Positions 1-64,000 of a stretch of 64,000 nt of DNA are shown here, piece by piece. The notes under the pieces were generated by a model. It did no database searches. It saw nothing but the letters and a program-made list of their open reading frames with translations, and had not been told where the DNA came from. The stretch lies in contig NC_037602.1 of the NCBI RefSeq assembly GCF_003073045.1, positions 9,038,464-9,102,463 of the forward strand, given 5' to 3'. A program made the position numbers and the translations under genes. This stretch comes from Pomacea canaliculata. Lineage: Eukaryota; Mollusca; Gastropoda; Architaenioglossa; Ampullariidae. The first letter of the stretch is position 1, and every line of letters begins with the position of its first letter.

Positions 1-448
1 TTGTGCTGCAAAAAGCTTTCCTTGGCATTGGTTCTTTTTTTTTTTTTTTAATCTAATCATTTTTGTTGGGAGGAAGGGCTGTAACTGGGCTTTTGAATTT
101 TATTTCCACTTGACTGGCACAATTTTAAGACTACCAAAAAGACAATGCTTGCACATTTAAATAATAGTTTTTACTTTACAAAAACTCCATAACCATTGTT
201 CTATAATTTAGTGTACTGTCTTAAAATGAATTTTAAAATAATGTTTTCCCATAAAATTATTGATTGAAGTCAACATGTTCATTGTAGCAACTTAAAAATA
301 TTTTTCCTTGTTTTTTTTAATATTTTATTATTTTGCAAAAAAGATAGAAATCTTTAAAGAATTTCATAGCACTCTGGTCTTAGTTGCTTACCTTTATCCT
401 GGAGACTTACCTTAATGGATTTTTTAAAATGACTCTTTTGGGGGCCAG

Positions 449-3400
449 TTGTGTGGCAAAGGTTTCACACAGATCAGCCACCTGAAGCGTCATCAGGCAG
501 TACATCTTGACTCTAAGCCATACTATTGTGATGTTTGTGGTCGTGGCTTTACATATCCCAGTGAGTTGCGTCTTCATAAGGAGCGCCATCTACAGGACTC
601 GACAACATCTGGTGAACACTGTTGTCTGGAATGTGGGGAGGTGAGTATAAGGCCAGGATATAGGCATTTTCCCCAAAATGAACAGGTTCTTTAAGTTCCA
701 GCTTTGAAATGTTACCCCGGAGTGTATTGAACACCAAACTCTTATCATTCCCAGCTTAGTTTTAAGCATTTTCAAAACAGAAGTTATTTTACTACAACTA
801 AAAAACAACTAGTAATCAAAAGTTTATAAAATAATAGTTCAAGGCATAAATTGTAATTGATATTGAATAATAAGATAATAATTGAATTAGAAAATAGATA
901 CAATGGCTTGCAGTAGATGTTAAATTTTTGTTTGATAGCTATGCTATAATAATGACTTGACCCTTTTTATCTTAGCTTATATTGTTAATTTGCTAATGCT
1001 CACCCAGGGCTTCGGCTAAGGCTAAATTCTTTTGGGTCCCAAGGACCCCATCTTCAGATTTTTAAGGGGTCCCTGTTCTTCGCCTAACTTTGGAGGGGAC
1101 CCCATTGACGAAAATTGAAGGGGTCCTCCGAACTTTTAATGCGTACTGTACGCAATTTTTGGCGTAAGCAGAAGCCCTGGCTCACCTATCCATGCTGGGC
1201 CTATTCTGGTGATCGGCTAGTACCAGTGGAGTGAATGACTCTGCACACACATACACACACAAATATCTACAAGCTTGTGCACTACTCTACAAAAAGTGAT
1301 ACAGCTATCATACTAGAAGTGAATGTATCTTATACAGAGTGTTTGCTCAACTGATATATTTACTAAATAGTTGTTTGTTGTTATATTTTGCTTTTATTCA
1401 AAAAGAAAGATATCTTAGGACTCTGTGATTAATTTGTGATGATGCAGCACAACGTGCCTGTTTTCGTGTGGCATTAATGACACCTGTTTCTCTGCCTGTT
1501 ATAGGAGTTTCCTAATGCTGCACAGCTGAGTCAGCATCAGCTTCTGCATGAGAATCGTGAGGAGCTGATCTGCACCTTCTGTGGACGCAAGTTCCGCTAC
1601 CCTAGTCAACTTAAAGATCATGTTGTCATACACTCTGGCAGTCGGCCTTATATGTGCACAGAGTGTGGAATGGATTTTATGAAGGTAAGTTTTTGTATTT
1701 ATAGAAGATAATATTTCTATTTTTGCACGTTTTAATCTGATTTTGAAGATGTGTAATCTGCATAAATAATTCACTTGACCGCCAAAAAAAATCTTAGCGT
1801 AGATGTAGTACAATAATTATTCACCTCAAATGTTCGTATTTTTCAAGTAAAGTTTATGATGCATGCTATTATCCAAGTTTTTTGTTGTATATATTATGCA
1901 CATTGATTTATAATATAATGGTGTGATTATTGTTGAGTCCTATTTTGAAGAAATTCCACATTCCTTTTTCCATTACCTTCTGTCATTTTAGCCTCTTTGC
2001 GAAAACATTAAAAGAGATAAGTACTTCTCATAATTATATCTTGGGTCTGTAGAACTGCATAGCTGTTGCCCTGCAAACTTTGCTGTTAAATACTGCTTTC
2101 CATGATTAGACATGCAGTTTTACATCTTTTTCACCCTGTGCATTTTGGCTAATATGTGGTGTAAGAAAATGGTGGACCTCAGCTTGCCTGTCTGAATTTA
2201 GGAACATCACCTTCGAGCTCACCAGTTCACACACACTGGCCTCAGACCATTCAGCTGCCCAATCTGTGGACGGGCGTTCAACCAGCGTGCCAACATGCAG
2301 CGTCACATGTTGATACATAAAGCTGAGCGCTCGTACAAGTGTGACTGCTGTGACAAGACCTTCACCCAACCTCAGACACTCAAGGCACACATGGTGGTCC
2401 ATGCCGATCACAAACCCTACAAATGCCAGCTCTGCAGTAAGTGCATGGTGTCTCAACTATGCTTCTAACAGACCAGCTTTCTAATTAGTCTTGTAGAATG
2501 TGTGTAGAGCAATAATTGTTGTAAAAAAATTTGTAACCACACTCATTTCATTTCTAATGCTGATTCTGCTAGCATTGTGAAGAATGTTGAGCTTTGATAC
2601 CATTGTTATACCATTATCATTATAGTGTGTACATGTAGATGTGTTTCTTTATCCTCAGGCAAGGAATTTGGGCGTCTTCACAACTTACATGGGCATATGC
2701 ACATGCACAATAACACCAAGCCCTATGTCTGCTTTTGTGGAAGCTCCTTTACACTAAAAGGTGAGCACTCAGAACTGCAAGAGTACCTGGGACTAGCTCT
2801 TTGCCCCAGAGCCAGAGAAGCTGCAAGGTCTTTTAGCAGCTGCAGATTCCTTACGACCAAACTATGGATTCAGTACCATATGAAGTAGTTTGTGCCTTAA
2901 AAAGCAAAATGTTGAATTCTGTTAAAAAGATGGTTCTCCTACCTAAGTTTATGAAATTACTTTCTATATGTTAATTTTGAACATTTTTATGAAATTTTGT
3001 CATTCATTTGCCAAACCACAATATACTTTTACAAAAATTTTCTCATGCATTATAAACCACAAAATAAGTTAACACATAAAGATTATATTTGTGATCATAC
3101 TGTTTCTACATTATATTTGAGATTATGCTGTGTCCAGTATGAAAATTATTTGTTGTTTAGGAAACCTCAATCGCCACAAGAAGGTGAAGCATGGCTTGAA
3201 TGAGAGTACTGAGAGCATGGAAGAGGATGTTGTAAACTACCTCAGCTCCCGGCGAGCACGGGAAGAACCCTCAGGTGATGAGACAATGGATGGACTTGAC
3301 AGTTCCTCCCTTGATGTCCCAGACAAATCTTCTAGTCGCAAGCAGAGAAAGTCCACGCCCAGAAAAATTCCACGGAGATCCTCAGGCAGCAACCGCAAAC

Positions 3401-3858
3401 ATAAAGAAGGTGGAGATATGGATGAAGCAGATGAAGATGAGTGTGAAGATGAAAATGATGAGTTTGATGATGACGAGGATGAGGAAGGAGGGATGAAAAA
3501 TGAAGGCTTGCCCTCCCTACATTTTCAAGCCCTTACCGATGAGACAGAAACGCCAGGGTCATTGGAATCAGACCTGAAGCGCACACATAATGAAGAAGAA
3601 GAAGATGATAAACATGCAGATGAGGAGGAAGAAGAGGAAGAGGTGGCTGTTAAAAAGAGTCGGAGACTTTCCGAAAGGCAGAGGGGTTTGCATAGGACAG
3701 GAGATTTCCTACAAGATTTGTCCGATACAGACAAAGAGGATGCAGGACAAGATGGCACACTTGATGAAGATTGGCTTCCCTCATCAGAAGTGAGGAAAAA
3801 AGATGGAAAGGGTGCAAAGCTGGATTCTCTGATTGCTGAAAAATTCAAGAATTCTTGA
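449..3858 (+). CDS. C2H2 zinc-finger protein, 3' part of gene (5 exons)
   Basis: Probable nuclear DNA-binding protein; the 5' end lies outside the window. Exons read by eye: 449-640, 1505-1684, 2202-2436, 2659-2760 and 3161-3858 (TGA stop), with AG acceptors, GT donors and phases 0, 0, 1, 1. The spliced frame encodes nine consecutive C2H2 fingers. The first lacks its first cysteine, which must lie in the exon upstream. Finger 3 (CLECGEEF..) spans the exon 1/2 junction, finger 5 (CTECGMDFMK..) spans exons 2/3, and finger 8 (CQLCSKEF..) spans exons 3/4. The last finger is atypical, with one residue between its cysteines (YVCFCGSSF) and H-x4-H, and is split between exons 4 and 5. After it comes a tail of about 215 residues rich in Glu, Asp, Ser and Lys, with acidic runs and basic clusters (KKSRR, RKQRK) that could act as nuclear localisation signals. 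I cannot assign an orthologue; finger order alone is not diagnostic. Confidence 0.88.
1005..1179. mobile_element. Palindrome-rich TIR element, copy A (about 175 bp)
   Basis: Non-autonomous element in the first visible intron of the zinc-finger gene. Ends are the 9-bp inverted repeats CAGGGCTTC (1005-1013) and GAAGCCCTG (1171-1179). Flanks carry the direct repeat GCTCACC (998-1004 and 1180-1186), a likely target duplication. Inside are repeated AAGGGGTCC/GGACCCC blocks and a perfect hairpin GCGTACTGTACGC. No coding capacity. A close second copy is at 50293-50467. The CAGGG terminus and 7-8 bp duplication recall hAT elements, but the superfamily is not proven. Confidence 0.75.
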
Positions 3859-6315
3859 AATAATTCTTTTGGTTGGATATTGCATTATTTTTTAATTATT
3901 CTTTGTCCATCTATGTTCATTGAAACAATGCAGGCCTTTTTAATATTTATTTCCATATTTTGACCATTATATTTTTGGGGGAGACAGAATGGATGTTAAG
4001 GGTTTTAAAATATTTGTAATGGATTCAGATAATGCTTTGACAAAGCCCTTAACTTCCGTCTTGACCTCAAACCAGGAAAGTGTAATCAAAAATAATTGTT
4101 TGGGTTTTTTTTTTTTTTTTTTGTTTTGTTTTAATGTGGACAAAGACTTAGAAGTGCTGCTCATTTTTTACGTGTGACCCAAATGCAAGTAGCTGCAGAA
4201 GAGTTTATGTGTACACAAAGAAATTACCAGGAAAAGTATCAGACTTGCAGATAACACAAGATTGTAAATTCTACATCTTTTGCTGCATTTTTTTTTCACT
4301 GGCTATCTCTATATTCAGCTAAGTGTGTCAAGCTGTATAATGCTGTAAAGATCTCAAGTAAAGACATTTATAATTCTTTGGATGATGTGAGTATGACATT
4401 TAATGCCTGCAGAAGACCACTACAGTTGGTTGAGGTTATTGCATCATGAGGTGTATTGTGTGCCTGTGTGCGTAGGTGAGTGGATGGCTGGCCGTAGGAG
4501 TGGTCTGTGTGTGAATGCATATACCATGAGCTTTGGTCATTCCTTATTATGTTTTGTCTTGGGTACTTTTATATTCACATTGACTGTTGTTGAGTCAGTG
4601 GTCCCTCTGTTCTTTTCCATCTTTGACGATAATCAGTTGTTTTGTTAAACAGGCTCTGTGTTAGATCCTTGATTTTACCGTAGGCCTTTGGCTGTAGAGT
4701 TTTCTTTACCATGCTCTGCGACTCAACCACAGTAATATAATCTTAGCCCTTTGTTTCTGATCACATTTCTTCCACTATTTTTCATGTTTTTTAGCTGTCT
4801 CTCAAAGAGATCTTATTTAAGAAGTAAAATTTTATAGAAACCACATTCAGCATTGAGCCCTTACAGCAGAATACTGCACAGTGCAATCTAGTTCAAATCC
4901 AGTTAAAGACAGGACCATTTTTATTGTTAAAAATAAAAAGGAAGAAAAAACATTGATGTAGGACTTTTCTTTTCAAGCGATGATCAAGGCTTCTGGTGGT
5001 AAGCTTTGTCAGCTAGTGTCCATACAGCCCTATCCTTTGCAACCCCTACTCCCCTGACAACGCCAGTACCGGTTGACCACAGACCAACAGGGTCAATAGA
5101 ATGAATGAATGCATCAACAGTTTGATTAAATTGTATTTACTTCTCGTGCATATGTTTATTTCATCTCTGTAAACTAGTTATCTATATTTTCCAGTGGGCA
5201 TTAATGTTTTCCAATATATGTGTTAGTATTCTTACATCAAACAATCACAAGAAGCTGATGCATTTAAATTATTTTCCTGCAATTATCCAGCTAAATAAAA
5301 TTACTTTAGTTGCTAGTTATGGGTTACTGTTATCTGGCAGTACAACACTATCTGTGCAATACGACCAATATGACAGCTCATTGAAATGTTCAGGTTGTAG
5401 GCCATGGCTTAAAAAAAATAAACTATCAAAATGTATACATGTATGTGGAAAATATTGATGGTTGTGCACTCAGAAAACAGCAGGGATGAACAGTTATAAA
5501 TATTGATTGGAAAAAAATCACTTGGCCCAATCTACAGTATATATTTTTTCAATAATTTAATCCACTTCATTATTCTTGGTTTGCATTTTGTAGCCTTTAC
5601 ACTTGCACATTATAATTTGCTGTAGGTGTTATTTATGCAATTGCAAATTTGAAGGCTGAGAGCAAATTGTATGTATTGAAAGATATTCGTCAAAGCCTTT
5701 TGGTGTGAGTTAGTGTTTTGGTTTCTTTTTTGTAATTAACATGTTTTTTTGCTAGGGTGAAGACTAAACAGGATGCAGTGTCTTATTCATGCTGTTTACC
5801 ATGTGTGGTTTTCTGCTAATTTTATCACCGCTCTCGCTTTTGAAATAACAGCTAGCTTGGTAAATGATGTTGATAGGTTGAATAGCAGCATGTCTGGACA
5901 TGTTTGATTTATGATCTGTTAATTGTTATCAAAGTAGGCAGCAGTTTGATTGTCAATAGCTTTGTTAAGTCCTGGTACTTAGAAATGTTTACCAGTAATT
6001 TTTGCTTTTGTTTTTTTTTTAGAGATGGTATGGAAAAAACCTTTTGTAAAATGCTGATTTCACAGTAACCAATTCCAGGTTCATATAGCATGGATCACTA
6101 TGTTCTTTGCAACATGTTGGTGATGGCTATAGGTCACATATTTTCATCTGATCATCACAAAGTGTGTTTTAATAAGAGTGACCTAACCCTAACCCTTCAT
6201 TAATCAGTCTTGTGGCAAGAATACTCAAACAGTAGTTAAAAAATAAAACAGGAGTCAGTATTCAGCAAGGTTATCTTCTTTACACAATCATTTGTTGAAG
6301 ACCACACTCACTTAT
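3859..6315. other. 3' flank of zinc-finger gene and intergenic DNA
   Basis: Begins with the 3' UTR of the zinc-finger gene. An AATAAA at 4932-4937 is one possible polyadenylation signal but others occur, so the transcript end is not fixed. Contains a poly-T tract near 4110. I see no coding exon or recognisable transposon here. A short CCTAACCCTAACCC string near 6183 is too short to mean anything. Confidence 0.5.
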
Positions 6316-8079
6316 CAGAGCTGATGTTAGGCTGTGTTGCACCCTAGACAAAAGACAAATGCTGTGTCCCCTATCCCAAGAAAAGTGTATGAGTTATAAC
6401 ATTTATTTTGAAATTTATTTAGATGTCCTAGAAATTGGTGCTTAAAACCTCGCTTTGCATTTTGCTGTGCAAAAAGTTATAAGTTTCTTCAGATTTAGTG
6501 CATTTGTCAAGTCTTGCTTAATAGGTATTGTGGCCAGCTCGATCAGTCTGTCTTTCAACATTATTGATCTCATCTAATTTTTAATTAATTTTGATTTTGA
6601 GAAACTCCGTTCTACTCTGGCAGCAGAAATTGAAATTGGAAGGGTCAATAAAATTTTAAGAGACACTACAACATTCAGCACAATATCAAATAGTTTATGT
6701 TGGATAATGTGAATATTAAGACTTCTTTAGGGGTTCATTTTAGGCCTGGGAAGCAGAGTTCCTATGCATCAGTGACTGTGCTGTGTGTGTGCATTAGTGC
6801 CTTTTCCAAGACCTTGCAAGAAAGTAGAATGTCCTTTGTTGGCTTTTCAGAAATGCTTTGGACATCATAAAGAAATCCAAATAAGGTGCTGTGCTCCTAC
6901 ATCTATTTAAATCTGTCTTCAGTGGACGCAGTGGTTGTGTCTATCACAGCACAAAAAAAACTGACTTTGAAACTTCATCATTATCTTCTATTGTGTTGTT
7001 GAAACTTCAGCATGATCTTCTGTCTTCGGCTGCCTCATAGTAAACTGTAATTAGCAAGGGCTTGAGCTTCAGCATGTTTCTTTTCATGATGCTCCCCGAA
7101 GGCTTGCATTCTTAGCAATATTTATGAGAGCATCATAAATTTTACCTAGCTGGTATCTCAGGTTGATGATGATGATGATGATGATGTAGTTTTATAGCGC
7201 GCCAGTATCCGCATCACAAAGATGCGCTCAATGCGCGGTAATCCCAGCAGCCACCAAACTGCAGGTCAAATGAAAAGGTTTCAAAGCATCTATTCTATTT
7301 TCCCATCTGGTTTCACTTAGTGGTTTTCTAAACATGATTTTTCAGTACTTTCCAACATCTTGACCCAGAGAAATAATTATAAATTTGTTGAATTAATCCA
7401 AAGAAATTGATAGCCTCTAGACAACTCTTAGCTGCATCATTTAAAGAATGTGCACAGCATGGGACAAAAAAAACCCATGGATTTATTATCTGAAAAACCG
7501 CTGTCTTTGCCTTTCATGTTGCTTTCATTATCATAGCCTTGACCTCACAGGTTATCTATTCAAGTCCATTTCTTGAAGTTGTTTGAGAAGAACTTCTGTC
7601 ATAAACGCACTTCATTTTCAGACAATGGTACAAATTCTGGGAAATGCTTTTATTGCAATGTGAAACCTAGAACTTTCAGAAGCAGTGATTAACAAATGAA
7701 TAATCACTGTCATTTTCTCATTGTGACTAACATCTGGTGTGCAGTTCAAGATGACAGAATAATACTTAGCTTGACTAGCAGCTGTTGAAATTTTCTGCTT
7801 TATTGCATTTGCTAGCGGCTATATTCATTCTGTGTATCTTTTCCAAGATAGTGTATCATTGTCATTAATTCTTCACAAATGTTCATTCATCACACAGTCA
7901 AAAGTGCTAGTTATTCTACAAACTTCAAGGAATTGCCATTTCTTGCACTATGAAGGTTGCCATTTGCACCACGTAATGCAGGGTTTTGCATTGCATTAGG
8001 ATAAAAGAGAAAGGTGGGGCTGGCATGTGGTCCCAATCATCCTAGGGGTGTGCCCCGACCAGCCCCATCCCCATCTCTG
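6316..8079 (-). pseudogene. Decayed hAT transposon with transposase remnant (DUF4371-like)
   Basis: On the - strand, fragments of a hAT-type transposase can be read through many stops and frameshifts. From about 7960 down to 7260 the frames give the DUF4371-like order: a SKYYSVILDCTPDVSH-like block, a TEVLLKQLQEMDL block, a VPCAAHSLNL-like block and an ETRWENRIDALKP block. The C-terminal dimerisation signature (FSKLKLIKN, then LKDRLIELATIPI) lies near 6490-6640. Ends begin CAGAG (6316) and finish CTCTG (8079). Flanking octamers TCACTTAT and CCTCTTAT match at 6 of 8 positions, like an old hAT target duplication. Only about 120 bp separate the 5' terminus from the first recognisable block, so the N-terminal half is deleted. 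A LINE tail (7165-7260) interrupts it. Confidence 0.75.
7165..7260 (-). repeat. (GAT)7 tract with LINE/SINE 3'-tail sequence
   Basis: A (GAT)7 run at 7165-7186 is followed by TTTTATAGCGCGCCAG and an ATGCGCTCAATGCGCGG segment. Read on the - strand this is the usual end of a non-LTR element: a GCGC-containing tail ending in a trinucleotide repeat. It sits inside the hAT relic, so it inserted later. Related tails occur near 36606, 43837, 44110 and 47601. Confidence 0.55.
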
Positions 8080-11000
8080 CCTCTTATTAACAAGAACTTT
8101 TAGGCCTGAGATCAACGTAATGTACTGGACCCATCAGTAATTGTACAGTTTATGCTAGCTGCTGCCTTGTCTGATAGTCATTGTCACAAATATGATCCCA
8201 AGTCACCTCTGAACTCCTGAATGTTTTACTACCTTTCAAGGCAGAAACAATATAGGCAGCTCTGTATACTTTAACAGCTTCTGTACACATTTCCACATTA
8301 TGCAAAAACGGTATCATCTAATCATGATGATTAATCATAACAAAGTTGTGTCCAATGTGCATCTTACAAGATGGCAGGATCATACTGCTTTCTTTGATAT
8401 CCTTTTATGAAAGATAACCCAAACTAAAAACAAAATTAAAATTTAAGTTACGATCAAGTTGACAGCTGTTGCTACAAGAAAACAGTGAATTTTTAATTTT
8501 CAAAAAAACACATATGTGCTTACAATTTCACTGAAGGCTGCAGCAAGCATGATTTCTTTAAACAGATGCTAAAACAGCATTGCAGTCATTGCACCAACAT
8601 GCTGTCATGATGGACCTCTTTCTACAACCCAAGTGAGAACTGTTTTCACCTGGGCTTGTATCTTGTGTACAGAACTTTTCACTCAAATTTGGGAATTCGT
8701 ATCTTTGTATGTTAATGAATTCATGAAATCATTGAAAATAACTTTGCTTTCAGATTAGCCTTACAATATCTTGCGTGTTAAAGTTTTTGGCAAAAAGGAG
8801 TTGCAAAGGTTTTAAAACTCCATAATTATTCCCTTACTGTTCTAACCCAAGAGCATTTTTTTAATGAGTGGGTTTTGTTTTAATTTCATGTTTGACTTGA
8901 ATTAGCCTTTTCATTACAGTACTACTGCAGCATTTGTTTGAATGAACTTGTGGACACCAAATGTACATCGTACAGAATCCTGTGAACCTTGTAAGCATCT
9001 TATCAGTGTTAGAAATAGTTTAACATATTGAGATGAGATGTTGGGGGAACCTTATTGGATTGGTTCTTCTGTCTGAATTATAAAGAAGCATACTCATGAA
9101 ATTCGAATTCTTAATTAGACTTGAAAAAAAGAGCTAGTTTGCTTAACTGGGATTTTTTTACTTTTGTGTGACTGTTGTACTAAATAGCTTTTACATTCCA
9201 TATTTATAGGACTCTCATTTTATTGCCATTTTCATTCTTGCACTTTTGCTGCTTTTTCCCCCCATGAAACTTCAGTGTTGGACCTCACGACTTTATTCTA
9301 GTTGTACATTCTTTATGCGTTTAAAAAAATTACCTTTCCTATACCCCTCTTTGTTTTTGTGTTCTCTGATGGTCTGCATGTGTGTGCACAGGAATATCTA
9401 GCTAAGCAACACATTTACCTGGGTGCATGCTTGCACTTCTTGTTGTAGGGAAGGAGATATTGAAATGCATGGAAAGGGAGTATGTGGCAGCCTGTTTCAT
9501 GCCCTTGAGATGGGGCTCTACACGTTGATTATGTGATGATTTTGAAATTATATGTAGTGCTATCTAAGCCTTCAGGACCTTAAAATTACCTTAAAATTAC
9601 CAGACAATAATATTGAGGGGGAAGACATTTTTGAGAGAGGATGTTTACTGGTTCACACTCTAACAAGTCAAATAATTAGAATTGAATGTAAACGAATACT
9701 CAAAATAGTGATTTTCCCTTATGCATTTTTTAATTTCTGATTTTGTGTCCATATCTGCATAGGAATCTATGACAATCTTTTATACTAAAAAAATCAAACA
9801 CTGAATAATGGTTTACAATGCTGCATATAGTTCAATTACTCCTACAGTTTTAAATAGTTATTACATAAGATCTTAATTTGTGAAAACTCAGTTAAGATAT
9901 TGGGGGAAAAAAACAACCTTGGATGACTGGGACAAGTTCTTGTTGGTAGGCATGGGCAAAAGATTTTCCGATGGTGCAAATAATTAAGGACTGCTTTACT
10001 GAGCACCTATTGGGCGTACTAGTTTTATTGAAAAGGAGTGAAGATTTTCCACACATGGATTTCAAGACATTTTGAACTTCAGAGATTATTCTTGGCTGCA
10101 ACCTTGTGAGTTTCCCACAAAGTTTTATTGATGGGGGCACATACTTTGAGAGTCAGCATATACTGGCAAAATATACAGTAGCTGGCGCACATTTGAGCAC
10201 ACAGTGCAACACTTTAAAAATTCTTTGTGGTGGCAATCAGTACTCACCATTTAGAACTGGAACTGACTGGCATTTTTTTATTTTAAAAAAAAGTATTCTC
10301 TCCAAAATTATTTATTTTTTACGCTAAGAAAATATTTTGATTGCATATATTGATAAGAACATTTACTAATAAAAATAATTTTATCACTCAAAAGCTTTTG
10401 CTGGCTTCAGTTGTAGGCAGCTTTCATTGGATTAAGAAACAAACTTAGGAGGAATAAAACAAAAGGCTGGTTGTTTTTCTTATGTAAGCCAGTTTTGAAT
10501 TAATATAACCCCACCTTCCCTTAAAAATATTTCCGCCCCCTCCAAGTTATGAAAAATGCTTATTATAAATTCAACAACAAAAGCTGTGTAGATTGTTTTC
10601 TGGTTCTTGAAAATTTGTGCCACCTTATGCCAACCACAGTGCAGAGGGGCTTCACTCATCAAAACTGTCCCTTCACCTTACCAGGTTGAGGGGACTAGCT
10701 CTCCATTTTTTTTTTCCTAGCAGCGCCCTTCGGTATTTGTTGTGTTTGGTGTCTGCTGAATGCTGGTGATCTGTACTTTTAGTTGTTCACCTGCCACTCT
10801 TCTAGGCTGTTTTCCAGAGTCTGACACCATATCTGCATCATCTTGGTTCCGGGTTTTCGTTTTCTGGATTAATTTTCCACTTCCCTGCAGTTGTTCCAAC
10901 ACTTCCTGCTTTACAGCCCCTTTTCTTAATAACACCCTACTTCTCCCTTCACTTTAGATTGTGTATCTACATAACGACTATGTAACCCAGGTAAGTAGGA

Positions 11001-12464
11001 TCAGGAACATTTCAAGGATAAGATTCAACCTATGCATTGATGTGACACAATGAGACTGGCACAAAGTTTAATTAGTCAGCTAATTTACGATCCTTCATTT
11101 AGACTAACGATGAAGAAAGATGATCAATAAAAAAAAAGTATCGGTATGTAATTAACCTTCGGTTTCTTGTAATTATTTTGGACTATATATCAGACATATA
11201 CATATCAGAAAAAGCAGTGAAAATGCATTCATTTTGATGGGCCCCTTTTGTTCGTCAAAAGGGCCTCCTTGCACTCCTTTTTTAAATCCCCCAAACCTCC
11301 GAACATCATTTTTTTCATTTGAAAGGCATGAATAACATTTGACTGATGATCTTTTAATGCCTATCACATTTTCTAAATATTTTTAGCTCCTTTGCTGATT
11401 AGATACCACACTACTAGTGTAGAATAATGACAATTATAAATATCACACTGATTAGAATCAATGAAGCATGGCTGTGAAACCCTCTGCAACATTTGTTCTG
11501 AGCTACAGAATGTTTATGTTAACTGGCAAGGGAATGATGACGAGCACAACAGAACACGTTTTAGGGATAAGGGAAACATTTTATATAGTCAAAAAAAAAA
11601 ATTTAAAAAGTTTATCTCTTGAATTCATAACCTAAGTGTGTTTTTTATCGCATACCAACAAACATGGATTTTGTCAAGCAGATGTAGAAGTCAGTTCTTT
11701 TGAACATTTTCCACAGGTGCTTCTACTCCTCCATTTCGCATCCTCAGATGGAAAGATAAGCACGAGCAATAAAATGGATAGAACATCAGGAAGTATCCCA
11801 GAAGCAACATGGGAGTGGTCCACATAATGACAAAATACATTGGTTGTTAAAAAAACATGCACACAGTAAAAATTCTCAAAAGGCAGCACAGTAACAAGGA
11901 GGTATATGAAATCCACTCACTTCCTGCCGCAGGTTCACTTTGAACAAAAAAAATAAAATCACGCATGCACACACGTTGCAAAAGGCATCAGCAAGAGTAG
12001 AGCAGCACTGGCTTCAAAATGGTGATTAACATAAAAGCTGCTGAGGCCAACTCCAATGTGAGCTGGGACTTGCAGTGACACTCAGGTCAAAACAAAATGT
12101 GTTTCAATGCTACACCATGACACCGATAGCCAGATGTGTTGCTAATGCCCACTCCTTTGTGATCCAGATTGCTGAACAGGACTGTGAGATACTGTCACTT
12201 CTGCCACCTAAGGGACAAGAGAAAGGAACAAATTTGATGCTACTCAGCAAAATGACCTCTAGAATGATAACGAGTTTTAAAAATAGTTGGCAAACTATGT
12301 TCCACTTTTGACTGATATACATATGCTTCATGAATCCAATGAAGTCAAATGTGCCTACTTATATTATTTGCGACAAGAATGATTAGGAGGGTCCTAGAGA
12401 AATTAATACATGTAAGGAAACACTACACTAAAACTTAAAACCAACCTGCCATCAGATGGATGCT
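8080..12464. other. Intergenic DNA and presumed 3' UTR of nicalin
   Basis: AT-rich DNA between the hAT relic and the nicalin stop codon. Short open frames (for example 11674-11916 on the - strand) have no recognisable motif and are probably chance. The part nearest 12464 should be nicalin 3' UTR, but no clear polyadenylation signal stands out. One degenerate repeat is listed separately at 11222-11375. Confidence 0.45.
11222..11375. repeat. Possible degenerate relative of the 175-bp TIR family
   Basis: Contains GGGCCCCTTTTG..CAAAAGGGCC as an inverted pair. It then has CCTCCGAAC and, after a gap, CTTTTAATGC. These words occur in the same order in the intact elements at 1005 and 50293. Overall resemblance is weak, so relationship is only suggested. 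Confidence 0.3.
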
Positions 12465-15400
12465 TCAAGAGCTTTTCACCTTCTGTGCAGAGGTCATCAT
12501 CTTTCGGAACACCCCATAGATCAGATGGAAATTCTACAAGTGTGTACAAACAAAAGACAAACAATATAGAGTGGAGAATATGAATAAGTTAAGGCATCGC
12601 TGCCTGTTCATGACACTTTCTTTGTTAATCATCATTTAGTATTTTGCTTTAAAAAAAATGCTAGGACTGAACAGGGAGAGTGGTTATCAAGTAATCGGTT
12701 TCCTGCTTAGTGAGCTAGCTACTTATTTAAAAAGGAGAGGGGTCATCCAAGTTATAATAATTACAGTTTCCCATTGACTTGGCTACTCATATACATTTAT
12801 TTATTTGCTGCTCTTACGGTTGGAGAATTAAAAAAAAAAACTACTTCAAAATGGCAGGTGACAGACACAAGCTATTAAAAAAATTCCTCAAGAAAATGTC
12901 AGGACCAGAATGAAAAAGATCACAAAAAACACATCCTCGCCCTCAAGTCATACAAGATCTTAACCAAAAGAATTTGAAATTATAGTGAACGAACCCAGTC
13001 TTCACCACTCATCTCATATACTCACCCCACCATACACAATGTTTAAAATGAAATATGATTGCATATGGAAATAAGAAATCAAACGGGGATTTATAAGAGC
13101 GCCAGTGAAAGTAAGCAGGTCACTTATAAGAGCTGAAATAGAAGTCAGATGATAACCAAGCAGTCAAAAGATCAGGAGAAGTAAATAAAGGACATAATAG
13201 TACAAATAAATGAAAATAAACATGTCAAATCTCTCTTACAGTTGCTAACAGGTAGATGACTGTCAGGTAGACAGCTATGACCACTGCCAAGAAAAGGTCG
13301 AAGACAGCAGGTTTCACACTGCAAAAACAAGTAACATAGAAATACAGTTTGTCAGAAAACAGATCATGTAAGAAAAACACATCAGTTTGTTTACCTATAC
13401 ACTTACAGTACACACAGATGTAATTTTTCTTACATAAAGTATGCTGGTTAACCTGGTTTCCCACACAATAACAATAATTCTCAGTGCACAATAATATTTA
13501 AAAAAGAGCAGCAAGACATGGACATGTATGTCTACACATTCTGTCCAAAGGCGCAAACACAGGAGATGAACACTTACTTGAAGGCATTCATACTGTACAC
13601 AGCTCCTGTGTAGAAAACAAACTCGGGATCTCTGCAAAGAAACAAAAAAACATAAGCCCAAACACACACATATATAGTTACAGAATATTCCAGATTGCCA
13701 GGTAAAAATATCTCTCTTTCTTTGCTGCAACTGCTTCATGCTAACAGAACTACACTGGATTTCTAGCAAAAACTGGCACAATTTAGCTTCAGCCCTCACC
13801 GTTTGTCAGCCCTGAAAGTGCTGCGCCGCACGTCCTTCAGAAATCGGTTCAAGCTGTCTTCCAGCATGTTGAGAATGGAGCTTTCTGGTGGCAGCAGTGG
13901 TGCAGCTCTGGGCTGTTCCGTTAAGAAATCAAGCCAAGATATCTGCCCCTCTTCTTGCAGACCCTGAGTCAGTCATTGATTAGCCACAAAAATCTATTAC
14001 TCTTTGCTTTATATTTGTAAGTTCAGAAAAAAAGTTCTAGGCTGAATACACTTACTAGCTTGTGGGAAAAAGCCTGTTATAGGTGCTTGTTAAACGTCTA
14101 CCACACATTAAATTGTTCACATTAAAAAGACCTTAAGTACTACAAGGGTTTTTTCGTTATCTGAATACATTCAAAAAAAAAAAAAACCCACTCAAATGTT
14201 TGTCAAAACTTAAGCATAAAATAGCCTCTATGCCCAACAACAAATGTTGTTCTTCATGGTATTTTACAAAATAACAAAATCTAACACATCTCAAATCTAG
14301 TTTTTGACTAAATTATAATTATTTCAGTTGTATTACTTGTGGTAAGCACTTTTTTTTTGACAAGCTGGAAGGGACCTACCAGTGCCTCTGTGAAGAGAGA
14401 GAAATTACCCAGATTGGTGAGGTTGTACATATGCCTAGCAAGCGCATCAGCTACCACATAGATGTTGCGTGATAGAGTTTTCTGATTAACTCGGTCTCTG
14501 AAGAAAGAAAACAATAAGATTTTAATAGAAAACAATGAAATCACAAAATCTAAGGGAAATAAAAATTTCCCTTTTTCTTTTCCAAATGACCTGACTTTTC
14601 AGGGCTAAGACAAAAAAATTGGCCCCAAGAGGAATAAACCCCTGAAATTTGATGATAACCTTACTGTCTAGCCAAAGAAGTAAAAGATATTTCACAAAGT
14701 ATTAAGATACAATTATTCCCCACAGGGAATGGTCATTCAACAACTGTTCACTTTGACGTGACTGAAATTTCAATGTTTTACCTAGTATCCAAGATGGTTG
14801 ATCTGTTTAGCGACTTTGGTGAATCTAAGTGGGATGCAGTAAAGGCCAACAAGCGCTTAATGCTGAATCGTTCATGTTCCCATGCCAGCAGCTCATCTGC
14901 AAGGTTGATCTTTTTGTGGACCATCGAGAACTCCACAGGTGGATCACGGGCAGCTGCTGCCTGTTCCACATTCTGTTAACAAATGTCTGGGAGTTCTTTC
15001 TCTTGTCATGCAAAACACTGAATATATGGATGACAAAAATTAAACATACAGACATACAAAGGTGGAAACCTTTATGCCTAATGACTGTAGGTGACGCATG
15101 AACACTTTAAAGACCTAAATTATGTAGCAGCATAACAAGAACTCAAAAGCTATTCACAAGATTTAAAACTGTTCATTACTTCAAATTACCAAAAATAAAA
15201 GCCCTTAAAAACCAAATAATTTAAAAATTTTCATGTCCTTTTTTACTACCTGTTGTTACACAAAAAAACATCTTCAAAAGAAATAACCCTTAATGGAGAT
15301 GATGTCCTTTAAATGACATTTTAGTTTTGTTATTGGAACTTTTAACAAAGACAATAAGGTGTTATTGAATATCATGAAATCAATGAAGGTGATTAACATG

Positions 15401-18400
15401 AAAACTTACTTTAAGGAAAAGACCTCCCTCACTGTCCTCTTTTGGTGGTTTTGACACATGCAGATGGAGAGAATCACCTGACCCCAGTGAATCAAGGCAA
15501 AGGACAAAGGCAACATCTGCCAAGAGGTTGGAGTCTGTTGGAAAAACAAGTTTGGCCTCTCAATACTATGGCAACCATCTCTACTTTTTAAGTAACTCAA
15601 CTGGAAAGGACAGTCCTCAGTTTTCTTTGAATAAGACAATGACAGCGAATTCTGGACGTTATGATTTCAAACACCTTCTGGAAAGTAGCCTGTGTGTTCT
15701 ACATGACTATGCTTGAATAATATGTTCACCTGTTGACTCTATATTGTCCTCAATCCATCGCTTGGTACCTTGATAGTTAAACTTGCCTCCACCAGACAGA
15801 AGAAAAACAAGGTTGTATCCAAAGAAGTCAAGGACAAAGTTGGCTACCTGGCTATCAAATAATTGCTTGCATGTACAATGCACCTGCACAAGGGGCACCA
15901 CCCCACCACCCTGGGAACCTGCACACTATATTATCTAGCAGCTGACAAGTGAACTATGAATGCTTATCATTTCCTGATTACACATAAATATTTCCTTTAG
16001 TTTCTCATTAATATCAGCTTCCTATTACCTAAGGCTAAGTTGCAACAGTGAAGGCAAATTGGGTAGACCTTAGCAATTAAGCAATGACAAATATTTAACA
16101 GGCAACCTGACAAAAACGAAAATGAGAGATTTTTTTTTTAAATGTAGTTATGCATCGAGTTCACTATGTAAAAGTAACTGCAGTACAACTAATTTTACAA
16201 CTAAACATAGTTTTATGATGTGTAGAACAGTGTCTCAAAAGGATACTTGGCATGAGTGCGCGAGTTAGTGTAAAGCTTGGAGAAAAGGCGGGCTAGTTCC
16301 AACAATGCTACTACACCACTTCCATTTGAGTCTGCCCCATATGCAAGGCCCTGAAATGATGTAAAAATGTATGCTTATTTAAACAAATTTATTAGAACGC
16401 TAAACTTCATCCTCTCAATATCCAATTTTTAATATTCAAATATATATATATCCATTCAAAAATCACGCATATCACACCATTCTAACACTAGATGCAAAAC
16501 TGACTGTATATAAACTGTTTCCGAAGGCTTTTACTTTAGATATAACCAATGCAAGATTTCATCAAAAAGAGCCCATCTATTATATGCAGCATGTCTTTCA
16601 CCAAAAAATACTGTCATCATATCACATTTTATACTATTTTGATGGCAAAGATGCAGATAGATCTGCAGATCAGAAGAATGTTCTCAGTATAAAAAAAGAA
16701 CAACAACAAAAAAAACTCTTTTAACTTTGTCTGGTTAACAGTCATTAACTGTCAATGCTGTAGAAGTATAAAAATTGAAATAAAAGTTGAAAAGTAAAAC
16801 TAAGCTTCTAACATACTGGAGCAATGCCAGTTGCATCATAGTAAGCAGAAATGACAATGGTTGGAAGCTGTTCCTCAATGCCGTGTCCTGAAAGTCGACC
16901 CTGCAGGTTTGTGACAGAAAAGTCTGGCAGCGCTTTTGACTGAGCACCATTGACCACTATCTGGAAGCCATTGGCTGTGGCAGAGCTCAACAATGCTGCA
17001 ATCACAAGATAATCATATACTGTATTACAGTGCCGTATGACGTTATTTGCTAAGAACAGGTTTCCTAGGGATCAGGGTTGGTGACAATTAAGGACGTTAT
17101 AAGAACCTTTCATGCAGTGTTAAGGACATTAGTGATCTTCTTCCTTCTTGTTTCCTATTCGCCCCCAGTGGAGCATAGGGCTGCAACCACACCCCGCCAT
17201 CGGACATTAGTGATAAACACCAATTTTTCCTCACGTATGGTCTGAAAAATGTATTATATAACAACGAATCTCTGATCTTGTCTATGTTCTGTACTGCTAA
17301 AATAGTCAGTTAATTTTGATATCTATCTACTATATACCTGCAAAATATATATTGTTTAGTTTCTTTAGCATACAGATAACATTAAACATGAACAGAAACA
17401 TGAACCAAACATTTTTAATTGAGGTAAGTACATGGAATGCAGAGACTTAGAGGATCAGAAGATAAAGAAAGTGTGCTCCAAATGCTAAACCAAAGGCTGG
17501 AATTTTATTTTAAAAGATTATCTGTATGAGCCATTGTGCGGCTACTGAGCTCTAGAAAATAAAAATTAATTAATTAATTAATCTTCAGAAATGTCTGCGC
17601 AAAGAAGAGGAACTGCATGCATGCACAACCCATTCTCCACTGTGGCTTCAGTGGTGTTCAAATCTGCTTCAAAGCCTCTCACTGGCTATGGCTGTTTTCC
17701 CAGAGATAACTCTGTACTCTATGTTCCTCTAAGACCTGTAAGTCATTCCAACAGGCGTTCAACCCATTTGGGGCTGCTATTTTGCACTCACGTCTAGCAC
17801 TGCTCCACTGTGCTATCATGTGAAAATTCCAAGAATCTTTTTGTTAATGAATTTGAATGTATCATGTTAAGCAGTTGCTTATTATTTGATTTTTCCCTAC
17901 AGAACAGATCCATCATTTGGTCCACCCACTATTAGCAACCTTCTGAAATTATAGATCTTTTGCCTTTGTCCACCAGCTAATGCTAACCTTCCCAAGCAGT
18001 GCTGGCCTGGTCTCCAGCTGACCCATGGACAAGTTCTTCATACAACCTCTGCAGCTCTTCTGTCTCATGAGCAAAATAGACGGGCAGATTTACATCTTCC
18101 TGCATTAGGTCACGCTCTAAGCTTTGTAGGTGCTGAAACCATACAGATACATGTGGGATTATATTTACATAATGTCTAAATACATTTAAAAACAAAGTCT
18201 ACAATTATTTTACTTTTTTAATAATTGTTTACACATTTCTCAGTCAAATGTCCTGCATTCTAAGATGTTTTAAAGTGTCAAAAATAATAATTTAGTTTCT
18301 TTTATGCTTATGAACAAGCATTACCTCCTCCTCCTCTGCTGTTAAATCCAAGAAGGTTTTCGGCAAAAGCACCAACAATGCCCCTGCATTCTGGGCCATA

Positions 18401-19287
18401 AGGTCTCGGAACTTTGGCACTGTAACGTCTCTAAGCCTTGCCACCACACAACGGCGTGTCAGCATTTTTGAGTCAATTGGTCTAGCCTCCACATTCACCA
18501 GCGAGCTCTTGCATCCTACCATAAGAGGTGGATGTCAATTTTATTTCTAATGAACTTCATCTCTATTGTAATACTGTGTGATAAATGTGAAAGAATGAAA
18601 ATAAAACCAATGAACTTATGTGTAAAGGTTGTCTTAAAATTAACTTATTAAATGTAGTTTTCTGTTAATGTGTTTATGACAGGGATAAAATAAACCATAT
18701 ACTGTCAATTTTTATTAAAAAAAACAAAACAAAACAAACTATATCTGAACTTAGAAGCATGAGAATGAACTCCTTCAACTTACTGAATATGGTCAAAGCT
18801 GACATGGAGTCATAGAGCAGTGTGAGAAAGGATGCATACAGTAAAACCAATTTGCAAAGTTATTGTTCTTATGATTATCGCAATATATATATATTTCTTT
18901 TACAATTTTTGATGCTATTTATGATACTATTCCAGTCCAAATAAATGTACTTTTGCTGGCGTGCAGTACTACTAGGTGGTTGCAGTCACAATGTCTGATA
19001 TAAACAATTATTTTGAATTAAACAGCTTATTACTATTCACTCGAATTTTATACACAGGTTATTAAGGCACATGGCTTTTGAAAATTCTGCTTCAGAGAAA
19101 ATAAAAACTTACCATAAGATGATCCTTGTAGGTCAAACTGTTGCATCCTATAAACGTTGAATTCTTGCGCTGCGTAGACAGGACTTACGGGTGAAATCAG
19201 AATGAATATTGGAACAAAAAACAAAAAAGATAACGGAAAACTGCTGCGGAACATTTCTACTATTTCTCCAGCTTCGGTGAACCACAT
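12465..19287 (-). CDS. NCLN: Nicalin, ER membrane protein of the multipass translocon
   Basis: Complete 13-exon gene, 571 codons (human protein about 563). Exons in transcript order: 19287-19113, 18515-18325, 18132-17988, 16995-16817, 16350-16247, 15851-15730, 15534-15410, 14972-14782, 14497-14380, 13963-13800, 13631-13578, 13318-13240 and 12533-12465 (TGA). Phases agree throughout. Residues 1-58 carry an N-terminal hydrophobic signal/anchor and the hallmark FNVYRMQQFDLQGSSYG. The M28 aminopeptidase-like domain shows PTIVISAYYDATG, GADSNGSG, SGGGKFNYQGTKRW, FSMVHKKINLADELLAWEHE and RADKRDPEFVFY. A C-terminal membrane helix follows VKPAVFD (about residues 527-547). Nicalin partners NOMO and TMEM147 behind Sec61 and has been linked to Nodal signalling in zebrafish. 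The start Met at 19287 was chosen because it matches the family N-terminus (M..EAGE); an in-frame Met exists upstream at 19494. The exon 5/6 junction adds about 12 residues (265-276) before YNLVF and is the least certain join. Confidence 0.95.
17136..17205. repeat. Dispersed-repeat fragment in nicalin intron 3
   Basis: A GC-richer block (CGCCCCCAGTGGAGCATAGG, then CCGCCATCGGAC) stands out in an AT-rich intron. It looks like a piece of a retroposon family, but only one copy is in the window, so this rests on composition and general familiarity. Confidence 0.35.
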
Positions 19288-19462
19288 TTTTGGACGATAG
19301 ATGATTCCAAAGTCAAGTGCTGATATCCTTTCTGAACTAATCCTCTTTTCGTCTGTCCGAGCACGCGATGGTCCTCGCATCCGGTTTTCGGAACGAGGCA
19401 AGGGAGGATTCTGTATTTTCTTTGTCTTATTCTTTCCCCAACATCTCCACACGCTGGAAAGA

Positions 19463-19470
19463 TGACGTGG
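19463..19470 (+). promoter_or_regulatory. UPRE/CRE-like TGACGTGG upstream of nicalin
   Basis: The octamer TGACGTGG lies 176 bp upstream of the nicalin ATG. It equals the core of the unfolded-protein-response element bound by XBP1/ATF6 and contains a CRE half-site. Nicalin works in the ER, so the motif is plausible, but a single 8-mer is weak evidence. Confidence 0.3.
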
Positions 19471-20039
19471 ACGTCCCAGTCTTAAAACGGGCAAAGGGTA
19501 TCAAATATATTTATACTCCAGACATAGTCAAAGATGTACATATTCGATGACAATAAATATTTCCGATGCACAACAAACCCAACGGCTGCTCCTGATTACA
19601 AGTCTGTACTCATGTTTCGCGTTTATTTGTAATCTAGTTTGATCTTACTCCCTACCTCGTCTTCTGCTGCATTTGTGAGACAGGATTAAAAAGGGTGGCT
19701 GTATGGGGTACCCATTGCGTGCGGGAGGTCACTGACGATTGACATCGATTCGTTGCGGCTGCAATACTATCCAGAATATATGCACCGTACAGATCCTCTT
19801 CACAGTGGCCACGGACGTGTATAATTCAAGTGTGTTCAGTGATATTATCCCCATATCACTTCTTTGATGAACGACACGGTGATCCCTGACTTCAGCATAA
19901 GCTCTCCCTCGATCAGTCATTTGTCCTTTGACTGGAACCATCACGATCGCCACAGGAACAGCGGCAATAGGTTTAAGCTGGACAGTGTTTAGTGCAGCCA
20001 TATAGCATTAGTTTTATTATAGAGTAAAATCTTTACAAG
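19471..20039. other. Nicalin upstream region with an unclassified GC-richer open frame
   Basis: Upstream flank of nicalin. From about 19620 base composition becomes GC-richer than the surroundings. The - strand has a 90-codon open frame (20001-19729) beginning MAALNTVQLKP. I recognise no domain. Its position beside LINE fragments suggests it belongs to a mobile element, but it is not identified. Confidence 0.3.
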
Positions 20040-20330
20040 TCCCTAGTAGTACCGATCTTGCTTTACGGATGTGAAACGTGGACTGTGCTTGCCGATACGG
20101 AGAGGAGAATCTAGGCAATCGAAAACACTTGTGCACGAGGATCGAGGCTGCTATACAGATCTTGTACAGAGAACATAAAGCCAACGACTGCACGATGCAC
20201 GGTTGCTACATTCGTAGGAACCTCTATTTGCAACAGTCAAGCGACGTAAGCTGGTCTGGTTTGGCCATGTTACCTGGCACACCTAGTCGAGGACAGTTTA
20301 TAAGGTACCTTTGAGCATGGTGGACGCCGT
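20040..20330 (+). mobile_element. LINE reverse-transcriptase C-terminal remnant
   Basis: From 20054 the frame reads ILLYGCETWTVLADTERRI, the characteristic region after the RT catalytic core of non-LTR retrotransposons. A frameshifted YREHKANDC-like block follows, then a VKRRKLVWFGHV-like block near 20237-20270. Stops and shifts show it is dead. It adjoins an oppositely oriented LINE piece. Confidence 0.7.
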
Positions 20331-20369
20331 GGTAAAGAATTACTGCTTCCAACCCAGTTCTCCCTAGCT

Positions 20370-20640
20370 GCTTTCATCCCTTTCTTGATGACACAGTTCA
20401 CTTCCTTGTATTTGGAAACTGCTTCGGGTTTGCTTTTTAATTCGTTTCTCTCTTCAAAGCCTACGTCTAGTCACAGAGATATTGGATGTCGTTTGTGACC
20501 CAGGGCTCCTTCCTTATACCTGCTAGCATTTCTTGGGCTGCTGACAGTCACATCTCTTTGATGTTTCCAGCAAGAGTGTCTAGATCACCGTCTATCAAGT
20601 TCAGTGCAGCAAATTTACCTCCCAGCATTTTTTTTTCACT
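20370..20640 (-). mobile_element. LINE endonuclease-RT linker remnant
   Basis: On the - strand, disrupted frames give a SAAQEMLAGIRKEPWVTND block followed by RNELKSKPEAVSKYKEVN-like and KGMKAARENWV blocks. These are typical of the segment between the endonuclease and RT domains of LINEs, upstream of the part seen at 20040-20330, but in the opposite orientation. Confidence 0.6.
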
Positions 20641-22618
20641 TTTGTTAGGTGGAGCCACTTTAATATATATACCTGTTTTATAATTATCATTAACAGCTGT
20701 AACCCCACAGTAAATAATGTTTGACAGAGATTAGGTTAGGCCCACAAGTTACCATGAAGCTCAGCAGTGGTGGCGGCAATAGGAAGATTAGAAGTTTAAA
20801 CATTTTGTAATAATCTTTTCCTTGTGCTTGCTATTGTAAGTTTTTTTTCAATATGGCTCTATTTGTATTTGCTGCAAAGCTTCCACATTTGTTTGTTTGT
20901 GTTTCACCCTGTGCCAGCAACTATGGCTGTATCACAGCGAATTCTGCATTTATGTGTATATATAAGTATATAATGCACAAGAACACTGAACACAGAAATT
21001 TCTTTCACATACACAAGATCTAACTAAAAGAAATATGCCACATTAAAGATAGGTATTCACATAAGTAAACACACAAACGAGAGCAATATTAAGTGAAAAC
21101 TGAAACAATTCAGGCTTAATTTTAAAAATATAACAAAATGTATTCATTATGAACATTACTATTTATTTTTACAGAAGAATATAAGAAAAATTAATATTTT
21201 TAGGACAAATCACAAGAAGTATAATCTTACATTTGACATGCACATGCAAAGTATGGGTTCTGAATGACATGCATTAAAAAATAAATAAACATGTAAAAAT
21301 ATCCATTGGACAAGGAGTTTGTTAATATGGAATAACTCATCCAAAGTGAAAACTAAAAAAAAAAAAACACACAATGCCCAAATATAGCTCTGGATTGAAA
21401 AAATTGTTTACTATATTATAGTGTTGTGCAATAATTTTAGCTTTGAACAAAATTACCTTTAAGACCCCAACAAAATTGAGGTTGTGCTATAAAATGGGCA
21501 AAATGACCTTATTTTGCAAGTGAGGTGGGGGGAACTATTTTATCGCCATTATCAAACCTGTCTTGTCTTCCCGTGAACCTAATGCATATAAAATTCTTAA
21601 AGGAAGTTTTACAAATCTTATTTGCAGGATCAATGCACAGTATGTCTAGAGAAAATAAAACTGGTCAGAATAAAAGGCATATTATGACTGCTGCCTTGAA
21701 ATGAGCTTATGAGCTAGATTATGGCTGGTATTAGCAAAGCAAGCTATTCACAACGCTGGAAAGTTAAAATCAATACAAAAATAGTCCACTTTAGAAATAC
21801 ACTGACATAACTCAGTAATGTAAATATTTTCTTATTTGACCGAAGTTGTGAATTAAAGAATACAATTCAAACTTCAACAGTTAAAAAACATTTTGCACAC
21901 ATTATACTTTTATATGTGTGTATCTCTAAGCAATGAAATAAAGCAACTATCTGGTGCATATTTGTTTTCAACAATTTCAAATGACCTTCATAGTGTGGGT
22001 TTCCAATTTATCTTCTGCTATGGTTGTATTTGAAGGCTAAAGAAAAATTAATTTATAGCATAATTCTAGTACTGACCACACTATTCTAGCGATAAAACTA
22101 TTGAAAGACAATACCTGTCATTTCAGCAGTAATACTTAGCTTACCCACAGGCTTAGACCCTTATGAGTTACTGTGTGACTATGTCCTGTATGACTTTTAA
22201 CTGTATGACTAGGTCCTTAAAAATTTACCCACAGGCCTAGCCCACAGGAGTTGTCGATAGCCTTAGGCCTTTAGTTTATCCACAGACTTAGGCTGCTTAC
22301 TCTATGATAAGAATATATATTGTAAAGTAGACTTAATGGTCTACAATGTCTGATAATACATGACATGCAAAAGAACTCAAGAACAATATGGTCTTTACCT
22401 TGATACAATTCATCATTATACTGACAAATGTTGTTATTACATATCAATTCAAACAGGCACCATAATAGGCCTAACATCCCTAGAACAACAAAGTACAGTG
22501 TCACATCTCTTCCAAAAGTCCTAGGAATTAAAAATGTTCTCAGTAGAAAACTTTGTTACAACCATTTCAATAATAATTTGAATGTTTCCAATGTTGATGC
22601 ATAAAGAGGAAAGTAGAT
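20641..22618. other. Intergenic AT-rich DNA, nothing recognised
   Basis: No coding exon, RNA gene or clear transposon seen. Several (T)n and (A)n tracts only. This lies between the heads of LINE fragments and the 3' side of SLC27A2-like copy 1. Confidence 0.4.
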
Positions 22619-22830
22619 AGACAAGTTGTTAGAGCACTGGCATTTGAACCCAAAGGTGTGCCAGTTTGACATCCACATCAAACTTCCCTCCCAGTCGATC
22701 CAGTTGTTTAAATTGGTACTCAACTCCACAGAGGGTTGGGGAAGGTAAGGCAGTGAGGGATAGGAAATGGACACCACCCTCACATAAAGCTGCCCCAGAG
22801 AAAAGTTGTAGTCTCTAACATTTCTCTCCT
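22619..22830 (+). mobile_element. tRNA-derived SINE, degenerate
   Basis: Starts with a tRNA-like head: an A-box-like GTTAGAGCACTGGC and a B-box-like AGTTTGACATCC about 35 bases later. A GC-richer body follows (CCAGTCGATCCAG, AGGGTTGGGGAAGGTAAGGC, CTGCCCCAGAG). The layout fits a tRNA-derived SINE. Boundaries are approximate. Confidence 0.55.
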
Positions 22831-23587
22831 GAAATGATCTTTTAAAAAAGAATTAGTGGATGGCCTTTACTTGACATTTTATAAGGGTACCAAGACAAAG
22901 AATTTAAAACACCATAAGCACCAGCTGAGCTTGATACAAGGTATACCAAAGAAGTCAACATAAATTGAGCAAAAGAACTTGCAACAAGAAATCTGGCAAA
23001 TTGGATCAATGCTGCAAAGACAACAGCAACATATCCTGCAGTGGATTTGTAAATTATAACATTTTTTTTCTGCCTTTACAAAACAAAATTATATGCAGAA
23101 CTGTGAAAAATTCTCTAAGACATTGTAGATCAATAAAATGACTAAAAATGTTTTAGGTAATAAAACTTCTCTTCCGTTTGGCCTAATAAAAACAGTATTA
23201 TTTATTTAGCTTGCATACACATCTGTGAGTGCATAGTTCTAAGTAATTTAAAGCAGAGCAAATAGAGCTCCGTGTTATCACATTAAGACAATTTGCAAAC
23301 AAAGTATAACTGGATTTATAACAACACATGATTATCTTTGCACAAAATTACTTGAAATGTTAATAAATTGGCACTATTAGTACTGAGTAGAAATTAGTGT
23401 TTTGCATAAGAACATGATTGCGGCCTTATGCTCCACTTGGGGTGATCAGGAAAAAGATGAATATGAAAATGATGAGGTAAAGAGAATGATTGTTGAAGTG
23501 TCTGTACCAACTGCTTCAGTACAGTTGCACATCTATCCTTTCCTGTTGTCCACGAATCCATTGACTATTAGCCTGAAGGATGCATAT
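22831..23587. other. 3' flank of SLC27A2-like copy 1
   Basis: Downstream of the copy 1 stop codon. A TTTATT at 23201-23206 (AATAAA on the - strand) lies about 385 bp past the stop and could be the polyadenylation signal. No other feature seen. Confidence 0.4.
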
Positions 23588-26500
23588 TTAGAGCTTTGAC
23601 TGTAGAAATGTTGGCAACACTTGAGCAGTCAATGGGCTGTATGTCTGTGCTGAGGAATTATGGTAGTATAGAGGGTCAGTGACTTTTGTTAAATCATAAC
23701 CTTCTTGCACAAGGTTGAATTTTTGTTGTTTGAAGGTGCTTGTCAGCACTGCCTGGCTTAAAACACGCAAGAACAGAGGGCGAGCATAGCTTGCCAGGTC
23801 ATCTTCACATAGCTGATACAGCTGCTTCAGCTGTGCCTCTGTCATTTTATTACCTTCTTTAAGAGTGATTGCAGCCATTCCTGCACGCCCATCATGACCT
23901 GAAAAATGTTCAAAAGTCAATTGACCTATTAGCTTGAAAGTAATGAAAATCACTGCTACAGGAAAAAAAAACATGTAAAAGAAGGAATATCTGACAAACG
24001 AAGAAGACAGCTCTTTTCTTTTTGTAACTGCAGTTGTCTATTGGATTAAATAATAAAACTTACAACTGTTATCAGATCATACCTGGTACTTGAACACCAT
24101 ACACATTAGCATCACTGATGAAAGGAAGTAAAGAAAGAACATTTGCCACCTCAGTTGTTGATACATTTTCCCCTTTCCACCTGCAAATTTAGATATTTAT
24201 GCTAAATACTTAGTTTTCATTTGTTTACTCAACAAATGTGCTCAAATTATTTGGTGCTTTATTCTATGCCTCACCTTATGGATCTCGTAATATCTCTGTG
24301 CACCATATTATGCATATCTAAACACATATCACACAAATACATGCAATTTTTTTAATCCATAAAAAACAGGGGGTTGCGCAAACCCCCAGTAAAAACTGTT
24401 CGGGGTTTTGAGATACCCAGTTAAAATTATTTGGGGATTATTATAGATGAGTCATAAAAAAAGTACATCATATATTCTAATAGTATTGTGATCTTCATCA
24501 CTGTCAAGAAACTGCTTTAATCATGTGACATTCTTTATAAAAACTGTCACATTTGATAGACATTGATCGGCTTTAATATTTTTTGTTACATAATAATATA
24601 AACAATTATATATAACACAAAGATATAAGTGATTAGGCCTCTGACTTATAATTCTTTTACATTTTCCTATCTTTTTGCAAATTACCTTTATGTTAGCTGG
24701 ACCTTTCCTACACAATTTATGCATATTTGTACAGGACAACAAACCCTTAAATGGAAACAATATTTTGTGTGTTTTACGATTTATTGAATTCATGTCATTA
24801 CAGTTGTGTCAAAAACAAATAAGTTATTCCTTTTTCCTGATCCATATTATGTCTTACCTGAATGTGTCCCCGATTCTGTCATGAAAATACAAGAAGTAAT
24901 CCTTGTCCAAGGAAAACACATCCCCATAGTTAAAATATAAATCACCATCAACAAAAGCATTTCTAACAAGCTTCTTTTCATTGGCTTCTTCGGATGCCTT
25001 GTATACATGTACAGTTTCCTTTGTTTGGCGTATCAAGTCTGGAACTTTGCTCAAAAACAGACCAGGTTCACCTGCCATCATCAAAGATTTGGGGATGGGG
25101 GAGTGGAGAAGACATTAAATTTTTAAAGCAGTCTCAACACATTACTTGACAACTGTTAGTTCTATTAACGTGCTGAACACTGATTGCAAATATTGTTGTG
25201 ATGTGGTTACTCCAAAGGTCCACATTAATTTAGCAGCTGTCAAAACTACACAGTAAATCACCTAGGTCAAGTGACTTTAATTTACCAGGTGTTCACTTTT
25301 ATGGCAAAAATGGTTCTTTAAAAAAGTGAACAGTCAAAGTGAGATAAAGGAAATTGTTACATACTTAAAAATGCCTGCTGACTCGTCAAGCCTAAACATT
25401 TATATCTAGTAAATGAATTATGGCAAACCAGAATGAATTATTTTTTTCTGCTCCCTTTACATACTATAAACTTCTAAGTCATATCTTTGATTCTACAGCC
25501 AAAAACAAAATTGCTAACAAAGTGACCCCTAAAATCTGTTCATGGAATACAATACCATCAAAATAAAAATAAATACTGTTGGTGTTAACTCTCTGAAGAT
25601 TCCATTTTTAAAATAAGCATGCCACAGCAGATGCTGCTTGACAATGCTAAGATTACTGTGCATCTTTGAAGAAAGAAAGACAAATATATGCACCTGTGCA
25701 TGAAGTACAACTACATGTAATGCAGAAATAAATCATACTTTATCTTTCTGTTAAAAGTCTCTCTCTGGAGCAGAACTGCTATTACCTTCAGTTTGTAAGA
25801 TACTGACCCCAGGAATGTGTATGTTCTCTTGAAATCATACCCAGGTAAGCGGAAAAAATACAACAATGGTATATCCTTATGAAGAACAGCTTTAAAAAAA
25901 AAAATCAGTTGCAAATAAAAATCAGTAAAAAAGAAACATTCTCTCCACGAAAAAGGCAGATTTCAAGTACTCACCTATTTTGACTTTGATGCAACGCCCA
26001 TTTTTGTCTCTGAGTGGCTGAGCTGTGGTGTAATCAAACTTGACCAATGCTTTAACATCTGGATCAATTTTGCTCTGAAAAAAAAAAAAATCATAAATGC
26101 AGGAAGTGCTACGTATACCTAAAAGGATCAGCTGCACTCATGAGTGAAACAAGCACTTATATATTTTATCACACCAAATACAGCATGTTATGTCTTCTTT
26201 AATTCACCAGACAACCCGACCATAGAAGAAGGGATCTGGAGGAAGGCTCTGCCAACCACCCTGACTGACACACCATGTAACTAGATAGAACTAGGCTCTA
26301 ACTTGCTGAGCAGTCAAAATTGGGCTGACAAGGTGCAACATGGCAGAATGAGCAGATAGTTTACAGAGGTAGAACGCCCTGAATGTGGAGTCCAAGTGCA
26401 ACCCCACAGAGGTCATGATTATCTGCCAAAGTGACATTCAGCTGAACAGATAGGCTCACCGTAATTGCCAGAATCTCATGCACCCACACTCTGAACCTGC

Positions 26501-29500
26501 AGGAAGTAATTCCTTGAAGTCAGAGTGAGACGTTGCAGTTTGCATATGTGTAGCCTCAAAAATCAAAATAAAGAGACTGGTGAACCCACATGGAATCTTT
26601 TTTTAAAAATAGTAGTCTGAGGGAAGCACTGGGCTTAAGGGGTAAAGCACTCTAGTTATCAGGACTGCTTGGGTCAAGAATTCATTTAGTTAAATAACAG
26701 TTGTAGCCCTTAAAGTCCTATGGTGGGGTCGCCTGGTAAAGTTAAAGAAGAAACACTGTTGTTGTCTTTGGCTGCTTAGGTAAAGAGAGCTGTTCATTTT
26801 GATTGAAGACCTGAATAGCTTGTGAGTCCCCAGCTCCCACTAATAAAATTGATCAGATTAATATCAACTATACATCATTACTCATAATATGGCCGCATTT
26901 CAAGACTAGTGTATGTAATTCAAGGTTTTTTAAGTTATATTATTTTAAGTCATACTACAGTTTTGAAGAAAATGAGCCAGAAATGCAGGCACATTTTGTA
27001 AAACATCCAAATGTTAAGAAAATGTTGTCAACTGACCAATAGTGGAGACAGCCGTCCAATGGCCCCAGGTCTATTGGCAATGTTGATGAGCATTGTCATA
27101 CCTTCTGTTGCACCAAAGAATTCACAGATTAAAGGAATTTTGAATCGCTCCTGCACTGCCTTGAAAATATCCTTGCGAAGACCATTCCCCATCGCTGCCC
27201 TAATATTGTGTACACCATCTAGTTCATGCTGAACAAGAAACACAAACAGTACTTTAACCTGGTTTGCTAGTAGTTGTAAAATTTCTGTAAACTTTGGTGT
27301 AATCCTGCAAATGGGTTTAAATTAGTTAAAAAGTAAAATCAAAGCAAACAATCTACTCAACTGCTGTTGAATATAGCTCTAGAGTATAATGTTAACTAAT
27401 TCCTTATTATATGACTTCAAAAACATGTTAATGATTGTATAATTAAACATAAAAAATGTAATTCAACATTCTAATCAATGGAGCAAATGTAAGAAATGAG
27501 AATGCGATAAACTAAAACACACAAGGTATATCAGTCTTATATATCAGATTAAGAAGATAATCAAATACTAACTGGTGGCTGTGCTAACACGTATCTGAAG
27601 ATCTCTCCAATGTACTGAATAACGGTAGCACCATATTTCCGGCAGTCAGACCAGAAATTTCTAGCAGAGAACTTTCCAACCAAAATCATAGTAGCCCCTG
27701 TGGAGAAAATCTGGCTTTCACTGTTTTATAATTAAACATACATATACAGATCGTAATCAAAATAGCCACATACTAATCAGAGGATGATAACCTAAAAACC
27801 AAATGTTTCTTTGCAGCTGTAAGTCTGTAGGTATAACTTTTCTTTCTTGATTTCTGATAATTATGTTGCATAATCAAATGAGCATGTACAGACAGGAGCA
27901 CATGCATATACAAGGACCTGTTTTTCACACTGACAGAAGCTTAAGCAATTTTTTCCTTATCTTTTGCCCTATCAATATCTGAAACTCAGTGGTCAGAAAC
28001 AAAATATTTAACAAGGATAAAGAATAACAAGCACAAAAATACATAATGACACAAATGTTCATGCTAAGTCATATTCACATTCACATCTTTCTTAATCCTT
28101 CATGTGCACATAGTTAACATACAACCGTACCTCTCTCTATAACACCAAACAGACCGATACCACCACCGGAACTATGGTACAAAGGAAGGCATGTGTACAC
28201 AACATCTTCTGCTGAAAGTTTGACTGCTTGCAATACAAGAGATATTCCAGTTCCCTTGCCTTGACTGATAAATGCTGGCTTTGGAAGACCTGTAAAAACA
28301 AGAATAATTACAAATGATAAATTGGCTCCAAATTTCCTATGATCACAACAATTCTTTCTACATAAATATCTTGGTCGCTGATCATCACTGTTAAACTTAA
28401 GCTCTTTCTAACATTTAATGTTCTCTGAAATCTGTTTGCTGTTACTTTAGGCTTTCTCCTCATCCTCTTGACTCAAAAATGCAAATATTAAGGTTTTATC
28501 CAGGATGAATAAAGGCAGGTTCAGGTGACTGTAAGCATGTTTTTTAGAGTGTATGGGTGCCATTTTTCATTTTACATATCTATGATATTTTTGAAGGAAA
28601 TCAAGAAGTTTAAAAAATGCAGGATAGGACTTCCAAAAATTAAACAAAAAATCTTTTGATTTACTTTAGAATCATTTATTCTCTTTATTTCAAATTTCTG
28701 AAAATCTATCTAGAAGATTATTAAAAAAAACCATTGTTAAAACTGCATGCCCTTCTCATGATGGTACAGAACTGAGAAACAAAAAAAAAAAATCTTGTTT
28801 TATTTTGATACAGGTATTAAAAATTAATCCATTCATTTTCCTTTTATTTTCAAGTCCCCTATTGTAAGATTTATAATTAAGCAATATAATTTCTGTACAG
28901 ATAATGATATATAGGAGAAAGACGATTTACATAATTACAGCAACACTAGTACCAAACATTCCTGATGAATGCAAAAACATTAGTTACCAAAAAAGTGTCA
29001 ATTAAGGAGAAGACCTGATAAAGGTATGATATCTTACATTTTTGTCCTTAAAAACTGTTTCTCATCATTTTAAAGTATTAATGTCCAAATTTTGTTTTCC
29101 ATACTTGAAACAGAGAAGTTTTATCATGCTCCATAAAAAGAACTATGGAAGAAAGTATAAAGACTAGCTTTTTTCCACAAAATCAAACACATATAAACAT
29201 ATTAAAGGTGTCTCTCTGACTGAAAGCTCAGTTTAGTTGTCAACAAATTTTGCTTATCTTGGAATTTTAGTAAAATATGGTGTGGAATTTCAAGTGCTAA
29301 GGATAATCACATAAACAAAAACTCTTGCTATTGTGCATTCTCCTTTATTACTTTCCTGAATAGTCTATACACAATTGGCAATACTTAAAAGTAACAAATT
29401 CTTTAAAAATGTATTTGTAACTTAAGTTTCTGGTTATAAAAATATCTTGCAAAGGACACAGTAAGCTTAGTTTCATTCATCTTTGATAAATCTTCCGCAC

Positions 29501-31399
29501 AAAAATGATAAACAGTATTTCTTGAGAAAAATTAATTAAGAAAGTGTGTATGTTCATTTTTTTTAATACTTCTATATTTTAAAAGATACCTGTTGTTCCT
29601 GATGTATAGATGTAGCAAAGAATTGACTCCATGGTCATGTCTTTTCGCACACTTCGATCAATCCTCACAGGTAAGGACTGTGCCATTAGAGAGTCCAAGC
29701 CATTCATTCCCTGTGGCACATCACTATCTGTACATCCCTGGATGTAAATGGGAAGTCCCTCCAGGTCATCTAAAATATCACTGACAGCATGAAGCAAATC
29801 AAGCCCTAAGAAACAGAAAAGTGTGCAAGTATCAGTCCATACACTGACTGTCAAACAGAGTCATGGGGCTTCAGTTAAAATGCTCACTTGCTCAATGTTA
29901 TTATTTTACTAAATGTAAAGAGTCTTACAAACCCAATCAACCTAGACACAAGAATAGAAAAGAGTTATTGAGATGGAAAAGCAAAAGACAAGAAACAAAC
30001 AAAAGAAATTAAAAAAAAAAAAAAACAAAAAAAAAAAAACAACTTATATATTACAAAACTCTTTACCATGTCCCACAATGATAGCTTTGGGATCACATGC
30101 CAGAATGGAATGTGACAATGGCTTCGTGCGTAAGTTGAAGTTGATAAATGCCACCGAGATCCCCAGTTTCTGCAACCCTGTTTAATGAGAAAATATCTAT
30201 AAACATTCTCTTTGACTGCATTAAATGTACTTACTGCATTTAAATGGCTTTTTCGGCGAAGTCATATTTTTGTGTGGATTACAGCAAAGGGCATACTATT
30301 GTCTAACTTTGCCTGTGGCACATCATCGTCTGGACCAGCTTGTTTGAAAAAACCCTCATTTGCAGAGAGTACAAAGCACCAACTGACTTAACTTTTCAAG
30401 TTGTTTTGATCTAAGTTAACTCCTCAATTTTTATTTTTAGATCCTGAAATAAAAATACAATAGTGATAAAATGAACAAGTTGTTCATAAAAACAACTGTA
30501 TCTTCCTCACAAACTCACCCAAAAATGTCCATATAAAAGCTGGCTCATTGTGGATCATCATGGCCACCGTGTCACCAAAGCCAAGTCCAAGACATCGTAC
30601 TGCATTGGCCACACGGTTGGCCTGGAGCTCCATAAACTCATAAGTATACACAGAGTCCTCAAAAATAAGCATTGCCTTCTTGGGCTGCTTGTCTGCATGG
30701 GTCTCAAACAAGTCAATCAAGAAGCTATTCATGACTTCTTCGCGTATTTTCATCAAATATTTCCCCAGCTGAAACAACAGAAAACTTTCTTATATTTAAA
30801 TGTATTTGTAAATATCTGTGGGAGAGGTTGGTGACAGGTAGGCATAACAAGTATTTGCTTGGCACAGCAAAAGCCTCAGTCATTATTAGACAAAGATTTC
30901 CTACCTGTGAAAAGGTTTATGAATAAAAGGCCCAGACAGGACCTGGCTGGGGCATGTATCATAGTAGCAGCATGTTAGTACCGTTAGCAAACACATTTAC
31001 TTACACTACACAGACAAAATAAAGTCTTGAAATAAAATGCAACACCTTACACCTTGCAAAAACATTTTTAAATCAATAGTTTTTGCTAAATGATTTTGAA
31101 GATGGACCAATCCCTCACAAAATACAATTCCTCAGCTTACAAAAAATGTTTTCCATTAATAAGTCTCAACCTTAGGACATTCTGACAAGTGTGGTTTAGA
31201 AAAGCACATACCTCAACACCCCAATTCTTTTATGGTTCAAACTGAGTTTAAATGTATTACCTGCATTAATTAATGTATTAGTTACCTTCATAAGCTGAAT
31301 ATCATACTTGATCCATGGGAATGTTGTCTGCCAAGCAACTACTCCCAGACCTGCAGCACCTGCAGTTCCTATCAGCACCTTGTCCAGCATTCCTGGCAT
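23588..31399 (-). CDS. SLC27A2-like: Very-long-chain acyl-CoA synthetase / fatty acid transport protein, copy 1
   Basis: Intact gene, 629 codons (SLC27A2 about 620). Coding exons in transcript order: 31399-31286, 30768-30519, 30177-30067, 29805-29590, 28289-28131, 27697-27573, 27228-27037, 26074-25975, 25071-24858, 24180-24083 and 23898-23588 (TAA). The ATG exon begins at 31415, after an untranslated exon ending at 33355. The enzyme ligates CoA to long and very long fatty acids using ATP and drives their uptake, at ER, peroxisome or plasma membrane. Seen: hydrophobic N-terminus (about 7-28); AMP-binding P-loop [12 protein letters not shown] (223-234); [11 protein letters not shown] (263-273); [19 protein letters not shown] (339-345); FFGATEG (362-368); FATP signature [19 protein letters not shown] (487-505); C-terminal [26 protein letters not shown] matches SLC27A2 better than SLC27A1/4. 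Inverted relative to copies 2-4. Confidence 0.93.
24367..24440. repeat. Small palindromic GC block in copy 1 intron
   Basis: A near-perfect hairpin GGGGGTTGCGCAAACCCCC (24369-24387) is followed by CGGGGTTTTGAGATACCCAG, another G/C-run pair. It stands out in the AT-rich intron between coding exons 9 and 10 and resembles a fragment of a foldback element. No second copy was seen. Confidence 0.35.
26199..26770 (+). repeat. GC-richer insertion with tRNA-derived SINE head
   Basis: Lies in the copy 1 intron between coding exons 7 and 8. The part 26622-26770 looks tRNA-like: GGGCTTAAGGGGTAAAGCAC as an A-box region and GGGTCAAGAATTC as a B-box. A body follows (AACAGTTGTAG), part of which recurs near 50800-50840. 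The part before 26575 is GC-richer than the intron but not recognised. Confidence 0.45.
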
Positions 31400-31415
31400 C
31401 TTAGCTCAGGACCTT

Positions 31416-33354
31416 CTGTAATCATCATCAACACCACAGTAACTATACTTTCTGCCAAGCTTATAATCACAATATTAGGGGAAAAGAGAATGAATAAATG
31501 TGCATGATAATGAATACATCTTCTTCAGTTTTTATCATTGGTTCTGTTGTCTGAGCAAGACTTGTCCCAACCTCTGCTGTTAACCCACTATTCTTTCTGA
31601 TGATTGATTTTAAGCGTAGGCAAATCAGAAAGTTTTAATTAAATCAACATCATCAAACTAAAATTATGAAACTGAAATGAAAAGTTAAAAACAAATCGGA
31701 GTGAAATGTAACAACAGAAAAAGAGTGTTCCTCTTAAAGTTCAATTTTGTATTGGCCACAATTGTAAAACCCTGTATTTTCCACAGACATAATAAATGTA
31801 CCTAATGCATAAAGACATACCCAAAAGGTCAATATCTATGAAGAAAGGCTGTAGTTTTCAAAACTCCTTTACCTAATCAGTACAGATGTACTGCAAAAGT
31901 CTGTATAAACTAGGTCACACAAGTCACAATTAATCTGATAGAAATGTTATGAATATAGTTTTTTTTAAATGTTACAAGTCGCTGTTACAGCTTCCCTTTT
32001 AATGGCTTAAAGAGTATAAATAAAAGTTAAGCCTTTCTTTATCAAACAGCTCTCACGTTTTGCGTGCTTTGAAATAATCTGATGTGCTTATATGAACGAA
32101 TTAAATAAATGGCTCAGATGAATAGTAATAGTAAGAAATAAAGCACCTTAAAGCATAAAATATTTATCAATAAAAACTATAATCAAGCCCATCTCTACTA
32201 GGAACATCATCAAGGAGTCAAAGCCACTATACTGGACCAAATATATTGTAACCTATTTTATGTAGTCTTTTTAAAGGCTCACACAGGTCTGACAACACTG
32301 AACTAAGGACCACAGGACCTTTAAAGAACCAGGATACCTGTTATAAGTACTATTCAGGTGTGTTGTCATAATGTGCAGACAAACCTAGGTCACCTATATA
32401 TCATATCAATTTATCTAACCTATGGTCTTCTAGAATGAGATTGCTAGTCCCCAAAACCAGGTTTGAGGTCACCATGACAAATGTATGCACACACTGTATG
32501 ATTATGTTAGAAAAATAATTGTAAATTAAATAAAGTACATTTTTCAGAAGGTTGTTCACAGAAATAAACCTGAATTCTGAAACTTCATTCAGATTTGTTG
32601 TTTACTGATTGCTCCTATCTGCAACCCTATCACCATCTGCAAACAAATTTTATCAGCGGTTGACACACGTAGGCTACACTACTGTATGCCACAAGAATAT
32701 CATGCATTTATTAAATAATTTTTTTAATTGATCTAAACTTTAGAGTTTGCTGACTTGTATGTATTTTCAGTTTAGCTGTTCTTAAGCTGAAACTGTTTGC
32801 AAAACAGGCCTGCCATACACTCAATGCCCATACACTGCAAGCTTTTATACTGGTCCTCCCAAGTTTTTCAAATTCAAAGCTTTTATGTCATAAATGCCAT
32901 TTGCACAAAACGACATGTAGCAGTGCCTGCAGTTGTATGATTTAGTTTTCTTTGCAGGGCTCTCAGTCATTCTTCCCTAAAACAATTATAAGCCACGATG
33001 AATAAGGTCCATAAGGAGTTCTATGAATATGAATAGGAGTTCTATGCCCTGAGAAAAAAGCTGTAAGGTACATATGTACCTTGTAATAATCTAGCCGTCT
33101 CTACACAAAATTTCTTTAGAGTAATATGGAAAAATATACCAGAAAACGGTAATATTGACTGTTATATAAATGGATAAAAGGGTGACAGTAATTAATGCAC
33201 ATGCTTACTCTCAAATTAAAAAAAGGTTTCCTAAATATATGAAAGGCCACGAAAATTTCAGATTCATTTTCGTGCCTATGATACATTTAACAGTTATACT
33301 GTCTACAAGAGGACAGATTAAATGTGTAATGCAACAAAAATGGAGAATATTTAC
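31416..33354 (-). other. First intron of copy 1
   Basis: Separates the untranslated first exon (ending 33355, donor GTAAAT) from the ATG exon (starting 31415). AT-rich, with no repeat or coding sequence that I recognise. Confidence 0.5.
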
Positions 33355-33400
33355 CTCCAGCTGCGGTCCTTGGATCAATTAAGCGATCTTTGAACTTGTG
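33355..33400 (-). promoter_or_regulatory. Untranslated first exon / proximal promoter of copy 1
   Basis: On the - strand this reads AAGTTCAAAGATCGCTT (33397-33381), then GGACCGCAGCTGGAG ending at 33355, followed by a GTAAAT donor. The same string and a donor in the same relative place occur at the heads of copies 2, 3 and 4. The exon's 5' end (transcription start) is not visible. Contains a DR1-like AGTTCA-A-AGATCG motif. Confidence 0.6.
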
Positions 33401-34320
33401 TACGAACACGTACCACCTTTGCTTTTTGTGTCACCGACAGATGGGTCAACAGTACTTACTCAGTTTCTGTAGGTCTGTGGCACTTAACGTACCCTTGCTG
33501 TTTATTTGTTTTTGTTTACATTTTATTACTTTCAGCGTGATGAACATAACAATACACAAGTCTAATCCTTCTTTTATGTGGTCACTATATTTTATGTAGG
33601 CATGTGCACACGATCGTGCAAGAAAAAAAAAAACTTCTCCACTAACTATAACGTAGGGATCGGTTGTGGCCTGCACGAGGCCCATGAGGTCACGCTACCA
33701 CCTACTGAACTAGATTGCGTCGATCGTCTGCTATCGGACTCAAGCTAATGTTTGCTGCGTCTTTTGTTGTGCGGTTATCAGTTGAGACGTTAAAAGCCTT
33801 TCCATCTGATGTTGGATCAATTTTTTTTTATTTAGCACTAAAAGAATATACAACTGGTGATGGCGATGGCGATGGCGATGGCGATAATACTACTGCTCTG
33901 AATTTGGGGAATCTAGATCGAGGTATAGGGTATGCATCCCCCTCCACCTCAACACACAAAAAAAGAAAAAGAAAAAACACCCGAGCATCTTCCTAAACCA
34001 CCACGTGTGCACTGTGAATAGCGTTTTTTTTTTTTGTTTTTTTTTTGTAAACTATGGGACATAAATCAATATTCAAAGACATTGCAGTACTATGAATTAC
34101 CTCCCTTGAACTGCAGTTTATTTTTGTGATCGACATTGGTGCATGATTAAAGAAAATAGTTTATAAGAAGTTAATAGCACGTCAGTAATTAACTGACGGT
34201 GTATGCTATAGGTTAGATTTGCTGCCTCTTTAATCTTCTCCTGCCTATAGTGCCATCAGTACCCAGTTAGTGTTTGTTGCCTACAACTAAAGATGAGATT
34301 GACATAAACGCGAGCTATAT
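33401..34320. promoter_or_regulatory. Head-to-head intergenic region between copies 1 and 2
   Basis: Under 1 kb separates the divergent first exons of copy 1 (- strand) and copy 2 (+ strand), so this is a candidate bidirectional promoter. It holds a GGCGAT minisatellite (33856-33885) and poly-T tracts near 34025-34047. A + strand open frame at 33715-33996 spans the minisatellite and is probably not a gene. Confidence 0.5.
33856..33885 (+). repeat. Hexanucleotide minisatellite (GGYGAT)5
   Basis: Five head-to-tail hexamers, the first GGTGAT and the rest GGCGAT, in the divergent promoter interval between copies 1 and 2. Confidence 0.9.
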
Positions 34321-34321
34321 A

Positions 34322-34401
34322 TAGCAGACGACGCAAGTTCAAAGATCGCTTGAAAACCCCCACCAGCACCCCTCACTCCGCGGGTGCTTGCAAAGTTCCA
34401 G
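34322..34401 (+). promoter_or_regulatory. Untranslated first exon / proximal promoter of copy 2
   Basis: Contains TAGCAGACGACGC, AAGTTCAAAGATCGCTT (from 34335) and CTCACTCCGCGG, and ends TTCCAG at 34401 before a GTAGAG donor. It aligns with the corresponding blocks of copies 3 (44877-44958) and 4 (56029-56102), but lacks about 20 bp after the first GACGC and has extra bases after CCGCGG. Homology continues past the donor to about 34670. Confidence 0.6.
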
Positions 34402-35798
34402 GTAGAGATTGTTACTTTCTTTTACCTTATGTGTTTTTACCTGACTCGTGTGGAAAAATTCACACAGTTTATCATTCGTTATCACAGGATTTTTAATGCG
34501 ATATGTCCGTCGAGGTTGAACTTTGTATAGTTGAGAATCTTTCATCTAGAGTTTATACTGTACATATTACACTGTAATGCATGTGAAGTAATTAGCAAGG
34601 ACATTTCTTTCGTCTTTAAGGATAGTTACTTTTTAGATTTGTTATGTAACAAATTTCTAGTGATACGTGTCTGTAGGGAAACGTACGGCGCAGAACAGCG
34701 ATTATGTACAGCAGTAACCTCCATATCATGCACTCCATTCCTGCACCTCATATGTGGGCCAAGTCCGTGCTTAATTTATGTATGGCCAGATATACTCTGT
34801 ATGAAAAGAGATTGATTTTTTTTTTTTTTAACTTTAGTGCTGCAAGGAAATACATATATAGGTCTACATATATATATATAAGACAGATATTTCAACTATA
34901 GCATTAGCATATACATAATATATATAGGCCTGCATACACCCTATGCATAAAGAGATGGCTAGTTGCTGGAAATCTAGTTCTGTTGGATGGCAGCTGTCAC
35001 ACATATATGCATCTATATATATATATGTGCATAGGAAAGAAAGGTCGTTGCCAGGAGGCCTCATCTGGTTCTGCTGAGCGGCACCTAGCTTGCAAATCTC
35101 ACAAAAATTGCATTATTTTTCTCTTCAAGAAAAAGTTATTTTAAGTTTGGTTATCTTGCTCAATTAATCTGTTGCTGTGAAGCCTGCTATAGCACTTGAG
35201 CATAGGTTTAACATCAGTATTAATTTGAATAAGTTTGGGTGAGCATAACTGACATTCCAGTATTGCCATAGAAACACACTGAAAGAAGCTGAGGTTAGAT
35301 ACCTTGGATCAACTTTCATAAAATACACAGGTCAACAGGAGTACTCCAAACCTTAGCTGCTCATGAACTAGCCATGCTTTGGCATGCGATACATGCCAGA
35401 ATCCTTTAAAGATTAACAAAATTAGCCAAAACATTAACGTGCAAGGTATGCTGAAAAGAAATAGAAAGAAGCATGAACAGCTATAGTTCATCTGTATCAT
35501 CATACATGATGTTGCAGCCTTATTGTGTCTAGCAGAGGACAGACGGGTCGCAGACTATAATGGAGACTCCAGCCAGCTTCTTCCTCCCTCACATTCCCTT
35601 ATGAACACATAACGCAATGGAAAGAAATATTCTAACATTGCTATTATCATACTATCATGCAAATAAGGTTTCTTGGTTTGCCCCTCTTATTGTTTAATAT
35701 CTTGATCTGACCATTTGTTGTTGTGATGGTGTTATAGTGGTTATGGTGGTTGTAGCGATGGTTGATTGAAAATGATTCACATTTGATGATGATTACAG
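34402..35798 (+). other. First intron of copy 2
   Basis: Joins the untranslated exon to the ATG exon (starting 35799, 15 nt of leader AAAGTCAGAGCGAAG). The first 270 bases resemble the same intron of copy 3. AT-dinucleotide tracts lie near 34865 and 35015. No coding sequence seen. Confidence 0.5.
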
Positions 35799-35813
35799 AA
35801 AGTCAGAGCGAAG

Positions 35814-38800
35814 ATGCCAGGAATGCTAGACAAGGTGTTGATAGGAACAGCAAGTGCTGCAGGTGTGGGAGTAGTTGCCTGGCAGACAAAATTTCCTTGG
35901 ATCAAGTATGATATTCAGCTTATAAAGGTAATTACTTGATTAATTAATACAGGTTAATATGAATTTATCTTTTCATTCCACATTGAACCACAAAAGAATT
36001 GGATGTTGGAAGTATATGGGCTTTCTAAAGCACAACTTCGAGTCTTAACTCATGACCTCTAATTCTTATTTCATACTATAGTATGCCAGATGTTGATGTG
36101 TTAGCATATTGACATTCATGCCTCAATCAGGTCCCTTCTAAGCCTTCTGTACTAAAAGTTTTACACAAGACAAATTTACTGTCATATAATATATGTTCTC
36201 ACAAGCACAGGCAGTTTATGTTCTCCCCTTATCAATCTCTCTGTCTCACACACACACACAGACAGAGCAGACATGCATAACCACATATCCAACATCAAGA
36301 TGGCTAAGCAATCAAGATGGTTTGTTATTGTTTCAGCTTGGGCAGCGTTTGAATAAAATGCGTCAAGAAGTCTTGAATAGCTTCTTGATTGACAAGTTTG
36401 AGTCCCAGGCAGACAAGCAGCCAAAGAAGGCAATGCTCATTTTTGAGGACTCTGTGTATACTTACGAGTTTATTGAGCTCCAATCCAACCGTGTGGCCAA
36501 TGCAGTGCGATGTCTTGGACTCGGCTTTGGGGACACAGTCGCCATGATGATCCACAATGAGCCAGCTTTTGTCTGGACATTTTTGGGTAAGTTCATAAGA
36601 ACAGCAAATAATAATAATAAATCAGCACATTTGCAAAGCACACTTACAAAGTGGGGATAAATATGTTTCACATACAGGTAATGAGCACACACCTTTTTTT
36701 AGGGTAGGCATCACATGCACACTGTTCATGCACATATAACAGGTTAGATGAGGTTTGCTCTCCCAATTTCACCACAAGAACCAAACTCAACACTTTCATG
36801 GGTTCTAAGTTCTTTTTACTCTAACGCATACATGCACATAGCATGCATATAAAAATCCCTGCACTTTATACAACACACACATATAGAATAGATATGTTGG
36901 AAGTGAAGACTGTTCATATTGCTTTGAAATAGAATGGATTGTTAAAATTTAGACAGCAAGATAACTGGAATAAATAAAGAGAATACAAGACATAGTGAAA
37001 TGCACTTTCAGTTTAACAGTCTTAGATTTCTGGCCAGTCACCAACTTAACTTTCTGCTTTGTGTGTCTCTTTGCTTTTAGTCTAATTTATATCTTATGGG
37101 TAGTTAAGTGCCACTCAAAGGGAAAGAAAACCAGATTTACTTTTTGTAATATTAGAATGTACATTGCCATACCTGCATATTTAAATGATAGCATTTGTAG
37201 CTAAGCTAAAATATTCTTGTTAAGTGTTCAGAAAGTATAATTAATGCAATAGAAAATACATTTTTGTCCTCCCCGTTGAACAGGATTGCAGAAACTGGGG
37301 ATCTCGGTGGCATTCATCAACTTCAATCTACGCGCAAAACTCTTGGTACATTCCATATTAGCATCGGATCCCAAAGCTATCTTCATTGGACCTGGTAAGG
37401 ATGATAAAAATTGAGGCCTTTTTGTCTTCTTTTTATTTATTGTTTACTGGGTTTCGCTTCTCAGAGTCATTTGCCTCAAGTTCTGGAGTTTACTATTATT
37501 TTTATCAGACCTTCAAAAAAAATATCATTACATTTACTTTAGGTAAACCCATGGATAATATCCAGTAATATATTGCCATATTTTATTTTATATTTATACA
37601 TGTTATATCTTTAAGTTGTTTGTTGAATTAGGAGTTTTGAGACACTAGTTTTGTTAGCTGAGTGATTTTACTACCATCATCCATGTATTTAGTTAATACA
37701 GTGATAACACTCACTTGCCCAGCAGACTGCCAGCAGTGGACTGGGTTAATGGGGCAAATTAAGGCAAAAGATTAAATGGCATAGGTTTAGGCTAGGAGTG
37801 TAAAAATTTTAACAGCACAAAACTAAAATGAGAAATTGTTTTTTTGTATGGACAGATGAACACATTGCAATGCCTTCTGTCTCTTAGGGTTTGACCTGCT
37901 TCATGCAGTCAGTGATGTACTGGATGACATACAGGGTCTCCCCATTTACATCCAGGGGTGTACTGGACATGAGGTGCCACTGGGAATGAATGATTTTGGC
38001 TATCTTATGGGACAGTCTTTACCTGTGAGGACCGATCGAAGTGTGAGAAAAGACATGACCATGGAGTCAATTCTTTGCTATATCTATACGTCAGGAACAA
38101 CAGGTATCTTTAAAAAAAAAATGCTAATTTATGTTGTTACAATTCACTTTTCACCTTCCTCCCTTAGGAATGTTTGATTTTGATTTTGATACAGATAAAA
38201 AACAAAGATAAACCCAGGATATCCTTTGTGTACTGTCCATGTAACCAGGACCAAAGGCTTATAGATTTAAATGTATAATTCTTTAACTTTTAGTTATAAT
38301 CAATTTTTTTTCACAAAGTATTTTAAAAAATGAAATAGTAAACAGGACTGTTTCTGTGATTCTATTAGAAATACAAGTATTCAGCCAGGGTTATTTTGTT
38401 TTACATGATTTTATTATTTTTTCCTACATATCTAGAAAATGTAAAAGACTTCTTTAAATTAATTGTAATTCTCAAAAAGAATATAAAAAGAAGACTGTTA
38501 CAATACAGAGTTAAGCAGACTTTTTTCCTACTTTGTATCTTTGGCATAGAAAAATAGAAATATGACAATTTAACCAAGTTTTGTATAAAGGTTTTGTTTA
38601 AATAGATTTTTAAGTAGCTAAAATAAATAAAAGAGCTGTGGATGATCTTTAATAATTCAAAGGATACTTGAATGTTCCACTTCCACCCGGACCAGTATTT
38701 CGCGTGCTTTGAGCGAGCGCAGACCATGGGGAATTGATAGCGATTCTTCATGGTGTCTCCACATTTTTTTCATGCTTTTTTTTCCCCTTCTAGTTTTTTC

Positions 38801-41800
38801 AGGATGTAGAGGAGAAGCAAATTGATACACGCTCCACATAGTGATTCATTTTAGTTCCTTGTGGAATCAGGTGTTAATATTTTGGTCTCCTCCCTACTCA
38901 CCAGACCTTGCCCCATATGGTTTATGGTTGTTCCCGAAGCTGAAAGAACCCCTGCATGGAGTGAACTTTGGAACTCATTGCTGAAGTGAGGAAAGAGCTG
39001 AAATTGATGCCAAGATGTTTTTGGAATGTTTTAAAAAATGAATCCACAAGTCCGAAAAATGTGTTGCAGTTGGTGGCAATTATGTTGAAAAAGTTTAAAG
39101 AGTTCATTTTATTGCCAAGTGGAACATCCCTCGTACAAAAAACAGGAGCTCAAAGGAGCTAATATCAAGTATGGTTCCAACTGTTTACAGTATCCTTCAT
39201 ACCTTCATTTCTTTACATTCTGTGCCTGTACATATCTCACTGTCCACTATCTGTTTATTTATCATTACTGGTCTACGGAGTGAGTGCGATCTATCTGGGT
39301 CGTGGTGCTTCGCATTACAAATACCCATAATAATGATAGTATGGGAATGGTAAAAGCTAATTATTCAATGATGGTTAATGACCTAAAATGTTTAAATGAA
39401 AATGATGAAAGCATTATAACTCCTTTATTACTTGTAGTATTCGTATTTTTAAACCTATGCCTTTTTATATATAGGTCTTCCAAAGCCAGCACTTATCAGC
39501 CAAGGCAAGGGTTGTTTGGCAGCAATTGCATTGCAAACAGTCAATCTTTCAGCAGAAGATGTTGTGTACACATGCCTTCCTTTGTACCATAGTTCCGGTA
39601 GTGGCATCGGATTGTGGGGTGTTATAGAGAGAGGTATAGTTATGCATTAAATGTGTACATATGACGAATTAATGAAGATGTGAATATGGCTGAGCATGAA
39701 AATATGTATCTGTGCACATTTGATCATACATCTTTAAAGTCAGAAGTCATGCAACAGTTATGCCTGCAAACATAAATTTACAGCTGCAGAAAAATGTTGG
39801 CTTTATGATTGCAAGCATTATTGAATAGTTAATTAAATATTGTCCATACAATCAAATATGTATACTTGAATTATTATGTTCCACTATAATATATGCTTTC
39901 TCATCCATAGGGGCCACAATGATTTTGGTAAAAAAGTTCTCAGCGAAACATTTCTGGCCTGACTGCCGGAAGCATGGTGCCACAATTATTCAGTACATTG
40001 GAGAGATCTTAAGATATGTGTTAGCACATCCTCCGGTTAGAGTTTAATTTTTTTAATATTTTGATTTACAATATGAGCCTTTGACAAAAGTTCAGCCTCT
40101 AAAATGTGTCATGTGTCGTAAAATTAATTTTAATACTCTTGCTTTTTAGTTTTTTGCTATATTTGCTGAAAGTATGTGGCATGAAGTGTCCATAAATGTA
40201 GTGAAAAAGATAACTGCTCATCTGGTTCTTCCAGATTAATATTTACATAATATTTAAGTAAGGCTTTACGTGAATTAGTTAAAATTAAGTGTTTTATGTG
40301 TTTTGTCTAGAATGAACTGGATGGTGTCCACAATGTTAGGGCAGCAATAGGAAATGGTCTTCGCAAGGACATTTTCATGGCAGTGCAGGAGCGATTCAAA
40401 ATTCCCTTTATCTGTGAAATTTTTGGTGCAACAGAAGGTGTGACAATAACTGTCAACATTGCCAACAAACCTGGGGCCATTGGACGGTTGTCCCCACTGT
40501 TGGTTTGTTCATAATATTTTCTTCTTATTTGGATGAATTAGAAGAACTGCTAGCATTTATAGTTCATTTTTTGCCGTAATATTCACTAAAATTAAAAGTA
40601 AAACTTTGAAGGAACTATACACTCCATCTGAATTGTAACTCAAAAATGTATGAGTGCGGTCTGGATTTTAACCTGCTATGTTACTGACAGTGCTGAAAAG
40701 ATGAGGTCCACAATAGACCTGTAACAAAGTGAACCAAGATTTTCACTGATGGCCTGTTCTGTTGAGACATACAGCACTCTTAGGCACCATCGTACTGGAC
40801 AGTTAGCTCTAAATTCATGTTTCAAAACATGGCAAAAATGATCTGCTGATTATTATTATTAGATACTCGAAAACAGACAAGAAAAAAAAAAAGGAAAGAA
40901 AGAAACAAGACAAAAAGAATAGCCCGAGAATAACAAAAAAATATTAACATCTGGAGACATAAAACCTTAGAAGTATTTAACTGAGGAAGTATAATTGCTC
41001 CTTCCTCATATGATAAAGCCAGGACAGTAGCAAGATAAATAAATCTAAAAATTTTCAGTATTTCTAACAACTGTTTCCTTTAAACAGCCTATGGCAGCAA
41101 CAATATTTATCACTGTTATGTATATGTTTGTGTGTGAAAGAGATAGAGAAAGATTATAAAAAAACTCTTTAAATCCTTGTTGAAAACTTTTCTGCAAGAC
41201 TTTTTTGTACTTTGCAGTACCATGGTGACTGGCATTCGGTGGGTGTGATAAAATATAATGATTGAACTGGTTAAATCTAACATACAGCGTTCAAAAGTGA
41301 AGTAGTACAGTGTATTTATCACTTACTGCGTTTTCTATTTCCTGTCAATGTCAGAGCAAAATTGATCCAGTCCCAAAAGCGTTGGTCAAGTTTGATTATG
41401 CCACAGCTCAGCCAATTAGAGATAAAAATGGACATTGCATTAAGGTCAAAATTGGTGAGTATTCAGATTTTCATTTATCTTTTTTTTAGTCTTTTTGTTA
41501 GTAGAGAAATGTTTATGTGTACTTGGTATTTTTAGCTATTTTTTTTGAAGTTTGATTCTGTTTGCTTTTAGCTGTCCTTGAACAGGATGCAACATTTCAA
41601 ATTTCTATGATTTTCTCACTTTTGCAAGTAGCAGAAGAAATTGATGTGTGCCCATTTCTGATCATTCATTCTCTGAGATATACCAGTGTTTTGAGAGCAT
41701 GCAGACATCAGGATTGCAGTCTAGACGTTCTTCTGTGAAATCCTGTAGGCATTCCTTTTGTCATTCTCTAGCTAATTCATTTTTCTTAAAAAACTATTCT

Positions 41801-42979
41801 TACATAAAGGTGAACTGTTGAAAAGCTGGCATTTGTCAAAGTTATTGATGTGTTAGACCTGCTTATATGATTTTACTTTTAAACTTTTAATAATTGTTAT
41901 ACTACACTCATTGATGTGGGCAGGTGAACCTGGTCTGTTTTTGAGCAAAATTCCAGATGAGATGCGCCAAGCAAAAGAAACTTATAAGGTCTACAAGACA
42001 TCGCAAGAAGCCAGTGAAAAGAAGCTTGTTAGAAATGCTTTTGCTGATGGTGATTTATATTTTAACTTTGGGGATGTGTTTTACCTAGACAAGGACTACT
42101 TCTTGTACTTTCATGACAGAATTGGTGACACATTCAGGTAAGACAAACTAGTAGAGATTAGTATATAAGAAGGAATACTTTATTTACTGGTGTTTATGTA
42201 TGCATAATGAGATGCACAACAGGTGGGTGTGACTTGAATAAGAGGAAAAATGGTTCCCCACCCCAGATTTAGATAATTGTTTTAAACATCAGTCTCATAG
42301 TTTTTTTTATACAGGTAGAAAATAAACAAGTTGCTTATATCTAGCACAGCATTTCATGAGTAAATAAAAGGGAATTGAATGCTTATTTTCTATATTTAAA
42401 ATTTCAGGTGGAAAGGGGAAAATGTATCAACAACTGAGGTGGCAAATATTCTTTCTTTGCTTCCTTTCATCAGTGATGCTAATGTGTATGGTGTTCAAGT
42501 ACCAGGTATGATATAAATGCATCATTATTTTAATCTATTTTTCTGAGAGGCAGGAAACATTTCTTGCATCTGTCATTTTGATCTGTTTTTTTTTTTCTTT
42601 GTCCTTTGGTCTTTGCATGAATGATTGTCTAAAACCATTAAATTAATTGACATTTAAACATTTTTCAGGTCATGATGGGCGTGCAGGAATGGCTGCAATC
42701 ACTCTCAAAGAAGGCGATAAAATAACAGAGGCACAGCTGAAGCAACTATACCGGCTATGTGAAGATGACCTGGCAAGCTATGCTCGCCCTCTGTTCTTGC
42801 GCATTTTAAGCCAGTCAGTGCTGACAAGCACTTTCAAACAACTAAAAATTGACCTTGTGCAAGAAGGTTATGATTTAACAAAAGTCACTGACCCTCTATA
42901 CTACCGTAATTCCTCAGCACAGACATACAGCACATTGACTGCTCAAGTGTTGCCTACATTTCTACAGTCACGGCTCTGA
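35814..42979 (+). CDS. SLC27A2-like: Very-long-chain acyl-CoA synthetase / fatty acid transport protein, copy 2
   Basis: Intact, 629 codons, with the same exon lengths and phases as copy 1. Exons: 35814-35927, 36337-36586, 37284-37394, 37888-38103, 39475-39633, 39911-40035, 40311-40502, 41355-41454, 41924-42137, 42408-42505 and 42669-42979 (TGA). Same ATP-dependent acyl-CoA ligase family. P-loop [16 protein letters not shown], the FATP signature [19 protein letters not shown] and a TFKQLK C-terminus are kept. Copy-specific changes: the AMP-binding motif reads EIFGATEG; exon 4 has LRAKLLVHS instead of LRTKPL; exon 6 has [11 protein letters not shown] and [12 protein letters not shown]; exon 7 ends AHPP instead of AQPP. 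Exon 8 uses an unusual GTTTGT donor. The intron after exon 5 carries a Tc1/mariner relic. First + strand gene of the tandem array. Confidence 0.92.
36606..36692 (-). repeat. LINE-tail-like insertion in copy 2 intron
   Basis: (AAT)n followed by CAGCACATTTGCAAAGCACA and a unique stretch, immediately after exon 3 of copy 2. Read on the - strand it ends in a (TTA) repeat, as non-LTR tails do. A nearly identical block follows exon 3 of copy 3 (47601-47690); copy 4 lacks it. Confidence 0.6.
38840..39160 (+). pseudogene. Tc1/mariner-type transposase remnant
   Basis: Reads [18 protein letters not shown] from 38889, the block around the third catalytic Asp of mariner-like transposases (YSPDLAP), followed by KEPLHGVNF. 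After a frameshift an [17 protein letters not shown] block runs to about 39110. A short [14 protein letters not shown] segment precedes it, so the centre of the DDE domain is deleted. In the copy 2 intron between coding exons 4 and 5. Confidence 0.75.
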
Positions 42980-43836
42980 ACATGAGTTCTTCAGCTTAAT
43001 ACCTGTATAGTATATTGTCTCTGGAGACATGAACAAGAGGAACCACAAAATTTGCTTTCTCTCTCTTTTTTATAATTTGAGAGAAACGGCAAGAGTTGAT
43101 GTTGAGATTCTAAGGGTACCCCCACAACCAGAGGCATTAATGGAATGTTCATTGATGAGGATAATAATGACTTTAGGAAGAAAATGCTCGATGCTTTGTC
43201 ACAGTTTGTTCACATCATTATTATGGTGATTGCATAATGTAATTTAATTCGCACTGTGAGGGAAGGGGGAGGAAATAAAGTACTCGGAGAAAACCACCTA
43301 CTAACCGGTACCACATACAGCGAATGTCCAGAGGCAAGGTCTGAACCCAGGGCCTTTCTGCACATGTGTGTTAGTGTGCACGCGTGAGAGAGAGAGAGAA
43401 TTTGTCCGTGAAGTTATAACCTGAGTAAGGCTAAGCCATTTGAATTAGAAAAGTAGCTTATGCACACAATTTTATTTAGCTGTTGAAAGTGGATTTTTCT
43501 TGCTCAAACTTATATTTTTAAGACAATGATTTATACGAAAGATATTTTATTGCATTCTAAAGATTGGACTAAGTTTATTTGTAACAAATTTACTTTCCAG
43601 CATTGTCGGTAGTCAGTGAATTCAATATCAACTGTAATCTGGACTGTGTGCATAAATTACAAAGCAGCAAAATCATAAAAAGGCCCTTTTCTGACATTTC
43701 TTCATTACACACTGTGTGGTGATTCTCTGAATGATATTTATAAAGATTTCTTTTTAATGTGTTTAGCTTTTTAAAAAATGTTTCGGTTTTCACATATTAA
43801 ATGGTAAATCACTTAAACTTAATTTTAATAAAAATA
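42980..43836 (+). other. 3' UTR and flank of copy 2, with SINE-like piece
   Basis: After the stop codon. An AATAAA at 43274-43279 is a possible polyadenylation signal. The stretch 43260-43375 on the - strand carries a B-box-like GGTTCAGACC and a CCGAGTACTTTATTTCC body, related to the SINE at 54600-54780. The first 240 bases align with the 3' flank of copy 3 near 54410-54610. Confidence 0.5.
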
Positions 43837-44735
43837 AGAAGAAGAACGGAAATTCATATAGTACATTTTCCTGCTTTACATATGGCTCAATGCGCTTGAC
43901 AAAAAAAAAAAAAAAAAGCAAAAACATAAAGACGCAAATTCACACAAAAGACAAACTGAGAAAGACTAAAAAACATGTCCACAAATAACTGTACAGAGAT
44001 ATATCGACAGACATAAACATAAAAAACGATAATAAGAATATAGGGACGCATGCAACATAACGTGCAGACGTCTATAGAAAGACGATTGTGATGAAGAAAC
44101 AATAAATAAGAAGGGCAAAATTTGTAAAGCGCATACTCACACTCCTAAGGAGCATGCTCTTAGCGCTTAAGAGCAAGAACGAAACATGGACAGCATACGA
44201 GGGACAGGAAAACAAACAACATACGAACTATAAAAGAATAAACAACCGTACTAAACAAAAAGAATAAAATCAAAAACAGCAAACACAAAAAGGAGCCAAA
44301 GAACAAGAGCTGAGAGTAACATGATGTTACACAAAACGGTGTGAAAAAGGACTAGCATTATGGGAGAGGTTGTTAGGAGTAATGTTTACTGGAGAGGTGT
44401 GTCTTCAGTGCACATTTAATTAAAGGAGTCAATAGTGGGTAGGTGGCGGATATGGAAAGAGAGAGAGAGTTCCATTGTTTCGCTGCACAATAAAAACCCT
44501 GTGGCCAAATGTCGTTCTGGTGACGGGACGAGTAAGGAGACGATCATCAGACGAGGAACGGAGGACGTAAGGGAAGAGCAATCAGTCGGATGTTCTGGAC
44601 AACAATGTGTGCTTGAGTGTCGTCAGCAAAGGAGTGATCAGATAATTATAGAGTGAGATTAAATTAGAGTAGTAGGTAGCTTCATGTACATGATAAAGAG
44701 GATGGGACCAAGTACAGAACCTTGTGCGTGATTAT
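43837..44735 (-). mobile_element. LINE remnant with RT fragment and 3' tail
   Basis: On the - strand, AQGSVLGPILFIMYM (about 44731-44683) and FADDT (44630-44616) mark an RT core. A jump then leads to DRLLTRPVTRTTFGHRVF and LIKCALKTHL blocks (44540-44400), which are typical LINE C-termini. The tail near 44110-44180 has the GCGCTTTACAAATT-type end. Stops and an internal deletion make it dead. A second, separate tail lies at 43837-43920. Confidence 0.65.
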
Positions 44736-44858
44736 GCGGTATATAAATCATACTTTATTATTATTAATAATAATATTTACGGGTATGACTGTGTTATAAT
44801 TTACAGTCTCCACTCTCAACTCCTTGTCTCACAACCCGTTATCTCACCAGCCCCGCGA

Positions 44859-46262
44859 ATCGTCCCGGAAACAGTTATAGCAGACGACGCAGTCTACCTA
44901 GTCGAGACGCAAGTTCAAAGATCGGTTGAAACCTGCTTACCTCACTCCGCGGTTCCAGGTAGATATTGTCAGTTTCTTTTGCCTATAATTTTGATCTGAC
45001 TCTTGAAAAAAACATTAAGATGAACAGTGTTTACTGTATCATTCGTTACCACAGGGTCTGCTGAATGCAACAAGTGGCAGTATGTGAAGTTGAGCCTGAA
45101 AGTCGAGAATCTTTCATTGAGATGTTACTGAAGTAAAGCACTGTAGTAACACACTGCAATGCCTGTGGATTAATTATAAGGTACATTCCCCCTCTCCTCA
45201 TATACATTAACCAGTCTGAAGATTTGTTACAGAACAGATTTCCATCAGTCCTTAATATTTTCTTACCCTGCTACGTATGTTGTGCCGGCTTTCAAAGGCC
45301 CCGCAATTCTATTTGCCTAAGGCCCCGCATTCTATTATCGCAGGCTCTGCTGGTAGTACACCAAAGTCTGCTGGATTTGATCACAGTTTGAAAAAAATAT
45401 AATAATCTTAATACGCATAAACCCTTAACTAGTTATAGTTTCAAATATTTTGTCGATAAAGCATACTGGCAAGTTATTAATTCAAACTGTACACAGATAG
45501 ATGAGCTGTCAGATAATCAAAAGAAAAAAGGAAATAAACATTAGATTGACAGTTAAGTTACGCATTACACGCCCATTGAATTAAATAACTGTAATATAGG
45601 CATGAAATATATATATATACTATATTGAAATTCAACTGAGTATATCTTAATATTTCTTTCTTAAACACCTTAATACTCTTATTAACTAACAATGCTTTCA
45701 TGATGTAAGCTTTGTGTTCGCTAATTCAAAGATTTTTAAAAAGTGGAGCATGAAACAGTTGAAACAAGTAGAAACACGCGTAACAAAATTACATCACGTT
45801 CTCAAACTCGGAGCGAACCTTTTCCACCTTCTATGATGCAAAAAGTGAGGCAGGCGTGTACTACCTTAATTTGAACTCCGCTCCTGGCTGTCCCTCTATC
45901 TCCCCCCTCCACTTCCCTCCCTTCCCCACTGGCTAGGTGTGGACTCTGGACACCTGCGAATGGCACCTTCAAGATAATTAACTCGCTTTGATGCTCGCAT
46001 ACGATGGAACTTTACTGTCAAACTGAGAAACTCGCGCGATTACCGTGCAAGTGCTGAGATTTACTGCCAGTGTACTTAATGCTATGCAAACAATTAATAT
46101 TTCCCCCTGACATTACTCATCGTTAACACACACAGCAGACCATCTCTATTCCTCCCTCGATCGATGCTTACATCAAGTTTGCTGCCTGGTTCGTCTACTG
46201 TAAGGGTAGAATTCGTCCTGTCTGCAGGTCTGGACGCTGGTTGATAGCTTCAGAAACAAGAT
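44859..46262 (+). repeat. Segmental duplication, copy 3 5' region
   Basis: Matches 56011-57053 ahead of copy 4 in order and orientation, with an indel of roughly 380 bp after the first 140 bases. Shared landmarks include CCTCACTCCGCGGTTCCAGG, CTAGGTGTGGACT, GAGAAACTCGCG and GGGTAGAATTCGTCCTGTCT. It includes the first exon and much of the first intron of each gene. Confidence 0.8.
44877..44958 (+). promoter_or_regulatory. Untranslated first exon / proximal promoter of copy 3
   Basis: Contains TAGCAGACGACGC, AAGTTCAAAGATCGGTT (from 44911), then CTCACTCCGCGGTTCCAG ending at 44958 before GTAGAT. Homologous to the heads of the other three copies. Transcription start not visible. Confidence 0.6.
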
Positions 46263-46922
46263 GCTATATTTGTAGTTAGTCCCATGGCAACATGCACTTG
46301 TCATATGTATGGCCCCTGATCAGTTAAGCGATAAAATGTGGGGACAGGTGATGAACAACACTGGATTAAGCAGAACAAGAAGACGAAACTAAATATTTTC
46401 CGTTCCTTGCTGGAAAAAAAATAATAGGACTTGCCGAAAAAGCAACCCCGACACAAACCAGGGTGAGATTTTGAGCAGTTTGCTATGAAGGGAGTTATCT
46501 CTCGTGAATGAGTTTAAACCCTTGTGTGTTTAAAGCACGACTAACACTCTAATATTGCCGTGCCATAATGTAAAAAGCTAAGGTTTTTAGATACTATGGA
46601 TTAACTTTTGAACTTTAGATGGGTGATCATCTACAGCATGACTCATCATGATACTACAACCTGACCTGCTGCTTCTAGCAAAGGAGGGGATTTGATGGAG
46701 ACCCCAGCCACCTCATCATCCCCATTGAACATCTATGACAACGGGGAAAATAAACTAACATTGTCGTTATTGTTGAAATTATTTCCTTTGCTTTGTTTTC
46801 CCCTTTTCTGTGATCAGCACACTGATCAGTTGTCATGGTGGTACGGCCAATCCTGGTGGTGAAATAAGTGATGATGATGATCATGATAATAATTATTATT
46901 AATACAGAAAGTCGGAGCTAAG

Positions 46923-49900
46923 ATGCCAGGAACTCTGAACAAGGTGCTGCTAGGAGCAGGTGCCGCGGGTGTGGGAGTAGCCGCCTGGCAGACAACATTC
47001 CCATGGATCAAGTATGATGTTCAGATGATGAAGGTAATTATTACATTAATTTATAGAGGTATTATTAACTTATCTACACCCCTTCATACATCCCTTCATC
47101 CATTCCTTTACGTTCTACTTGTGTACCTCATATTTATGTTGTTCAGTGTGCCTTCATAACCTTACTGTCGATTGCCTCTTATCTTTCATTTATTAATATT
47201 GGTCTGCGCAGAGAGTGCGACCTAGCTTGGTCATGATGCTGCGCATTATGTTCCTATTATTATTACTACCACTACCACCACTACCACTACCACTACTACT
47301 ACTGAGTGATGAGAATGATTTGTTGTTTCAGTTTCAGCAGCATATGAATAAAATGCGCCAAGAAGCCCTGAGCAGCTTCTTGATTGACAAATTTGAGACC
47401 CATGCAGACAAGCAGCCCAAGAAGGCAATGCTCATTTTTGAGGACTCTGTGTATACTTACGAGTTTATGGAGCTCCAGGCCAACCGTGTGGCCAATGCAG
47501 TGCGATGTCTTGGACTCAGCTTTGGGGACACAGTCGCCATGATGATCCACAATGAGCCAGCTTTTGTCTGGACATTTTTGGGTAAGTTCATGAGAACGGT
47601 GAATAATAATAATAAATCAGCACATTTGTAAAGCACACTTACAAAGTGGGGATAAATATGTTTCACATACAGGTAATGAGCACACACCTTTATTAGTGGA
47701 TACCTTTATACATGAACATAGTATATGGCACCCTCACAAACATGCATGCAAAAGACACAACACATGCTCATGCATAACTGCTCATGCATAACTGCACACA
47801 CACATTGGCGTGGTGGAGGGAACAGAAGTACCAGGAGAAAACCATTGACAGTCAGCCTTGTAGACAGTCACATCGAAAAAGAGGTATTTTAAAGCCAGAG
47901 GAAAAAAGCTCACATTTCAATGACTATTTTGAAATCAAATGAAGCGGAAATTTAGAGAGCTAGATAATTAAAATACATTAAAATTAGTATAAGACATACA
48001 AGTAATGTGAGACATAAAGATTTTGCATGTTTTGTTCAGCAGTCTTGAATTTCTGGATAATCAAGAACTTTTTGCCTTGTATGTCTAGTGTAATTTATAT
48101 CATCTGTGAAGTAACTACCACCTTAAAAGGAAAGAAAGCCAGATGTACATTTTGCAGTATTAAAAGGACATATTTGCATAATTATATGACTGTGCAGAAA
48201 GTGCAACTAATGAAGTAATTGTATATTACAAAAAGAACATGGTCATTATTTTCTTCCTTGAACAGGATTGCAAAAAATAGGAATCTCAGTGGCACTCATC
48301 AACATCAATCTACGCACAAAACCCTTGGTATATTCCATATTAGCATCGGATCCCAAAGCTATCTTCGTGGGACCTGGTAAGGATTGTAAAAATTGAGAGC
48401 CTTTTTTTTTTCTTTCTATTTATTGCTTGGTTTTGGCTCTCAGACTTATTTATCTCAAGATCTAGAGATTACTATTATTGTTATCAGACCTTTTAAAAAC
48501 ACCTCAGTACAAAGATTACATTTACACACTACATTAGCCCATTAGCAACATTTAACAATACATTGCTATATTCCATTGTCATAACCCACTTGCCTAGCAG
48601 CGGTCTTGGTTAATGAGGTTAATGAGAATGTATTAGTGATTAAATGATATATGCTTAGGCTAGAAGCCTAAGAATTCTAACAGCACAAAACTAAAGTGAG
48701 GTTCTATTTTTTTGGATGGACAAATGAACACATTGCAGTACCTTTTGTGTCTTAGGGTTTGACCTGCTTCATGCAGTCAGTGATGTACTGGAGGACCTAC
48801 AGGGTCTCCCCATTTACATCCAGGGGTGTACAGGACATGAGGTGCCACTGGGAATGAATGATTTTGACTTTCTCATGGCACAGTCTTTACCTGTGAGGAC
48901 TGATCGAAGTGTGAGAAAAAACATGAACAAGGAGTCTACTCTCTGTTACATCTACACATCAGGAACAACGGGTATCTTAAAAAAAAAGAAAATAGAAAAT
49001 TAGTTTTTAATATAATATTCAAGACAAAAATTCAAGAAAATAACCAAAAGCTGCTCCTGTGATCTCTCATGGACACTTGAGCTTTACTTGAATTTCTTTT
49101 TATAATTTTCAAAACAGAAGCTAAAATAATGAGACTGATGTGAATTGAGTCAAGGGATATTATTATTAAACTTGTTGAATCCAGTGATGCAATGGCATGC
49201 ATCCAGATTCATTCTTACAGATATGGACCTGTGAATGCATGTTTCAGCTTGAATAAAACCATATTTCCACTGGTGTCTAGTAGAAGGGGCTTAAATCTAA
49301 TTTATCAATGATGTTGAAGGATATCATAAAATGATGATTGTGGTCACAGATTTATAACTGCATTTATTACTTGTAATATTCTTTTTTTATACCTATGCGC
49401 TCATATTTGCAGGTCTTCCAAAGCCGGTATTTGTCAGTCAGGGCAAGGGTTCTGGATTGTCAATTGGTTTGCAAGGAGTCACAATGTCAGCAGACGATGT
49501 TGTGTACACATGCCTTCCTTTGTACCATGCTGCCGGCGGTGGCATTGGTCTGTTTGGTGTTATAGAGAGAGGTACAGTAATGCCTTAAACATGTGCCTGT
49601 GAGAAATGAAAGAAGATGTGAATGTGGTTGTACATGAATATTGCAAGCATGAGGTTAGGTTTGATCTGCATCTTCTGAGTAATAAGTTTTCCCACAGTTA
49701 TGCCTGGAAACATAAATTTAGAGTTGCTTTACATTTTCAAGTGTTAATTAGTAAATGAAAATTGTATCTACAATCACATATGTATGCCTGCATGTGTATA
49801 TTCTACTACATGTTTGTGTATTCACAGGGGCCACAATGATTTTGGCACAAAAGTTCTCTGCAAGACATTTCTGGCCTGACTGCCAGAAGCATGGTGCTAC

Positions 49901-52900
49901 AGTTGTTCAGTACATTGGAGAGATCTTAAGATATGTGTTAGCACAGCCTCCGGTTAGAATTTAGTTTTTAATATTTGCTATATAACACGTACTTACACTT
50001 TATTAACTTTACCAGGTGTCCTGACTATTACAAGGTTGTTAATAAACCAAATCAATGCTCTGGACTGTGGGCGTCTCACTGAACGGCCACTCTTGACCAA
50101 CTGCATAATGTTTTATTAAAAGAGCTCAGGAAATTTTTGGTCTGGTTCATTGGCTCTGCCACACACACACAGTTAGTTGTTGTCACCTCTTTAACCTGCC
50201 CGCCTTCTGGTTGATTTATTGACTTCTTAGTTGTTTACCTGAGTTGCGCTCTCGCTTCAGTACACAGAGGGTTTTGATTGTTACCATCATCACAGGGCTT
50301 CTACTAAGGCTAAATTCTTTGTCGTCCCAGGGACCCCTTCTTCAGATTTTTAAGGGGTCCCTGTTCTTAGCCCAAATTTGAAGGGGACCCCATTGACGAA
50401 AATTGAAGGGGTCCTCCGAACTTTTAATGCGTACTGTACGCAATTTTTTGCGTATGCAGAAGCCCTAAATGATCTAGAGCAGACCTGGTCAAAGGCCGTC
50501 CCGCGGGCCGCATCCGGCCCGCCTCCTGTCTCTGACCGATCCGCCCGCTGGCCAGCCCGCCAGTATATATACTATATATGCAGTATTGGGTAAAACTGAG
50601 TTAACTATATTAGTCCGGACCTCTAAACCCATCTCAATTTCTCATGCGGCCCCTGGGGAAAATCAATTGCCTACCCCTGATCTAGAGGGAGTGTCTTGAG
50701 ACTAGCTATGAGCCCAGGGTCTCTCACTTTTTCTACGGAGCCTTATATAGCAGTTGATGGTGGATGGACATAGCAGAATCCCTGACTTCACTGACAAGGG
50801 CAGTAATTCGTTTGGTTAAAGAACAGTTGTAGTCATAATAGTCAAATCATTTAGTATCAAAGAAAGAAACTTTACAAGAAAAATTTATTTATGGCAATGT
50901 CCTTGCTCACTTTGCGCATCTAATAAGGAATTTTCTTTCGTTAATAATTTTGATCCTTTTTCTCTTTCTTTGTCTAGAATGAACTGGACTGTGTACACAA
51001 TGTTAGGGCAGCAATAGGAAATGGTCTTTGCAAAGACGTTTTCACGGCATTCCAGGAGAGATTCAGAATTCCTTTTGTTTGCGAATTGTATGGTGCGACA
51101 GAAGGTGTGGGACTTATCTTCAACATTGCCAACAAACCGGGGGCCATTGGACGGCTGTCCCCACTACTGGTTAGTTTACAAAGATTTTCTGTGCATTTTG
51201 GTGCCGCAGAAAAGGTCTTCTCACTTCTACTTCATTTTCTTCCATAATGATTATCAAACAAACTACACACTCATTCTAAGATGAGACAAGAATTTATGTG
51301 AGCAGTCTTAATGGCCCTGGTTAATAATTTCATCGTCCACTACTAGGGGACAAACAATTACTGTTCTCGGACCAGGTGACAAATTTTGAGAGACGCATAT
51401 ATACAGTGTGCGTGCATGCAGTTGTATTCGCCACGAGTCAACTGACCTTTCACCTCACTCCTTGATGTTTGACTGTGACCCATGTCCCTGTTGTTTATTT
51501 TGGTATCGACTGCAACGATCAGGGGAAGGAACATCTCACGAAATACACCAACGCTGTGAAGAAGCTATTGAAGGGTTTTTTTTCCGCCTGGATGCTGCAG
51601 CCTCCAACAATTGTGAAAGATGTCACCTTCGACACAAGCAGGCGGAACTCTGGGAAAAAGACGTGTAGCACGTGCTGCGCCAGCCCAGCATGGACATACC
51701 GGTGTACGTCATCCGGAAAGAGGGTGCTACTTCGTAACATGCTGTTACCCTGGGTGGTAGATGAGGCAGATCGACAAGAAGGTGCCACAGATCACTCACA
51801 CGGTCGGTGGCAAAGTGGACTGTGCTGTTCGCAAAGAAATCATGATGGCATAGCAATAAACTACCTGGATCGCTAGGTGTTGTGTTGTCGAGAGGAGTGG
51901 GAGGCTGTACAACCACCCTCACCTCTCTTTTTACAAGTGTACGCTCTAAGTGCTTCGGATTGAGGTTGTTACTGTAGGTAGAGTACACAGTGTGCTACTT
52001 ATCTATGTCGTTTTTGACCCTAGTTTGACTTCTTCACACCACCTACTCTGTTGTATGAAGCTCCTTGAGCTTGCCCATTGGGGAGGGATATTTTGATCAC
52101 TATAAAAGCGAACTTTTATTTCTATTTATTTGCTATTCTTCGTTGTATTTATCACACTGAAACTACGGCTACCCGGCCTCCCCTCTAAATAATGATTTTT
52201 CTATGTCAGAACAAAACTGATCCAACCCCAAAAGAGTTGGTCAAGTTTGATTATGCAACAGCTCAACCAATCAGAGATAAAAATGGACATTGCATCAAAG
52301 TCAAAATTGGTGAGTACTCAATTTCTGTTTGTTAGTGAGACAAAGTTCATTTATACTCGCAATTTTTAGCTGTTTGTGGTTTTGTGGGGAGGGGGGGAAG
52401 GTTTTGTTTACTTTTTGGTTGTCATTAAAAGGATGTGACATTGCATTGCATTGTTTTGCTGCCGTCATTACCATTGGACCCTTGCATACCTTGTCCCTGT
52501 AATTAAGGGGGACTATATGGATAGACGCGAAAGCTGACAAGGCTCGCCACTCACACAGGTTTTGGACGATAATGAGCAGATCCTGCACAAGACGACCAGC
52601 CTAGTCTTAAGCCAGTTCTTCCATAACCCACACATGTTCAGTTTTTGTTATTCTCTTTTGTGAAAAACATTGTATTGCACAAAAAGAGTTTAGGGTCACT
52701 TTGATGTAGTGTATCATTACAGTCTCTGACATCGATCATAGTAAAATGGGACTTTACACATAAAATGTAAACGGATTTTTGTTCAAATGAGTTTTGTTAT
52801 CACAAATAAAATATTTTTACATCATAAGAAAATTCACTTTCCTTAAAGAACCATTTCCTACACAGCACTGTTGAGTTATTAAAAGTGTGTAGTTGTCAAC

Positions 52901-54028
52901 ATTAGTAATGTGTTGGAATGACTTATTTGTTTATCCTTTTAAAGTTTGAATATCATTATTTCACATAATGGTCATTGATGTTGGCAGGTGAACCTGGTCT
53001 GTTTTTGAGTAAAATTCCAGATGAGATGCGCCAAGGAAAGGATACTGTAAGAGTATACAAGGCATCAGAAGAAGCCAATGAAAAAAAGCTTGTTAGGAAT
53101 GCTTTTGCTGATGGTGATTTATATTTTAACTTTGGGGATGTGTTGTACCTAGACAAGGACTACTTCTTGTACTTCCACGACAGAATCGGTGACACATTCA
53201 GGTAAGACAGATATATTTAGTATGTAAAAAGGAATAGCTTACATACTTGGGTGTATGTCTGTGTCATGAGGGGCATGAAGGTAGAAGTGAAGTTCATGAG
53301 ATGATAAGTGATAAGATGAAAATGACATTATGCAAAAAGTTGAGTTAACCGGTCAATCTAGTAGCCTTTTAAATATATACTCAACCAAATACATATATTT
53401 AGCACAGCTTTTATTTAATGAATGAAAGGAAATTGAATATTTATGAGCCATATTTACATTTTCAGATGGAAAGGGGAAAACGTATCCACAACTGAGGTGT
53501 CAAATGTTCTTTCTTTGCTTTCTTTCATCGGTGATGCTAATGTGTATGGTGTTCAAGTACCAGGTATCTTCTGAATACATTGTTTTTTCCAATAAGTAGG
53601 AAAGAGTTTCCAGGTCTAAAATTCTAGGGTTTTTTTCTTTTCACTGTATTTTCTTCTTTCTTTCTAACAGTAATTTTCTGACAGCAACAAAGAATTTGAT
53701 ATTTGAATATTTTTCAGGTCATGATGGGCGTGCAGGAATGGCTGCAATCACTCTCAAAGAAGGCAATAAAATAACAGAGGCACAGCTGAAGCAGCTGTAC
53801 CAGCTGTGTGAAGATGACCTGGCAAGCTATGCTCGCCCCTTATTCATTCGTATTTTAAGCCAGTCAGTGCTGTCAGTCACCTTCAAACATCAGAAATACG
53901 ACCTTGTGCAAGAAGGTTATGACCTAACAAAGGTCACTGACCCTCTATACTACCATAATTCCTCAGCACAGACATACAGCCCACTGACTGCTCAAGTGTT
54001 GTCTACATTTCTACAGTCACGGCTCTGA
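46923..54028 (+). CDS. SLC27A2-like: Very-long-chain acyl-CoA synthetase / fatty acid transport protein, copy 3
   Basis: Intact, 628 codons (one residue shorter in the N-terminal hydrophobic segment). Exons: 46923-47033, 47332-47581, 48266-48376, 48756-48971, 49413-49571, 49828-49952, 50978-51169, 52210-52309, 52988-53201, 53466-53563 and 53718-54028 (TGA). The ATG exon begins at 46908. Keeps the P-loop [20 protein letters not shown], the FATP signature and a TFKHQK C-terminus. Differences: GNGLCKD replaces GNGLRKD; the AMP-binding motif is ELYGATEG; exon 4 reads [13 protein letters not shown]; exon 6 reads [17 protein letters not shown]. The N-terminus is [16 protein letters not shown]. The intron before exon 8 carries two small DNA transposons (50293-50467, 50480-50679); the next one carries an unclassified retroelement-like block. 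Confidence 0.92.
47263..47304 (+). repeat. Trinucleotide microsatellite (TAT/ACC/ACT)n
   Basis: Imperfect run of TAT, ACC and ACT triplets just upstream of the exon 3 acceptor (47331) of copy 3. It may affect spacing to the branch point. Copies 1, 2 and 4 lack it at this place. Confidence 0.8.
47601..47690 (-). repeat. LINE-tail-like insertion in copy 3 intron
   Basis: Near-identical counterpart of 36606-36692: (AAT)n then CAGCACATTTGTAAAGCACA, and the same downstream bases through AATGAGCACACACC, after which copies 2 and 3 diverge. Confidence 0.6.
50293..50467. mobile_element. Palindrome-rich TIR element, copy B (about 175 bp)
   Basis: Second clear copy of the element at 1005-1179, in the same orientation. 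Ends CAGGGCTTC (50293-50301) and GAAGCCCT plus a mutated last base (50459-50467). Internal hairpin GCGTACTGTACGC at 50429-50441 is unchanged. No clear target duplication at this copy. In the copy 3 intron before exon 8. Confidence 0.75.
50480..50679. mobile_element. hAT-type MITE with perfect 8-bp target duplication
   Basis: A 200-bp element with imperfect inverted ends, CAGACCTGGTCAAAGGCCG at the left and CAATTGCCTACCCCTG at the right, and GC-rich flanks inside (GGGCCGCATCCGGCCCGCC). The octamer ATCTAGAG occurs exactly at 50472-50479 and 50680-50687. Eight-base duplications and CAG..CTG ends are hAT hallmarks. No coding capacity; it must have been mobilised in trans. Confidence 0.88.
51380..52150 (+). 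mobile_element. Unclassified retroelement-like block in copy 3 intron
   Basis: GC-richer block between exons 8 and 9 of copy 3. It contains overlapping open frames on + (51469-51876, starting [15 protein letters not shown]) and - strands without a domain I recognise. It ends with GGGGAGGGATATTTTGATCACTATAAAAGC, split here as GGGGAGGGATATT and CACTATAAAAGC. The equivalent place in copy 4 (62930-63030) has GGGGAGGGATATGGCGC and a TATATAAGC, so the tail predates the copy 3/4 duplication. Type not determined. Confidence 0.45.
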
Positions 54029-54600
54029 ATGTGAATTCTTCAGCCTAATACCTGTGTAATATGTCTCTGAAGGTGTGAACAAGAGGAGATGATAAATTAA
54101 CTTTCCTGTTCTCTTTTATAATGTAAGAAAAATGGTGAGTGTTGTTAGGGAGATGCTCAGGGTACCACATAACCAGACTAAGGGACTAATCAATGATGCT
54201 GATGCTGATTATTTTGGTAACAGTACTATTGTAAGGCTGCTGTTGTGATAAAACTGTATACTTTTGTGATTGAATGTTCTTTAACACACTTAGTGCTCTC
54301 ATACCATGCTTTGAAGATCACAATAATCAGTCCAGGTATGGACAATAATCAGACAATATCTAAATAGTTTAAAAGGGACGCACACAGTATACTCTGTGGA
54401 TAAAATTGTGAACAAGAGGAAGTACAAAATTTGCTTTTCTTTTCATAATTTGTGAGAAATGGCAGGAGTTGAAGTTGTGATTCTCAGTGTGTATGGGGGA
54501 CAAAGGGAATATTCATTGATGAGGATGATTTCGAAGATGATGACTTTGCTAAGATAACACATCGCATAGATGCTGTTTTGTTTGTTCGTACCAGTATTAT
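54029..54600 (+). other. 3' UTR and flank of copy 3 with internal duplication
   Basis: Two related stretches occur in tandem. 54075-54200 and 54405-54600 both begin GAACAAGAGGA and run through a CTTTTATAAT/CTTTTCATAAT segment. The second is closer to the single 3' flank of copy 2 (43029 onward). No polyadenylation signal stands out. Confidence 0.5.
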
Positions 54601-54780
54601 GGCAATTGCTTGAGGTCATTTCGAAATATGAGGGGAGAGGGAGTGGGGAAGAAATTGGAGTACCCAGAGAAAACCACCGATGAACAGGTATCATAATTAG
54701 GCTAGATATGAACCAAAAGCCTTTCTCCACAGTGGTGACGACCAAGTGTTTTAACCACTATGCTACCAGTGGCCCTTTCT
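54600..54780 (-). mobile_element. tRNA-derived SINE
   Basis: On the - strand the head reads GGTAGCATAGTGGTTAAAAC (A-box TAGCATAGTGG), then GGTTCATATCT (B-box) about 45 bases on, and a body with GGTGGTTTTCTC and GGGTACTCC. A shorter relative lies in the 3' flank of copy 2 near 43270. Confidence 0.65.
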
Positions 54781-55269
54781 GCCCTCCATCCTAAGGAGGC
54801 TATTGTGCCATGGGTGGCCGGCTGTGTAGCAGGACAGTGCTGCTGAGCTCCACCTGTGAAATTGGATGCACCCCACTTCTTCTCGCTGCAGCCATTTTCA
54901 TCTCCTCTCGGCTAGAACAAACTCCACTGACTAATCGGCCTTACTATCCATGCTAGCCTCTATCACTCACACATCACAAAATTATAAAATTTACATATTT
55001 GCTAGTTTGGATGACGTCAGTGGATGGTGTCGAACAAGCTGATGCATCTATAAGAACCATCATGGGTTCAAGGTCTAGGGTCTGAATACTCCTGCTGGTG
55101 GATTGGACACACAAACACTCACAGGGTTGAGAAAACTGGAGTAGTCAGAAAGCAACCAGTGTTGGTCAGTCCTGAACCTGCGAGCAAGGAGTCAGTAATC
55201 AAGCCTAGAGAGTAAACAAGCACAGACAAGAGTGTTGGTAGAATGTGACGGATGGCGCTGATCTTACGG
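54781..55269. other. GC-richer intergenic DNA with repeat fragments
   Basis: Between copies 3 and 4. Includes CTCACAGGGTTGAGAAAACT and GTCAGTCCTGAACCTGCG, which echo the body of SINE-like sequences in introns of copies 3 and 4. No gene seen. Confidence 0.35.
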
Positions 55270-55710
55270 AACTCACAACAGACAGACAGCAGTAAGTTGA
55301 TTATCTACGGTCATGTCAAGAGTGATAATGAATCTCATATTCCTGACAGATGAGGTAAGGGTGATGTTGGTGTTGCCCACCTTGATGTGATTGGCAGACT
55401 GGCGAGCGATGATTGATGTCTTCTTCTCGAGCATAGAAGGGCTTCCGTTTTATCATCGTTGAGTTTAAGTTTGTTTACATCCAGTCCTTATACAGCTTCT
55501 GTATGGTGCTGGTAGCAAAGTGACTCAGCCGGTGGAGTGGAGCAGGACAGTTGCATATCGTCAGCATATGATTGATGAGAAACATGGTGAGACTGGATGC
55601 TTGATGAAAGTGGTTTTGTGTACAAAGTTAACAGAATGGGGACAAGTACTGAGCCTTGGGGGACCCAACAAGAAAGTGGAGTAGGGCGACATGTTTTATT
55701 TGGTTTGGTG
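55270..55710 (-). mobile_element. LINE reverse-transcriptase remnant
   Basis: On the - strand: VPQGSVLVPILLTLYTKP (about 55670-55610), YADDM at 55568-55554 (the RT catalytic Y-x-D-D box), KLKLNDDKTEALL near 55475-55435, and CEFRKISAIRHILPTL near 55270-55225. The frames shift between blocks, so it is inactive. The order matches CR1/Jockey-like non-LTR elements. Between copies 3 and 4. Confidence 0.8.
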
Positions 55711-56010
55711 CCTCACTTTGTCTTCGGCTGCCATAGTTTATCAACGCCCGATTAGTGTTCGTTGTTTTCACCAATAATTTCATAATTTATTAGCACATAA
55801 ACTCTCAGTTGATGGCTTCACTACAAAGATCACAATCTATCTTATGTCCAGATAAGAACACTCTTATGCCTTGAACAGGTACTTAAATTTGTAAGCTTTA
55901 AATATTTGTGAACATTGAAATGCAGGAATATTTTGTACTTTATGAGATTATAATAAGCAGATGGTTTCAGCTGAAGCAAATATTTTGCATTTATTCTCTC
56001 AAGTAAACAA

Positions 56011-57053
56011 ATCGTCCTGGAAACAGCTCTAGCAGAGGACGCAGTCTACTTAGTCGGGACGCAAGTTCAAAGAAACCTTCTTACCTCACTCCGCGGTTCC
56101 AGGTAGATATTGTCAGTTCATTTTTCCTGATATATATATATCTCTGACTCTTTCAGGAAATTTCAGGAGCGGATGGTTAAAAAAATTCACAGTTAAAAAA
56201 AGTATATTAATCTTAATGCGCATAAACCCTTAACAAGCCAATTTCAAATATTTGTCAATAAGACATACTAACAATTTCTCAATTCAAACTGTATACAAAC
56301 AGACGAACTTTTGAGTAATAAAAAGAAAACTTTATATTTGACAGTTGAATTAAGCCCACTGAATTAAATAACTTCAATAGCCAAGAAAATTATAGACATA
56401 TATTACTGAAATTCAACTGAGCATATCTTAACATTTTTTTAAACACTTTAATGCTTTTATTAACTGGTAATGTTATCGTGACATTAACTTTGCGTCCTTG
56501 GTTCAAATCTTTTTTTTTTAAAAAAGTCGAGCATAAATGAATTGGCATAACCAAGAAGAAACAGGCGTAACAAAATCATGTCGCGTTCTCGTCCATGAAC
56601 TCGGAATGTGGAGTGACATTTTTCCGGCTTGTATGGTGCAAAAAGTGAGGCAGACGTGAGGTACTTACTACCTTAGAACTCCTGGCTGTCCCTCTATCCT
56701 CCCCCTCCACTTCCCTCCCTTCCCCATTGGCTAGGTGTGGACTGTGGACACCTGCGGAGCGGCACCTTCAAGACAATTAACTCACTTTGATGCTCGCATA
56801 GATGGAACTTTCCTGTCAAACTGAGAAACTCGCGTGATTACCGTGCAGGTGGTAAGATTTACTGCAAGTGTACTTAATACTATGCAAACAATTAATATTT
56901 CACCCTGACATTATTCATCGTTAACACACACACAGCAGACCGTCTCAGCTCCTCCCTTGATGATTACATCCAGTTGACTGCCTGGTTTGTCTAAGGGTAG
57001 AATTCGTCCTGTCTGCGAGGTCCGGATGCTGCTTGATAGCGTCAGAAACAAGA
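56011..57053 (+). repeat. Segmental duplication, copy 4 5' region
   Basis: Partner of 44859-46262, same order and orientation, but lacking about 380 bp present in copy 3. Covers the first exon and most of the first intron of copy 4. Confidence 0.8.
56029..56102 (+). promoter_or_regulatory. Untranslated first exon / proximal promoter of copy 4
   Basis: Contains TAGCAGAGGACGC, AAGTTCAAAGAAACCTT (from 56063) and CTCACTCCGCGGTTCCAG ending at 56102 before GTAGAT. The second half of the DR1-like motif found in the other copies (AGATCG) is changed to AGAAAC. Confidence 0.6.
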
Positions 57054-57259
57054 AATAGACTAACATTGCCATTATCGTTCTATCATGCAAATTATATTTT
57101 TCGTTTTATGCTTGCCCCCTTTTTATTTGCGATCATAACACTGACCAGAGTCATGGAGGTGGTAGTGGGACTGGTGAGTGGTGGAAGTGTGGTGAGGATG
57201 ATGGTTACAGAAGGCCTGAGCTAAGATGATGATGATAATTACAGAAAGTCAGAACTAAA

Positions 57260-60200
57260 ATGCCAGGAATGCTGGACAAGGTGGTGATAGGAGCAGCAGG
57301 TGCTGCAGGTGTGGGAGTAGTTGCCTGGCAGACAACATTCCCATGGATCAAGTATGATATTCAGCTCATGAAGGTAATTATTAAATTAATTTATAGAGGT
57401 ATTATTAAATTATCTTGAACATATTAAGTCCTTTTATGAAATCATAGAACAATTTTTATTATAGACTTATGGCCTCTTAGCACTCAGTTGTATGTTTCTT
57501 CTGATTTCAAAATGTAAAATATATTCTTCCTAAATCCATAAAGATACAAAACTGTGTTGTTTTTATTTTAAAGAAAATTGTGCTAAGGTCAGTACTAGCA
57601 ATAATTTTCTAGTCCCACAGTGAATATCCCATCACTATTTTAGAGATATTAGCCTGTAAGCATCATCATGCAAATAAATCACTATTGTCGACAGATAGGA
57701 TGCCAGCTGTCCAATTGGCTGCAGCGTTAGTAGTATAAACATATCCATTAACATTCCTCATGTCAGAGTTTTGGTCTCTTTTTGCATGGAAATGTTTGCA
57801 TGATTGTATCTTGAGTTCCAAATAGTTTGTGTGTGTGTGAGAAATACGGGGAGAGGAACATTTATTCAGATTTTGTACTTCAGTACAACTGTAATGAGTG
57901 CAGCTTACTGATTTGAAAAAAATAATCATTCTTTTAGTCTATTAACTTTAATTTCAACTTCTGGTTTTGATTTTAGTGTTATTGTACAAGTCTGATAGTG
58001 CTAATGTTGACATGTTAGTGTATTAGTATGCATGCACCAAACAGGTCACTTCTAAGTCTTCGGCTCAAAAAAGTTGTACAGGTCAAATATATCCCGTCAT
58101 TTTAAAAAGGCTGAAGATCTTTTCTTGCAGACATATGCAGTTCTCTTACCCCTCTCCAGTACTCGGACAGAAAAACCAAATATGTCCACATATTTGTGTG
58201 CAAACATTTGAGCAGTCAAGATGGTTTCTTGTTGTTTCAGTTAGGGAAGCGTATGAATAAAATGCGCCAGGAATCCATGAAAAGCTTCTTGATTGACAAA
58301 TTTGAGACCCATGCAGACAAGCAGCCCAAGAAGGCAATGCTCATTTTTGAGGACTCTGTGTATACTTATGAGTTTATGGAGCTCCAGGCCAACCGTGTGG
58401 CCAATGCAGTACGATGTCTTGGACTCGGCTTTGGTGACACAGTCGCCATGATGATCCACAATGAGCCAGCTTTTATATGGACATTTTTGGGTAAGTTCAC
58501 AAGAAAAGTAAGAAATAATACACGCCTTTATAGTGTATAGGCCTCAAGTGTACCTTCATACACAAACATGTACACAACAACCACACATGAATGAATACAC
58601 ACCACACAATATACAGGATACATATGCATACATGTACACACGGTCATGCATGATTGCACACACACATACACACACCTCATGGAGGAAACTGAAGTACCAG
58701 AAGAAAACCATGCGAAGTCAGCCTTGTAAACAGGTGTCACATCCAGAAAGAGACAAAGGGGGAAAAACAAATCCCTGTTTCTTGATTACTTTGAAGTAAA
58801 ATTAAGCTAAAAATTCGAAAAAAAGGAAGTTTAATTAAGAGAAAGATAATTGGAATACATAAAAAGTAGTATAAGACATTCTATGATGCATACAAATTTT
58901 GCATGACCTTTTCAACAGTCTTCGACTTCTGGATAATCAAGAACTTTCTGCTTTGTGTGTCTAGAGTAATTTATATCATCTGCCACCTTAAAAGGAAAGA
59001 AAACCAAATTAACTTTTTACAGCATTAGTGTATACTGCCATATTTGTATAATTATATGACTGTGCAGATACCTATGCTAATATATTCATGGTAAGAATTC
59101 ATAAAGTGCAATTAATACAATAATTGTGTATTATAAAAAGAACATGTTTGTCACTATTTTTTCCCCAATTGAACAGGAATGCAGAAGCTTGGGATCTCAG
59201 TGGCATTCATCAACTTCAATCTAAGCACAAAACCCTTGATACATTCCATATTAGCATCGGATCCCAAAGCTTTCTTTGTTGGACATGGTAAGGATTGTTG
59301 AAACTGAGGGCCTTTTCTGCTTCTTTTTATTTATTACCTGGTTTTGCTTCTTAGACTTAATTGGCTCAAGTTCTATTATTGTTATCAGACCTTTTACAAA
59401 CCCCTCACTACATACATTACATTTATACTTACTACATTTACTTCAGGGGTTAGATGGGACAACATTCAACAATGTATTGCATTATCCAACTTGTCTAGCA
59501 GCAGAATGAGTTAGTAAGGTTAATGAGAGCGTATTAGTGATTAAATGGTATTTGCTTAGGCTAGCACTGTAAAAATTAGGATAGCACAAAACTAAAATGA
59601 GAAGTTATCTGTTCACTGTGTGGCAAATAAACACATTGCAATGCCTTTTTGTCTCTTAGGGTTTGACCTGCTTCATGCAGTCAGTGATGTACTGGATGAC
59701 CTACAGGGTCTCCCCATTTACATCCAGGGGTGTACTGGACATGAGGTGCCACTGGGAATGAATGATTTTGATTCTCTTATGGCACAGTCTTTACCTGTGA
59801 GGACTGATCGAAGTGTGAGAAAAAACTTGAACAAGGAGTCTATTCTTTGCTACATCTACACGTCAGGAACAACGGGTATCTTAAAAAAGAAACTAGAGAA
59901 TAGGGAATCTTACTTTGTTACAACTCACTTTTCAGGTTTCTCTTTTAGAAATGTTTGATTTGGATGTCAGTTTGTAATATATGTGCCTGTACATGCAAGA
60001 TCATTACTTATGACGGTGAGCGGTTGTACAGTGGATAAGTATGACTTTGACCTAAGACTTGAACATTCAGCACTTCATTACAATGTTTAAACAGGCACAT
60101 CCACAAGACTTTTTCTTTCCTCTTTTATTGATCTTAGTCAATATTTACCACAATATATAATCCACCGTCTAGATATATAATCCACAGTCCCGGAAGAGGA

Positions 60201-63200
60201 AGCTATACCTGCACCAACTTAATCTGCACAAACATATCTGTATGTCTCACACAATGTCTTCTCAAGACAGACCATCGCCAGTTGGAAAACATGGTCAGTT
60301 TTTTTTTCAGAGGCCAAGCTGCCTCATCCTGAATTTTTTGTTTCCCTGGTCCTTCTTTGATGCTTGACCAAGAATAAGAGAAAGGCAGCTGTGAACGCAT
60401 GTTTCAGCCTGAATACAACCATATTTGCATTGATGTCTTGAAGACACAGAAAATCTGTAAAAATAACAACTGTAGTTATTGACCACTATGACCAGAGAAA
60501 ACTGAAAGGTGATAGTGAATAAAATCAAATTTATCATTTATCAATGATGGTGACATAACAACATGATGATTGTGATCACAGCCTTACAACTGCATTATTA
60601 TTTGTAATATTCTTTTTTTAAATATGGATACTCACTTATATTTGTAGGTCTTCCAAAGCCGGTATATATCCGTCATAGCAAGAGCTTTGGTGTATCAGTT
60701 ATGATGCAAGCAGTCAACTTTTCAACAGAAGATATTTTGTACACATGCCTTCCTTTGTACCATGGTGCCGGTGGTGCCATTGGTCTGTTTGGTGTTATAG
60801 AGAGAGGTACGGTGAAGCCTGAAATGTGTGCCTGTGAGAAATGAAGGAAGTTGTGAATATGGTTTGGCATGAATATTTGTTAGTATGTGTGCACATTTGG
60901 TCATGCACCTTCTGAGTTTTCCTAGTTATACCTGAAAACATAAATATACAGCTGCAGAGAAAACGGGCTTTATATTTTCAAATGTTAATTAGTCAATGGC
61001 GTTCTTGCAATCATATATATGCCTGCATGTGTATATTGATGTGTAAATATGTTTCTGTTTCCACAGGGGCCACAATGATTTTGGCACAAAAGTTCTCTTC
61101 AAGGCATTTCTGGCCTGACTGCCGGAAGCATGGTGCTACAGTGATTCAGTACATTGGAGAGATCTTAAGATATGTGTTAACACAGCCTCCGGTTAGAGTT
61201 TAATTTTTTTTAATTACCCATTTAATACATACACTTTATCAGCTTTACCATATGTCCTATTAGAAGGTTGTTAATAAACCAAATCACTGCCTGCAATGTG
61301 GGGCTAGGTAATTAGTGGCCATGGCCACTGCGGTCCTCACTGAACCCAGGTACACCCACTCTTGACCGCTGCGTGAGGTTTTATTAAAAGAGGTCAGCAA
61401 ATTTTTGGTTTGGTTTATTGGCAATGCAACAGGCACGTTTAGTTGCCATCACATTTTTTTAGTCTGTCCGCCTTCTGGTGCTTTTGATAAGAAAGTTGAG
61501 TAATTCTTCTATTTTCTTTGATTTAATATTTTTTTAGTCTCGGCATGTGAACAGTAAACTTGTAATACAGAATTTCTAAACAGTACTGTTATCAAAATTG
61601 ATATTTAGTGTTTAGCAGCAGCTGATCAGCTTAATTGTTTACCTAATATTAACTTTCTCACAAAATTAGATTATTATTTTCAAAGATAATGCTGTGTGAA
61701 TTAGTTTATTAAATTATGTACTTTTTATGTATTTTGTCTAGAATGAACTGGACTGTGTGCACAATGTTAGGGCAGCAATAGGAAATGGTCTTTGCAAGGA
61801 CATTTTCATGGCATTCCAGGAGCGATTCAAAATTCCATTTGTGTGTGAATTCTTTGGAGCGACAGAAGGTGTGAAACTTATCTACAACATCGCCAACAAA
61901 CCTGGGGCCGTTGGACGACTGTCCCCACTATTGGTCAGTTTACAAAGATTTTCTGTGTAGTTTGATGATTAGAAAGTGTTCACATTTATTTGGAGTTATC
62001 TGTTGAGACATACAGCACACTTTGTCTACATTGAACATGATCTTTCATTCCTTCATTTGTTCTTTGACGGGTACAAGCGACGCATGGATGGATACGCCAG
62101 CTGACAAGGTCCGCCTCTGTTTTTGGACTAAGTGATGACTTATGCAGCCACTTCATGCTTCAGTTATTTGGACCAACTTCTTGGCATCCCGCCGAGCCTT
62201 AATTATTAGTTATGACAACAAGAACATGGGCGTGAGGACGTGCACGTGGCTAATGTGACAATCAACACAGTAGTCATACCAGCAAGCATGATACTGCAGC
62301 CAGTCAACAAGTTTCAGTGTGAGGTGCAATGGGTATGACTAAATCGGCACCAAGCTGTGTTGAAGCACTGACATTTTCTCGCGGTCTTTGATTGTGGAAC
62401 AGAAGTCACGCGCCAGAAACATTTTTAGCAGCCATCCAGATAATTTTGCAACGGGCAAAACTAGTGTTGGGGGATTTCACACATGTGAAACACAAAATAA
62501 ATCCAACAGATGACACGACATTTAAAGAACGTACAGGCAAAGCCCTTGTTACATATCAATATCTCGTAGAAGAGAAGTTTCCACATACATCTGGTATCTC
62601 TTAATGACTTAAAATTCATTGTGTTTTCCGGCACATTTGATGAACAGATGGAAAGAGTGGGGAGAAACGGTACAAGTGCACACTGTCGAGTCACGAACTT
62701 GTATTACTCGACTGCGGGCAGACGATTTTTTTTCCAGTTAACTACTAAAACGAGGCACGAGACTACAAAGCTTCCGGTTTAGTCACATTCTTTGTTTAGG
62801 CTCGCCGAGACTAATATCAGATCACTTCGCAAGAGGCTATGAGTTGGTCTTGGCAGACAGACAGCAGTCCACCTATACACGTCCATGGTGGAGTCCACAG
62901 TCTGCTGCACATGCACCTACTTCAAGTTGTCACCTAATTTTGACTTCACACCTCCTGCTGTGATTTTTGAAGTGGCTTGAGCTGGCCCATAGGGGAGGGA
63001 TATGGCGCTATATAAGCTAACACTTATTTCTAGTTGTTTGTTGGTTTGTTTTTTTGTAGTATTTATCGCTTACTGCATTTAATGTTTTTTATGTCAGAGT
63101 AAAATTGAGCCATTCCCCAATGTGTTGGTCAAGTTTGATTATGCCACAGCTCAACCAATCAGAGATAAAAATGGACATTGCATTAAAGTCAAAATTGGTG

Positions 63201-64000
63201 AGTACTCAATCCCTGTTTGTTAATGTGGAAAACTTCATTTTTTTTTATAAATCAAATCGTGACATAGTGTGAATAGTTTTTTGAAACTACAAAAGCAACC
63301 AGCATTTATATATAGCAAGATAAGTGAATAGAAATGTCCAAAGCTGCTGCAGAAATCTGTTCTTATTGACTGTATAGCTGATGAACAAACAAGGTAGTCA
63401 TATTCCCACAACATATCAATGTTACCTATAATAAAACCACACATAAAAAAGATGTGGGGATGTGAGCATTTGTTTGTGCAGAATCAAGGATATAATTGAT
63501 GTTTTGTTGTGGGAGTAGCAGAGGAACAAAAATTGATGTGTAATTATTGTAATAATTCATTTTGAGATTTACCAATGTTTGAACAACTTGCAGGCTTGAA
63601 GGTTGTGGTCTTCACTTTTTTTTGTGTGAAATCATGTAGACATTCTTCTTGCCACTCTTATAGTTGATTTATTTTCCTTAAAGAACCATTTTCTACAAAA
63701 AGGTGAAGACCTGATGAATTGTTAGAAGTGTGCAGTTGTCAGCATTAGTAATGTGTTGGAATGACTTATCTGGTTTTCCTTTTACAGTTTGAATATCATT
63801 ATTTTACATAATGGTCATTGATGTTGGCAGGCGAACCTGGTCTGCTTTTGAGTAAAATTCCAGATGAGATGCGCCAAGGAAAGGATACTGTAAGATTATA
63901 CAAAGCATCAGATGAAGCCAATGAAAAAAAGCTTGTTAGGAATGCTTTTGCTGATGGTGATTTATATTTTAACTTTGGGGATGTGTTATACCTAGACAAG
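57260..64000 (+). CDS. SLC27A2-like: Very-long-chain acyl-CoA synthetase / fatty acid transport protein, copy 4 (cut by window end)
   Basis: No defects in the part seen. Exons: 57260-57373, 58241-58490, 59177-59287, 59660-59875, 60648-60806, 61067-61191, 61742-61933, 63098-63197 and 63831 onward. The exon at 63831 should end near 64043, so its last 43 bases and the final two exons (with the [11 protein letters not shown] and C-terminal motifs) are outside the window. The ATG exon begins at 57245. P-loop YIYTSGTTG is intact. Copy-specific: GNGLCKD as in copy 3; ELFG-type site here is EFFGATEG; exon 4 begins [11 protein letters not shown] and ends FFVGHG; exon 6 reads YIRHSKSFGVSVMMQ and YHGAGGAIG. 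Fourth member of the cluster; nothing in view suggests a pseudogene. Confidence 0.9.
61980..63050 (+). mobile_element. Ty3/gypsy-like pol fragment and retroelement tail in copy 4 intron
   Basis: Between exons 8 and 9 of copy 4. At about 62460-62530 the + frame reads LGDFTHVKHKINPTDDT then TFKERTGKALVTYQ, resembling the short region before the RT domain of Ty3/gypsy polyproteins (VKHxIxxTDDTPFKER). The rest is disrupted. Near 62990 a GGGGAGGGATATGGCGC plus TATATAAGC tail matches the end of the block in copy 3 (about 52085-52110). Confidence 0.5.

Follow-up and report, generated by a model that had tools for sequence, protein, structure and literature searches.

Four SLC27/ACSVL-type genes clustered in Pomacea canaliculata, with amino acid change concentrated in predicted acyl-pocket segments

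Four adjoining genes with one exon plan

The stretch of Pomacea canaliculata DNA that we analysed (64 kb, called the window below) contains four adjoining SLC27/ACSVL-type genes, A to D. When the window was compared with itself, matching blocks linked one region on the - strand with three on the + strand: gene A is inverted, and genes B, C, and D stand in tandem. Gene B was read by eye as 11 coding exons, and these exons were then mapped onto the other copies (Table 1). A, B, and C are complete, with one terminal stop each, and D stays in frame as far as the window reaches, through eight full exons and then 170 nt of exon 9. The 42 exons (the last exon of D is cut) are separated by 38 visible introns, all of them GT-AG. 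Exon lengths are identical across the copies, with the sole exception of exon 1 of C, which is 3 bp shorter. A and B have a head-to-head arrangement with 4,414 bases between them. Start codons are spaced 11,109 bases apart between B and C and 10,337 bases apart between C and D. An earlier note on this DNA had described four genes with the same exon plan, one on the - strand and three in tandem on the + strand, of which three were complete with uninterrupted frames and the fourth was intact as far as visible. Our models bear this out and refine the exon count to 11 coding exons.

Table 1. Genes, variable segments, and C-terminal tripeptides of the cluster, in positions of the window
Feature	Position	Strand	Remarks
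Gene A	23588..31399	-	Inverted copy; 11 coding exons, 629 aa; start 31399, stop at 23588; frame open; 10/10 introns GT-AG
Gene A, exons 1-6	31286-31399, 30519-30768, 30067-30177, 29590-29805, 28131-28289, 27573-27697	-	
Gene A, exons 7-11	27037-27228, 25975-26074, 24858-25071, 24083-24180, 23588-23898	-	
Gene B	35814..42979	+	11 coding exons, 629 aa
Gene B, exons 1-6	35814-35927, 36337-36586, 37284-37394, 37888-38103, 39475-39633, 39911-40035	+	
Gene B, exons 7-11	40311-40502, 41355-41454, 41924-42137, 42408-42505, 42669-42979	+	
Gene C	46923..54028	+	11 coding exons, 628 aa
Gene C, exons 1-6	46923-47033, 47332-47581, 48266-48376, 48756-48971, 49413-49571, 49828-49952	+	
Gene C, exons 7-11	50978-51169, 52210-52309, 52988-53201, 53466-53563, 53718-54028	+	
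Gene D	57260..64000	+	Cut by window end; 479 codons without stop; 8/8 visible introns GT-AG
Gene D, exons 1-5	57260-57373, 58241-58490, 59177-59287, 59660-59875, 60648-60806	+	
Gene D, exons 6-9	61067-61191, 61742-61933, 63098-63197, 63831-64000	+	Exon 9 cut
Variable segment, codons 236-261, exon 5 of A	28198..28275	-	Luciferase R218 aligns inside (codon 245)
Variable segment, codons 236-261, exon 5 of B	39489..39566	+	
Variable segment, codons 236-261, exon 5 of C	49427..49504	+	
Variable segment, codons 236-261, exon 5 of D	60662..60739	+	Most changed copy; keeps outgroup His at codon 240
Second variable segment, codons 369-373, exon 7 of A	27085..27099	-	MTMLI; luciferase S347 faces codon 370
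Second variable segment, codons 369-373 of B	40440..40454	+	VTITV
Second variable segment, codons 369-373 of C	51107..51121	+	VGLIF
Second variable segment, codons 369-373 of D	61871..61885	+	VKLIY
C-terminal SKL and stop of A	23588..23599	-	Putative PTS1; read directly
C-terminal SRL and stop of B	42968..42979	+	Putative PTS1; read directly
C-terminal SRL and stop of C	54017..54028	+	Putative PTS1; read directly

The Pfam scan was run on protein A, to which B, C, and D are 80-85% identical (also the range of all pairwise comparisons between copies). It found both domains that define the ANL adenylate-forming superfamily, AMP-binding and AMP-binding_C (PF00501, 161.1 bits, cut-off 29.9; PF13193, 33.7 bits, cut-off 24.5). 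Among the best 60 of 134 matches to PDB sequences, the nearest solved structure was human FATP2/SLC27A2 (E 4e-139, residues 52-621), the only SLC27 protein there. Two FATP2 chains led with 467.8 and 465.1 bits, and the next molecule, a luciferase, scored 87 bits. Alongside this full-length best match to a FATP, A to C carry the FATP block (16 protein letters), which we take to be a signature of the SLC27/ACSVL family; D is cut before it. NCBIfam model NF006134 aligned with residues 37-622 of A at 598.8 bits, below its equivalog cut-off of 625. Because of the Pfam domains, the lead of FATP2 over luciferase, and the NF006134 score below cut-off, we assign A to D to the SLC27/ACSVL enzymes. The name "SLC27A2-like" in the earlier note holds in the sense that FATP2 is the nearest relative among solved structures, and it means only that. 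Three bacterial plasmid relatives (L001-L003) aligned end to end at 33.7-36.2% identity. A scan of genome contigs with A1 gave 115 pattern matches and 0 relatives. Among the literature matches listed, none described such a cluster as an invertebrate SLC27 expansion, which leaves room for one in print.

The P-loop and GATEG are kept in the copies, and a block of 11 protein letters and the TFK lysine are kept in A to C. The core adenylation motifs announced by the earlier note were found (30 protein letters and the TFK lysine, both in A to C). One of the two FATP2 PDB chains has Ala in place of the TFK Lys, which suggests that the depositors treated this Lys as catalytic. A His and an Arg lie shortly past the P-loop lysine in all four outgroups (FATP2 and the three bacterial relatives). 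At the His position (codon 240), only D has His and the other three copies have Gln; the Arg position is Lys in all four copies. The F/Y difference in FNFGD/FNYGD is not the oddity that it seems, since FATP2 has S there and the outgroups S or T. Because the motifs are kept, we also rejected the idea that the copies diverged by altering their catalytic residues.

When the window was searched by tblastn with each of the four proteins, neither another clear copy nor a spare exon came up (27 hits outside modelled exons, best E 0.18), and these weak hits included no mutually exclusive alternative copy of exon 5. A 19-codon stretch with one stop (1415-1471) is similar to the last part of exon 2 and matches all four proteins weakly (E 0.18-1.0); it may be what is left of a fifth copy, or it may be chance. 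A 174-base repeat (1005-1178 and 50293-50466, 92.5% identical), the second copy of which is inside intron 6 of C, is probably the remnant of a mobile element. Two open frames at 2598-3858, read by eye, look like fragments of a zinc-finger protein of the C2H2 type whose tail is acidic and rich in lysine; they gave no Pfam match at the limits used. Intron 7 of C has overlapping open frames in a locally G+C-richer part (51390-51994; GC 0.45 over 50001-52000), where the three frames tried had no Pfam match. Pfam gave nothing at or above cut-off for 13 other frames of the window (one, near 2.6 kb, was scanned twice with slightly different limits), and Rfam at its gathering threshold gave 0 matches in the window.

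Duplication history and constraint

The copies have diverged considerably, with dS of 0.161-0.394 between them, and whole-gene dN/dS is 0.260-0.456. When the loci of B, C, and D were aligned and compared in 200-column windows, coding stretches were mostly 0.75-0.97 identical, and non-coding stretches fell to 0.42-0.86. The dS, dN/dS, and lower non-coding identity together argue that A to D are long-separated paralogues under constraint. The local expansion of an acyl-CoA synthetase proposed by the earlier note is supported, as an expansion of the SLC27/ACSVL type. Tandem enzyme families and gene clusters of such a kind are common. The A-D cluster is therefore of a known kind and, as a gene cluster in itself, ordinary.

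Chance similarity among the four was rejected by the self-comparison, the exon mapping, and the domain and structure matches. It is extremely improbable that the copies are an assembly artefact, either haplotypes or mis-joined copies of fewer loci. Allelic divergence as high as dS 0.16-0.39 would be extraordinary, the aligned introns of B, C, and D differ in length as well as in sequence, and one copy is inverted; we found no point in favour of an artefact, and the divergence between copies led us to reject it. Decay of some copies into pseudogenes is very unlikely too. D can be read only to 64000, and neither AATAAA nor ATTAAA occurs within 1500 bases past the stop of C. However, the 42 visible exons contain no stop or frameshift, every visible intron has kept its GT-AG ends, and gene-wide dN/dS is well below 1.

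An unrooted codon tree grouped the copies as AB|CD, favoured by more than 47 log units. A protein tree with four outgroups gave A,(B,(C,D)), with support of 98.8/87 for C+D and 71.9/67 for B+C+D. Its root is uncertain: the AU test rejected none of five placements (p 0.11-0.80), the best of which puts A outermost. Duplication probably gave an inverted head-to-head pair first, after which a unit of about 10-11 kb was repeated in tandem. Judging from the alignment, this unit takes in intergenic DNA, since the regions upstream of C (45381-46261) and D (56187-57053) are alike, with 77.6% identity over about 900 aligned columns. B and C share a 375-base tract (36325-36699 and 47320-47694) that runs over exon 2 and some 110 bases into intron 2 and is 93.3% identical, well above its flanks; local gene conversion is its likely source. 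Synonymous divergence between A and B is 0.05 and 0.14 in exons 10 and 11 (A 24083-24180 and 23588-23898; B 42408-42505 and 42669-42979), much below that of exons 3-8 (0.21-0.79), so gene conversion at this 3' end is possible.

Amino acid change and the acyl pocket

We scanned every 26-codon window over the 478 columns common to A to D for clusters of amino acid change and tested them by permutation. The peak was at codons 236-261, where 21 of 26 codons vary among the four copies (8.1 expected; 1/20000 permutations). Counted by residue types, the same segment gave 32 against 9.7 expected (0/20000), and C and D differ there at 18 of 26 codons (3.8 expected; 0/20000). With D left out, the variable-codon count peaked at 33-58 (440/20000) and residue types at 233-258 (274/20000). 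B against C also peaked at 233-258 (557/20000), and A against B showed no clustering (peak 37-62, 5697/20000). Because the A-B-C counts peak elsewhere and A and B are unclustered, the clustering depends mostly on D. The segment has no indel among the copies, and it is poorly conserved in the outgroups, save one His and one Arg. Outside it, the densest five codons are 369-373 (7/5000 permutations), a second cluster that is weaker with 8-codon windows (maximum reached in 283/5000).

Pocket positions were taken from an alignment to luciferase 3qya. Residues 252, 320, and 381 of the 3qya chain face codons 245, 308, and 370. With an offset of 34, obtained by comparing where the matches to 3qya and 1ba3 lie, and with the luciferase motifs as a guide, we take these residues to be R218, L286, and S347. 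Codon 245 (equivalent to R218) is G/L/G/G in A/B/C/D, codon 370 (S347) is T/T/G/K, and codon 308 (L286), outside the variable segments, is an invariant Thr. In Photinus luciferase, all three residues line the substrate site and affect specificity, according to PMC6122825. By alignment, then, the variable segments hold two of three positions reported to line that site. According to PMC3098103, the position equivalent to R218 belongs to the tunnel that takes up the fatty acid and is tied to chain length, with Asn in long-chain and His in medium-chain enzymes. Trp234 is reported to be the gate of the Thermus enzyme; going by where the 1ult match ends, it should face codon 273, which is G/S/G/G in A/B/C/D. 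By alignment, both variable segments correspond to acyl-pocket segments in relatives.

A codon model with one scale and one omega per region gave omega 0.973 for exon 5 against 0.334 for the rest of the gene (LRT 11.26, p 0.0008; p ~0.009 after correction for 11 exons). The rise is confined to exon 5, since the other ten exons had p 0.15 or more (exon 11 LRT 0.0). A dN/dS above 1 found no support in exon 5, where omega 1 fits equally (LRT 0.01). The value for codons 236-258, 1.37, was not significantly above 1 (LRT 0.60), nor was any of six pairwise tests on codons 236-261 significant (omega 0.83-2.85, p 0.11-0.77). In a test chosen after seeing the data, with kappa fixed at 2.3, the D branch was given its own omega in exon 5, which came to 2.40 against 0.73 elsewhere. 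The lnL was -4520.42 with this omega free, -4524.68 with one omega, and -4522.59 with omega 1 on D (2 delta lnL 4.34 against 1, post hoc). Gene conversion is unlikely to have caused the exon 5 pattern, because exon 5 has a synonymous scale 0.91 times that of the remaining exons. Diversification is not proven to be adaptive, because dN/dS in the clusters is close to 1 with no significant excess, and relaxed constraint on the variable segments is possible. The earlier note had suggested "diversified lipid or xenobiotic acid handling." Diversification stands at the level of sequence, in pocket segments, but nothing supports xenobiotic acids in particular.

Cellular site, function, and known relatives

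The PTS1 consensus is (S/A/C)(K/R/H)(L/M), and all three complete copies end in such a tripeptide. A to C probably act at the inner side of the peroxisome, where they would activate long acids, for the first time or again, and so supply beta-oxidation or the synthesis of ether lipids. PMC10822792 reports that the synthetase domains of human SLC27A2 and SLC27A4 face the peroxisome lumen. PMC8919083 reports a non-canonical PTS1 for human and zebrafish SLC27A2 (TRL and FRL in zebrafish) and states that a PTS1 has yet to be demonstrated to direct membrane proteins of this kind.

From the gene models, divergence, constraint, clustering, and C-terminal tripeptides, we infer activity, a peroxisomal site, and different substrates: A to D are probably a local SLC27/ACSVL family for the peroxisomal activation of long acids, whose copies diverged in the pocket and prefer different acids. 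Each enzyme would most likely link a long acid to AMP and then to CoA in the peroxisome. The machinery for ATP and CoA appears to be kept, and the segments predicted to line the acyl pocket have diverged. Because the divergence lies there, the copies probably prefer different acids. A stronger version, possible though doubtful, is a peroxisomal array in which selection retuned the acyl pocket copy by copy through exon 5 and the post-GATEG loop; the copies would then be entry enzymes for different unusual long-chain acids, with D most changed.

It is somewhat unlikely that the copies are redundant duplicates that do the same job and were kept for dosage or expression pattern, with codons 236-261 changed through weak constraint. 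An exon 5 dN/dS of 0.97 is the neutral expectation, the poor conservation of this segment extends to FATP2 and the three bacterial relatives, and A and B lack clustering, all of which suit redundancy. However, constraint is evident over the remainder of the gene (0.33), the segment is free of indels, and the densest change outside it falls in another pocket-lining segment; the post hoc D-branch value of 2.40 (2 delta lnL 4.34 against 1) points the same way. Distinctly unlikely is a main role in taking up fatty acids, either at the plasma membrane or at the ER, as the FATP name suggests, with the tripeptides incidental. All four proteins have a hydrophobic N-terminal stretch that might correspond to the membrane-anchoring segment of the FATP family (best 17-mer Kyte-Doolittle mean, a plain hydropathy score, 1.48, 1.48, 1.41, and 1.68 in A, B, C, and D). 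PMC10822792 reports an ER-like signal for human SLC27A2 as well. In the same study, a construct tagged at its C terminus still encountered a peroxisomal partner although the tag masks that end; co-import, about which the study cautions, may explain this. Against uptake, every complete copy ends in a canonical PTS1, and the K/R exchange between copies keeps the signal.

If peroxisomal enzymes with diverged pockets are indeed what the cluster encodes, then A to D are naturally occurring forms of a single peroxisomal acyl-CoA synthetase, with most of their differences in the pocket. Such variants would help to map how SLC27 enzymes select chain length and shape. A to C also bear on whether the SLC27A2-type C-terminal tripeptide is a working PTS1, as three copies with a strong canonical form.

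Among known systems, firefly luciferase and 4-coumarate-CoA ligase, of the ANL superfamily, have their fold family in common with A to D by sequence (75-87 bits) and served for pocket mapping, but they are distant and their substrates differ. The bacterial long-chain-acyl-CoA synthetase of NF006134 (PRK08279) is similar over residues 37-622, yet below the model cut-off; relatives of this type are bacterial and, unlike A to C, lack a peroxisome signal. Human SLC27A2/FATP2/VLACS (PDB 9vzp, 20zn) matches over the full length and shares a block of 15 protein letters, the 20-letter or AATEG region, and the TFK lysine. However, its conserved His after the P-loop lysine is replaced by Gln in A, B, and C, and no similarity was detected over the first ~50 residues. 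The C terminus of human and other vertebrate SLC27A2 is reported to be non-canonical, whereas A to C end in canonical SKL or SRL, and A to D, unlike FATP2, form a tandem cluster.
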